41,676 bases of DNA from Candidatus Sulfopaludibacter sp. SbA3 (GTDB taxonomy: Bacteria > Acidobacteriota > Vicinamibacteria > Vicinamibacterales > UBA2999): contig CAMDNQ010000025.1 of assembly GCA_945903265.1 (NCBI GenBank), forward strand, positions 1 through 41,676, read 5' to 3'. Below, one piece after another: positions 1 to 41,676 of this stretch (its first letter is position 1; every line of letters starts with the position of its first letter). The notes under the pieces are model-generated. The model was not told where the DNA came from, searched no databases, and was given only the letters and a program-made list of their open reading frames with translations. Position numbers and translations under genes: made by a program.

Positions 1-1411
1 GATGGATCTCGTCGACTATGCCAGAGGGGCATTCGACCAGATTGAAGGCGAATATCAGGAGTTCTGTGCCCGGATCGGCCTGCCCGACGTGACGTGCATC
101 CCCATCTCGGCCGTCACCGGCGACAACGTCGTGTCACGCAGTGCCGCGATGCCCTGGTACGGCGGCCCCGCGCTGCTCGGACTGCTCGATGCGATCCCCG
201 TCCCGGACGATCCCGCCGCGAAGCCGCTCCGCCTGCCGGTGCAACGCATCGCCCGCCCGCACCAGGACTTCCGGGGGATTACCGGCGTGATTGCGAGCGG
301 TGTTCTCCGCGCGGGCGACATGGTATCTGTGCTGCCTTCGCATCGCCAGAGCCGTGTCACGCAGGTCCTCGTCGGCGACCGCGAGGTGGAGAGCGCGTCG
401 GCGGGCCGGTCGGTGACGGTCACGCTGGCCGACGACATCGACGTGGCGCGCGGCGACGTGCTGTCGGCGCCGGATCACGAGCCAGGCGTGGCGGACCAGC
501 TTCAGGCCACGATGGTCTGGATGCACGAGCACGCCCTGATGCCGGGCCGGTCGTACCTGATGAAGCTCGCGACGCAGACGGCTATCGCTACCGTCACGCG
601 GCTCAAGTACGCGATCGACGTCAACACGCACGCCCACGTGGCGAGCCGGCGACTCGAGATGAACGAGCTCGGCGTGTGCGACCTCGATCTGGGCAGACCG
701 GTCGTCTTCGATCCCTATGTCGAGAACCGCGACCTCGGAGGTTTCATCCTCATTGATCGGCTCACGAACGAGACGGTCGGTGCCGGTCTCGTGCAATTTG
801 CGCTGCGGCGCTCGCAAAATCTGCGGTGGCAGGCATTCGAGGTCAGCGGCAGCAGCCGCGCCCGCCTCATGGGCCAGCGGCCGTGCGTGGTCTGGCTCAC
901 GGGCCTGTCCGGCGCCGGGAAGTCCACGATCGCCAACATCGTCGAAAAACGTTTGCACCAGCTGGGCCAGCACACGTATATCCTCGACGGTGACAACGTT
1001 CGGCACGGGCTGAGCAGGGACCTGGGATTCACCGAGGCCGACCGGGTGGAGAACATCCGCCGTGTGGCGGAGGTCGCCAGGCTCATGGCGGACGCCGGGC
1101 TCATCGTGCTCGTCTCGTTCATCTCTCCGTACCGTGCCGACCGGACGATGGCGCGCGAGCTCCTGCCGGACGGGCAGTTTATCGAGGTGTTCGTGGATGC
1201 GCCGCTGTCCGTGGTGGAAGCGCGCGATCCGAAGGGGCTGTACGGAAAGGCCCGCCGGGGCGAATTGAAGAACTTCACAGGCATCGACGCGCCCTATGAG
1301 GCGCCCGAGGATCCGAATCTGCATATCGACACCAGTACCGTGAGCGCCGAGCAGGCCGCCGACAGGATCGTCGACGCGCTACGATCGGCTGGCGTCATAT
1401 CCGCCCACTAG
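1..1411 (+). CDS. cysNC: CysN/CysC bifunctional sulfate adenylyltransferase large subunit / APS kinase (5' partial)
   Basis: This is the C-terminal part of the fused enzyme that activates sulfate: CysN is the GTPase subunit of ATP sulfurylase, and CysC phosphorylates adenylylsulfate to PAPS. The visible protein begins inside the GTPase G4 motif (MDLVDY, normally preceded by NK), so the GTPase N-terminus lies outside the window. EF-Tu-like beta-barrel domains fill about residues 70-285. The APS kinase domain follows from about residue 290, with the P-loop GLSGAGKST near residues 301-309, then DGDNVRHGL, SFISPYR and the FTGIDAPYE segment, all typical of CysC. The frame runs to a TAG stop. A separate CysD subunit would be expected upstream, outside the window. 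Cytoplasmic; assimilatory sulfate metabolism or sulfation. Confidence 0.96.
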   Translation, partial: MDLVDYARGAFDQIEGEYQEFCARIGLPDVTCIPISAVTGDNVVSRSAAMPWYGGPALLGLLDAIPVPDDPAAKPLRLPVQRIARPHQDFRGITGVIASGVLRAGDMVSVLPSHRQSRVTQVLVGDREVESASAGRSVTVTLADDIDVARGDVLSAPDHEPGVADQLQATMVWMHEHALMPGRSYLMKLATQTAIATVTRLKYAIDVNTHAHVASRRLEMNELGVCDLDLGRPVVFDPYVENRDLGGFILIDRLTNETVGAGLVQFALRRSQNLRWQAFEVSGSSRARLMGQRPCVVWLTGLSGAGKSTIANIVEKRLHQLGQHTYILDGDNVRHGLSRDLGFTEADRVENIRRVAEVARLMADAGLIVLVSFISPYRADRTMARELLPDGQFIEVFVDAPLSVVEARDPKGLYGKARRGELKNFTGIDAPYEAPEDPNLHIDTSTVSAEQAADRIVDALRSAGVISAH

Positions 1412-1429
1412 CCGTCCCGAATCTCACGC

Positions 1430-1753
1430 ATGGCTCAGACCGTCATCATCAATCTTCGCATCCCGTCGCTGACCCTCCGTACGGAACCGCTCGGCGAGGT
1501 CACGCGGATCTCCAACGACGCCATCAGGTTCATCACCCCCATGGAGGTGGAGAGCATTCCGAAGGTGGGGGACGTCCTCACGATGGAAGCCGCTCCCGGC
1601 ATGACCTTCACGTGCGATGTGCTGACGGTCAACTGGCGCGATACGGACAACGCCTTCGTCGTGGCGTGCCGCTACTCGAAGCGCACGATCGCGGCGCACG
1701 AATATCACGCCCTGCTGAACGCTCCCCAGTGGGAGTCGAGGCCGTTGCTGTAA
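1430..1753 (+). CDS. Small beta-rich protein, possibly PilZ-like
   Basis: A 107-residue soluble protein with no signal peptide or membrane segment, starting 18 bases after the cysNC stop. The sequence alternates hydrophobic and polar residues in short strands (GEVTRISNDAIRF, GDVLTMEAAPG, FTCDVLTVNW, FVVACRYSK). This layout resembles the beta-barrel of PilZ-type domains, and GEVTRIS/GDVLTM sit where PilZ has its 'V.dIS..G' and 'GD' turns. The basic RxxxR motif for cyclic-di-GMP is not evident, so binding is doubtful. It may be co-transcribed with cysNC. Function unknown; the PilZ suggestion is weak. Confidence 0.6.
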   Translation: MAQTVIINLRIPSLTLRTEPLGEVTRISNDAIRFITPMEVESIPKVGDVLTMEAAPGMTFTCDVLTVNWRDTDNAFVVACRYSKRTIAAHEYHALLNAPQWESRPLL

Positions 1754-1794
1754 CCGACCGGATCGAACGCACAGGATCGACAGAGGCATCACAA

Positions 1795-2283
1795 ATGCGC
1801 ACCGACGACATTGCGAAGACACTGGCGGGGCTCTTCAGCGAGCTGACCGCCGGTTCCCCTGCCTCAGGCGCCTACATGCTGAATCCCGAAGACAAGGGAT
1901 TGCTGGCCTCCCTCGACACGCTCCCGGCGGCCGCCGCATCCGCGTTAACTCCGACCGGATCCTCCATCGCCGCGCACGTCGATCACGTCCGGTACGGGTT
2001 GTCGCTCCTGAACCGGTGGAGTGCCGGCGCCAACCCGTTCGAGGACGCCGACTGGAGCGCGAGCTGGAAAAAAACGACGGTGTCTGACGAGGACTGGTGG
2101 GCGCTGTGCGTCGACCTCCGGCTCGAAGCTGGACGCTGGCTGAAGGCCCTGGAGACGCCCCGCGAGGTGAACGAGGTCGAACTGCACGGCATGATCGGGA
2201 GCATCGCGCATCTGGCCTATCACCTCGGCGCCATCCGCCAGATCAACCAGGCGCTCCGCGGACCCGCCCAATCCAGTCGCTGA
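1795..2283 (+). CDS. DinB-like four-helix protein
   Basis: A 162-residue cytoplasmic protein of the DinB/YfiT-like superfamily, which are helical bundles that often hold a divalent metal on three histidines. The pattern is visible as HVDHVRYGLSLLNRW in the second helix and HGMIGSIAHLAYHLGAIRQI near the C-terminus. These supply the spaced histidines. The frame is open further upstream, but the ATG at 1795 is chosen because it gives the usual family length and a normal N-terminus; the upstream reading overlaps the preceding gene. The enzymatic activity of this subgroup is not known; some relatives are bacillithiol- or mycothiol-dependent transferases. Confidence 0.75.
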   Translation: MRTDDIAKTLAGLFSELTAGSPASGAYMLNPEDKGLLASLDTLPAAAASALTPTGSSIAAHVDHVRYGLSLLNRWSAGANPFEDADWSASWKKTTVSDEDWWALCVDLRLEAGRWLKALETPREVNEVELHGMIGSIAHLAYHLGAIRQINQALRGPAQSSR

Positions 2284-2337
2284 CCGCCCGCCCGCGCCGG
2301 CGGTCGCCGGGGTCTCCTGGCGCTGGCACGGCTCGTG

Positions 2338-3873
2338 ATGATCAGGTGGTCGATGCGCCGCTTTCTCTGGGTCGCCCTCGCTTTGCTCGTGATTCTCGCT
2401 GCCGTTACTGTCGAGTTGGCGACAGGCACCACCTCTTACGTCCGCGATCACGTCGTGGAAGCCCTCAATGCCCGATTCGGCGGTACGGTGGCCATGGAGG
2501 GTCTGCAGGTCCACGCCTTCCCGTCCCCTGGGGTCACCGGCCAGGGGCTCGTGCTTCGACATCGCGGCCGCGACGATATTCCTCCCCTGCTGAGCGTCTC
2601 CTCGTTCTCGGCCACCGCAGGCATCCTGGGGTTGCGCCGCTCCCCCGTCCGCCTCGAGACGGTCGAGGTCGAGGGGCTGCACGTGAACGTGGGTCCGGGG
2701 ACGAAGGGCTCCGGCGCCGAGTCGCCGGGCGGACTGCCGACCATCTATATCGATCGGCTCACGGCGAAGAATGCGGCGTTCGAAATCTGGCCGCGCGATC
2801 CCGCGAAGTTGCCGCGCCACTTCGACATTCATGATCTCGAAATGCGCGAAGTCGGTCGGACGTCCGCCGCATCCTTCCATGCGTCGATCACCAATCCAAA
2901 GCCGCACGGACGGATCGATACCGAAGGCACGTTTGGTCCCTGGAATCCCGATGACCCGCAGCGCACGCCACTGCAGGGCGACTACCTGTTCGGGAACGCG
3001 AACCTCAACACGATCAAGGGCATCGGGGGCACCCTCTCGTCGGGCGGCACCTTCGAGGGTCTGCTCGAGCGGATCATCGTGCGCGGACACACCGAGACAC
3101 CAGATTTTTCAATCGACGTGGCGGGCCAGCCGATGCCGCTCAAGACCACGTACGTCGCCGTCGTCGACGGGACGAACGGGAATACGTGGCTCGAGCGTGT
3201 CGAGGCGCGGCTCCGCGATACGTTGATTGTGGCCAAAGGCGAAGTGGTGCGCGCGCGCGAGATCAAGGGGCGCCACATCACGGTGGACGTGGTCATCGAC
3301 GACGGCAGGCTCGAGGATCTGCTCGGGCTCGCGGTCAAGGCGGCAAGCGCCCCGATGTCGGGCGCCATCACCGTCAAGACGCGCCTCGTCATTCCTGCTG
3401 GCGAAGAGGATGTCATCGACAAGATTCAGCTGGCGGGCGAGTTCGCGATCTCCCAGGCGCGATTCGCGAACCTGAACGTGCAGAAGCGGATCGACGACAT
3501 GAGCCGGCGTGGCCGCGGCGATGGTGCCGGGGAGAACGAGGGCCAGAGCGTCGTCTCAAATCTGAGAGGCCGCTTCACGATGCGCGATGCGGCGATCGAC
3601 TTCTCTCACCTGAGTTTCGGCGTACCCGGCGCGATGGTGCAGCTCGCCGGGCGGTACAGCGTCCGGCAGGAATGGGTCGACTTTCGAGGCGACGTGCTGC
3701 TGGATGCGTCACTGGCCGAGATGACGACCGGCATCAAGTCGGTGGCCGCGCGTCTGGCACAGCCGTTCTTCCGGCGGCCCGGCGGGGGGACGAAGCTCCC
3801 GATCCGCATCTATGGCAACCGGACGAAGCCGTCGTTCGGTCTCGACGTCAAACGCGCGTTCCTCCCTGGCTAG
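2338..3873 (+). CDS. AsmA-like envelope protein
   Basis: A 511-residue protein with one N-terminal membrane anchor (RRFLWVALALLVILAAVTVEL) followed by a large beta-rich periplasmic part. The N-terminal segment (VEALNARFGGTVAMEGLQVHAFPSPGVTGQGLVLRH) is the pattern found in AsmA proteins. The C-terminus (MRDAAIDFSHLSFGVPGAMVQLAG onward, ending with RIYGNRTKPSFGLDVKRAF) matches an AsmA C-terminal region. AsmA-like and related bridge proteins are linked to phospholipid transport or outer-membrane assembly. The start could also be the GTG at 2335 or the ATG at 2353. It lies 11 bases before the transporter gene, so the two are probably co-transcribed. Confidence 0.8.
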   Translation: MIRWSMRRFLWVALALLVILAAVTVELATGTTSYVRDHVVEALNARFGGTVAMEGLQVHAFPSPGVTGQGLVLRHRGRDDIPPLLSVSSFSATAGILGLRRSPVRLETVEVEGLHVNVGPGTKGSGAESPGGLPTIYIDRLTAKNAAFEIWPRDPAKLPRHFDIHDLEMREVGRTSAASFHASITNPKPHGRIDTEGTFGPWNPDDPQRTPLQGDYLFGNANLNTIKGIGGTLSSGGTFEGLLERIIVRGHTETPDFSIDVAGQPMPLKTTYVAVVDGTNGNTWLERVEARLRDTLIVAKGEVVRAREIKGRHITVDVVIDDGRLEDLLGLAVKAASAPMSGAITVKTRLVIPAGEEDVIDKIQLAGEFAISQARFANLNVQKRIDDMSRRGRGDGAGENEGQSVVSNLRGRFTMRDAAIDFSHLSFGVPGAMVQLAGRYSVRQEWVDFRGDVLLDASLAEMTTGIKSVAARLAQPFFRRPGGGTKLPIRIYGNRTKPSFGLDVKRAFLPG

Positions 3874-3884
3874 GGCCTATCCAC

Positions 3885-5039
3885 GTGACTTCCGACACTG
3901 ACCCGTCCGGGCCGCAGCCCGACGCTGCTGAACCTCCTGCCGATCCGGAGCGAGGCCGCAACATCGCGATCACGATCGTCGCAGTGGCCGCGGCGATCTG
4001 GCTCGCGCAATACATGCGCGACGTGCTGATTCCATTCGTGCTGGCCGGGCTGCTCTTCTACGCGCTCGACCCGCTGGTCGATCGTCTTCAACGCCTGCGC
4101 CTGCCGCGCGCCCTTGGAGCGGGCGTCGCCATCGCGCTTCTCTGTAGCTTCGTCGGGGCCGGCGTCTACAGCCTGCGCGACGATGCGATGCGCGTGGTCG
4201 AGGAGTTGCCGGACGCGGCGAGGCGCGTGCGCGCGAAGTGGGCGTCGGAAGCTGGTGGAGCGCCCACGGCGATCGAAAAAGTCCAGGACGCCGCCCGGGA
4301 GATCGAGGGCCTGGCGGAGGAGGCCGCCGCCACTCCCGAGGAAAATACCGCGCCTCCAGGCGTCGAGCGGGTGCAAATCGAGGAGCCGACGTTCCGCATG
4401 TTCGACTACGTCTGGTGGACCTCCATCGGGGCGCTGACGCTCCTCGGGCAGGCGGCACTCGTACTGTTCCTCACCTATTTCCTGCTCGTCTACGACGATC
4501 TGTTCAAGCGGAAGCTGGTGGAGAGCGTCGGCACCCGTCTGGCGCACAAGAAGATCACCGTGCAGATTCTCAACGACATCGCCACGCAGATCGAACGGTT
4601 CCTGCTCGTGCAGATCTTCACGAGTGTGATGGTGGGTATCGCGACGGGCCTGGCGTTCTGGTGGATGGGCCTCAGCTATCCCGGGTTCTGGGGCGTGGCG
4701 GCCGGCGTCTTCAACATCGTCCCCTACTTCGGGCCGCTCGTCGTGGCGTCGGGGGTCGGCCTCGCGGGATACCTGCAGTTCGAGTCGATGCAGGCCGCGC
4801 TGGAGTTCGCGGGCGTGGCGATGCTGATCACGACTATCGAGGGCTACTGGCTGACACCCGCGCTGATGCGGAAGGTCGCGGACATGAACCGGATCGCCAT
4901 CTTTGCGGGGCTGCTCTTCTGGAGCTGGCTCTGGGGCATCCCGGGAATGCTGCTCGCAATCCCGATGATGGTCGTCATCAAGGCGGTGTGCGATCGGGTG
5001 GAAGGGCTCCAGCCGGTCGGCACCATGCTCGGAGAGTAG
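3885..5039 (+). CDS. AI-2E family transporter (PerM/YdiK type)
   Basis: A 384-residue polytopic inner-membrane protein of the AI-2 exporter/PerM family. The N-terminal membrane pair (NIAITIVAVAAAIWLAQYMRD, LIPFVLAGLLFYALDPLVDRL) and the later helices are typical, with the conserved GVFNIVPYFGPLV and IEGYWLTPALM blocks near the C-terminus. A charged Ala/Glu-rich stretch (about residues 105-165) forms an extramembrane loop, as is common in this family. The GTG at 3885 is chosen because it falls just after the upstream stop at 3873; the frame stays open upstream only as an overlap. Substrate unknown: few family members are proven to move AI-2, and others are proposed antiporters or efflux proteins. 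Confidence 0.88.
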   Translation: MTSDTDPSGPQPDAAEPPADPERGRNIAITIVAVAAAIWLAQYMRDVLIPFVLAGLLFYALDPLVDRLQRLRLPRALGAGVAIALLCSFVGAGVYSLRDDAMRVVEELPDAARRVRAKWASEAGGAPTAIEKVQDAAREIEGLAEEAAATPEENTAPPGVERVQIEEPTFRMFDYVWWTSIGALTLLGQAALVLFLTYFLLVYDDLFKRKLVESVGTRLAHKKITVQILNDIATQIERFLLVQIFTSVMVGIATGLAFWWMGLSYPGFWGVAAGVFNIVPYFGPLVVASGVGLAGYLQFESMQAALEFAGVAMLITTIEGYWLTPALMRKVADMNRIAIFAGLLFWSWLWGIPGMLLAIPMMVVIKAVCDRVEGLQPVGTMLGE

Positions 5040-5052
5040 CCTCGGAGAGTCG

Positions 5053-5748
5053 CTACGTCCTGGCGCGTTTCGGCTTCCTGGCGTCCGCCCGCAGGGTGCG
5101 CATCGTCGTGGCCAGCGCCGCGAGCTCTTCGCGGGTGAGAACGGCCCTGGCCTTCTTGAACATGTCTCGCTCTTCCTCCTCGATGTGGTGCTCGATGTTT
5201 TCCTTCAGTACCTTGAACTTCGGCCCCCATTGCTCGTCGCTGGTGGCCAGGTCGTACAGTTCCCCGACGATCAGGTCGGCCACGTGGTGTTCCTGGTAGC
5301 CCTCGAGCACGATCTCCCTGGTCTCGGCGTGGGGCGCGAGCGCGGGATAGAGCGCCTGCTCCTCGAGCAGCTCGTGGAGGTTCAGCTCCGACGTGAGCGT
5401 ATCGAGCACCTTCGTGCGCGTTTTCGCGGCGCGGGCGGTCGTCCCCTCTCCCGCCTTCAAGAGCGACTCGAAGCGACGATGATCCGCCTCCAGAAGACGG
5501 ATGGGGTCGGCTTCCCGTGCTCCCCACGGAAGCCGCTCGGCCAGCGCGCTCAGCGCCCCTGAGGCAGTGCCGCGAATCAGCGCGGCAGCCGACGAGATCT
5601 TCGACGGCGTCGGCGGTTTCGGCGTGCGCGCCTTGCGATTCTTCCGGGTCGCTGCCGCCCGCGCAGCGGTCTTGCGCGCGGCTGTGTTGGCCTTTCCCGC
5701 TGCCCGTCGCTTCGCCGGGAGTTTTCGCTTCACTGATTTTCGTGCCAC
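5053..5748 (-). CDS. Hemerythrin HHE domain protein with basic histone-like tail
   Basis: A 231-residue cytoplasmic protein. Residues 1-50 form a disordered tail of Lys, Arg, Ala and Pro (19 of 50 residues are Lys or Arg), like histone H1/HU-type bacterial tails. From about residue 80 there is a hemerythrin domain with the expected iron ligands: EADHRRFESLL, LNLHELLEEQALYPAL, YQEHHVADL and IEHHIEEEERDMF. Such domains bind a diiron centre and sense or store O2 or NO, or protect against oxidants. The GTG at 5748 is preferred over the GTG at 5769 because GGAGG lies four bases upstream of it. Transcribed divergently from the receiver gene at 5937. The tail suggests DNA binding, which is an inference. 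Confidence 0.85.
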   Translation of the reverse strand: MARKSVKRKLPAKRRAAGKANTAARKTAARAAATRKNRKARTPKPPTPSKISSAAALIRGTASGALSALAERLPWGAREADPIRLLEADHRRFESLLKAGEGTTARAAKTRTKVLDTLTSELNLHELLEEQALYPALAPHAETREIVLEGYQEHHVADLIVGELYDLATSDEQWGPKFKVLKENIEHHIEEEERDMFKKARAVLTREELAALATTMRTLRADARKPKRART

Positions 5749-5903
5749 GGTGCCTCCGGGGAGCCACATCCAAACGCTCTGCCATACTTGCGGACAAACG
5801 AGGACAGGATGCCCAAACGGTGACTTTCAAGAAAGTCCTGGTCGGGACCGAGGTGAAAATGGCTCCTCGCCTGAGGGATTCTGGCGGGCGGGCACGGTCG
5901 AGG

Positions 5904-5931
5904 TTGGTTCGAGCGCAATACTGCCTACAAT
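5904..5931 (+). promoter_or_regulatory. Candidate sigma-70 promoter of receiver gene
   Basis: TTGGTT (5904-5909), a 16-base spacer and TACAAT (5926-5931). The predicted start of transcription falls at about 5937-5939, on the GTG start of the receiver gene, so the message could be leaderless. Sequence pattern only. Confidence 0.4.
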
Positions 5932-5936
5932 GCGGT

Positions 5937-6326
5937 GTGCCGCCTTCGTCGCCCACACAGTCCGTCCTCGTCGTCGAAGACGATCGAGCGCTGCGGGAGT
6001 TTTACAGGACTGTGCTGCGGGGTGCGGGGTATGAGGTGGGCGCAGTCGAGGATGGAACGGACGCGCTCAGGCGTCTTGAGGAGTGGCACCCGGATGCCAT
6101 TCTCCTGGACCTCGCACTGCCCCAGCTCAATGGTCGTGAGCTTCATCAGGAGCTCCGCGCGAACCGCGACACGCGGCACATTCCGATTGTCGTCGTGAGT
6201 GGCAACGACACGAGCGACCTGAAGCCCGCCGACTTCGCCGCGATCCTGCAGAAGCCGGTCGATCCGGGCACGCTGATCGACGCCATCACCAGCGCCATCC
6301 GGCTCCGCGGAAGCGCGCTCTCCTAG
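5937..6326 (+). CDS. Single-domain response regulator (receiver)
   Basis: A 129-residue stand-alone receiver domain with all key residues: the acidic pair in VLVVEDDRAL, phospho-acceptor Asp in AILLDLALPQLNG, the Ser of VVVSGND, and the conserved Lys in ILQKPVDP. It has no output domain, so it probably passes phosphate or acts by protein contact in a two-component or phosphorelay system; no histidine kinase is in the window. The start is uncertain. GTG at 5937 sits at the predicted transcription start and gives a normal receiver N-terminus. ATG at 5859 has a good GAGG five bases upstream but adds 26 mostly basic residues. Confidence 0.85.
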   Translation: MPPSSPTQSVLVVEDDRALREFYRTVLRGAGYEVGAVEDGTDALRRLEEWHPDAILLDLALPQLNGRELHQELRANRDTRHIPIVVVSGNDTSDLKPADFAAILQKPVDPGTLIDAITSAIRLRGSALS

Positions 6327-6333
6327 CTCGCCG

Positions 6334-6606
6334 TCACGCTGATCCTTCGGCGAGGACGATATGGGCGCCGCGTATGAGCAGTGGCGTCGCGAGCCATCGA
6401 TCGTCGTCGTGCCGAACAAAGCCTTTCACCACGAACCGCTTCAGAATGCGCTGCGCAGCCTCGAACGACATACGGTCGTCTGCGAGGTCTGCCACACCCA
6501 GGCCGTTCTCCACGGCGAGCAGACGCGTCATGAGACGACGCGGGCATTCTGCGCGCCGGCGGTAATCACGTCTCTCGTCGTGGTCACCTATCGTCTCTCG
6601 TGGCAT
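6334..6606 (-). CDS. Small helical protein, possibly winged-helix
   Basis: A 90-residue basic protein. The part LMTRLLAVENGLGVADLADDRMSFEAAQRILKRFVVKGFVRHDDDRWLA has the helix-turn-helix-wing rhythm of a winged helix: recognition-type helix, then a KGFVRHDDDRW hairpin. No family is recognised with certainty. Its ATG (6606) follows the TGA of the upstream pseudo-receiver gene by a single base, with AAGGA about 11 bases ahead, so the two are translated from one message. The pairing suggests a two-protein signalling unit in which the receiver and DNA-binding parts are separate chains; that is an inference. Confidence 0.55.
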   Translation of the reverse strand: MPRETIGDHDERRDYRRRAECPRRLMTRLLAVENGLGVADLADDRMSFEAAQRILKRFVVKGFVRHDDDRWLATPLLIRGAHIVLAEGSA

Positions 6607-6607
6607 G

Positions 6608-7012
6608 TCAGTGGGTTCCTTTGACCTCTCGCCTGCGGGGGCGTACGAGATCCTGAATCGTCGCGAGGAAATACCCATCGTCGCCATGCGTTGGCACCCA
6701 CGCATTGGCGCCGAGCAAACACGCGGAGGCGCCCGAATGCGCGTCGTCGGCGAGCACGACGACAGGCGGGAGCCGACGTATCTCGGAACCTTGCAGCAAC
6801 CGGAACGATGCGAGGTCGCTGATCAGGATCGCCGGTAGAGCGACGTCATTCAGGGCAGGCCATACTTCAGCTGCCGTGACGGCGTAGCCGCCAGCCTCGA
6901 GCGTGGCTTCGTGAGCAGCACGGGCGTCAGGATTCGCTTCGATCAGAAGGACGTGCGTTTCCGGCGACGACGGGTCTTGCGGAACGGCACCCATGCAGAG
7001 GGTTGGCAGCAC
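6608..7012 (-). CDS. Degenerate receiver-domain protein
   Basis: A protein of up to 134 residues with a receiver-like fold pattern: HVLLIEANPDARAAHEATLEAGGYAVTAAE is the first strand-helix unit, AILISDLASF contains an Asp at the usual phosphorylation site, VVVLADDAHSG is strand 4 and LLGANAWVPTHGDD is the strand 5 region. The Lys that normally follows strand 5 (KP motif) is missing and the acidic pair is reduced, so normal phosphorylation is unlikely. The start may be GTG 7012 or ATG 6994; neither has a strong ribosome site. Operon with the small helical gene one base downstream. Confidence 0.65.
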   Translation of the reverse strand: MLPTLCMGAVPQDPSSPETHVLLIEANPDARAAHEATLEAGGYAVTAAEVWPALNDVALPAILISDLASFRLLQGSEIRRLPPVVVLADDAHSGASACLLGANAWVPTHGDDGYFLATIQDLVRPRRREVKGTH

Positions 7013-7040
7013 GTACCGTGCCTATCTTTGACGGCAAATA

Positions 7041-7070
7041 TTGCGCAGCCTGACGGGAACTCTGTATATT
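7041..7070 (+). promoter_or_regulatory. Candidate promoter of cytochrome gene
   Basis: A TATATT box (7065-7070) with a weak TTGCGC -35 (7041-7046) 18 bases upstream lies in the AT-richer gap between the divergent receiver and cytochrome genes. A clear GGGAGG ribosome site at about 7125-7130 serves the ATG at 7136. Confidence 0.35.
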
Positions 7071-7135
7071 GCCTTCGCTGCTGAAGCTGAGATTGCGCTT
7101 CTCCGACGAGTGTTCGGGTTGATTGGGAGGATCTG

Positions 7136-8299
7136 ATGAGTGGACGGCGATCGGGCTTGTGGCTGGCGGGACTGCTCACACTCTCCCTGCTGGGAGCCAC
7201 CGTCGCCCGCGGTCAGGCCGGCCCCGCCGCTCCGGCCGCGCAGAAGCCGCTGCTGTCGGAGCAGGCATTCAAGGACGTCCGGGAGCTGCGTGGAATCCCC
7301 GTCAAGGAGTTCATGGAAACGATGGGGTTTTTTTCGGCCTCATTGGCGTTGAACTGTTCGGATTGTCACAGTGAGGCCAGCGGCGCCAGCTGGGCGAGGT
7401 ACGCCGACGAGACCCCACTGAAACAGAAAAGCCGCGCGATGATCCGGATGATGAACGCGATCAACAAGACCAACTTCGGCGGGGCGCCTTTCGTGACGTG
7501 CTTCACCTGCCACCGCGGCAGCCAGAGGCCGAAGGCGATCCCGAGCCTGGCGCTGCAGTACTCGGTGCCGCCGGACGAGGATCCCGATGAGATTGCGCCG
7601 CATCCGGCCGTGCGCGTCACGATGACAGCCGATCAGATTCTGGATCGGTATATCCAGGCGATTGGCGGCGCGGCCGCTGCGGCCAGGCTCACCAGCTATA
7701 CCGCCAAGGGAACATACGAGGGGTTTGACTCCGACTTCGAGCAGGTTCCGGTGGAGATCTACGCCAGGGCGCCGGACATGCGGGCCACCGTCATCAAGAT
7801 GCGCGGCGGCGACGTCATCACGACCCATGACGGCCGCGAGGCCTGGGCCGCAGGCCCGCAGGATTTGACGCCGGTGACGCTCATTTCACTTGTCGGGGAA
7901 AGCCTGGACGGGGCCCGTCTCGACGCGCAACTGTCGTTCCCCGGACAGATCAAGCAGATCCTGACGGACTGGCGAACCGGATTCCCGCCGCTCACAATCG
8001 ACGACCGCGCGGTGGATGTGATTGACGGGAGGACGGCGCGGGGGTCGCGCGTCAAACTGTATTTCGACAAGGCGACGGGGTTCCTGGTGCGATCCGTGCG
8101 CTATTCCAGGACGGCCGTTGGCACGGTGCCGATCACCGTCGTGTATTCCAATTACAGCGACGTACCTGGCCTGGGGATGAAGCTCCCCTTCACGTTCCAG
8201 GTGACGTGGACCAATGGCCGAGGCACGTACACGCTCACGTCTCTGCAGCCGAACGTCGCGATTGACGCAGCCAGGTTCGGCAGGCCCACGCCGCCATAA
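7136..8299 (+). CDS. Diheme cytochrome c, reaction-centre cytochrome-like, with C-terminal lipoprotein-like domain
   Basis: A 387-residue exported protein (signal peptide up to about residue 25, LLTLSLLGATVARGQA). Residues 35-140 resemble half of the photosynthetic reaction-centre cytochrome c subunit: EFMETMGFFSASLALNCSDCH, then MIRMMNAIN and VTCFTCHRGSQRP, giving two CxxCH heme sites. Such two-heme forms are frequent in non-phototrophic Acidobacteriota. From MTADQILDRYIQAIGG (about residue 163) on is a beta-rich domain resembling LolA/outer-membrane lipoprotein-sorting proteins. It probably carries electrons in the periplasm; the role of the C-terminal domain is unknown. Single-gene transcription unit with GGGAGG five bases upstream of the ATG. 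Confidence 0.85.
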   Translation: MSGRRSGLWLAGLLTLSLLGATVARGQAGPAAPAAQKPLLSEQAFKDVRELRGIPVKEFMETMGFFSASLALNCSDCHSEASGASWARYADETPLKQKSRAMIRMMNAINKTNFGGAPFVTCFTCHRGSQRPKAIPSLALQYSVPPDEDPDEIAPHPAVRVTMTADQILDRYIQAIGGAAAAARLTSYTAKGTYEGFDSDFEQVPVEIYARAPDMRATVIKMRGGDVITTHDGREAWAAGPQDLTPVTLISLVGESLDGARLDAQLSFPGQIKQILTDWRTGFPPLTIDDRAVDVIDGRTARGSRVKLYFDKATGFLVRSVRYSRTAVGTVPITVVYSNYSDVPGLGMKLPFTFQVTWTNGRGTYTLTSLQPNVAIDAARFGRPTPP

Positions 8300-8311
8300 G
8301 ACGTAGCGCGC

Positions 8312-8740
8312 TTACTGGCGGACGCCTCTGTCGGCGCGCCCGCCGTCGTCGCCGCCGGTCTGGGTATCGCGCATCGTCGTGCCGTCGGCGAATTCAACCT
8401 TATTGAAGCGGCCGGCGAATGCGCCCGTCTTGGCCTGCCAGACGTACAGCGTGACGACATCGCCAGGAGCGACCGTCGTCCGGTTCCAGCCAATGAGCTG
8501 CGCCGACACGGTGCTGCCCATTTCCATGATCCACTGCTGGACGTTGCCCTTTTCGTCCTTGTAGTCGGCCTTGATGAGCGGGTGGGGATTGATCCAGATG
8601 AATTCCGTCACCACGGCGCCCTTCAACACGACCGGCGTGGTCAGGTTGAACGCCGCGTTGCCGTGATGCGCGAGCGACGGGCTGTCGAACGCCGCGAGTC
8701 CCGCGAGCAGGGCGGCCGTCATCAGAAACTTGGTTTTCAC
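8312..8740 (-). CDS. DUF6152 family secreted protein (copy 1)
   Basis: A 142-residue exported protein with a signal peptide ending SLA and a predicted mature N-terminus HHGNAAF (His25-His26). The body has the family pattern: G-x-V-x-EF-x-WINPH, then GNVQQWIMEM, LIGWNRTTVAPGDVVTLYV, and GRFNKVEFADGTTMRD. Function is unknown. The start is GTG 8740, whose first base is the last base of the upstream TAG stop (TAGTG), with GGAGGT five bases ahead, so translation is coupled to the DLSGxW gene. Last gene of a four-gene operon starting at 10904. The conserved N-terminal His pair and the NPH histidine could bind a metal (inference). Confidence 0.85.
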   Translation of the reverse strand: MKTKFLMTAALLAGLAAFDSPSLAHHGNAAFNLTTPVVLKGAVVTEFIWINPHPLIKADYKDEKGNVQQWIMEMGSTVSAQLIGWNRTTVAPGDVVTLYVWQAKTGAFAGRFNKVEFADGTTMRDTQTGGDDGGRADRGVRQ

Positions 8741-9621
8741 TATTTACCTCCGCTGGCCGGATCGGCCATCTCTTTCAAGTACATCTGCACCGACGACGGC
8801 ACGCAGGAAAAGTCGAAAAATGTCTGGCTCGGAATCCACCGGAAATACACGGTACCTAGCTTAACAGGCCGGGTGTAGAGCTTCGGATCGTCCATCGTGA
8901 TCGTCATCGTGAGATCGTTCTTGCTCTCCCGGTGAAAGCGTTCCGTCACGCGCGCGTCGATGCTATGGGGGTAGCCGCCCTCGGTCGCCCAGGTCTCCGG
9001 CGCCATGCCGGTCGTCTCCACCACGAAGGTGAAGTCGTCTTCCCAGCGGCCGATCGAGTAACCGTTGTAGGTCGGATCGTGAGCATCCCTGCCCCTGGCG
9101 CCCACATTGGTGGGCAGGGCTCTCCCGTCCGTCCAGATCTCACGCCAGACATTCATGAACTTGAGCAGCACAAACGTCCGCTCCGGCAGCGCCGTGATCG
9201 TCATCGAGCGAATCTGATCGGTCATGTTCCGGGGGAAACCAAACGGATCGCAGTATCGGACGTGAGGATCGTTCGACTGGGCGATGAGGACCCCGCTGCT
9301 TTCAGCCTTGTTCCGGTCGAACAACTGCTTGCCCAACGGCGTCAGCGGCGGCGGAGTCTCGGGACGGACGATATTCCGAACGCCTGCGCCGGACGACTCC
9401 CCGGCCCACGTCCCGGACAAATCGCGCTTCGGAGCGGGCCCACCGTCGCCGGTGTTGGCCCTCGCATCCTCCGGGTAGTACTTCCACGGCGACCTGGGCG
9501 CATTGTTCGTTTGCGCGGTGTTCGTTTGAGCGGTCTGAGCGGTCGCCATCGCCGACAGCAACAGCGCGCCCGCTACGCCTGCGATGATGCCCGTGCACGC
9601 TTTTCGCATCGTCTGCTCCAT
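8740..9621 (-). CDS. DLSGxW-type secreted protein (copy 1)
   Basis: A 293-residue exported protein (signal peptide GIIAGVAGALLLSAMATAQ). It belongs to a family common in Acidobacteriota and without known function. The landmarks are RDLSGTW, RYCDPFGFPRN, the hydrophobic TFVLLKF, NVWREIWTDGRALP, TYNGYSIGRWEDDFTFVVETTG, HSIDARVTERFHR, LTMTITMDDPKLYTRP and a C-terminal FSCVPSS. Two cysteines (CDP and SCVP) are kept among the copies in this window and could form a disulfide. It lies 10 bases after copy 2 and overlaps the DUF6152 gene by one base. The start may also be the ATG at 9609. Confidence 0.75.
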   Translation of the reverse strand: MEQTMRKACTGIIAGVAGALLLSAMATAQTAQTNTAQTNNAPRSPWKYYPEDARANTGDGGPAPKRDLSGTWAGESSGAGVRNIVRPETPPPLTPLGKQLFDRNKAESSGVLIAQSNDPHVRYCDPFGFPRNMTDQIRSMTITALPERTFVLLKFMNVWREIWTDGRALPTNVGARGRDAHDPTYNGYSIGRWEDDFTFVVETTGMAPETWATEGGYPHSIDARVTERFHRESKNDLTMTITMDDPKLYTRPVKLGTVYFRWIPSQTFFDFSCVPSSVQMYLKEMADPASGGK

Positions 9622-9631
9622 GTCTGTGTCC

Positions 9632-10456
9632 CTATGGGATCTGGATCCCCGACGGCCGGGCGAGCGAGTCGCGATACTCGATCCCCTCCGACGGAATGCA
9701 GATCGTCTCGGCAAACTCCTGGCCCATCACCCAGTAGAAATTGGCGCGCATCCAGGTCCACGGCTTCGTGTAGAACTTCGGATCGTCGATCGTCACCGTC
9801 AGTTGCAGGTTGTGCTCATCGAGACGCGTATACCGCTCCTGGATGCGCGCCGAGGAACTGCGCGGACGACCCGCTTCGTCCAGCCAGGGCCGTTCGTCCA
9901 CACCTGTCGTCTCGATGACCAGCGTCCGATCGTTTTCCCAGCGACCCACGGAATGGCCGTAATAGCGCGACTCGGGCGCACCCCGCACGTCCACGGCCTT
10001 CGGCAGCGCCCGGCCGTCCGTCCAGATTTCACGCCAGACGCGCTGCTGCTCGTACGAGACCAGCAGGCGGTTCGGCGCCGATCCGAAGACGAAGCGTCCG
10101 CGGCTGCTGACGGCATGGGCCAGCAGGTTGCGGGGAAAGCCCAGCGGATCGCAGGTAATGAACGGATCGTTCGACGCTCCGAGGTCGGCGTTCCTGCTGG
10201 CGTCGCCGTAGGGTTTCCGCTCCTTGAACAGCGCCTCACCCGCCGGCGTCATCGGCGGCGCCGGATCCGGCTTGTTGTCGATCGGTCCCACCCACACTCC
10301 CGAAAGGTCGCGCGCGGGAGCCGGCCCAGGAGGATTGGGCATCCTGCGGATGCCCTCGCGAAGGAACCCCTCGGGGCCGGTACGCTGCGCGCTGCCCGTC
10401 ACGGTCGTCAGGCACGCCAGCACGGCGATCGAGAAGACGATGGAACGTGTGCTCAT
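9632..10456 (-). CDS. DLSGxW-type secreted protein (copy 2)
   Basis: A 274-residue paralogue of the gene just downstream, with a signal peptide (IVFSIAVLACLTTVTGSAQ) and the same ordered motifs: RDLSGVW, TCDPLGFPRN, VWREIWTDGRALP, YYGHSVGRWENDRTLVIETTG, SARIQERYTR, LQLTVTIDDPKFYTKPW and ETICIPSEG. The two neighbouring copies clearly differ in sequence, so this is an old duplication, not a recent one. It begins 7 bases after the DUF6152 copy 2 stop. Function unknown; the constant pairing with DUF6152 suggests the two proteins act together outside the cytoplasm. Confidence 0.75.
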   Translation of the reverse strand: MSTRSIVFSIAVLACLTTVTGSAQRTGPEGFLREGIRRMPNPPGPAPARDLSGVWVGPIDNKPDPAPPMTPAGEALFKERKPYGDASRNADLGASNDPFITCDPLGFPRNLLAHAVSSRGRFVFGSAPNRLLVSYEQQRVWREIWTDGRALPKAVDVRGAPESRYYGHSVGRWENDRTLVIETTGVDERPWLDEAGRPRSSSARIQERYTRLDEHNLQLTVTIDDPKFYTKPWTWMRANFYWVMGQEFAETICIPSEGIEYRDSLARPSGIQIP

Positions 10457-10463
10457 CTGGTGC

Positions 10464-10904
10464 CTATTTCTTTTCAGGTTCAGCGAAGGGGTCGTACCGG
10501 GTCTTCGGCGCATCTCCGCCAAGCTGCGTGTCGCGGAGCTCACTCCCATCGGCAAGGGTGATCTTCTGCAGACGGCCCGCGGGGTTGCCGTTCTTGGCGA
10601 CGTACATCCGGACGGTAATGACGTCGCCGGGCATCACGGAGGCCTTGTCCCAGCCAATCAGCCGGAGGGCCTGAGGAGCGGCGGTCTCAACGACCATGTG
10701 GACGACGTTTCCCTTCGCATCCTTCGCGTCGAAACTGATCAGGGTGTGGGGATTCGCCCACGCGAATTTCGTGACCGTGGCCTGCGTGAACTCCGTGATC
10801 TCGTCGGCATATGCCGCATTGCCATGATGCGCTGACACCGGCGCGTCCGACATCGGCAGCAACCCGAGGCTCAACACGGCAGTCGCGAACAGGTAACGTT
10901 TCAT
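10464..10904 (-). CDS. DUF6152 family secreted protein (copy 2)
   Basis: A 146-residue exported protein with predicted cleavage after VSA to give mature HHGNAAY (His26-His27). It has WANPHTLISFDAKDAKGN, LRLIGWDKASVMPGDVITVRMY and GRLQKITLADGSELRDTQ, closely parallel to copy 1. It is the first gene of the four-gene operon running to 8312 and is transcribed away from the TonB receptor at 11001. No ribosome-binding site precedes the ATG; a TATACT box only eight bases upstream suggests a leaderless message. Confidence 0.85.
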   Translation of the reverse strand: MKRYLFATAVLSLGLLPMSDAPVSAHHGNAAYADEITEFTQATVTKFAWANPHTLISFDAKDAKGNVVHMVVETAAPQALRLIGWDKASVMPGDVITVRMYVAKNGNPAGRLQKITLADGSELRDTQLGGDAPKTRYDPFAEPEKK

Positions 10905-10912
10905 GGTGGCGC

Positions 10913-10918
10913 AGTATA
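10913..10918 (-). promoter_or_regulatory. -10 box for DUF6152/DLSGxW operon; possible leaderless start
   Basis: Reading the minus strand, TATACT at 10918-10913 is followed by eight bases and then the ATG at 10904. With normal -10 to start spacing, transcription would begin one or two bases before or at the ATG. No good -35 and no Shine-Dalgarno sequence is seen. Confidence 0.45.
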
Positions 10919-10927
10919 CCTCTGGCT

Positions 10928-10956
10928 TTGTACTTCAGGCTATTAAGTGGTATAAG
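10928..10956 (+). promoter_or_regulatory. Promoter of TonB receptor gene
   Basis: TTGTAC (10928-10933), a 17-base spacer and TATAAG (10951-10956). This precedes the receptor ATG at 11001, which has GAGGAG six bases upstream. It is back-to-back with the promoter of the minus-strand DUF6152 operon. Confidence 0.55.
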
Positions 10957-11000
10957 CAGCCCCAAACGGCCGCCCTTCCTGCGGACACGAGGAGCTCACG

Positions 11001-14000
11001 ATGAATAGATGTCTGACCTGTTTGCGCGGTGCATTGATCGTTCTGCTCACCGCCAGCGCCGCCTGGGCGCAGGCAACCGCGCAACTGAGCGGCACCATCC
11101 GCGACGAAAGCGCCGCGGTGCTGCCCGGTGTCACCGTCACCGCCACACAAACCGACACAGGCCTCGTGCGTACGGCCGTGAGCGATGAGTCGGGCGGATA
11201 CCTTCTGACGAACCTTCCGACCGGTCCGTACAGGCTCGAAGTTTCACTCCAGGGATTCCGGACCTACGTGCAGACCGGGATCGTGCTGCAGGTGGGTGGG
11301 ACACCGACGGTCAATGCCGTGTTGGGCGTTGGTTCGCTGGAGGAGACGGTCACCGTCGACGCCGCGGCCCCGCTCGTCGACGTCCGCAGCGCGGGCGTGA
11401 GCTCGGTCGTCTCCAACGAGGACATCCTGCAGCTCCCGCTGCAGGGACGCCAGGTCACCGATCTGATCATGCTCGCTGGCGGCGCCGCGCCGACCGGCGG
11501 GGTAAATGGCAACGGGCAAACGGAACGTGGCGTCCCGGGCGGCGTGTACATCTCGGTCGCCGGCGGCCTGCCGGGCGGCGTCGCCTACACGCTGGACGGG
11601 GCCGAGCACAACAACCCGCAGAGCAACGCCGGGCTGCCAATGCCGTTCCCCGATGCGCTTCAGGAATTCCAGGTGGAGACAAGCGGGCTCTCCGCCGACA
11701 ACGGCGTCAAGTCGGGTGCGTCGGTGAACGCCGTGACCAGGTCGGGGACCAACGTGTTCCACGGGGGCGGCTTCGAGTTCCTGCGCGATCGCCGCTTCAA
11801 CGCGCCGGAGCATTTCGCCGCATTCGGTCCCGACGGCAAGCAGAAGGACGACGGCCTCCGGCGGAACCAGTTCGGCGGTACGATCGGCGGCCCCATCATC
11901 CGCGACAGGCTGTTCTTCTTCGCCGGCTACCAGGGCACCATCCTGCGTCAGGTGCCCACGAGCGCCATTTCGTACGTGCCGACGGCCCAGATGCTCGCGG
12001 GCGATTTCACGACGATCGCGTCACCGGCGTGCAACGCCGGGAGGCAGATCAACCTGGGCGCCCCGTTCGTCGGCAACCGCATCGATCCGGCCCGCTTGAG
12101 CCCGGCGGCGAGGAAAGTCACCGCGCTCCTGCCCACGACGACGGATCCCTGTGGCCAGGTCCAGTTTTCGGCCCCCCAGGGCCGCGACATTCATGAACCG
12201 ATCACGCGGATCGACTTCCAGGCGACCGGCAATCAGTTGGTCTTCGGCCGCTACATGGTCTACAAGAACGACCTCCCCCCAGCGTGGGAGGGCCCTGGCG
12301 ACAACATCCTCAAGTCGGGTAACGACCGCGAGGGCACCGCGGATGTCCTCAGATCGCTGGTGCTGGGTCAGACCCATGTCATGAGCGCGGCGCTCGTCAA
12401 CGCCGTCCGGTTTACGTGGAGCACGACGGATTCGCACCGGTACCACAACCCGGGGCTTCCCAGCCCGGCCGACATGGGTGTGAAGATGTACTCCTATCCC
12501 ACGGAAGAAGGCTCCAACGTGAGCAGCCAGTTCCCGGTCAACGTCGCCGGCATGTTCGCGATGGTTGGCAGCGGGGAGCGGCGGTCGAAGCACAACCTCT
12601 ACGCGGTCTCCGACGATGTGACCATCGTGCGGGGGACCCATCAGCTCGGCTTCGGCGCGAGCACCCGCTACTGGAAGTTCGATACGCGGTCCACGTCCCG
12701 TACCGGCGGCGCCTGGACCATCGACGGGAGCCTGACCGGGCACGCCCTTGCGGATTTCATGACGGGACGCATAGCGAGGCTCGAGATCGGCGGCCCCAGC
12801 GTCCTGGATATCCACAACTGGTACGTGGGCGCGTATGCCCAGGACGCATGGCGCGTGTCGAACCGGGTGACGATCAATGCCGGCGTGCGGTGGGAGCCGT
12901 ACTTCGGCCAGTACGTCGAGAACGACGCGGTTGTGCTCTGGCGGAAGGAGAACTTCGACCGGGGTGTCAGGAGCACGGTATTCCTCAACGCGCCGCCAGG
13001 ACTCATCTACCCGGGCGACGAGGGTTTCCCGGACGGGAAGACCGGCCTGAACAAGCAGTGGTTGAACCTGGCGCCGCGCCTGGGCGTGGCGTGGGACGTC
13101 CGCGGGGATGGCCGCCTCGCCCTGCGGTCGTCGTACTCGATGGGTTATGACTTCATGGCGGGCGAGTACCACAACATCAACTCCGGAGCCCCGCCATTCG
13201 GCAACCGCTCGCTCATCACGGATCCTCCGGGCGGCATGGACGACCCGTGGGGGCACCTCCCGGGCGGGGATCCGCACCCCATCGTCGCCAGTCCCACCGT
13301 GTCGTACATCCCGTTCGGCGCGTTCGGTTCGATGGATCCCGACATCAATTCACCGCGGGTGCAGCAGTGGAACCTGATGCTCGAGCGGCAGCTCGGAACC
13401 AGCTGGGGCGTGTCGGCGACCTATCTGGGCAGCTACTCCGACCGACTCTGGGCGCAGTCGGCGCTCAACCCCGGGGTGTTCCTGGGTCTCGGTCCCTGCA
13501 CGCTCAATACCGACACGGGCCCGCGAACCTTTCCGGTCTGCTCGACCAATGCGAACCTGAACCAGCGGCGCGTGCTGTCGCTGGAGAATCCGACGAGGTC
13601 AGGGCAGATTGGCGCGCTCGACCTCAACACGGACATCGGATGGCAGAAATATCGTGGCCTGAAGCTGGCCGCGCGGCACCGGAGCACCGGGGGCCTGAGC
13701 CTCAACGGCAGCTATACCCTGTCGAAGTGCGAAGGGACGGCCACCGCGACGACCTTCAATCAGACCAGCGCCGGGTATTCGATTCCGGATGATCCGGATT
13801 TCGACGCCGGCTATTGCGATCAGGACCGCAAGCACCTGGGGTCGCTCAACGCCAACTACCAGACACCGGACGTTGGCAGCGGGGTGGTGCGCGCTCTGGC
13901 GTCGAACTGGCGGCTGGGGGGCATCGTCACCGCGCGAACGGGGAACCGGCTCAACATCACCAGCGGCGTCGACCGCGCGCTCATCGGTTCGCATTCCTCG

Positions 14001-14372
14001 GTTCAGCGGCCCGACTTGTTGAGCGATGACATCTATGGTCCTGGCAAGGGGCTCTCTGACCTGAAGCCTGGTCAGCAGATCGAGAACTACTTCAACCGCG
14101 CGGCGTTCGCGCTGGCGCCTCTGGGCGAACTGGGCGATGCCAAGCGGAACCTCGCAGTGGGACCGTCCTTCTGGCAGATTGACATGCTGGTCTCGAGGCT
14201 CATCGAGGTGGGGACGCAGCGGGTGGAGCTGCGGTTGGACGTCTCGAACCTGCTCAACAACTTCAACTGGGGCGACCCGGTCATCAACTTCAACTCGGGA
14301 GCGTTCGGACGCATCACCACGCAGGCCGGCGCGCCGCGCATCCTGCAGTTCGGGATCAAGTACGACTTCTAG
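11001..14372 (+). CDS. TonB-dependent receptor with carboxypeptidase-regulatory-like domain
   Basis: A 1123-residue outer-membrane protein. After the signal peptide (ALIVLLTASAAWAQ) comes an Ig-like carboxypeptidase-regulatory domain (QLSGTIRDESAAVLPGVTVTATQTDTG ... GYLLTNLPTGPYRLEV, about residues 28-100). Next is a plug (ETVTVDAAAPLVDV ... PLQGRQVTDLIML), then a long beta barrel ending in FGIKYDF, the C-terminal aromatic used for outer-membrane assembly. The domain order matches the large Oar-like receptors numerous in Acidobacteriota. The ligand is unknown; peptides, glycans or metal complexes are all possible. It has its own promoter and is divergent from the DUF6152 operon. A hairpin follows the stop. 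Confidence 0.93.
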   Translation: MNRCLTCLRGALIVLLTASAAWAQATAQLSGTIRDESAAVLPGVTVTATQTDTGLVRTAVSDESGGYLLTNLPTGPYRLEVSLQGFRTYVQTGIVLQVGGTPTVNAVLGVGSLEETVTVDAAAPLVDVRSAGVSSVVSNEDILQLPLQGRQVTDLIMLAGGAAPTGGVNGNGQTERGVPGGVYISVAGGLPGGVAYTLDGAEHNNPQSNAGLPMPFPDALQEFQVETSGLSADNGVKSGASVNAVTRSGTNVFHGGGFEFLRDRRFNAPEHFAAFGPDGKQKDDGLRRNQFGGTIGGPIIRDRLFFFAGYQGTILRQVPTSAISYVPTAQMLAGDFTTIASPACNAGRQINLGAPFVGNRIDPARLSPAARKVTALLPTTTDPCGQVQFSAPQGRDIHEPITRIDFQATGNQLVFGRYMVYKNDLPPAWEGPGDNILKSGNDREGTADVLRSLVLGQTHVMSAALVNAVRFTWSTTDSHRYHNPGLPSPADMGVKMYSYPTEEGSNVSSQFPVNVAGMFAMVGSGERRSKHNLYAVSDDVTIVRGTHQLGFGASTRYWKFDTRSTSRTGGAWTIDGSLTGHALADFMTGRIARLEIGGPSVLDIHNWYVGAYAQDAWRVSNRVTINAGVRWEPYFGQYVENDAVVLWRKENFDRGVRSTVFLNAPPGLIYPGDEGFPDGKTGLNKQWLNLAPRLGVAWDVRGDGRLALRSSYSMGYDFMAGEYHNINSGAPPFGNRSLITDPPGGMDDPWGHLPGGDPHPIVASPTVSYIPFGAFGSMDPDINSPRVQQWNLMLERQLGTSWGVSATYLGSYSDRLWAQSALNPGVFLGLGPCTLNTDTGPRTFPVCSTNANLNQRRVLSLENPTRSGQIGALDLNTDIGWQKYRGLKLAARHRSTGGLSLNGSYTLSKCEGTATATTFNQTSAGYSIPDDPDFDAGYCDQDRKHLGSLNANYQTPDVGSGVVRALASNWRLGGIVTARTGNRLNITSGVDRALIGSHSSVQRPDLLSDDIYGPGKGLSDLKPGQQIENYFNRAAFALAPLGELGDAKRNLAVGPSFWQIDMLVSRLIEVGTQRVELRLDVSNLLNNFNWGDPVINFNSGAFGRITTQAGAPRILQFGIKYDF

Positions 14373-14374
14373 CT

Positions 14375-14401
14375 GGTAGTCGGTAGTCGGTAGCCGGTAG
14401 C
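14375..14401 (+). repeat. Tandem heptamer repeat
   Basis: Four head-to-tail units GGTAGTC, GGTAGTC, GGTAGCC, GGTAGC begin three bases after the TonB receptor stop. They form the left arm of the hairpin at 14384-14424. Confidence 0.7.
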
Positions 14402-14424
14402 TTCTGGCTACCGGCTACCGGCTA
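14384..14424. terminator. Large hairpin between convergent genes, likely bidirectional terminator
   Basis: An 18-bp stem (14384-14401 paired with 14407-14424, one mismatch that can be a G-U pair) and a five-base loop, followed on the plus strand by TTT. It lies between the ends of the TonB receptor (14372) and the SMP-30-like gene, and the right arm contains that gene's TAG stop at 14422-14424. The stem is built from heptamer repeats, so it may be a repeat element serving as a terminator. Confidence 0.6.
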
Positions 14425-15408
14425 TTTCGTTGGCCGGTTCGGTCCCTGCGACAACGTCCGCACTTTGTAGACGGTCCCTGAACCCACGATGTAGAGGGTC
14501 TTTCGATCCTTCCCGCCGAAGGCCAGGTTTTGCGGCTTGCGGATATTGGCGGTTTCGGCGCCCCACTGGACGGGCATCACGCCGAGCAATTCCCCCTTCG
14601 CACTGAAGACTTCCACGCCGGAGTTCGTCGCCGCATAGACGCGTCCGTCGCTGTCGACGGCCATGCCGTCCGCGCCGTTGTCCTCATCCCACGACGGGTC
14701 CTTGTGTCCCGGAATTCGAACGCTCTTGTACCTGGCGAAATTGCGACGGTTGGAGATCGTCCCATCCGGCGCCACATCGAAGGCCAGCATGTACACGCCG
14801 TCCTTGTTGTGGACGTAGAGCGTTTTTTCATCGGGACTCAGGACGACCCCATTCGGCCTGGGGACTTCGTCGATGATCCTGGCCACGCGTCCGCCCGGGG
14901 GCAGGTAGTAAATCCCCTGCGTATCCGTGAAGTACACGCCTCCGCGCTTGTCGAGCGCCATGTCGTTCAGCGCATCGAACGGTTTGCCCTGGAAGTTGTC
15001 CGCAAGCGTCGTCACCTTGTCGGCGGGGTACAGCACGCCGACCTTTTCATTGCCTTTTCCGCGCTGCACCGAGATGAGGCGCCCCTGCTGGTCCCAGCCC
15101 ATCCCATTGGTCTGGTTGGCGTTCTCGATGAACGTGGTGACGATGTCGGAAGCGTCAACTTTGAAGATGTTGTTCGGACCGCTGACGAGCATGCTGCCGT
15201 CCTGCATCGCGACGGGGCCTTCGGTTCGTCCGAGTCCGGGCTTGACGAGTTCGATCTTCGTGCCGGCAGCGACGACGCCCGGAATCGCTGTTGCGGTAAA
15301 ACTGGCCGGCGGCGCGGGTGCCTGCTGACCGCCACCTGGCCCACCACCTTGCGCGAATGCGGCGCTGCTGATCAGCACGCTGGCCGCGACGAGGCATATC
15401 GATCTCAT
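14422..15408 (-). CDS. SMP-30/gluconolactonase-like secreted beta-propeller
   Basis: A 328-residue exported protein (signal peptide ICLVAASVLISSAAFA, followed by a Gly/Gln/Pro linker). The body has the SMP-30/LRE six-bladed propeller signatures: GRTEGPVAMQDGSMLVSG, FDALNDMALDKRGGVYFTD, RPNGVVLSPDEKTLYV, GADGMAVDSDGRVYAAT and PQNLAFGGKDRKTLYIVG. The family includes lactonases that use a divalent metal bound by Glu, Asn and Asp; the E of RTEGP, N of LND and D of ADGMAVD could fill these positions. The real substrate is unknown. It is the last gene of the operon that begins at 20809. Confidence 0.88.
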   Translation of the reverse strand: MRSICLVAASVLISSAAFAQGGGPGGGQQAPAPPASFTATAIPGVVAAGTKIELVKPGLGRTEGPVAMQDGSMLVSGPNNIFKVDASDIVTTFIENANQTNGMGWDQQGRLISVQRGKGNEKVGVLYPADKVTTLADNFQGKPFDALNDMALDKRGGVYFTDTQGIYYLPPGGRVARIIDEVPRPNGVVLSPDEKTLYVHNKDGVYMLAFDVAPDGTISNRRNFARYKSVRIPGHKDPSWDEDNGADGMAVDSDGRVYAATNSGVEVFSAKGELLGVMPVQWGAETANIRKPQNLAFGGKDRKTLYIVGSGTVYKVRTLSQGPNRPTK

Positions 15409-15464
15409 ATTCGTCCTCACTGAATTCGGCTCCATCTGTCTCAACACAGGGATGAGCGTCCGTA

Positions 15465-16031
15465 TCAACGCTGCGCGGCGCGTTCGAGCGTCCCGTAATA
15501 CACGCTGGCGCCGAGGATGTGGCCGTCCATGGCCTTCATCACCGCGTCGCGACCGGCGTCCGCGGGAAGCGCGAGCGCCTGGTCGAGCGCGTACAGCTTG
15601 AACTGGTAATGAATCGGTCCGGCGCCCGGCGGTGCGCACGGCGGGTCATACCCCACGATGTTGTCGTCGCTCGGCAGCTGCCGGCTGCCGTCGGGCAGCT
15701 CCGGGCCGCGCGGCTGCCCTTCCGCGAGCTGCCTCATCTCGACCGGGATGTTCCACCGTCCCCAGAAGAATGCCTGGATGTGGCCGCGCTGCCGCTGGTT
15801 CTCGGGCCCGGTGAGGATGATCGCGAAGCTTCGCGCAGCCGCCGGAACGTTCGTCCACTGCATCGCCGGCGTGATCGCCGTCCCGCCCTCGGCATAGCAG
15901 GTGAACCGCAGCGGAATCGGACCGGCATCAGTGAAGGCGGGGATCGTGAGCTTCAGCCGCGGGCCGCCCTGCTGTGCGGTCACGACCGCGCCGCTGCACG
16001 CGAGAAGAACGGCAAGCCATCGTACGTTCAT
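15465..16031 (-). CDS. YbhB/YbcL-like PEBP protein, secreted
   Basis: A 188-residue exported protein of the Raf-kinase-inhibitor-like (phosphatidylethanolamine-binding) family. Recognisable parts are LTIPAFTDAGPIPLRFTCYAEGG, PAMQWTNVPAAARSFAIIL and the C-terminal GYDPPCAPPGAGPIHYQFKLYALD, which match the family. The usual ligand-pocket motif DPDAP after SFAIIL is replaced by TGPENQ, so ligand binding may differ. The ATG at 16031 is chosen because GGAGG lies eight bases upstream; an earlier GTG at 16046 overlaps that site. Role of bacterial members is mostly unknown. Confidence 0.85.
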   Translation of the reverse strand: MNVRWLAVLLACSGAVVTAQQGGPRLKLTIPAFTDAGPIPLRFTCYAEGGTAITPAMQWTNVPAAARSFAIILTGPENQRQRGHIQAFFWGRWNIPVEMRQLAEGQPRGPELPDGSRQLPSDDNIVGYDPPCAPPGAGPIHYQFKLYALDQALALPADAGRDAVMKAMDGHILGASVYYGTLERAAQR

Positions 16032-16067
16032 GCGTAGATCCTCCACTCGTTCCGGCCGCTTTCCAGC

Positions 16068-17051
16068 CTACGGCGTCAGCGAACCGAGGTAGCCGGAGAT
16101 CGCGACGATATCTTCGTCCGTCAGGCGTTCTACTGCGGCCTTCATCATCGCGGCCGTAGGCCCATTCCGCCTGCCATCCTTGAACAGATAGAGCTGACGC
16201 GCAGTGTAGATCGGATGCTGTCCCGCCAGTCCGGGCACGTTGCCGAGTCCCCGCATGCCCGGCCCATGACACGCGCCGCACGCAGTCGTCTTGCCGGCGC
16301 CGCCGGTCTCGACCAGCGTCCGGCCCGCCGCAAGACTGCCGACGGGTACGTGCGCGACGTACCCTGCGAACGGATCGCGCCGCCGCACGCGTTCCGCATC
16401 CTCCGGCAACGTGATGATCCGGGCACCGATCGGCTCCATGCCGCCCCCCGGCTTCGCAAAGCGTGTCCCGCCTCGAGGGCCGACGAACGACTCCGGGACG
16501 CTGCCGGTTTCAACAACACGGGTAAACGCCCGCGACTCGAGCGATGCGAACCAGTCCGCCGCCTGCGTGGCCTCCTGGCTGGAAAGGTCCTGCGCCACAT
16601 TGTTCATCCGCCCGCCTGCATCGATCCTCGCGCCGCTCTTGAAATCTGCCAGCTGCTGCACGATGTAGCCGGCCGGCAACCCTGTCAGGCCACCCATCTC
16701 CGGACGACCGAGACCGTTGATGAGATGGCACGACGCGCACGCCTGCGCACGGCCGTGACCCTTCAGGATGATTTCGGGCGACGCCGGGTGCCGGTCGGGA
16801 AACCAGTCTGGTGGATTCAGCAGGTCGTAAATCTGCGCGAATGTGTAGCTCCTGCTGCTGCCAGGCAGGGTCTGCGGCTCCGGCCCCTCCGGGATGTTCA
16901 TCTCGGTGATGAGCGGGAAGGCCCACGTCGGGCTGTTTGGCGGTTGTTCCTTTATCTGCTGAGCGTGGGCGGCCAGCAGCGGAAAGAGCGCGCAGAGGAC
17001 CGCCGCGCACAGCGCCACGCACGGTGTTCGTCTCATGAGCGTTCGTCTCAC
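16068..17051 (-). CDS. Diheme cytochrome c (secreted)
   Basis: A 327-residue exported protein (signal peptide VALCAAVLCALFPLLAAHAQ) with two class-I cytochrome c modules: ACASCHLINGLGRPEMGGLTGLPAGYIVQQL and CGACHGPGMRGLGNVPGLAGQHPIYTARQL, each with a CxxCH heme site. The ending (DGRRNGPTAAMM ... LTDEDIVAISGYLGSL) resembles the small diheme cytochrome c4/c553 type. The GTG at 17051 has AGGAG eight bases upstream; an ATG follows at 17036. It is 25 bases downstream of the membrane-protein pair and could receive electrons from it. Confidence 0.87.
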   Translation of the reverse strand: MRRTLMRRTPCVALCAAVLCALFPLLAAHAQQIKEQPPNSPTWAFPLITEMNIPEGPEPQTLPGSSRSYTFAQIYDLLNPPDWFPDRHPASPEIILKGHGRAQACASCHLINGLGRPEMGGLTGLPAGYIVQQLADFKSGARIDAGGRMNNVAQDLSSQEATQAADWFASLESRAFTRVVETGSVPESFVGPRGGTRFAKPGGGMEPIGARIITLPEDAERVRRRDPFAGYVAHVPVGSLAAGRTLVETGGAGKTTACGACHGPGMRGLGNVPGLAGQHPIYTARQLYLFKDGRRNGPTAAMMKAAVERLTDEDIVAISGYLGSLTP

Positions 17052-17076
17052 AAACGCATCTCCTGACCCCTGCGGT

Positions 17077-17988
17077 CTATTCGCTTCCGAGGTACGGCAG
17101 GAAGCGGCCGAGAAAGATCACGCCGATCCAGAGGCAGATTGAACCGGCGGCAATGATCCTGCCGGTGAGCGGCGCGTGGTCTGCCGGCGTCCCCGCGCGA
17201 TCGTGATCCCACATCGTCGGATACAGCAGCGTGATCCCGGCGATGAGCATCAGTCCGATCTTCAACACGAACGCGCTGTTCTGCGTGTACTGGCCGGGCG
17301 CCGCCAGGAAGAACAGCATCCCAGTGACGATGTTGATGCCGAGGCCGGCCATGGCCCAGGGGAGGAGCCGGTTCACGTCGGCGAACGCCACGCCCTTGAT
17401 GAAGCCCAGTAAGCGCAGGTTCACGAGCAGCACGACGCCGAATAGCAGGCACAGCCCGACGAAGTGAAACACCTCGCAGATCGGCCAGACCCACGGGTTG
17501 TCGAGGACAAATGCCGCGCCGGCCGCCGCGGTCCTGGGCCAGGTCGGCCCCGGCGCATCCACTCCTGCCCCCAGTATTTCAGGATGGCGGATGTGGCCGC
17601 CGATGTTCGCGGCGCTCGCCATCAACGCGAGCGTCACCATCGCGAGCACGAGGACTCCTCTCTCGTGCCACCGCCGGAAACGCCAGAGGGCCATCCAGGC
17701 GACGAAGCCCATGATCTCCATGACGATCAGCGCCAGCAGCGCCGCGTCCTGGTGCGCGGCCATCACGTCCGCTGATACGCCGGGTTGATCCTGAAGCGCG
17801 ATCTGCGCGGCGCTGCCAGTCAGGTACGCCGGGATGGCGACCAGCGCGAGCAGAAAGAAGCCCACGAAGGCGGCCTGTTTGAGGTCCTCGCTCTTCTTCA
17901 CGAGCCCAGCGACAAGAAGGCCGAGTGCGATGCCAAGGCCGAGCGTCGGAAAGTGATTGAGGAGAAGGTGCAGGTGCGCGAGGTTCAC
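17077..17988 (-). CDS. Polytopic membrane protein (DUF2231/DUF6644-like halves)
   Basis: A 303-residue protein with about eight or nine membrane helices. The N-terminal half begins AHLHLLLNHFPTLGLGIALGLLVAGL, which resembles DUF2231-type membrane domains. The C-terminal half (VFHFVGLCLLFGVVLLVNLRLLGFIKG ... LPWAMAGLGINIVTGMLFFLA) repeats the plan of the neighbouring 157-residue protein (DUF6644-like). Membrane histidines in both halves could bind heme b, but this is not shown. The GTG start overlaps the upstream stop by four bases (GTGA). With the cytochrome c downstream it may form a membrane electron-transfer unit (inference). Confidence 0.72.
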   Translation of the reverse strand: MNLAHLHLLLNHFPTLGLGIALGLLVAGLVKKSEDLKQAAFVGFFLLALVAIPAYLTGSAAQIALQDQPGVSADVMAAHQDAALLALIVMEIMGFVAWMALWRFRRWHERGVLVLAMVTLALMASAANIGGHIRHPEILGAGVDAPGPTWPRTAAAGAAFVLDNPWVWPICEVFHFVGLCLLFGVVLLVNLRLLGFIKGVAFADVNRLLPWAMAGLGINIVTGMLFFLAAPGQYTQNSAFVLKIGLMLIAGITLLYPTMWDHDRAGTPADHAPLTGRIIAAGSICLWIGVIFLGRFLPYLGSE

Positions 17989-18458
17989 TGGACGAACTCA
18001 GCGACGTAAGCCATCAGGCGGCCAGCGCTCAAGGCGCCGAACCAGCACGCCAGCGATACGGCGGCCAGCATCCTGCCGCTGTTCTGCCCGCCCGCGCGGA
18101 ACACGCGCGTCCAGATCAGCGCGAGCGCCGTGACAGCTCCCAGCACGAAGATCAGCTTGATCGAAAACGCGGGATTGGACCAGTGCCGCGTCGCGTCGGC
18201 GACGAACAGCAGCAGTCCGGTGATCGCCGTCAGGGCCAGACCGCTCCACATCAATGTGAAGAGCCTGGCGAGCGACGCTATTGGAATGCCGCGCGCGAAG
18301 CCGAGCAGCCGCAGGTTTATGGCGGAACTGAGCCCGACCAGTGTGCTCAAACCGAGGGTGTGGAGAAAGAGGATGAGGGGGTACCCGTAAAGGACCCCCG
18401 ATTCACGTATCCAGACGGCGACGCCGCTCTGTTCGAGTTGCCCGGCCAGCGATCCCAT
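17985..18458 (-). CDS. Membrane protein, DUF6644-like
   Basis: A 157-residue protein with four predicted helices: YPLILFLHTLGLSTLVGLSSAINLRLLG, LFTLMWSGLALTAITGLLLFVAD, IKLIFVLGAVTALALIWTRVF and MLAAVSLACWFGALSAGRLMAY. The H-x2-G ... NLRLLG pattern is the same as in the C-terminal half of the next protein, so the two are homologous. Family assignment to DUF6644 is from memory of the pattern and is tentative. It lies six bases after the MBL gene and overlaps the next gene by four bases. Confidence 0.72.
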   Translation of the reverse strand: MGSLAGQLEQSGVAVWIRESGVLYGYPLILFLHTLGLSTLVGLSSAINLRLLGFARGIPIASLARLFTLMWSGLALTAITGLLLFVADATRHWSNPAFSIKLIFVLGAVTALALIWTRVFRAGGQNSGRMLAAVSLACWFGALSAGRLMAYVAEFVQ

Positions 18459-18464
18459 TCGGAC

Positions 18465-19550
18465 CTACGAGCCGGTCCTCCATGCCAACTGGGCTTCGTA
18501 GCATTCGAGAAGAACCTTGTTGAAGCGGTCAACGGCTTCGGTGCTGACGAACGGATGCGGCTCCCCCTCGAACTTCACTGAGACTTCCGCGATCGCCGAA
18601 TGATCGGGATTGCGGATCCTCCATTGGCGCAGTTTCTCGACCATGTTCCCGTGCGCGAGCGTCGGCGTCAGGACCGTGTCGACGCCCGCTTTCTCCCCGA
18701 GGTCGATGAAGCGCCGCAGCGACGCGATGTGCGTCCTCATCATCGTCTGGCCATCGGGGTAATACTGGACGCCCTGCCGGCCAATGCTCGGATCCGTCCC
18801 GCCCCAGATCGCGGCGACGTGCCGCCCCTCGTCCGACGCGATGCTCTTCTTGTTCCAGAGCGGCTCGATGATGAAGGAGAGCGTGCCCGGCGTGTGGCCG
18901 GGTGTGACGTAGGCGGTCACGGTGACGTCGCCGAGCGTGATCTTCTGGCCGTCGGCGATCACCAAGTCCCTCTTCGGCTTGAACTGTGCCGGCGAATTGT
19001 CCTTCGCGACGAGGTCCCAGTCGGCGGCTGACATGCCGATGCGGGCGTTCGGATATGTGTCCTGGAGCGCTTTCGCGCCCCAGTAGCGATCGTCATGCGC
19101 GTGCGTGACCAGCACGTACTTGATGTTCTCCGGCTCGATGCCGAAGTTCAGCAGCCCCATGACGAGCTCCTTGCTGCTGTAGTGGAAGTTGGCGTCGATG
19201 ACGATGACGCCTTCAGGGGTGTTGATCGCCCAGACGCCCGCGGTCTTCGTCCCGATGAAATAGAGGTTATCGAAGACATTGGCCGGAAAGGCGAACCAGT
19301 CCTTGCGCGGCACGACTGCCGAGCGGTCGTTGGTGCGCATCTGATCCGGCAGCATCGGCTTGGCGCAGGCCTGGTCGAACAGCGCCTTGAAGGTATGGAG
19401 CGTCGCGTTCGGAGTTTTCGGGGCGGCCGCGACCGCCGCCCGGGCCGCGTCTACATGAACTTGCGCGGCGGCCGCCTGTGCGTTCGCAGAGGCGGCGCTC
19501 CCGCCGGCGAAGAGCGCGGCGCAACAGACTGGTGCGATAAAGCGCGTCAT
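18465..19550 (-). CDS. Secreted MBL-fold hydrolase, B3-like, altered metal site
   Basis: A 361-residue exported protein (signal peptide ending ANA) of the metallo-beta-lactamase superfamily. The N-terminal NLYFIGTKTAGVWAINTPEGVIVIDANF, HAHDDRYWGA (residues 150-159), AYVTPGHTPGTLSFII and C-terminal LTPTLAHGN follow the order of subclass B3-like enzymes. The metal motif is normally HxHxDH; here it reads HAHDDR, with Arg155 (codon CGC at 19088-19086) in place of the last His, and the distal LTPH-type His is shifted. The second metal site is therefore probably changed. Substrate unknown; lactonase, esterase or lactamase activity is possible. GAGGAG lies seven bases before the ATG. Confidence 0.85.
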   Translation of the reverse strand: MTRFIAPVCCAALFAGGSAASANAQAAAAQVHVDAARAAVAAAPKTPNATLHTFKALFDQACAKPMLPDQMRTNDRSAVVPRKDWFAFPANVFDNLYFIGTKTAGVWAINTPEGVIVIDANFHYSSKELVMGLLNFGIEPENIKYVLVTHAHDDRYWGAKALQDTYPNARIGMSAADWDLVAKDNSPAQFKPKRDLVIADGQKITLGDVTVTAYVTPGHTPGTLSFIIEPLWNKKSIASDEGRHVAAIWGGTDPSIGRQGVQYYPDGQTMMRTHIASLRRFIDLGEKAGVDTVLTPTLAHGNMVEKLRQWRIRNPDHSAIAEVSVKFEGEPHPFVSTEAVDRFNKVLLECYEAQLAWRTGS

Positions 19551-19566
19551 CGTCTCGCTCCTCGTT

Positions 19567-20379
19567 TTACTTGGGTTGTTCCCCGGGTTCCTGGTACTTG
19601 GTGCCCGGGTAGCCGTACTCGACTTCGGCGCGCGAGACCTCCGGATCGCAGGTGACCCATCCCGGCTGCAGGCCGCCGCGCGGAATCCGCGCCCACGTGA
19701 AGGCGTACTTGAACGGCCGCGTCAGGAACGTCGGATCTTCCAGCGTGATCGTCAGCCGCAGGTTGTCATCGTCGATCTTCGTGTAGCGCTCGGTGATCTT
19801 CTTGCGTGTCGACGAAGCCATGTGCAGGTGATCGTCGATGCCGTCGGGATCGAACGTGAAGTGATCCGAGACGATGATCAGATCGTTGCCGTCGAAGTGC
19901 CCGCGCGAGATGCCATGCTGAAAAAACTGGCCGGGCATGGGCTTCGGGCCGGTGCCGTTCATCCAGACCGTGCGGTACAGGAACCAGGGGTTGGAGGAGA
20001 TACGGATCTCGAGACGGCCCGGGTAGGCCATGATCTCGCTGCCTTCACCGAGCACTGCCGGAAATGGGATCTGCTGACAGTCGGCCATCGACGGCGACTG
20101 GCGGGCATCCATGTATTTGAGCCACGCCTCGGCGCGCGCATTCAGGGGAAGCAGGTCGACCGGCATCGAGCAGTTGAGGATCTTTTCGCCATAGTCGCCG
20201 AGCCGGCCGCCGCAGTTGCCGCGATCCTGCTCGTTCGGGCTGCCCACCTGTCCGTCCCAGTTGCCGATGAAGGGATAGATCTTCTCGAACTCCTCGTCGG
20301 TCTGCGCGCTGACATCCGCCGCGGCGACGAACATCGCCAGCGCGAAGGAGACGCCGGTCAGCAGGATTCGGTTGATCAT
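19567..20379 (-). CDS. DLSGxW-related secreted protein (divergent copy)
   Basis: A 270-residue exported protein (signal peptide ILLTGVSFALAMFVAAADVSAQ). It keeps the plan of the DLSGxW-type family but with diverged motifs: IGNWDGQVG near the start, ADCQQIPFPAVLGEGSEIMAYP in place of CDPxGFPR, LYRTVWMNGTGPK in place of REIWTDGR, GISRGHFDGNDLIIVSDHF in place of GRWEDDTLVVET, then ITERYTK, LRLTITLEDPTFLTRPF and VTCDPEV. It lies 19 bases after a DUF6152 gene, like the other family members. The ATG at 20388 is an alternative start. Function unknown. Confidence 0.72.
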   Translation of the reverse strand: MINRILLTGVSFALAMFVAAADVSAQTDEEFEKIYPFIGNWDGQVGSPNEQDRGNCGGRLGDYGEKILNCSMPVDLLPLNARAEAWLKYMDARQSPSMADCQQIPFPAVLGEGSEIMAYPGRLEIRISSNPWFLYRTVWMNGTGPKPMPGQFFQHGISRGHFDGNDLIIVSDHFTFDPDGIDDHLHMASSTRKKITERYTKIDDDNLRLTITLEDPTFLTRPFKYAFTWARIPRGGLQPGWVTCDPEVSRAEVEYGYPGTKYQEPGEQPK

Positions 20380-20398
20380 GGCTGTCATCTCGCTGCGC

Positions 20399-20809
20399 TT
20401 ACTCAACGGGAGGCCCGCCGGGGCAGCCGCCGAGGCACACGACGCGGCTGTTCTCGTCAAGGAATGTGACGACGCCGGCGGCCATGGCGGTGCCGCCCAC
20501 GCGGCGGGTGGGGTTGCCTTCGACCGTCACACGCTTGCCGATGAACTCTTCGACCTTCCATCCCTCGCGTTTGGCGTTGACGGCGCCGGTGCGCGCGGTG
20601 ATGTGCCAGGTGACCGGCTTGCCGGTGGCATCCTTCGCTTCGAGCGTCATGTCCGAGTGGGGGCTGACGAGCCGGAAGGTCTTGATCACGCCCTCGATCT
20701 TCACGGTGCGGGAGATGTCGAAAAAGGTGTTGAACGAATGGTGCGCGAAGGCGGGAACCGCGAGAACGGCCGACATGACGGCGAACACCGCCAGAGAACG
20801 CAGTTTCAT
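20399..20809 (-). CDS. DUF6152 family secreted protein (copy 3)
   Basis: A 136-residue exported protein with signal cleavage predicted after AFA, giving mature HHSFNTFF (His23-His24). The body has GVIKTFRLVSPHSDMTLEAKDATGKPVTWHITARTG and GWKVEEFIGKRVTVEGNP. It ends with CLGGCPGGPP, a cysteine pair not present in the other copies. AAGGAG lies six bases before the ATG. It is the first gene of an eight-gene minus-strand operon (20809 to 14422) and is divergent from the cytochrome at 20920. Confidence 0.83.
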   Translation of the reverse strand: MKLRSLAVFAVMSAVLAVPAFAHHSFNTFFDISRTVKIEGVIKTFRLVSPHSDMTLEAKDATGKPVTWHITARTGAVNAKREGWKVEEFIGKRVTVEGNPTRRVGGTAMAAGVVTFLDENSRVVCLGGCPGGPPVE

Positions 20810-20831
20810 AGGTAACTCCTTGGCCGCGGGC

Positions 20832-20860
20832 ATCCTACACCGACTTGGTCACCGATCCAA
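20832..20860 (-). promoter_or_regulatory. Candidate promoter of the eight-gene operon
   Basis: On the minus strand TTGGAT (20860-20855), a 17-base spacer and TAGGAT (20837-20832). The leader to the ATG at 20809 is short but contains a clear AAGGAG. Confidence 0.4.
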
Positions 20861-20919
20861 CATGAGGTAACGTAAGCGCGCTTCAGCCAGTTTACTGGCG
20901 ACAGGGAGGTTTTTCCGCC

Positions 20920-21960
20920 ATGACGTTCCCCTCGCTTCTCGTGGTCCTGTTTCTGATGCCGCTCGCGCAACAGGCGGCGCCTGCGCCCGCTGCTCCCGCG
21001 GGCGATCCCGCGAAGGGCCGCGTCCTCTGGCTGGAGACCGAGCACGTCGAGTGCCGCGAGTGTCACGGCGTCAAGGCTGAGGGCGCATTCGGCCCCGACC
21101 TGGCTGGCCGCAGGCTGACGCGGGCGCAGTTCCTCTACGCGGTCCGGAAGCCGTGGGGCGCGATGCCGGCCTACCCTGCGTCCCAGATCAGCGACCGGGA
21201 GCTGATCGATTTGATGGCGTATTTCGACACGCTCCAGACGGTGGAACAGCCGGGACCGTGGCGCCGTGAAGTGCCGCCCGGGGCGCCGCGGGGGCTCGCC
21301 GTTGCGACGACCGCGGGGTGCGTGCAGTGCCACCATCCTGCGTTCAACAACGGCCGCGCCGTGATGGGCGCTGTCAATGCGGACTTCCAGTGGTTCATGT
21401 CGATGGTCTACGCGCAGACGACGGCGTATCCGCCCGTTCGGACGGCCCTTGGCGAGCCGCCGTACGCGCGCATGGCGATGGGCAACTTCAATCCCACACG
21501 CGTCACGGAGCCGATGCTGCGCGACGTCTGGGACTACCTGAAGGACCTTGGATTCCGCGCGCGGATGCGTGGAGAACTGAGCGCCGGCCAACCGACGAAG
21601 GATGGAGTGGTCTACCAGCTGAACGTCCGTAACACGGGCCTCGTCGGCACCGGGCTGACGGCCGAAGACATGACGATCTTGCTGGCCGTGCCGACCGGAA
21701 CGACTGTGGTTAGTGCGACCGGCGCTGGGTATGAAGGTGTGCGCCCTGATGCGCAGCTCAAAGCCGACGCCGCCGTCTGGAAAGTCGCGAAGATGGGACC
21801 CGGCGAACGTCAGTCGTACTCGCTGACCCTGTCGAAGGCAGGAACCGCCACGGACAACGTGCGCGGCACTCTTCGCTGGATGAAGCCGGTGGTCAAAACC
21901 GGGCCGAGCGATTCAGAAGTGATTCCTCCCGCGCCGCTCGGCACCGCACCGGCCCACTAA
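20920..21960 (+). CDS. Diheme cytochrome c with C-terminal Ig-like domain
   Basis: A 346-residue exported protein (signal segment LLVVLFLMPLAQQ). Two heme sites are seen: VECRECHGVKAEGAFGPDLAG, a class-I module ending in LIDLMAYFDTL, and TAGCVQCHHPAFNNGRAVMG. Residues from about 230 (VVYQLNVRNTGLVGTGLTAEDMTILLAVPTGTTVVSATG) form a beta-sandwich-like domain of the kind seen in cell-surface proteins with 'NTG' repeats. GGGAGG precedes the ATG by about 10 bases. It is divergent from the eight-gene operon and probably works with its redox proteins in the periplasm. Confidence 0.85.
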   Translation: MTFPSLLVVLFLMPLAQQAAPAPAAPAGDPAKGRVLWLETEHVECRECHGVKAEGAFGPDLAGRRLTRAQFLYAVRKPWGAMPAYPASQISDRELIDLMAYFDTLQTVEQPGPWRREVPPGAPRGLAVATTAGCVQCHHPAFNNGRAVMGAVNADFQWFMSMVYAQTTAYPPVRTALGEPPYARMAMGNFNPTRVTEPMLRDVWDYLKDLGFRARMRGELSAGQPTKDGVVYQLNVRNTGLVGTGLTAEDMTILLAVPTGTTVVSATGAGYEGVRPDAQLKADAAVWKVAKMGPGERQSYSLTLSKAGTATDNVRGTLRWMKPVVKTGPSDSEVIPPAPLGTAPAH

Positions 21961-21971
21961 GACCGCTCGCG

Positions 21972-22877
21972 CTACTTGCGCGCTCCGAACCGCTCGCCCG
22001 TAATCTGGTCTTTATCTAACTCCACGCATGTCGGAGCCGGAGGGAGCAGGGCGCCCGGATTGATCTGGCGCTCCATCGGCGCGAGAACCCACGGCTTGAT
22101 GAATGCGGGGTCGTCGATGGTGGTCTCGAGCCGGAGCACGTCACCCTGCCGCGTGAACCGCTCGGTCACTTTCGTCGCCGCGCTCATCGGCCACCCTCTG
22201 GTGGAGTACCAGACGGAATCTTCCGCAAAGTCCACGGTTTCGACGACCAGCGTATCGCCTTCCCAGCGGCCGACCGTGCTGCCGCCCAGGATGTGCTGGC
22301 CTTCGTATTCCTCTTCCTTGCGGAGCGGCCTGTCGAGTGCGACTTCACGAATCCCCGAACGGGCCCCTCCGTAGCGGAGTAACACCTTGTGCGGCATCTG
22401 GATGATTTCCGCTGGAAAGCCCCGCTTGACGATGCCGACTTCCTGACAGCCAAAGCCGGGATCGAGCGCGCGCTCGTACCCGTATTCTTCGTTGATGCGA
22501 ACCTGCTCCCAGAATTCGGGCTTGTAGAGGGGCATGTTCTCGCGGTTCGACTTGACGATGATCTCCTGGTCGATCTCGAGCCAGTAGAAATCGGCGTCAC
22601 GCACGGCCCACGCGCTGGCGACTTCGTTCTCCGCGGCGGGCGCCTCGCCGTCGTAGAGATAAAACGCGCGCACACCGCCGCCGGCGTTCGGCGCGGGAAC
22701 GGCCCGGTTCCAGACGCCCGAGAGATCCGACTTGCCCTGTGCCGTGCGCGGTGTAGGCGCGCTGAGCAACTGCTCGCGCGTGCGCTGAGCATTCGCCGGC
22801 GGATTCTGTGCGAACCCCTGCGACGCCGCACCAGCGATGATTCCAACGGCCACAAGCGCTGTCGACACAATACGCAT
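21972..22877 (-). CDS. DLSGxW-type secreted protein (copy 3)
   Basis: A 301-residue exported protein (signal peptide TALVAVGIIAGAASQGFAQ). Motifs in family order: KSDLSGVWNRAVP, FGCQEVGIVKRGFPAEIIQMP (the CDPxGFPR position, expanded), LLRYGGARSGIREV, GSTVGRWEGDTLVVETVDF, SAATKVTERFTRQG, LRLETTIDDPAFIKPW and PTCVELDK. GGGAG lies seven bases before the ATG. It is the last gene of a four-gene operon beginning at 24667 and is convergent with the cytochrome gene. Function unknown. Confidence 0.75.
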   Translation of the reverse strand: MRIVSTALVAVGIIAGAASQGFAQNPPANAQRTREQLLSAPTPRTAQGKSDLSGVWNRAVPAPNAGGGVRAFYLYDGEAPAAENEVASAWAVRDADFYWLEIDQEIIVKSNRENMPLYKPEFWEQVRINEEYGYERALDPGFGCQEVGIVKRGFPAEIIQMPHKVLLRYGGARSGIREVALDRPLRKEEEYEGQHILGGSTVGRWEGDTLVVETVDFAEDSVWYSTRGWPMSAATKVTERFTRQGDVLRLETTIDDPAFIKPWVLAPMERQINPGALLPPAPTCVELDKDQITGERFGARK

Positions 22878-22890
22878 TTCGTTTCTCCCG

Positions 22891-23331
22891 CTAGTTCTTG
22901 CGCGTCAACGTCATCAACGTCAGGTCGTAGCCGGGCAGATAGTCCACCGGCCGCGCCTCGTGACCCTGGGCCGTGTTGATCTGCAGGCGGCCGCCGGGCT
23001 GGATGCGAAAGATGCCTTGCCAGACGTCGCCTTCGTGCGGCCGCGTCAGGTTCTTGCCGCTGAACGCGAGGTCGATCGTCCCGGCCTTCGGGTCTGCCTT
23101 ATAGGTTCCTGACCAGGAGGCGCGCTCGCCGCGATCGATCGCGAACGTCTGGTCCTTATTGAAGGTGAGCGTGGCGCCCTTCATTTCCTGCGGCGGAAAC
23201 GATTTCCGTACGGATTCGACCACTTCCCAGCTACCGACAATACTCGGAGGAGACTGGGAGTAGACGACACTGGCCGAGAGGCAGGCGAATACGGCGAGCG
23301 CCGCCGTGAATCGTGGGGCCCTGTGTGACAT
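22891..23331 (-). CDS. Small secreted lipocalin-like protein (TIGR03067-like)
   Basis: A 146-residue exported protein (signal peptide ALAVFACLSASVVYSQ). The body SIVGSWEVVESVRKSFPPQEMKGATLTFNKDQTFAI ... WSGTYKADPKAGTIDLAFSG is the pattern of TIGR03067/lipocalin-like single-barrel domains, in which a leading G-x-W is followed by beta strands. No ligand is known. Its ribosome site (AGG) overlaps the TAA stop of the upstream DUF6152 gene, so the two are translationally linked. Confidence 0.72.
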   Translation of the reverse strand: MSHRAPRFTAALAVFACLSASVVYSQSPPSIVGSWEVVESVRKSFPPQEMKGATLTFNKDQTFAIDRGERASWSGTYKADPKAGTIDLAFSGKNLTRPHEGDVWQGIFRIQPGGRLQINTAQGHEARPVDYLPGYDLTLMTLTRKN

Positions 23332-23334
23332 CAG

Positions 23335-23760
23335 TTACCTGCCGAGCGGATCTCCCGACCACACGATATGGGACTTTCCGTTCGCGATGATCTCCGCGAG
23401 GAAGCCAGTCGTGCTGCCGTTATGGGCACGCAAACCGCGAATGGTGTACGTCGTCCCGGGCTTCAGGGTGTCCCTGCCGAGGCCCTGATCGTTGAGGCCA
23501 CGAATGCCGACGGTGGTGATCTCCCACTTCTCGGCCTCGCCCTTCGCGTTCTTCACCTCGAAGTAGAGATGGACATGGGGGTTGATGAACATCGCCTTCG
23601 TCAGCACGGCGTTCTCGAACTTGAACGGCCGGTCGTAATCGAATTGTGCGGACAGGGAATGGTGCGCGTGCGTGGGAGACGCGACCCCCGCCACCACCGC
23701 GATTGCCAGAACGACGCCCAACCACACCATGCTGCCGGTCGATTTCTTCAGTGGCTCCAT
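23335..23760 (-). CDS. DUF6152 family secreted protein (copy 4)
   Basis: A 141-residue exported protein with a signal peptide (MVWLGVVLAIAVVAGVASPTHA) and predicted mature start HHSLSAQF (His33-His34). It then has FKFENAVLTKAMFINPHVHLYFEVKNAKGEAEKW, GRDTLKPGTTYTIRGLRAHNG and FLAEIIANGK. The order of elements matches the other copies, with the invariant PH after the second strand. GAGGAGGG lies six bases before the ATG. Second gene of the operon starting at 24667. Confidence 0.83.
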   Translation of the reverse strand: MEPLKKSTGSMVWLGVVLAIAVVAGVASPTHAHHSLSAQFDYDRPFKFENAVLTKAMFINPHVHLYFEVKNAKGEAEKWEITTVGIRGLNDQGLGRDTLKPGTTYTIRGLRAHNGSTTGFLAEIIANGKSHIVWSGDPLGR

Positions 23761-23773
23761 GACAGTCCCTCCT

Positions 23774-24667
23774 CTAACGCGGGATGTTCTCGGGAACGGG
23801 AAAAATGACATAGGGGTTGGTGCACCAGCACGTCTTGATGGCCACATCAAGAATTGTACGGCCATTCAGCTTGTGCACAATGCGGCTGGGAGAATTAAAC
23901 CCGCTGAACGGTTCATCGCTCTGTAATGGATCAATCGGTTCGAAGTCCCGGTATCCGGAATATTCCGCAGTCAGGGTCGCCTGTTTCAGGACGGGGTGAT
24001 TCACCGTCATCTCGACCAGCTCGGGATGACGGTCCCGATTGAGTCGAATCTTCATATTGTTGACGGGGACACTCAGCTCATAGGTCCGGTTCGCCAGTTC
24101 GGTCACTCTCACCTGCGTGACGTTCCGGTGAGCGAGCTTGATCGCGCCCCCGGGGGTGATGGCGATCAGCGCCTGCCGCCATTCCCGGAGCTGCGGCGCC
24201 GCGGTCTGCGACGTCCCCGCCGGCGGTCCTTCACGTACAACGCCCTGCTCGTTCCAGGAGACATCGCCGGCGACCACCCCCACGGTGCGGTCCCCCTTGG
24301 CAGGGGTGAGGTCGAGACGAAGGCCCGCTTCGGGCTCGTAGGCGACTTCGGCGTAGTACCGGCTCAACTCAATCCGGGGCCAGTCCGCGGGGTTTGCCCC
24401 GGTGACCTCCCACATCGCCCCGGAGCCTTCGTAGCGCAAACTGGACCAGACCTCGTATTCCCCCACCCCGCGCAACATGCCCATCGCCCGCGCGGAGGTA
24501 TAGAGAAGTCTGGCCGCTGTTGGCTCGAAGGAGCGAACCACCCAATCGCTCGCCCGGGGGTTTGCCGGCGCCCCTCCCTGCCCGTAGGTGAGGTGGCCGA
24601 ACCCGACGACGCACGCACAGAGCACGAGGATGAATACTGGCTTGAAAGAATGCGCCCTGATCGTCAT
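23774..24667 (-). CDS. Secreted protein of unknown function
   Basis: A 297-residue exported protein (signal peptide FILVLCACVVGFGHLTYG). The mature part is beta-rich with repeated short strands (YEVWSSLRYEGSGAMWEV, VRVTELANRTYELSVPVNNMKIRLNRD, QATLTAEYSGYRDF) and a C-terminal KTCWCTNPYVIFP with two close cysteines. No family is recognised. It is the first gene of the operon 24667-21972, together with DUF6152, lipocalin-like and DLSGxW genes. A TAGGAT box eight bases before the ATG suggests a very short leader, although AGGA within it could also act as a ribosome site. Confidence 0.75.
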   Translation of the reverse strand: MTIRAHSFKPVFILVLCACVVGFGHLTYGQGGAPANPRASDWVVRSFEPTAARLLYTSARAMGMLRGVGEYEVWSSLRYEGSGAMWEVTGANPADWPRIELSRYYAEVAYEPEAGLRLDLTPAKGDRTVGVVAGDVSWNEQGVVREGPPAGTSQTAAPQLREWRQALIAITPGGAIKLAHRNVTQVRVTELANRTYELSVPVNNMKIRLNRDRHPELVEMTVNHPVLKQATLTAEYSGYRDFEPIDPLQSDEPFSGFNSPSRIVHKLNGRTILDVAIKTCWCTNPYVIFPVPENIPR

Positions 24668-24917
24668 GTACGTGGATCCTAAAGGAAAACGCCACAGCCC
24701 AACAAGTCGAGCTTACGATCGGAATGAACCTTCGGGAAGTGGCTCCTCGCACTGGACGATTTCCGCAACTGGCTCATCCGCGCAGCATGATCCGCGGCTT
24801 GTTCGGCGCCCGCGCGAGGTGGCATTCGGACTCTGTCAGGTCCCTGGGATTCCGCAACTTGCAGATTCTAAGTTGAAGTGCCGACGTTGCCAGGAATGCC
24901 AGCGAAGCCGCGGCGCC

Positions 24918-24937
24918 TTGCCCGCTATTGCGGGCAA
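24918..24937. repeat. Short inverted repeat (8-bp stem, 4-base loop)
   Basis: TTGCCCGC, TATT, GCGGGCAA: a perfect stem with no T-run after it on either strand. It could be a REP-like element or part of a small RNA; no other copy was noticed in the window. Confidence 0.5.
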
Positions 24938-25019
24938 ACAGAGGTTCCGATTCTCGTTGAGTGAGGGCTTTCGGAAACTGGTTTTGGCGTTTCGGGCCCT
25001 CTCCGAACAGCCGCTTCGG

Positions 25020-25241
25020 TTACCGTCTGCTCCTCGAGCGATCCGCCTGAGGACCGCGCGACCGGACCGTCTGAAGCCGCGCTCGTCGCGCGCTCTCAAG
25101 CGGCGACCTCCTGGTCACGGGCAGCGCGGCATGCGTCGGCGACTTCTTGAAGCCGAGGCTGAGGATGTCGTGGGCCGAGTAGCCGCTGGCATCCTCCGGG
25201 TCGCTGTAGCATTCGTCACGTTCAGGTTCGCACTCATCTGG
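25020..25241 (-). pseudogene. Broken start of a small gene, frameshifted
   Basis: On the minus strand AGGAGG lies about nine bases before an ATG at 25237, but this frame gives only 40 residues (to 25115), starting MSANLNVTNATA and soon becoming Ser/Arg-rich. A second frame is open from 25241 to 25020 and reads like a protein (DPEDASGYSAHDILSLGFKK) but has no start codon. One frameshift near 25200 would join the good start to the good reading. This looks like a decayed or truncated gene; the family is not recognised. Confidence 0.3.
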
Positions 25242-25382
25242 TCACTCCTCCTGTCATTCAATAATCGTCCTTCGCAAGGCCCGTCTACTCGATGCCGGCC
25301 ACCGATCCTGCGCGCGCTCGGTCACGCCGCCTAGGTCTTGACCGGCTACCGCCAGAGCTCCTCGATCTTCACCAACGACCTC

Positions 25383-26174
25383 TCACTTCCGGCCCGTCGC
25401 AAACGCGGTGTCCACCGATTCGCGGGAGACCGAACCGCCGTGCCCGAGATAGAACATCTTGATAGGCCGCTTCAGTACCGCCTTGATGTTCTCGAGGTTG
25501 CGAGCGCGGTCGGCATGGAAGTCGTGCTCGCCAGCCCGATGGGAACTGAGCGCCCCACCCACGTAGCCTCCCGCCATCATGTCGCCGACAAATGCACGCC
25601 CGTCGTCGAACAATACGACCAACGAGCCCGGCGTGTGCCCGGGCATGGGGATCGCCTGTCCTCGAATGTCCCACGGTGTGAGGTCCAACGCGTCGTTCAC
25701 CGCGATGTCTGGCACAAACGACCTGAAGTGCAGGTCGATGATCAGGTGCTTGAACAAGAAAGCCGTGACGCCGGTCGGCTTGAGATCATCGTTGTGTCCG
25801 GCGTGGGCCATCCCGACGTCGCCCTAGCCCAAGGCAACCTTGGCGCCACCGACCCGCAGTTCAGCGGCAAGGCCGGCGTGATCGGAGGGGGCGTGGGTCA
25901 GGATAACGAGCGCGAGGTCCGCCGGCCGAAGGCCTCTCGGCGCAAGGGCCGTCGTGAGGGCGTCCAGATCTTTCGGAGAGCCGCCATCAATGAGTACGGG
26001 TCTGGCGGTCCTGATGAGAAAGACGTTGGAGAGACTCAGCTTGATCTGGACCACTTCCGGGGTAGGGCTCGACCCAGCAGTAGGCGCCGTTGCCTGGCCG
26101 CAGCCTTGCGCCACCGCCAGTGCGAGAAGCCACAAGACGCGTCCAAATCGCGGGGGCAACCTGTGAAGAGTCAC
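25383..26174 (-). pseudogene. MBL-fold lipoprotein gene interrupted by an in-frame amber codon
   Basis: One continuous reading frame of 263 codons before the TGA is cut by a single TAG at 25826-25824 (codon 117). Before it come a lipoprotein signal (LWLLALAVAQGC, Cys25), VFLIRTARPVLIDGG and LTHAPSDHAG; after it GHTPGSLVVLFDDGRAFVGDMM and MFYLGHGGS, the later metal motifs of the MBL fold. The first metal motif reads HAPSDH in place of HxHxDH: Pro96 (CCC) replaces the second His. The GTG start is one base after the stop of the SDR gene, so it ends the leftward operon. Probably inactive; an assembly error or stop readthrough is possible. Confidence 0.8.
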
Positions 26175-26175
26175 G

Positions 26176-27588
26176 TTAGGACCCGCCAAATCGGAGACGG
26201 ATGACGTCGCCTCGATACTGAAAGATCTTCCTGAGTGCCGAGCGGATGAAGACGCGATTCGCCAGCCGCCCGACGAGCCCGAGCGGCGGCGTGTAATACA
26301 CGCGATCCTCCATCACCGTGCGCGGGCCATCGGCCTGAAACGTGTGTTCGTGACACCAGAAGCGGTACGGGCCCATCTCTTGAAAATCGGCAAACCTTCG
26401 CCCCGGCTCCCACGCGGTGATGCGCGTGCGCCAGTGCACGGGCAGGGGACCGACGCGCACGCGGTAGTCGATCACAGCCCCCGCCGCCATCGGCGGCGCC
26501 TGTCCCTGAATGGAAAAGCGCATCGCCGCCGGCGTGATCACGCCGAGGTTCGCGGCCTTGGAGAAGAACGCGAACGTCTCCTCGAGCGGCGAAGCGATCA
26601 CCGTCCTGACCCGCAGTTCGTAGCGAGCCTCCCCGGCTCCTTCGGGTCTCGACTGCGCGGGCGAGATCGCGACGGCTGTGCCGCCGACAATGTCCTCGAG
26701 CGCCGAATCCACAGTTGGAAAGTCGAACGCGAACTGAAGCTCTCGCAGCACGCGAGGGTCGACGCGCTGGCTTGCCAGCAACACGGTGGCCGCCTGGCCA
26801 ACGATCACCTTGAGCGCCAGTGCCGGCAGCGGAAGCATCGCAGGGCGATGCAGGGCGCGCCCGAGCGCGCGCGCGAACGAGCGGCTCGTCGCCTGCTCGG
26901 GCGCCACGCCGTTCACGGGTCCGCGATAGCGGTCGTCGACGAGCGTCACGGCGATAATCTTCACCAGATCGTGGAGATGAATCCACGGCAGGTACTGCGT
27001 GCCCGATCCGACGGGCCCGCCCACACCCAACTGGAACGGCGGCAGCATCTGGGCCAGGGCGCCGCCGGCCCGACCCAGCACGACGCCGGTTCGCAGGAGC
27101 ACTACACGCGTACCCAGCCGCTCGGCGTCCTGGGCCGCGCTCTCCCACCTCCGGCACAACCGCGCCAGGAAATCGTCACTGCCACCCGACGCTTCGGTGA
27201 GCTGTTCGTCGGCGCGGTCACCGTAGTAGCCGACGGCGCTGCCGGACACCAAGACGCGCGGGCAGGACGTCGCCTCGGCCATGGCCCGCACCAGTTGCTC
27301 GGTGACGGTGATGCGGCTGTCTTCCAGAATCGCGCGGCGGGCGGCCGTCCATCGGCCACCGATGACCGGTTCGCCCGCCAGATTTACCACGGCGTCCGAA
27401 CGCGCCATCGCCGCGGCCAGCGCGCCGGGCGCCGTGTCAGCCCGAAGTAGCTCGACCTCGGGGCCCAGGAGGCTCCGGGCGCGCGCTGGTGAACGCACCC
27501 ACGCCACCACGGCATGCCCGTCGCGTTGGAGCCGCGGAATCAGCGCCCGCCCGACGAAACCGGTGGCGCCCGTCACGAACACACGCAT
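26176..27588 (-). CDS. TIGR01777-type SDR epimerase fused to SRPBCC domain
   Basis: A 470-residue cytoplasmic protein. Residues 1-300 are an atypical short-chain dehydrogenase of the YfcH/TIGR01777 type: VFVTGATGFVGRALIPRL (NAD(P) site), AVVNLAGEPVIGGRWT, RVLVSGSAVGYYGD and the C-terminal DUF1731-like LPLPALALKVIVGQAATVLLASQRVDP. Residues from about 320 (YELRVRTVIASPLEETFAFFSKAANLGVITP ... EHTFQADGPRTVMEDRVYYTPPLG) are a SRPBCC/START-like ligand-binding domain. Fusions of this type are known in gene clusters with photolyase, DUF523 and LitR. Substrate unknown. It follows the conserved 170-residue gene by 12 bases. Confidence 0.87.
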   Translation of the reverse strand: MRVFVTGATGFVGRALIPRLQRDGHAVVAWVRSPARARSLLGPEVELLRADTAPGALAAAMARSDAVVNLAGEPVIGGRWTAARRAILEDSRITVTEQLVRAMAEATSCPRVLVSGSAVGYYGDRADEQLTEASGGSDDFLARLCRRWESAAQDAERLGTRVVLLRTGVVLGRAGGALAQMLPPFQLGVGGPVGSGTQYLPWIHLHDLVKIIAVTLVDDRYRGPVNGVAPEQATSRSFARALGRALHRPAMLPLPALALKVIVGQAATVLLASQRVDPRVLRELQFAFDFPTVDSALEDIVGGTAVAISPAQSRPEGAGEARYELRVRTVIASPLEETFAFFSKAANLGVITPAAMRFSIQGQAPPMAAGAVIDYRVRVGPLPVHWRTRITAWEPGRRFADFQEMGPYRFWCHEHTFQADGPRTVMEDRVYYTPPLGLVGRLANRVFIRSALRKIFQYRGDVIRLRFGGS

Positions 27589-27600
27589 GCCGCGCCCTTC

Positions 27601-28113
27601 CTAGATCTTCCGGCTGTCGTACGCCCAGTGCAGGACGGCCTGTCGCTGCCGCCTCCGGCACTCGAGGTCGCCCGGCTCGCAGTTTTTGCGAATCGCGGCC
27701 ACGTGCCGGGCGACCGCCCGCCATCGTCGAATCTGCCGGGCGTCGTCGGCGCTCCTGCGGCCCATGTAGTACCGGCAGTACCACTGAAACCACCCGCGCG
27801 GATCCTGAGCGCGAAGCCAGCCGCTGCGGCGCCATATGGAGAGCGACTGCGAGGCGTTCACGCCGAAGCAGTTCAGGCGCGCGTCGTGCCGCTCGGCGCA
27901 CAGCTTGGCGCCCACGAACCAACTCGCGGGAAATTCCTGATCACAGTCCGTCATGTACTTCCCGCCGAAGACGCCCAGCCGCAGCATCTGTTTCGGCGTC
28001 AGATCCGGGGTGAAACCCGGCGCGAAGTTCCTGCCGACCGGCTTGGTCCGCCAGTAGACGTAGCCGTGCTGCATCCGATCGTTGACGATCACCTTCTTCG
28101 GCATCCCGGTCAC
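27601..28113 (-). CDS. Conserved protein of unknown function, aromatic-rich
   Basis: A 170-residue basic protein without signal peptide or membrane helix. Notable segments are VNDRMQHGYVYWRTKPVGRNF, TPKQMLRLGVFGGKYMTDC, GWFQWYCRYYMGRR and DLECRRRQRQAVLHWAYDSRKI, rich in Trp, Tyr and Arg with several cysteines. I recall similar unnamed proteins in plants, fungi and bacteria but cannot assign a function. The GTG start overlaps the DUF523-DUF1722 stop by four bases (GTGA), so its product is made with the stress-type genes of the operon. Confidence 0.7.
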   Translation of the reverse strand: MTGMPKKVIVNDRMQHGYVYWRTKPVGRNFAPGFTPDLTPKQMLRLGVFGGKYMTDCDQEFPASWFVGAKLCAERHDARLNCFGVNASQSLSIWRRSGWLRAQDPRGWFQWYCRYYMGRRSADDARQIRRWRAVARHVAAIRKNCEPGDLECRRRQRQAVLHWAYDSRKI

Positions 28114-29075
28114 ACGTGGTTGCGCAGCATCAACTCCACCGGATGCGGCCGCAGATAGACCTGATCCGCCAGATACGGCACGCCGCAGCGGCGAATGTGA
28201 TGGGCGAACAGCGTGAGCGGCACCACAAGCGGGACGCGCCCTCCGGCGTAGTCTTCGATGAGGGCGAGCAGTTCGGCCCTGCTGTCTCGGTCGAGCGTCT
28301 CTTTGAAGTAGCCGAGCATGTGCTGCAGCACGTTAGCGTGCCGGCGCGGCGTGGCCATGGTCGCGAGCGCCGTCATGAATTCGGTCGAATAGCGCTCCTG
28401 GAATTCGGGTCGCGGCATCGCCTTGCCTGATGCCACGAGGCGGCCCAGTCGCTGGTAGGCCTCCGGTCGGTGGGCCATGAGCGTGAGCTTGTGAGCCGTG
28501 TGGAACCGCACGACGTCGCCCATCGACCACCGTGCCGCAAACAGCGCCGTGAGCCGACGATACGCAAAGACGCGCTCCACGAAGTTCTCGCGCAGCCGCG
28601 GATCGTTGAGCCGCCCTTCCTCTTCGACCGGTAGCAGGGGAAAGCGCGTGACCAAGGCGTCGGCGAACAGTCCTCGGCCCGACTTCGCCGGCACCCCGCC
28701 GGTCCCGTAGACCTTGACGCGCTCGAGGCCACAGGTGGGCGAGTCTTTCTTCAACACGAAACCGAACAGCTCGCCGTCGGCCAGTTCCTCGACCCGGCGG
28801 CGCGCGTAGCCGCGCATGCGCGCGGTGTGATCCTGAGCCGACTTATTGGACAGCAGGCGAATCTGGCCGTCGGCCTGTACCAACCGCATCGATTCACGCG
28901 GGGCGTCCAGCCCCGACTCGACCTCCGGGCACACCGGCACCCAGTCGACGAACTGTCCAAGCGATTCCACCAAGAAGGGATCGCGCTTGTGGCCGCCGTC
29001 GAAGCGCACCGGTTCGCCGAGCAGACACGCCGAAATCCCGAGGCGGATCCGTTCATGGGTCATGGGGAGGCTCAT
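28110..29075 (-). CDS. DUF523-DUF1722 protein (YbgA-like fusion)
   Basis: A 321-residue cytoplasmic protein joining DUF523 (GISACLLGEPVRFDGGHKRD, VCPEVESGLDAPRE, FVLKKDSPTCGLERVKVY) with DUF1722 (about residue 190 on: FHTAHKLTLMAHRPEAYQRLG, HANVLQHMLGYF, PLVVPLTLFAHHIRR). The family is linked to DNA photolyase genes and light or oxidative stress clusters; some DUF523 members have proposed thiouracil-desulfidase activity. The conserved Cys residues in ACLLG and SPTCG are present. The ATG at 29075 overlaps the upstream TGA (ATGA); a second ATG is at 29063. Confidence 0.85.
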   Translation of the reverse strand: MSLPMTHERIRLGISACLLGEPVRFDGGHKRDPFLVESLGQFVDWVPVCPEVESGLDAPRESMRLVQADGQIRLLSNKSAQDHTARMRGYARRRVEELADGELFGFVLKKDSPTCGLERVKVYGTGGVPAKSGRGLFADALVTRFPLLPVEEEGRLNDPRLRENFVERVFAYRRLTALFAARWSMGDVVRFHTAHKLTLMAHRPEAYQRLGRLVASGKAMPRPEFQERYSTEFMTALATMATPRRHANVLQHMLGYFKETLDRDSRAELLALIEDYAGGRVPLVVPLTLFAHHIRRCGVPYLADQVYLRPHPVELMLRNHV

Positions 29076-30088
29076 ACCTTTCGATCGCGAATCCAACTGA
29101 ACGCACGGGGCGGCTGCTTCGCCAGCGCGGCCGCGGTACGCTCGGCCAGCCGCATGTACCGTTCGGACTGGCGGCAGAGTTCGTCTTGCGCCCGGGCCGC
29201 CTCACCCGTGACCGCTCGGCCCGCGATGTCCCAGGTCGTGACCAGGTGCTCGATGATGGAGGCGTAGTCGCGCACGGTGTAGACGTCGGTGCGCTGGGCG
29301 ACGACGGCAAAGTGATCGAACAGATCCGGATCCCTGCCGTCGTCCATGAACCGGCCGGGCATCGCGATGCGGCCGCGGAGCATCGATCGGAATGCGAGGA
29401 TCCCGCCCGCCGGATCGTGTTCGAGCACTTCCGCCATCATGCGCGTGTAGAACGCCTCGTGCCGCGCTTCGTCGCCGGCAATCACGCCGCAGATGCGGGC
29501 GAGGTTCGGGTCGCCGTGCCTGGCGGCGATCCGCCCGACGTTACCGTGTGACAAGCGCGTGGCGCGTTCCTGAAACGCGGTATACACCAGGAGGCTGTAG
29601 GGATCGGCCTGGCTCTGCGGATTGAAGCCGCTGGCCACGAGGCCATGGATCGTCCGTTCCACGGCGCGCATGTGCACGCGGCCGGTGAGACGGAGGTAAG
29701 CGTTGAGGAGATCGCCGTGGCGGTTTTCCTCTGCGGTCCAGCCCCGAAGCCATCGCGCCCAGGGAGCCGGGTTCATGCCCTCGTCATCCCTGACCAGTCC
29801 GTTGAGCGCGACGGAGTAACTGGGGAGCGCTTCTTCGGTGACCATGTCGCCCACCAGGACGACCAACAGCTCGTCGGAGACGGTCTCGGCGGCCGTTCGG
29901 AACCGTTCGACCTCGTCCCGCCAGCTCACCGCCTCGAGGTCCGGCAGATAGTCGGTGGGCTGCCACGCCCGGTCGAGCGGGAGCAACAGGCTCAGATTCG
30001 CAGCCACAGCCGGTTCGATCGCCCGGATCACGTCGTGGCGTTCTGCCAACGTGCGGTGGCATCGATCGGCGGACACAGGACGTTCCAT
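29072..30088 (-). CDS. Acyl-ACP desaturase-like diiron enzyme
   Basis: A 338-residue soluble protein of the plant-type stearoyl-ACP desaturase family (ferritin-like fold). The diiron ligand motifs are seen: DMVTEEALPSY, WTAEENRHGDLLNAY (ExxH) and VIAGDEARHEAFYTRMM (second ExxH). QERATRLSHGNVGR, between the two motifs, is also typical. These enzymes insert a cis double bond into acyl-ACP using O2 and ferredoxin. The product could feed the methyltransferase and flavin oxidoreductase encoded just upstream. GGGGAAGG lies two bases before the ATG; a GTG at 30100 is an alternative start. Confidence 0.87.
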   Translation of the reverse strand: MERPVSADRCHRTLAERHDVIRAIEPAVAANLSLLLPLDRAWQPTDYLPDLEAVSWRDEVERFRTAAETVSDELLVVLVGDMVTEEALPSYSVALNGLVRDDEGMNPAPWARWLRGWTAEENRHGDLLNAYLRLTGRVHMRAVERTIHGLVASGFNPQSQADPYSLLVYTAFQERATRLSHGNVGRIAARHGDPNLARICGVIAGDEARHEAFYTRMMAEVLEHDPAGGILAFRSMLRGRIAMPGRFMDDGRDPDLFDHFAVVAQRTDVYTVRDYASIIEHLVTTWDIAGRAVTGEAARAQDELCRQSERYMRLAERTAAALAKQPPRAFSWIRDRKV

Positions 30089-30100
30089 GACCTTCCCCAC

Positions 30101-31369
30101 CTAGGCCGCCGATTCGCTGGCGCCCGCACCGCGCTGTTGCACGGCGGGTTCAGACCACGGCTCGTTGAAGAGGACGCGCTGGGCCCCGTTCTTCGACAGA
30201 ACCAGCCGGAACAGCCCGGTGTGGCGTTCGAGGAACGTCGCTTCGCACGATCCCAGATACAAGTCCCACATGCGAATGAAGCGCTCGTCGAACCCAAGGG
30301 CACGCACGCGCGTGAGGTGCTGATGGAAGCGGGCGCGCCACGCGTGCAAGGTGCGCGCGTAGTGGGTGCCGCAATTCTCGGCGTGATACAGGGACAGCGA
30401 CGTCGTCCGCGCCAGCGACGCGAGTATTTCTCCCACTGACGCGAGTTCGCCGCCCGGAAAAATGTACTTCTCGATCCAGTCCGGGGTGCCGTGGTAGTGC
30501 GGGAACCACTGATCGTCCACCGTGATCGTCTGCAGGAACATCATGCCGTCCGGTGCCAGCAGGCGGTCGACGGCCGAGAAGTAGTCGTCGTAGTGCGTGA
30601 GACCGACGGCCTCGAACATCTCGATACTGACGACCTTGTCGAACCGCCCGGTCAGTTCCCTGTAGTCCGCGCGCAACACCTCGATGCGCGCACCGGCCTC
30701 GCCGATCCGCGACCGCCAGTCGCAGACGTGGCGATATTGTTCGTCGCTGATCGTCGTGGTCGTCACGCGGCAGCCGTAATGGGTCGCCGCCCAGACGGCG
30801 AAGCCACCCCACCCGCTGCCGATTTCGAGGACGTGGTCGCCGGGCGAGAGTCTCAGCGCCCGGCAGATGCGATCGACCTTCTGCGCCTGCGCCTGCTCCA
30901 GCCCGTCGGTGGCTGATTCGAAGTAACCGCAGGAGTACATGAGCAGATCGGCATCGAGGAAGAGGCGAAAGAAGTCGTTGCCGAGGTCGTAGTGCCGATG
31001 GATGTGCCGTCGGCTTCCGGCGAGCGAATTATCCCGGAGCCGACGGGCGATGCCGCCCGCCATCCGATGCAGCGCGCCTGCGAGGCGATTCTGCCCGTCG
31101 AGCACCCGCCGGTTGCGCAGCATCAGCCGCACCAGGGGCACCAGGTCGGGCGTCGTCCAGTCGCCGTCCATGAAGGACTCGCCGAGGCCGATGTCGCTGC
31201 CCAGGAGGGCCCGCAGGAAGAACCGCTCGTCGCTGACCGTCAGGGTCGCATCCAACTCGCCAGGCTCGCCGTACCGGTACGTGCGGTCTGGGCACTCCAC
31301 GGTCAGCGTTCCCCCGGTCACGCCGCCGAGGCCAGAGAGAAACGCCGTCTTCGCCCACTGCGTCAGCAT
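30101..31369 (-). CDS. CFA synthase-like / UfaM-like SAM-dependent fatty acyl methyltransferase
   Basis: A 422-residue enzyme with the cyclopropane fatty acid synthase fold: HYDLGNDFFRLFLD, MYSCGYFE, the SAM loop VLEIGSGWGGFAVWA, SIEMFEAVG and WIEKYIFPGGELASV. The His of the E. coli CFA synthase bicarbonate site (LLHTI) is Gln here (MFLQTI), and EHVG is EAVG. These are features I associate with the subgroup that sits beside flavin oxidoreductase and DUF1365 genes and includes furan-fatty-acid methyltransferase UfaM. It may thus add a methyl branch and not a cyclopropane ring. AAGGAG eight bases upstream supports the ATG at 31369. Confidence 0.88.
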   Translation of the reverse strand: MLTQWAKTAFLSGLGGVTGGTLTVECPDRTYRYGEPGELDATLTVSDERFFLRALLGSDIGLGESFMDGDWTTPDLVPLVRLMLRNRRVLDGQNRLAGALHRMAGGIARRLRDNSLAGSRRHIHRHYDLGNDFFRLFLDADLLMYSCGYFESATDGLEQAQAQKVDRICRALRLSPGDHVLEIGSGWGGFAVWAATHYGCRVTTTTISDEQYRHVCDWRSRIGEAGARIEVLRADYRELTGRFDKVVSIEMFEAVGLTHYDDYFSAVDRLLAPDGMMFLQTITVDDQWFPHYHGTPDWIEKYIFPGGELASVGEILASLARTTSLSLYHAENCGTHYARTLHAWRARFHQHLTRVRALGFDERFIRMWDLYLGSCEATFLERHTGLFRLVLSKNGAQRVLFNEPWSEPAVQQRGAGASESAA

Positions 31370-31374
31370 GCTCC

Positions 31375-32178
31375 TTACTCCTTCCACGAACCAGCCTGTC
31401 GCGTCGTCATCGCCGCCTGAGCCGCGCGTTCGCCAACGCCATCAGCCGTGACACGCGGCACGACAGGCGCGCCCTTCCACCAGAGTTTCAGCGCCTCCCA
31501 GTGAATCCCGGCCATCACCCGCGCGGTCATCGCGGGATACCGCACGAGCACCCGCCGTATCTCCCCCGCGCTCCAGGGCCGGCGTTCAAGCGACAGCGTC
31601 GCATCGAAGCCGACCGATCCCGCCTGACTGGTCTCCATGTGGGCCACCAGGCGGCCGTCTGGCGGCGTGAAGGCGAACGTGTACTCGAGGTCGGCCGGCA
31701 TGAACGGCGAGACGTACAGCGACTTCGCGGCCCCGGCGCGAAAGGTGCGGGAGGCCGGATCGGGCCGAAGCCAGTAGCGGTGACTTCCGCCGAAGGTGTT
31801 GCGCACCTCGGCCAGGACCACCTGCAGCCGGTCCGCCCCATCAAAGCAATAGAAGAAGGAGACCGGATTGAAGCAGTACCCGAGATACCGCAGGTGGGTC
31901 AGCAGGAAGATACGGCCTGCTGGCAGTTCGATCCCGTGGCGTGTCGCGTCGACGACGAGCCGGTCCCGGAGGGGAAGGGCCGGATCGCCAAGATGATCGC
32001 GATCGTCGAAGCTGGCCCAGTTCCAGCGGTTGTGGCTCGTGAGCCGCGACAGCCGCATCAGCTCCGGGACGCGATCGATGTCGAGCAGAGCCATGAACAG
32101 GGGATACGTGAAGACGTGCTCGACGGGCGTGAATCGCCGGTGGCGCAGCGTGCCGACGAATAATCCCGAGTCGATCAC
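31375..32178 (-). CDS. DUF1365 family protein
   Basis: A 267-residue protein with DUF1365 signatures: LFVGTLRHRRFTPVEHVFTYPLFMALLDID at the start, SHNRWNWASFDDRDHLGD, FLLTHLRYLGYCFNPVSFFYCFD, EVRNTFGGSHRYWL and KSLYVSPFMPADLEYTF. The family is almost always found between a flavin amine-oxidase-like gene and a CFA-like methyltransferase, as here; its chemistry is unknown. The GTG at 32178 overlaps the upstream TGA by four bases (GTGA). It may be a partner subunit in lipid modification. Confidence 0.9.
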   Translation of the reverse strand: MIDSGLFVGTLRHRRFTPVEHVFTYPLFMALLDIDRVPELMRLSRLTSHNRWNWASFDDRDHLGDPALPLRDRLVVDATRHGIELPAGRIFLLTHLRYLGYCFNPVSFFYCFDGADRLQVVLAEVRNTFGGSHRYWLRPDPASRTFRAGAAKSLYVSPFMPADLEYTFAFTPPDGRLVAHMETSQAGSVGFDATLSLERRPWSAGEIRRVLVRYPAMTARVMAGIHWEALKLWWKGAPVVPRVTADGVGERAAQAAMTTRQAGSWKE

Positions 32179-33425
32179 CACCGGACTCCAAGCGCACCGG
32201 CCACCCTGAGCGCTGACTGCAAGCCGTCCTCGTGAAACCCATAGCGCCAGTAGGCGCCGCAGTAGTGGGTGTGATTGACGCCGCTCACCTCGGCCCACCG
32301 CGCCTGCGCACGGACGGCCTCGCGGGTGTAGAGCGGATGGCGGTAGACGAACCGGCGTAAGACGCGACCCTCATCGAGCCCGCCGTTGGGGTTCAGCGTC
32401 ACGCAGTACTGTTCGGGCGTCGTCAGCCCCTGCAGGCGATTCAAGTCGTACGTGACGGTCGGGGCCGCGTCCGCGTCGGCGGCGAGCCGGTAGTTCCAGG
32501 ACGCGCGGGCCCGCGGCTGCGCGGGCAACATCGAGGCGTCCGTGTGCAGGCAGGCCACGTTCGTGGTGGTTGTGAAGCTCGAGAACACATCGCGCTCGCG
32601 ATCGCTCGGGTCGGCGAGCAGCGCCAGTACCTGATCCCCGTGGCACGCAAACACCACCTCGTCGAACGTCATCGACGGGCGATCGCGGAAGGTCAGCGTC
32701 ACCGCACCCTCACCCCGCCGTACGGCCTGAATCGCTGCTCCTTGGTAGACGTGTCCCGACAGCGGCGCGACGAGCCTCGGAATATACGTGTGGCTGCCGC
32801 CGGCAACGACTTTCCACGTTGGTTGCGCCGTGAGCGACAGCAGTCCGTGGTTGTCGAAGAAACGAATGAGCGTGAGCGCGGGAAACGAGCGAATCGCATC
32901 CAGGGAGGTCGACCAGATAGCCGAGGCCATGGGTAGCAGGTACTGGTGCGTAAACGCCTCGCCGAAACGGCGGGACTCGAGGAAGTCGCCCAGCGTCTGG
33001 CGCTCGGCCTCGGGCGCGCCGAGCAGAGCCGGCGCCTCCCGATTGAAGCGCGCGATCTCCCAGAGCAGCGCGAAGTGCGAGGGCCTGACCAGGTTCCGCC
33101 GCTGGGCGAAGAACCCGCTGGCACCGCGACTGCTGTATTCGAGTCCGCTTCGCCGGCACGACACCGCGAATGACATGTCCGAGTCGCGGGTGGCCACGCC
33201 GAGTTCCGCGAACAGCCGCACCAGATTCGGATAGGTGCGGTCGTTGTAGACCAGGAAGCCGGTGTCGAGGGGCACGGTTCCGCTCGGTGTCTCGACTACC
33301 ACCGTGTTGGTGTGGCCCCCGAGCCGCTTCTCCTGTTCGTAGAGGTGCACGCGGTGCCGGCGGCTCAAGAAATAGCTGGCCGCCAGACCGGAGATGCCCG
33401 CACCGATGACCGCGATGGTCTTCAT
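32175..33425 (-). CDS. FAD-dependent amine-oxidase-like oxidoreductase of CFA/DUF1365 cluster
   Basis: A 416-residue flavoenzyme. The N-terminus has the FAD-binding motif (IAVIGAGISGLAASYFLSRRHRVHLYEQEKRLGGHTNT), followed by LDTGFLVYNDRTYPNLVRLFAELGV, TFDEVVFACHGDQVLALL and the C-terminal YCGAYWRYGFHEDGLQSAL, which is typical of this cluster type. In Rhodobacter a similar set of genes makes furan fatty acids in response to singlet oxygen, so a role in acyl-chain desaturation or oxidation is likely. It is the first gene of the leftward operon; its ATG is only 11 bases from a -10 box, so the leader is very short. Confidence 0.9.
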   Translation of the reverse strand: MKTIAVIGAGISGLAASYFLSRRHRVHLYEQEKRLGGHTNTVVVETPSGTVPLDTGFLVYNDRTYPNLVRLFAELGVATRDSDMSFAVSCRRSGLEYSSRGASGFFAQRRNLVRPSHFALLWEIARFNREAPALLGAPEAERQTLGDFLESRRFGEAFTHQYLLPMASAIWSTSLDAIRSFPALTLIRFFDNHGLLSLTAQPTWKVVAGGSHTYIPRLVAPLSGHVYQGAAIQAVRRGEGAVTLTFRDRPSMTFDEVVFACHGDQVLALLADPSDRERDVFSSFTTTTNVACLHTDASMLPAQPRARASWNYRLAADADAAPTVTYDLNRLQGLTTPEQYCVTLNPNGGLDEGRVLRRFVYRHPLYTREAVRAQARWAEVSGVNHTHYCGAYWRYGFHEDGLQSALRVAGALGVRW

Positions 33426-33436
33426 CTGGCACCAAA

Positions 33437-33465
33437 TAAATACCAGTCCAACCCTGTAGTGTCAA
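33437..33465 (-). promoter_or_regulatory. Promoter of leftward (flavin oxidoreductase) operon
   Basis: On the minus strand: perfect TTGACA (33465-33460), a 17-base spacer and TATTTA (33442-33437). The -35 is the left outer end of the palindrome at 33460-33492. The predicted leader before the ATG at 33425 is about five bases. Confidence 0.65.
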
Positions 33466-33492
33466 GTTATTGTCCATGACAAATACTTGACA
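33460..33492. promoter_or_regulatory. 33-bp palindromic operator between divergent promoters
   Basis: Left arm TGTCAAGTTATTGTC (33460-33474), centre CAT, right arm GACAAATACTTGACA (33478-33492); 13 of 15 arm positions are symmetric. The outer six bases of each arm are the -35 boxes of the two divergent promoters. On either strand TTGTCA-like half-sites also recur at 11 bases, which fits the helical-turn repeats reported for CarH operators. Likely bound by the LitR/CarH-type regulator encoded at 35144; binding is an inference. Confidence 0.65.
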
Positions 33493-33515
33493 ACATGAAC
33501 GCGCAGGAGTAGCGT
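33487..33515 (+). promoter_or_regulatory. Promoter of rightward (regulator-containing) operon
   Basis: Perfect TTGACA (33487-33492), a 17-base spacer and a weak TAGCGT -10 (33510-33515). The strong -35 with a poor -10 fits a promoter under control. The first gene starts at 33553 with GAAGG nine bases ahead. Confidence 0.55.
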
Positions 33516-33552
33516 CTGTGACTACACCGCGTTCGAGAGAAGGTTAAAGACC

Positions 33553-33735
33553 ATGTTCAAAACGGGCGACTTTCTGATTCTTGGCGCCGCATTCGTCTCG
33601 TTTCTGTTTTCTGTCGCGCTCTGGTTCGGCATAGCGGGTCCACCGAACAAGGAGGCCGGGCTCTTTGTCGGCCTATGGGTCCCGTCGATTCTGGCGACTG
33701 GGGTCTACTTCGCGATCCGCAGCGGAAGGAGGTAG
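33553..33735 (+). CDS. Small two-helix membrane protein
   Basis: A 60-residue protein with two hydrophobic segments (DFLILGAAFVSFLFSVALWF and GLFVGLWVPSILATGVYFAI) joined by the polar loop IAGPPNKEA. No known family is named with certainty, but the KEAGLFVGLWVPSIL core is familiar from other short bacterial membrane proteins. It is the first gene of the rightward operon, right after the operator, and its end carries the ribosome site of the next small gene. Confidence 0.75.
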   Translation: MFKTGDFLILGAAFVSFLFSVALWFGIAGPPNKEAGLFVGLWVPSILATGVYFAIRSGRR

Positions 33736-33738
33736 GCC

Positions 33739-33876
33739 GTGGACACCCTTATCTTCACGATCGGCGTGTGCGTCACGCTTCTCCTCGCGGGCGGATTGAC
33801 ATTTACGGTTCTCGAAGTGAAGCGGCTTGAACGACGGGGACTGCAACAGACCGATGACACCCGGTTCCCCCTCTAG
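33739..33876 (+). CDS. Small single-helix membrane protein (45 residues)
   Basis: A GTG-started frame of 45 residues: one hydrophobic helix (LIFTIGVCVTLLLAGGLTFTVL) followed by a charged tail (EVKRLERRGLQQTDD). The ribosome site AAGGAGG lies six bases upstream, inside the last codons of the preceding gene (only three bases between the genes), which strongly supports translation. Its end overlaps the start of the SDR gene by 23 bases. It may pair in the membrane with the 60-residue protein. Function unknown. Confidence 0.65.
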   Translation: MDTLIFTIGVCVTLLLAGGLTFTVLEVKRLERRGLQQTDDTRFPL

Positions 33877-34693
33877 GCGGCTAGTGGTGGGCTGTGGATA
33901 CCTGGGCCGGCGGGTCGCGCAATCGTGGTGCGACGCGGGGGACCAGGTGTACGCCGCCACACGAGGAGCAAGGGCGGATGCCCTGGCTCAGACGGGGCTG
34001 GCGCCGCTGACGATGGATGTCACCCGGCTTCCGTCATCGCTCGCCCTACCGCCGGTCGACACGGTGCTGTTTGCGGTGGGGCGAGACCCCAGGGCCGCCG
34101 CCTCGATGTTCGACATTCACGTCACCGGGCTGCGCGCGGTGCTCGACAGGCTGCCCGCGTCTACGGGCCGGGTGATTTATGTGAGTTCGACCGGGGTCTA
34201 CGGGCAGGACGCCGGCGACTGGGTGGATGAAGACTCGGAGTGCGGACCCAGGCGGGAGGGGGGAGCCGCATGCCTCGCCGGCGAACAGCTGCTCTTTGCG
34301 CACGCGCGCGGCCGTAACGCGATCGTGTTGCGGTTGGCCGGACTCTACGGGCCGGCACGTGTGCCGCATCGGGCGGATATTGCAGCAGGCAGATTGATTG
34401 CCGGCGCCCCTGAGGCGTTCGTCAATCTGATTCACGTGGATGATGCCGCGCGCGCCGTGGCAGCTGCCGCCGATTTGGGGCCGGTGGCCGGTCGCACTTA
34501 CGTGGTGTCCGACGGTCGCCCCGCGGCGCGCCGGGAGTATGTCGCGCAGTTGGCCGCGCGACTGGGAGTGGCCCCACCGAGGTTCGAAGGCGGCAGTGGC
34601 CTCGGGAAGCGCGTGCGAAATGCGCGAGCCGTCGACGAGTTGGGCCTGCGGCTGCAGTACCCCTCGTACCGCGAAGGGCTTGCGGGGGTGTAA
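33854..34693 (+). CDS. NAD(P)-dependent epimerase-like SDR (YeeZ type)
   Basis: A 279-residue extended SDR protein. The cofactor site is RLVVGCGYLGRRVAQSW (GxGxxG type, as in YeeZ-like proteins). Further marks are VDTVLFAVGRDP, IYVSSTGVYGQDAGDWVDEDS with the catalytic Ser/Tyr region, VLRLAGLYGPARVP and AFVNLIHVDDAARAVAAA. Substrate unknown. ATG 33854 lies inside the end of the preceding small gene, giving a 23-base overlap; a TTG at 33827 would lengthen the overlap. It is one of three SDR proteins in the island. Confidence 0.85.
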   Translation: MTPGSPSRRLVVGCGYLGRRVAQSWCDAGDQVYAATRGARADALAQTGLAPLTMDVTRLPSSLALPPVDTVLFAVGRDPRAAASMFDIHVTGLRAVLDRLPASTGRVIYVSSTGVYGQDAGDWVDEDSECGPRREGGAACLAGEQLLFAHARGRNAIVLRLAGLYGPARVPHRADIAAGRLIAGAPEAFVNLIHVDDAARAVAAAADLGPVAGRTYVVSDGRPAARREYVAQLAARLGVAPPRFEGGSGLGKRVRNARAVDELGLRLQYPSYREGLAGV

Positions 34694-34727
34694 GCGCGGG
34701 GGGCCGAGGTCAATTCGAGGAATGGAG

Positions 34728-35132
34728 ATGTTCATGGGACAGACAATCAAGCTTGCGGCGATCGGCGCAGTGGCGTTCATGATGCTCGACGGCATCTGGC
34801 TCGGCGTGGTGATGAAGAACTTCTACCGCGACCAGCTCGCGCCCATCGTGCGCCTCTCCAACGGCGGCATCGCACCCAACTGGCCCGCAGCGCTGGTCGT
34901 CTATGCCCTGCTCGGGACGGGCATCGCCCTCTTCGTCCTCCCCCGCGCGGCAACCGTCTCGCTTGCGGCGGTCTACGGCGCATTGTTCGGCCTCGTGGTG
35001 TACGGGGTCTACGACTTCACCAACTACTCGACGCTGCGCCAGTGGCCGTTCGTGCTGACGCTGGCCGACGTGGCGTGGGGTGCGGTGGCATCGGCAGCGG
35101 CCGCGGCGGCAGTCCGGTTCCTGGTTCGATAA
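34728..35132 (+). CDS. DUF2177 family membrane protein
   Basis: A 134-residue protein with four helices: IKLAAIGAVAFMMLDGIWLGVVM, PAALVVYALLGTGIALFVLP, LAAVYGALFGLVVYGVYDFTNYST and LTLADVAWGAVASAAAAAAVRFLV. The MMLDGIWLG, YGVYDFTNYSTL and DVAWG signatures are those of DUF2177, a family often found beside CFA-like methyltransferase and photolyase genes. Chemistry unknown. ATG codons at 34722, 34728 and 34734 are all possible; 34728 is chosen because GAGG lies seven bases upstream. Confidence 0.87.
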   Translation: MFMGQTIKLAAIGAVAFMMLDGIWLGVVMKNFYRDQLAPIVRLSNGGIAPNWPAALVVYALLGTGIALFVLPRAATVSLAAVYGALFGLVVYGVYDFTNYSTLRQWPFVLTLADVAWGAVASAAAAAAVRFLVR

Positions 35133-35143
35133 GCGAACCAGTC

Positions 35144-36082
35144 GTGGGCTCTCCGCTCTACCCGATCCGGGCCGTCTCCAAGCTGACCGGCATCGGCGTC
35201 GACACGCTGCGCGCCTGGGAGCGACGCCATCATGCCGTCACGCCCATCCGCGACAACCGGGGCCGGATGTACACGGACGCGGAGGTGGCGCGCCTGCGGC
35301 TCCTGCAGGGCGCCCTGTCCAACGGGCACAGCATCGGCCGCCTGGCGGCGCTCAGCGATGACCAGCTGCGCGCATTGGTAGCCGCCGTCGAACCGGCTCC
35401 GGTACCGGCGGTGGATCCGACGCGACGGGCGCCGCTCGACACGGCCGCGCTCGTCGGTGCCTTGCACTCCTATGACGCCGCACGGATCGACCACGAACTG
35501 GCTCGGCTGGCGGCCGTGCTACGCCCGCTCGAACTGCTCCAGGATGTGCTGATGCCCCTGCTCGCGCAGATGGGCGACGACTGGCACCGCGGCCGCGCGT
35601 CGATCGCGCAGGAACACGTGATGTCGTCCGCCGTGCGCACGATCCTCGGGTCCCTCCTTCGCCTGTACGCACACGCCAACGTGCCAGCTCGGTTGCTCTT
35701 TGCCACGCCCGCCGGTGAGCGCCACGAACTCGGAACGCTCGGGGCGGCGCTGCTTGCGGCCAGCAGCGGCCTCAGGGTGGCCTATGTCGGGGCCGACCTG
35801 CCCGCCCGCGACATCATCGACAGCGTGCGGGCGGCCGGCGCGCAGGTGCTTGTACTGGGGCTGACCGCGGTCCCGAATGGGAAAGCAAGAGAACGGGATC
35901 GTCGCGCGCAGGAGGGGGAGCTTCAAACGATCGTCCGCGATCTGCCGCGGGAGATCGAACTGTGGGCGGGCGGCCGCGGCGCCGAGCGCTCCGCGGCGAT
36001 CATCGCCCCACGAGGACTGGTCTTGCCCGACTACCACGCCTATCAACAAGAACTCGCCCGCATCGGTGGACGCCTCCCATGA
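35144..36082 (+). CDS. litR: B12-dependent photoreceptor regulator, MerR family (LitR/CarH type)
   Basis: A 312-residue regulator. Residues 6-70 are a MerR-type winged helix (YPIRAVSKLTGIGVDTLRAWERRH). Residues from about 100 form a helical bundle and a cobalamin-binding Rossmann domain. The light-sensing signature W-x9-EH is exact (Trp147, Glu157-His158), and the lower-ligand motif ExHxxG is Glu192, His194, Gly197. In CarH and LitR these bind adenosylcobalamin: the dark tetramer represses and light breaks it. It probably controls the operons on both sides through the palindrome at 33460-33492, and so its own gene. GTG start, 11 bases after DUF2177; its stop overlaps the TonB ATG. Confidence 0.92.
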   Translation: MGSPLYPIRAVSKLTGIGVDTLRAWERRHHAVTPIRDNRGRMYTDAEVARLRLLQGALSNGHSIGRLAALSDDQLRALVAAVEPAPVPAVDPTRRAPLDTAALVGALHSYDAARIDHELARLAAVLRPLELLQDVLMPLLAQMGDDWHRGRASIAQEHVMSSAVRTILGSLLRLYAHANVPARLLFATPAGERHELGTLGAALLAASSGLRVAYVGADLPARDIIDSVRAAGAQVLVLGLTAVPNGKARERDRRAQEGELQTIVRDLPREIELWAGGRGAERSAAIIAPRGLVLPDYHAYQQELARIGGRLP

Positions 36083-38481
36083 CAGCCGTGACTCTTCGCG
36101 TGCACTCGCGTCCTTCGCCTGTACGCACCAGGTCTGCGCTGGCCGGTGCCATCCTGATCGTCGTCGCCGCGTCTGCCGCCGCACAGGACACGACCGGCGT
36201 CGGGGCCATCAGGGGCGTGGTCGTGAACGCCGTTGGCCAGCCGACCGAGGGAGTACGCGTCTGCGTGCTCGACACATCCGCCTGCGCCACGAGTGACGCC
36301 CGGGGCGCTTTTCGCATCGGCGAACTTCGGGCGGACGCGTATCGCTTGGAGATCCTGCCGCTCGAAGGGTTGCCGTTCACCAGCGAACCGGTCGACGTGC
36401 GTGCCGGGATGGAGGGCACCGTGGACATCACGCTGGCCAAGGTGGAGAACCTGCAGGAAACGGTCACCGTCACGGCGCCGGCCTTTCAGGCCCCCGAGGC
36501 CGTCAAGACGTCGGGCTTCGTGACCGAGCCTCGCGAGATCCTCAAGAGCGCAGCGGCACTGCAGGACGTGTCGCGCTACGTCCAGGGCTTGCCCGGCGTG
36601 GCGATTGGCACCAACGATTTCCGCAACGACATCATCGTCCGGGGCGGCAGCCCCCTCGAGAATCTGTTCGTCGTGGATAACGTCGAGATTCCCAACATCA
36701 ACGCGTTCGCCAACTTCGCGTCGGCCGGGGGCACCGTGGGCTTGCTGGATGCCGAATTGCTACAGGACGTGACCTTTCTCACCGGTGGCTACCCTGCGCC
36801 CTATGTCAACCGCACCTCGAGCGTGCTGCAGGTGACCCAGCGCGAAGGTAGCCGCCGGGCATTCGGCGGGAAGACGACGGTCGGCTTTGCCGGCGCCGGC
36901 GCCATTTTCGAAGGCCCCCTCGGCGCGGGCAAGGGCTCGTGGGTGGTATCGACGCGGCGCAGCTTCCTGGATCTGGTGACCAAGGACGTGGGTATCGGCG
37001 GCGTGCCGGTGTTGTACACGGTCAACGCTAAGGCCGTGTATGACCTCACGCCCACCGACCGCGTCTGGGCGGTGAACATTGCCGGCGTCGACAAGATTCG
37101 CCTCGGGCTCAACGATTCCACCGACCTCACGGATGAACTGGCCAACTTCGACATCCGGTACAACGGGTGGCGTAGCGCCACGGGCGTCAACTGGCAACGG
37201 ATCTTCGGGGCGCGTGGCGTCGGTCTGCTCGGTGTCACCAACTCCGAAGCCAAGGTTGGCCAGCAGGTGAAAGACCTCGTGGCCCAGGGTGCTCCCCCGG
37301 CCGGTGTCCTGCCAGGGGATCTCATCGCCAACAGCCCGGTGGTGTACTTCGAGAACTCGCGGGAACGCGAGACCACGGTGAAGTACGATCTGACCGTGCA
37401 CGCGAGGTTCTCCACGACCGTGCAAACTGGCGGCAGCGTCAAGCAGTTACGCGCCAACTACCGGGTGGACTCGCCTTACGGCAACGACACGCCGTACTCA
37501 CCGGTGACGGGGATCAACGCGTTCTCGCTCAACACGCGCTTCCGCTCGTATCAGACTGGGGCCTACCTGCAGGTGTCGAGACAGGTCATGCCCCGGGTGA
37601 ACCTCACCGTCGGTGGACGCGTCGACGACTACGCCATCCTGTCGCAGACCAGATTCAGCCCGCGGGCGGGCGTCAAGGTGCGTCTCACCAACGCCCTGTC
37701 GTGGAACTCGAGCGCCGGGTCGTACTACCAGCAGCCACCGCTCCTCTTCGTGACGGCCTTTCCCCAGAACAAGGAGCTCGCCCCATGGCGCGCCGATCAC
37801 TACGTCACGGGACTTTCCTGGTCGGCCAGCACCGATCTCCGAGTCACTGCCGAGACGTATCGAAAAGCCTACAGCGACTATCCGGTGGCAAGCGATCTGC
37901 CCTCGGTATCACTGGCCAACATCGGTGACACCTTCGCCGTGCGCGAGATCCTCTTCCCGCTGACGAGCGCCGGTACGGGGTACTCGCAGGGCGTGGAGTT
38001 CTTCGTGGAGAAGCGCCTCACCTCGAAGATCTACGGACAGGGCAACCTGTCCTTCTCGCGCACGCGCTACACAGGCCTCGATGGGGTGCTCCGGCCTGGG
38101 TCGTTCGACTACCCGTTCGTCTTTAACGTGCTCGGCGGTTACCGGCTCTCGCCGGCGTGGGAACTCTCAACCCGGCTCTCGTTTCTGTCGGGTCGGCCAT
38201 TCACACCTTACGATCAGGCGGCGTCTCTCGCACAGCGGCGCGGCGTGTACGACCTCACCCGCGTCAATGCCGAACGAGCGCCCGACTACGGCCGAGTGGA
38301 CGTCCGCGTGGACCGCACGTTCACCGTCGGCGGACAGCCGCTCAACCTCTTCTTGGGCGTGCAGAATCTGACAAACCGTCGGAATTTTGCCAGCTACAAC
38401 TGGAACCGCCGCACGAACGCGCTGCAGTTCGGCGAGCAGCAGGGCATCTTTCCGATCCTGGGACTTGACTGGCGGTTCTAG
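36079..38481 (+). CDS. TonB-dependent receptor in the light-regulated operon
   Basis: An 800-residue outer-membrane receptor: signal peptide (SALAGAILIVVAASAAAQ), carboxypeptidase-regulatory-like domain (GAIRGVVVNAVGQPTEGVRVCVLDTSACATSDARGAFRIGEL, about residues 40-120), plug (ETVTVTAPAFQAPE ... DVSRYVQGLPGVAIGTNDFRNDIIVRGGSPLENLFVVDNVEIPN) and a barrel ending GLDWRF. The plug VRGG signature is well preserved. The ATG overlaps the regulator's TGA (ATGA), so it is made with the photoreceptor. Ligand unknown; cobalamin would be tempting given the regulator but nothing in the sequence shows it. Confidence 0.92.
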   Translation: MTAVTLRVHSRPSPVRTRSALAGAILIVVAASAAAQDTTGVGAIRGVVVNAVGQPTEGVRVCVLDTSACATSDARGAFRIGELRADAYRLEILPLEGLPFTSEPVDVRAGMEGTVDITLAKVENLQETVTVTAPAFQAPEAVKTSGFVTEPREILKSAAALQDVSRYVQGLPGVAIGTNDFRNDIIVRGGSPLENLFVVDNVEIPNINAFANFASAGGTVGLLDAELLQDVTFLTGGYPAPYVNRTSSVLQVTQREGSRRAFGGKTTVGFAGAGAIFEGPLGAGKGSWVVSTRRSFLDLVTKDVGIGGVPVLYTVNAKAVYDLTPTDRVWAVNIAGVDKIRLGLNDSTDLTDELANFDIRYNGWRSATGVNWQRIFGARGVGLLGVTNSEAKVGQQVKDLVAQGAPPAGVLPGDLIANSPVVYFENSRERETTVKYDLTVHARFSTTVQTGGSVKQLRANYRVDSPYGNDTPYSPVTGINAFSLNTRFRSYQTGAYLQVSRQVMPRVNLTVGGRVDDYAILSQTRFSPRAGVKVRLTNALSWNSSAGSYYQQPPLLFVTAFPQNKELAPWRADHYVTGLSWSASTDLRVTAETYRKAYSDYPVASDLPSVSLANIGDTFAVREILFPLTSAGTGYSQGVEFFVEKRLTSKIYGQGNLSFSRTRYTGLDGVLRPGSFDYPFVFNVLGGYRLSPAWELSTRLSFLSGRPFTPYDQAASLAQRRGVYDLTRVNAERAPDYGRVDVRVDRTFTVGGQPLNLFLGVQNLTNRRNFASYNWNRRTNALQFGEQQGIFPILGLDWRF

Positions 38482-38486
38482 GCACC

Positions 38487-38912
38487 ATGTTCCGCGTCCT
38501 CGCCGCCGCCTGTGTCATTGGAGTGCTCGTCATGTCGATTGCCACACTTCGAGCCGGAACCGCGCAAGATTCCTTGCGGGTCGGTGATCGGCTTCCCCTC
38601 CTCAAGGGACAGTTCTTATCGGGCCGTGATGCCGAGCTACCGCTGGCGTCGTCGGGCACGGTCGCGCTGGTGGCAATGGGCTTCACGTACAAGTCTCGAT
38701 TCCCGGTCGAGGCGTGGGGTGAGTGGTACCGCGCGACGCGAGGCCAGCGCTCGGACATCACGTTCTTCATCGTCATTGACAAGACAGCGATCGTGCGGTG
38801 GCTCCATCGGGGCGGGTTCGACCAGGCGCGCGCCGATGAGCTGCACGGAATTCTCACGTCGCTCGCCGACGGAAGCACAACGATGGCCGTTCACAACCGC
38901 CCGGATTGGTGA
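38487..38912 (+). CDS. Small secreted protein, thioredoxin-fold remnant-like
   Basis: A 141-residue exported protein (signal segment VLAAACVIGVLVMSIATLRAGTAQ). The part RVGDRLPLLKGQFLSGRDAELPLASSGTVALVAMGFTYKSRFPVEAWGEWY resembles the first half of a TlpA/ATP10-like thioredoxin fold without an active-site CxxC. FFIVIDKTAIVRWLHRGGFDQARADELHGILTSL resembles its end. The centre expected between them seems too short, so an internal deletion is possible. It starts five bases after the TonB receptor and overlaps the next gene by four bases (GTGA). Confidence 0.65.
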   Translation: MFRVLAAACVIGVLVMSIATLRAGTAQDSLRVGDRLPLLKGQFLSGRDAELPLASSGTVALVAMGFTYKSRFPVEAWGEWYRATRGQRSDITFFIVIDKTAIVRWLHRGGFDQARADELHGILTSLADGSTTMAVHNRPDW

Positions 38913-40390
38913 AGCGAGCCGTGACGGCACATGAACCGCGCGGGGAGGAGAGACCTGCCGTTCTCCTGACCGGCGCGACCGGGTACATCGGCGGACGGCT
39001 GGTGTCCGTCCTCGAATCCGCTGGCGTTCCACTGCGCTGTCTGGCGCGGCAACCGGCCGCGCTCGCCTCTCGCGTGTCGCCGACGACGGAGATTGTCACC
39101 GGTGATCTCCTCGACCCGGCGTCACTCGAGCGCGCGCTGACGGGCATCGACGTGGCCTATTACCTCGTGCACTCCATGGGAACCCACGGCGACTACCGTG
39201 ATACCGATCGCGTGGCCGCCCGTAATTTCGGCGAAGCGGCGCGGCGGGCTGGAGTGCGCAGGATCGTCTACCTCGGTGGCCTCGCGACGGGCAACGAGCC
39301 CCTCAGCAAGCATCTCAGCAGCCGCATCGAGACCGGCCAGACACTGCGGGACAGTGGCGTTCCGGTCGTGGAATTTCGCGCCTCGGTCGTCATCGGATCC
39401 GGGAGCCTGTCGTTCGAATTGATCCGCGCGCTCGTCGAGCGGTTACCGGTGATGATCTGCCCGCGGTGGGTCTCGACCTTGGCGCAACCCATCGGCATCG
39501 ATGACGTGCTCGCGTATTTGGCAGCGGCGCTGCACCTGCCCGACGCGGAGAGCCGCACGTTCGAAATCGGCGGGGCCGATCAAGCGAGCTACGGCGACGT
39601 GATGCGCGAGTACGCGCGGCAGCGCGGGCTGAGGCGGGTCATGATTTCAGTGCCGCTGCTCACGCCGCGCCTGTCGAGCCTGTGGCTGGGGCTGGTGACG
39701 CCGGTCTACGCGCGGGTCGGGCGCGAATTGATCGACGGGCTGAAGAATCGGTCCGTCGTCACTGATCCCGCGGCGCTCACGGCATTCCCGATCAGGCCCG
39801 TCGGCCTGCGCGACGCGATCGGTCGCGCCATTCGCCACGAGGATCGCGCCTTTGCGTTGACCCGCTGGTCGGATGCGCGCTCCTCGGGAGGAGCGACAGG
39901 GTCGCCGGCTGACACGCGCATTGGGAGCAAGTTGATCGACCGACGGCAGATCCACGTGGCGGTCGATGCGGACCGCGCCTTTCGTCCCATCGCGGGCATC
40001 GGGGGCGAGCGCGGCTGGTATTTCGGCACGTGGCTGTGGCGCATCAGGGGCGCGGTCGACCTCCTGATGGGCGGCGTGGGGATGCGTCGGGGGCGGCGCG
40101 ACCCTGACGCGCCGGCCGTCGGCGACACGCTCGACTTCTGGCGCGTCGAGGCCTACGAACCGGGCCGACGATTGAGGCTCGCGGCGGAAATGAAGTTACC
40201 GGGGCGCGCGTGGCTCGAGTTCGAGGTGGTGCCGGGCGCGGACGGCGCGGTGGTGCATCAGACGGCTGTGTTCGAACCGGCCGGACTGTCCGGCCTGCTC
40301 TACTGGTATGGACTCATGCCGGTGCACGCGGTGATCTTCGGCGGGATGCTGCGCGCGATCGCACGGCGGGCTCAGGGCGGCCGCGCGTGA
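38909..40390 (+). CDS. SDR oxidoreductase with DUF2867 domain
   Basis: A 493-residue protein. Residues 15-310 are an SDR/NmrA-like NAD(P)-binding domain (AVLLTGATGYIGGRLVSVL, EIVTGDLLDPASLERAL, VAYYLVHSMG, RRIVYLGGLA). Residues from about 335 are DUF2867 (RRQIHVAVDADRAFRPIAGIGGERGWYFGTWLWRIRGAVDLLMGGVGMRRGRRDP, WRVEAYEPGRRLRLAAEMKLPGRAWLEFEV). The GTG at 38909 overlaps the preceding stop (GTGA). The architecture, SDR plus lipid-binding-like tail, mirrors the TIGR01777-SRPBCC protein at the other end of the island. Substrate unknown. Confidence 0.88.
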   Translation: MKRAVTAHEPRGEERPAVLLTGATGYIGGRLVSVLESAGVPLRCLARQPAALASRVSPTTEIVTGDLLDPASLERALTGIDVAYYLVHSMGTHGDYRDTDRVAARNFGEAARRAGVRRIVYLGGLATGNEPLSKHLSSRIETGQTLRDSGVPVVEFRASVVIGSGSLSFELIRALVERLPVMICPRWVSTLAQPIGIDDVLAYLAAALHLPDAESRTFEIGGADQASYGDVMREYARQRGLRRVMISVPLLTPRLSSLWLGLVTPVYARVGRELIDGLKNRSVVTDPAALTAFPIRPVGLRDAIGRAIRHEDRAFALTRWSDARSSGGATGSPADTRIGSKLIDRRQIHVAVDADRAFRPIAGIGGERGWYFGTWLWRIRGAVDLLMGGVGMRRGRRDPDAPAVGDTLDFWRVEAYEPGRRLRLAAEMKLPGRAWLEFEVVPGADGAVVHQTAVFEPAGLSGLLYWYGLMPVHAVIFGGMLRAIARRAQGGRA

Positions 40391-40406
40391 TCGCTGACGC
40401 CCCGTC

Positions 40407-41216
40407 ATGCCGGAAGGCCCGGCGGTCGTGACCGGCACGATGACGGCGCTCGCCGGCCTGGGCGTCATCCTGACGGCCCTGACGCTCGCGTGGATCTTCA
40501 GTGTGAAGTTGCGGGATGCCAGTATTGCAGACGTCTGCTGGGGCTCGGGCTTCGTGCTGCTGGCGTGGCTGTACTGTCTGCTGTCGCCGACGTTGACATC
40601 ACGGTCCTGGCTGGTCGCGGTCCTGATCACGCTGTGGGGCGCTCGTCTCTCCCTGCACATCGTTCGCCGCAATCATGGAAAAGGCGAGGACCCGCGCTAT
40701 CAGGCGATGCGCGCCTCGCACGGACGGGCGTTCTGGTGGCGGAGCCTCTTCACCGTGTTCTGGCTCCAGGGCACGATCCTGTGGTTCGTCGCCCTTCCGG
40801 TGCTCGTCGCGGTGCGCGCCGCTCAGCCGGCCGAGTTCACCGTCCTCGATGGCCTGGGAGTCGTGCTCTTCGCGGTTGGATTCGGCTTCGAGGTCGTGGG
40901 CGACGCTCAACTCGCGCGCTTCAAGGCCGAGCCGTCGAGTCGCGGGCACGTGCTCGACCGTGGGCTGTGGCGGTACACGCGGCATCCCAACTACTTTGGA
41001 GACGCCACCCTGTGGTGGGGCCTGTATGCCATCGCGGCCGCAACGCCGGGCGGATGGCTCACCGTGCTGAGCCCGGCCCTCATGACCTTCCTCCTGATGC
41101 GCGTGTCCGGGGTGACGCTGCTCGAGGACGGCCTCAAAGCCTCGAAGCCGGGTTACCGGGCGTACATCGCTCGCACGCCGGCGTTCTTCCCCTGGTTTCC
41201 GCGCGCGCCGAGGTGA
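40407..41216 (+). CDS. DUF1295 membrane protein (steroid 5-alpha-reductase-like)
   Basis: A 269-residue protein with about seven helices. The N-terminal SIADVCWGSGFVLLAWLY and the C-terminal FKAEPSSRGHVLDRGLWRYTRHPNYFGDATLWWGLY are the DUF1295 signatures; the RHPNYFG motif is shared with isoprenylcysteine methyltransferases and steroid reductases. Such proteins are often encoded with CFA-like methyltransferase, DUF1365 and SDR-DUF2867 genes, so a role in lipid modification is likely. The ATG at 40440 is an alternative start. It is the last clear gene of the rightward operon. Confidence 0.87.
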   Translation: MPEGPAVVTGTMTALAGLGVILTALTLAWIFSVKLRDASIADVCWGSGFVLLAWLYCLLSPTLTSRSWLVAVLITLWGARLSLHIVRRNHGKGEDPRYQAMRASHGRAFWWRSLFTVFWLQGTILWFVALPVLVAVRAAQPAEFTVLDGLGVVLFAVGFGFEVVGDAQLARFKAEPSSRGHVLDRGLWRYTRHPNYFGDATLWWGLYAIAAATPGGWLTVLSPALMTFLLMRVSGVTLLEDGLKASKPGYRAYIARTPAFFPWFPRAPR

Positions 41217-41676
41217 GCCTGTGCGCTCCACTCAATGATCGTGGCCCGTTCAACAGCGGTCCGACCGATCAGGAACGCGCGATGGTCGAAGCGGCGGCCG
41301 CCGAGCCCGTTCATGTCACGGTGAAGACCGACGCGGGCGAACGAGAGTTCAACACGAACGTCGGGAACGTGTACCGCAGGACGTTTACGGTAGACGGCAC
41401 GCCGTTCAGCTCTGCGACGTGTTCATGTTGATCGATGGCGTTCCGTCCGCTCCCGTTTCGGCCTGCGGTCAAGCTCTCCGCTCCCAATCACGGGCAGGAC
41501 GACAGGAAACATGAGGGCCGTTTCGCGGCCACCGCGACGGCGCGTCGTCGCGCACTCGATTGGGATATCTGCGGCATCTTCATCTTCTCGTCCTCGGCCT
41601 CAGACCCACGCATGCGGGTCTGTCCGCGGACCGACCTCATCATGGCACCGCCCGATCACGTGTGCGCGGTCTCTGC
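41217..41676 (+). other. Right-end stretch with no clear gene
   Basis: After the DUF1295 stop there is a 49-residue frame from ATG 41282 to 41431 (VHVTVKTDAGEREFNTNVGN) with protein-like composition but no recognised family and no ribosome site; it may be a remnant. From ATG 41436 a frame stays open to the window end (80 codons) but its product does not look like a known protein. A 7-bp inverted repeat (CAGACCC/GGGTCTG, 41601-41622) is also present. Confidence 0.4.

Follow-up and report, generated by a model that had tools for sequence, protein, structure and literature searches.

Results

A divergent gene island carries homologues of the furan fatty acid genes

The window (i.e., the whole 41.7-kb stretch of DNA analysed here, acidobacterial to judge by its relatives) contains two operons that read away from an intergenic region at 33426-33552. 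An earlier note on this DNA had listed their genes and strands, and domain searches and open reading frame (ORF) coordinates bore this out, with two corrections. The body of the island stands, but its start had been placed at 25383, whereas the last minus-strand gene ends at 26176, leaving 25383-26175 outside the island; a 142-aa ORF in that part (25383-25811) had no Pfam match and no match in the searched stretches of relatives (n = 20). In addition, a 141-aa ORF at 38487-38912, between the TonB receptor and the SDR-DUF2867 gene, had been overlooked. Many neighbouring genes had been said to overlap by one to four bases. We found 4-bp overlaps for three pairs (ufaD/ufaO and carH/tonB, read in the DNA, and the DUF523-DUF1722 gene and the 170-aa gene, from ORF coordinates), while the other pairs abut or vary with the start codon.

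The minus-strand operon begins with a ufaD homologue (32175-33425; PF01593, E = 2.2e-19), which encodes a methyl-fatty-acyl desaturase of the FAD amine-oxidase type. It is followed on the same strand by a homologue of ufaO, encoding an O2-dependent furan-forming protein (31375-32178; PF07103, E = 3.8e-77), whose GTG start overlaps the ufaD stop, and by a ufaM homologue that encodes a CMAS-type SAM-dependent fatty-acyl methyltransferase (30101-31387; PF02353, E = 2.3e-83; the coordinates are those of the longest ORF, and the true start may be further downstream). Methylated furan fatty acids have been shown to be the product of three protein families, UfaM, UfaD and UfaO, of which UfaD and the DUF1365 protein UfaO act on what UfaM makes (PMC7380195). 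The pathway starts from 18:1 chains and uses O2. Because the first three genes are this UfaD-UfaO-UfaM set, standing adjacent as in the ufaMDO cluster, the lipid product that the earlier note had left as methylated, desaturated or furan can be narrowed to furan. Among 99 related genomes, 33 have a ufaD homologue (E up to 1e-20). UfaO and UfaM homologues lie downstream of UfaD on the same strand in 77 of the best 80 loci, and the other three (L112, L124 and L138) are cut by contig ends.

A confident structural model of UfaO, built from 64 sequences (mean pLDDT 93.5, pTM 0.90), comprises a beta-barrel and C-terminal helices. Foldseek returned no match at 0.001 or better (best E = 3.1e-3, to 3bdr, a fatty-acid-binding-like barrel), and the UfaO sequence had no match in the PDB up to E = 10. 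A second structure comparison gave Z scores up to 7.7 (OlmO spirocyclase) and 7.4 (nitrobindin); since values under 8 may reflect only a common barrel, a haem-binding role for UfaO is a lead and not a result.

Two unrelated desaturases occupy one slot in the operon

Adjoining ufaM is a gene for a soluble di-iron acyl-ACP desaturase (FA_desaturase_2) of the plant stearoyl-ACP desaturase type (29072-30100, minus strand; PF03405, E = 4.7e-125). The protein matches the castor enzyme 1afr at E = 4.9e-101, with the di-iron EENRHG and DExRHE segments aligned. Plant delta-6 and delta-4 enzymes match it nearly as well as delta-9 enzymes do, so the double-bond position is not fixed by sequence. The earlier note had found it unusual that such a gene set includes this desaturase and a TonB receptor; both are present, but they proved to be a recurring trait of one clade.

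Among the 17 divergent loci with CarH (see below) that have enough flank, seven carry an acyl-ACP desaturase, seven carry an unrelated membrane desaturase, three carry neither and none carries both. A desaturase of either type is present in 14 of these 17 loci versus 7 of 66 others (p = 2e-8, in a Fisher test that ignores shared ancestry). The acyl-ACP desaturase was found in 9 of 18 genomes searched, always within the ufa operon, and FabA had no match above cut-off in the six genomes tested, this one included. A further desaturase (PF00487) is encoded on contig C2 of this genome, and the acyl-ACP enzyme is therefore not the sole source of double bonds. Judged from their sequences, two non-homologous enzymes are the alternative occupants of a single slot, whose role is presumably to supply substrate for UfaM. 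On evolutionary grounds, the occupation of one operon slot by two unrelated desaturases argues that the pathway requires a double-bond supply of its own.

The plus-strand operon encodes a CarH-type photoreceptor with intact B12 motifs

The plus-strand operon includes a gene for a CarH/LitR B12 photoreceptor-repressor (35144-36082, probable GTG start at 35144) with MerR and B12-binding domains (PF13411 and PF02607). The protein matches the solved CarH structure 5c8d at E = 3.1e-21, and the W-x9-EH and E-x-H-x2-G motifs align. It thus has the full set of features by which B12-dependent LitR/CarH proteins are recognized, namely a MerR helix-turn-helix, a B12-binding domain, W-x9-EH and D/E-x-H-x2-G (PMC9304148, excerpt). 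In an alignment of 17 CarH proteins, the Trp and the B12 His are kept in all 17 and EH in 16, the exception being a relative in genome G029 that has GH. Against the CarH equivalog model NF052513, the window protein scored 100 bits (E = 1.1e-28) versus a cut-off of 400; by the rule of that model, its sequence is that of a relative of the group and not of a member.

A conserved palindrome lies between the operons

The 127-bp gap between the operons contains a 33-bp palindromic candidate CarH operator (33460-33492) that agrees with the consensus at 25 of 25 positions. It reads TGTCAA-N4-TTGTCATGGACAA-N4-TTGACA and consists of CarH-type TnnACA half-sites spaced by 11 bp and arranged as two inverted pairs, one inner half-site lacking the first T. 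Published CarH operators likewise consist of 11-bp TnnACA repeats, one of which contains the -35 element (PMC9304148, excerpt). Here, the outer TTGACA half-sites are predicted to serve the two divergent promoters as -35 elements; the -35/-10 assignment is itself a prediction, and a strict sigma-70 scan of the gap returned no promoter. Of the 28 sites, 23 have a TAnnnT element on the CarH side at a distance of 16-18 bp from the -35 (shuffled other flank: mean 1.2, maximum 6). On the ufaD side, only 7 of 28 sites have one, and the window copy (TATTTA) is not among them.

Alignment of the 28 operator sites revealed 14 invariant columns. The search of the 99 related genomes gave 19 matches with at most two mismatches, all of them at ufaD and/or CarH promoters; CarH is within 4 kb in 17 of these, and the other two are on broken contigs. 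In eight more distant acidobacterial genomes, chosen because CarH lies beside ufa, the pattern was present at nine CarH promoters and at one stray place. The operator was also found at CarH promoters with no adjoining ufa gene (G086 contig C11 and G029 contig C17). As the pattern was derived from some of the loci later searched, this test addresses its absence elsewhere and not its presence there. Within the window, a tandem TnnACA pair is present only at 33460-33492, and a search of the same genome allowing up to three mismatches returned no match other than this site read backwards. The intergenic DNA also matches a stretch of contig C29 (84% over 42 bases); this second match appears to be part of a histidine-kinase gene and was rejected as an operator. 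The possibility that the regulon has a hidden photolyase member was also rejected, there being no second operator match and only a contig-end piece of a photolyase gene. That piece, a C-terminal fragment at the end of contig C28, is the single photolyase-domain match of the genome, and no photolyase is found among the proteins of the island, in keeping with the earlier note.

ufaD and CarH are co-inherited

CarH is present in 13 of 15 genomes with window-type ufaD (at a 57% identity line set after the list was seen) and in 6 of 84 others (Fisher p = 4e-10 across 99 genomes, again ignoring shared ancestry); two of the 15 lack CarH. The divergent layout recurs, whole or partial, in the genomes of 12 relatives (13 of the 20 stretches), which places the arrangement beyond chance. 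Scattering of these genes among relatives, which the earlier note had named as the finding that would speak against a common unit, was not observed: ufaD and CarH are inherited together and have a conserved operator in common.

Other members of the island

The TonB-dependent receptor (36079-38481, plus strand; PF00593, PF13620 and PF07715) has a carboxypeptidase-regulatory-like N-terminal domain, and its ATG overlaps the carH stop by 4 bp. Upstream of carH on the plus strand are genes for two hydrophobic membrane-type proteins with no Pfam match, of 60 aa (33553-33735; 70% identity in L041 and 58% in L098) and 45 aa (33739-33876; following the 60-aa gene in both of these loci), an SDR/epimerase-like protein (33854-34693, probable start at 33854; PF01370, E = 9.9e-15) and a DUF2177 membrane protein (34722-35132, start read in the DNA; PF09945, E = 2.3e-30). 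Downstream of the receptor are the short redoxin/ATP10-like ORF (38487-38912), an SDR-DUF2867 gene (38906-40390; PF11066, E = 9.9e-34; PF13460, E = 3.6e-17) and a DUF1295 membrane protein gene (40407-41216; PF06966, E = 1.1e-72). The redoxin-like ORF has no Pfam match itself, one relative having a sub-cut-off ATP10 match; its relatives encode 184-196 aa, the window copy is about 55 residues shorter through an internal loss, and it is perhaps degenerate.

The minus-strand operon continues beyond the desaturase with a fusion of DUF523 (2-thiouracil desulfurase family) and DUF1722 (28110-29096; PF04463 and PF08349), a highly conserved 170-aa protein (27601-28113) and, as its last gene, a TIGR01777 SDR (26176-27588; E = 5.6e-99) with an SRPBCC-like C-terminal part (PF10604, E = 8.2e-6, below cut-off). 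The 170-aa protein has no Pfam or NCBIfam match at 0.001 and is 66% identical to proteins at the ufa loci L129 and L168, both gamma-proteobacterial. Its structure prediction from 19 sequences reached a mean pLDDT of 42, and the best phmmer match in the PDB (ribosomal protein S6, E = 0.052) was weak and taken as chance. The claim that all genes of the island act in lipid remodelling found no support for the TonB receptor, the SDRs, the DUF523-DUF1722 protein or the 170-aa protein; on contig C7 of the same genome, several of this set form a group that has no ufa genes.

Discussion

Gene set and order, CarH motifs, operator conservation, co-inheritance and the recurrent presence of a desaturase, all read from sequence, make it very likely that CarH controls furan-lipid synthesis. 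For the Ufa chemistry, the CarH mechanism and the 11-bp operator repeats we draw on published work, and we regard it as probable that the locus is a CarH-controlled furan fatty acid island released by light. In the dark, CarH loaded with adenosylcobalamin would sit on the palindrome at 33460-33492, covering the -35 of both divergent promoters and repressing both operons and with them its own gene. Light would break the Co-C bond of adenosylcobalamin, CarH would leave the DNA, and both operons would be expressed. The acyl-ACP desaturase would then supply an unsaturated acyl chain, which UfaM would methylate, UfaD would desaturate to a methyl-diene, and UfaO would close to a furan by inserting oxygen from O2. 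The resulting furan fatty acid may shield the membrane against photo-oxidation. Should the desaturase be a delta-9 enzyme, as in castor, the furan would lie at other carbons than in Rhodobacter.

An unlikely alternative is a general light-stress membrane operon with no furan, in which cyclopropane or plain methyl-branched acids would be the products of the CMAS protein. The best phmmer matches of this protein among solved structures are cyclopropane synthases, and it scores 302 bits against the cyclopropane synthase model NF008686, below the cut-off of 400. The family score alone does not separate UfaM from cyclopropane synthase. A furan-free operon is at odds with the UfaO and UfaM homologues conserved behind UfaD, and with the use of the UfaM product by UfaD and UfaO (PMC7380195). 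Control by an ECF sigma/ChrR pair that answers to singlet oxygen, as in Rhodobacter, with CarH a bystander, is highly improbable. A Rhodobacter chrR mutant does accumulate more furan acid (PMC7380195), but no sigma or ChrR domain is found among the proteins of the island, and the conserved site is a CarH-type repeat that also marks CarH promoters with no ufa gene next to them.

We also consider it improbable that the operons answer mainly to cobalamin shortage, in which apo-CarH would come off the DNA at low B12 and the TonB receptor would import corrinoid, restoring repression. This would fit the dependence of studied CarH proteins on adenosylcobalamin for DNA binding (PMC9304148, excerpt), the overlap of the receptor gene with carH, and the adjacency of receptor homologues to CarH in 14 of 32 match rows (99 genomes), across four receptor-tree lineages. 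However, the other 18 rows lie away from CarH, and the only conserved neighbour at 14 such loci was a cluster of ORFs antisense to the receptor. The receptor did not match the TonB-B12 model TIGR01779 (its sole match, TIGR04056 at 22 bits, is far below cut-off) or any solved receptor at E up to 1. On contig C18, a cobalamin riboswitch immediately precedes the gene of a different TonB receptor, which is accompanied by a BtuF-like binding protein and is 25% identical to the window receptor over 330 aa. The window itself had no riboswitch match, in a search that scored 93 of 224 first-look candidates in the genome and may have missed one. Corrinoid import by the window receptor is thus not supported by riboswitch, sequence or neighbourhood.

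Beyond the probable CarH-controlled furan island itself, we can only tentatively propose a self-contained light-to-furan-lipid pathway in Acidobacteria, with one B12 switch, a new palindromic operator and all steps from saturated acyl-ACP. Its first step would be filled separately by two unrelated desaturases that set the furan position, unlike in the Rhodobacter product, and the TonB receptor would be a light-gated importer tied to CarH. The presence of two unrelated desaturases in one slot suggests furan acids with new positions. The furan pathway and this kind of B12 sensor are both known, and we found no description of their joint layout in the literature searched, nor a paper on furan fatty acids or on a LitR photoreceptor in Acidobacteria. 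Through a precise, directly testable 33-bp candidate operator, the island would tie furan fatty acid genes of Acidobacteriota directly to a B12 photoreceptor. This operator together with ufaDOM gives a simple search signature for producers of furan lipids under light control.

The ufa genes are neighbours in the window as in Rhodopseudomonas palustris (by locus number, RPA2571 ufaD, RPA2570 ufaO and RPA2569 ufaM). In Rhodobacter sphaeroides, which has ufaM, RSP1091 (ufaD) and RSP1090 (ufaO), the link is to ChrR, whereas the window has an adjoining CarH; it differs from both species in having a desaturase gene within the operon and an acidobacterial host (PMC7380195). Control of ufaM by LitR is already known in Pseudomonas, where the LitR/CarH-family repressors PplR1-3 and PmlR1-2 control light-inducible genes including ufaM. 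As far as the excerpt of that paper (PMC9758184) describes it, the Pseudomonas LitR/PplR region shares an FAD oxidoreductase and an SDR with the window and also has a photolyase; the window island lacks the photolyase and adds the desaturase and the TonB receptor. The Pseudomonas LitR proteins are class II, read out by a LOV protein in P. mendocina, and have sites of the TGTACA-N12-TGTACA type, whereas the window CarH has intact B12 motifs and a different operator. The CarH switches of Myxococcus, Thermus and Bacillus, as presented in the excerpt of PMC9304148, resemble the window in their adenosylcobalamin motifs and in 11-bp-spaced TnnACA repeats with the -35 inside. Their targets are carotenoid genes and their operators tandem direct repeats, whereas in the window the predicted targets are furan-lipid genes and the two inverted pairs form a palindrome that would serve two divergent promoters.

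Co-inheritance of ufaD and CarH

The earlier note had read the island as a single unit, and across 99 genomes ufaD and CarH are co-inherited. Homologues of the window's ufaD (at least 57% identity, a line set at a gap in the list) were found in 15 genomes, and 13 of these have CarH (E 1e-30 or better); the 84 remaining genomes include 6 with CarH (Fisher p 4e-10, counting genomes as independent of ancestry). Two genomes, G061 and G071, carry such a ufaD and no CarH at the cut-off.

Two divergent operons were present as claimed, both reading outward from a 127-bp gap (33426-33552). The minus-strand operon runs from the gap through ufaD, ufaO (DUF1365), ufaM (CMAS), a soluble acyl-ACP desaturase, DUF523-DUF1722, a 170-aa unknown protein and a TIGR01777 SDR-SRPBCC protein; it ends at 26176, and 25383-26175, previously counted in, is not a member. 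The plus-strand operon encodes two tiny membrane-type proteins, an SDR, DUF2177, CarH, a TonB receptor, a short redoxin-like ORF, SDR-DUF2867 and DUF1295. All of its genes had been named except the redoxin/ATP10-like ORF (38487-38912), which lacks ~55 internal residues relative to its counterparts in relatives and is perhaps decaying. The 170-aa protein (27601-28113) has no match in Pfam or NCBIfam and occurs in 17/193 genomes of the class, with 66% identity between Acidobacteriota and gamma-proteobacterial ufa loci.

The same genome holds a second cluster (L226:7243-13463; G000 contig C7, about 131242-137462), which includes a fasciclin protein and homologues of the island's SDR-DUF2867 (58% identity), TonB receptor (56%), 170-aa protein (81%) and DUF523-1722 (66%). 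An HTH-cupin regulator gene diverges from this cluster, and ufa genes and CarH are absent from it.

A candidate operator between the operons

Comparison of DNA upstream of ufaD at 21 loci of relatives revealed a single conserved block, shared by the window (33460-33492) and the loci of its 13 closest relatives. Seven loci (L047-L053) lack the block at this position, and L046 has it ahead of the desaturase gene that precedes ufaD instead of directly at ufaD. Alignment of 28 chosen sites gave the consensus TGTCAA-N4-TTGTCATGGACAA-N4-TTGACA with 14 invariant columns, and the window site matches 25/25 fixed positions. Its half-sites are TnnACA at 11-bp steps. The outer TTGACA falls at the predicted -35 position for each divergent side, and TAnnnT follows 16-18 bp on at 23/28 sites on the CarH side and at 7/28 on the ufaD side (shuffled ufaD-side flanks gave 1.2 on average and 6 at most). 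No promoter was called by a strict scan. Separately, 42 bases of the window (33512-33553) match a stretch of contig C29 at 84% identity; the C29 sequence looks like a histidine-kinase gene, and the 42 bases are perhaps a relic within the intergenic region.

When 3 mismatches were allowed, a search of the 99 genomes returned 51 rows in 30 genomes, and the reversed pattern, used as a control, returned 9 rows, mismatch levels pooled. All 19 rows with at most 2 mismatches fall at promoters of ufaD, of CarH or of both; 17 of them have CarH within 4 kb, and in the other two (G005 contig C9, G002 contig C217) the contig ends before CarH could appear. Of the 32 rows at 3 mismatches, some are those sites read in reverse and the others are scattered. 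Since the pattern was derived from these same loci, what carries information is the absence of close matches elsewhere. No further site was found in the window's genome at up to 3 mismatches.

We also searched eight more distant acidobacterial genomes, picked since their ufa loci carry CarH and the site had already been seen there. At up to 2 mismatches we found the eight known sites, one stray (G198 contig C756) and one site at a second CarH gene in G197, with 2 control matches. This second locus (L260:15-5209, contig C251) carries CarH, DUF2177 and SDR-DUF2867 with SDR-SRPBCC followed by ferrochelatase, a pairing which suggests that the window island is the union of two CarH modules. The ferrochelatase hints that CarH may govern haem synthesis as well. 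Protoporphyrin, a haem precursor, is a photosensitiser.

CarH and the adjoining TonB receptor

The window CarH aligns to the solved Thermus CarH and keeps both W-x9-EH and E-x-H-x2-G; it scores far under the NCBIfam CarH cut-off. All 17 aligned sequences retain the Trp and the B12 His, and 16 retain EH, which is replaced by GH in G029. A CarH paralogue in G029 (L084, contig C17, about 22895-27767) has an operator of its own and is followed on the same strand by HlyD- and MacB-like export genes.

Homologues of the TonB receptor (E 1e-60 or better) gave 32 match rows in 27/99 genomes. The receptor adjoins CarH in 14/32 rows, counting G088, where one CMAS gene intervenes. In a tree of 28 receptors, a clade with support 1.000 unites the 9 CarH-linked receptors from the window's group, and receptors linked to CarH also turn up in three further lineages; this pattern may reflect repeated recruitment or repeated loss of the link. 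On contig C18 of the window's genome a cobalamin riboswitch immediately precedes another TonB receptor, which has a BtuF-like partner; this argues against the island receptor being the main B12 receptor.

Two desaturase types at CarH-linked loci

We searched 18 of the 99 genomes for the acyl-ACP desaturase and found it in 9, always as part of the ufa operon; G005 gave a partial match besides. It was missing in G034, G059 and G093 despite their ufa clusters, and in all six genomes picked for having no ufaD. Furthermore, 21/108 ufaD loci have a membrane desaturase (PF00487 in two loci checked by HMM) that is co-directional with ufaD and at most 0.7 kb upstream of it. One record, L095 (G007), labelled 'Acidimicrobiia bacterium', carries an acidobacterial locus and is probably mislabelled.

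Removal of L085, with too little ufaD, and three duplicates left 104 loci, 83 of them with at least 1.3 kb before and at least 5.6 kb after the ufaD start. CarH diverges in 17/83 (7 acyl-ACP type, 7 membrane type, 3 neither), and the remaining 66 hold 7 of the membrane type and none of the acyl-ACP type (p 2e-8 for desaturase enrichment, counting loci as independent of ancestry). No locus among the 83 has both types.

FabA was not found above cut-off in six genomes, the window's own included. That genome also encodes a PF00487 desaturase away from the island, on contig C2, which counts against the island enzyme as the exclusive source of double bonds. The attacked chain position is not fixed by sequence, because plant delta-9, delta-6 and delta-4 enzymes all match the window desaturase.

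Relation to known furan fatty acid and LitR systems

In one study, UfaM methylates cis-vaccenate within phospholipid, UfaD desaturates the product, and UfaO, which carries DUF1365, uses O2 to form the furan; ufaM, ufaD and ufaO of R. palustris have adjoining locus numbers (PMC7380195). Among the best 80 of at least 540 candidate UfaD loci, UfaO and a CMAS protein were each found in 78. In 77 both follow UfaD on one strand, and the remaining three loci sit on short contigs. By record labels, these best 80 span Acidobacteriota, Proteobacteria, Nitrospirota, Planctomycetota and others. The window island has one UfaM copy. Several relatives' loci have a second, weakly similar CMAS protein (24-33%), among them 9/11 of L098-L108 as well as L042 and L044 (24-30% identity to UfaM); this second protein is a FufM candidate, which would give dimethyl furans. 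We infer that the island may be light-induced, may yield furan products and may have a protective role.

Literature searches, with most subscription papers outside their reach, found nothing joining furan fatty acids with Acidobacteria, CarH or acyl-ACP desaturase, or LitR with Acidobacteria and photoreceptor. The operator resembles the published CarH operator in half-site (TnnACA) and 11-bp step (PMC9304148), the island's being two inverted pairs. LitR-family control of ufaM has already been described: in Pseudomonas it covers light-inducible genes including ufaM, in a region with FAD oxidoreductase, SDR and photolyase as well (PMC9758184).
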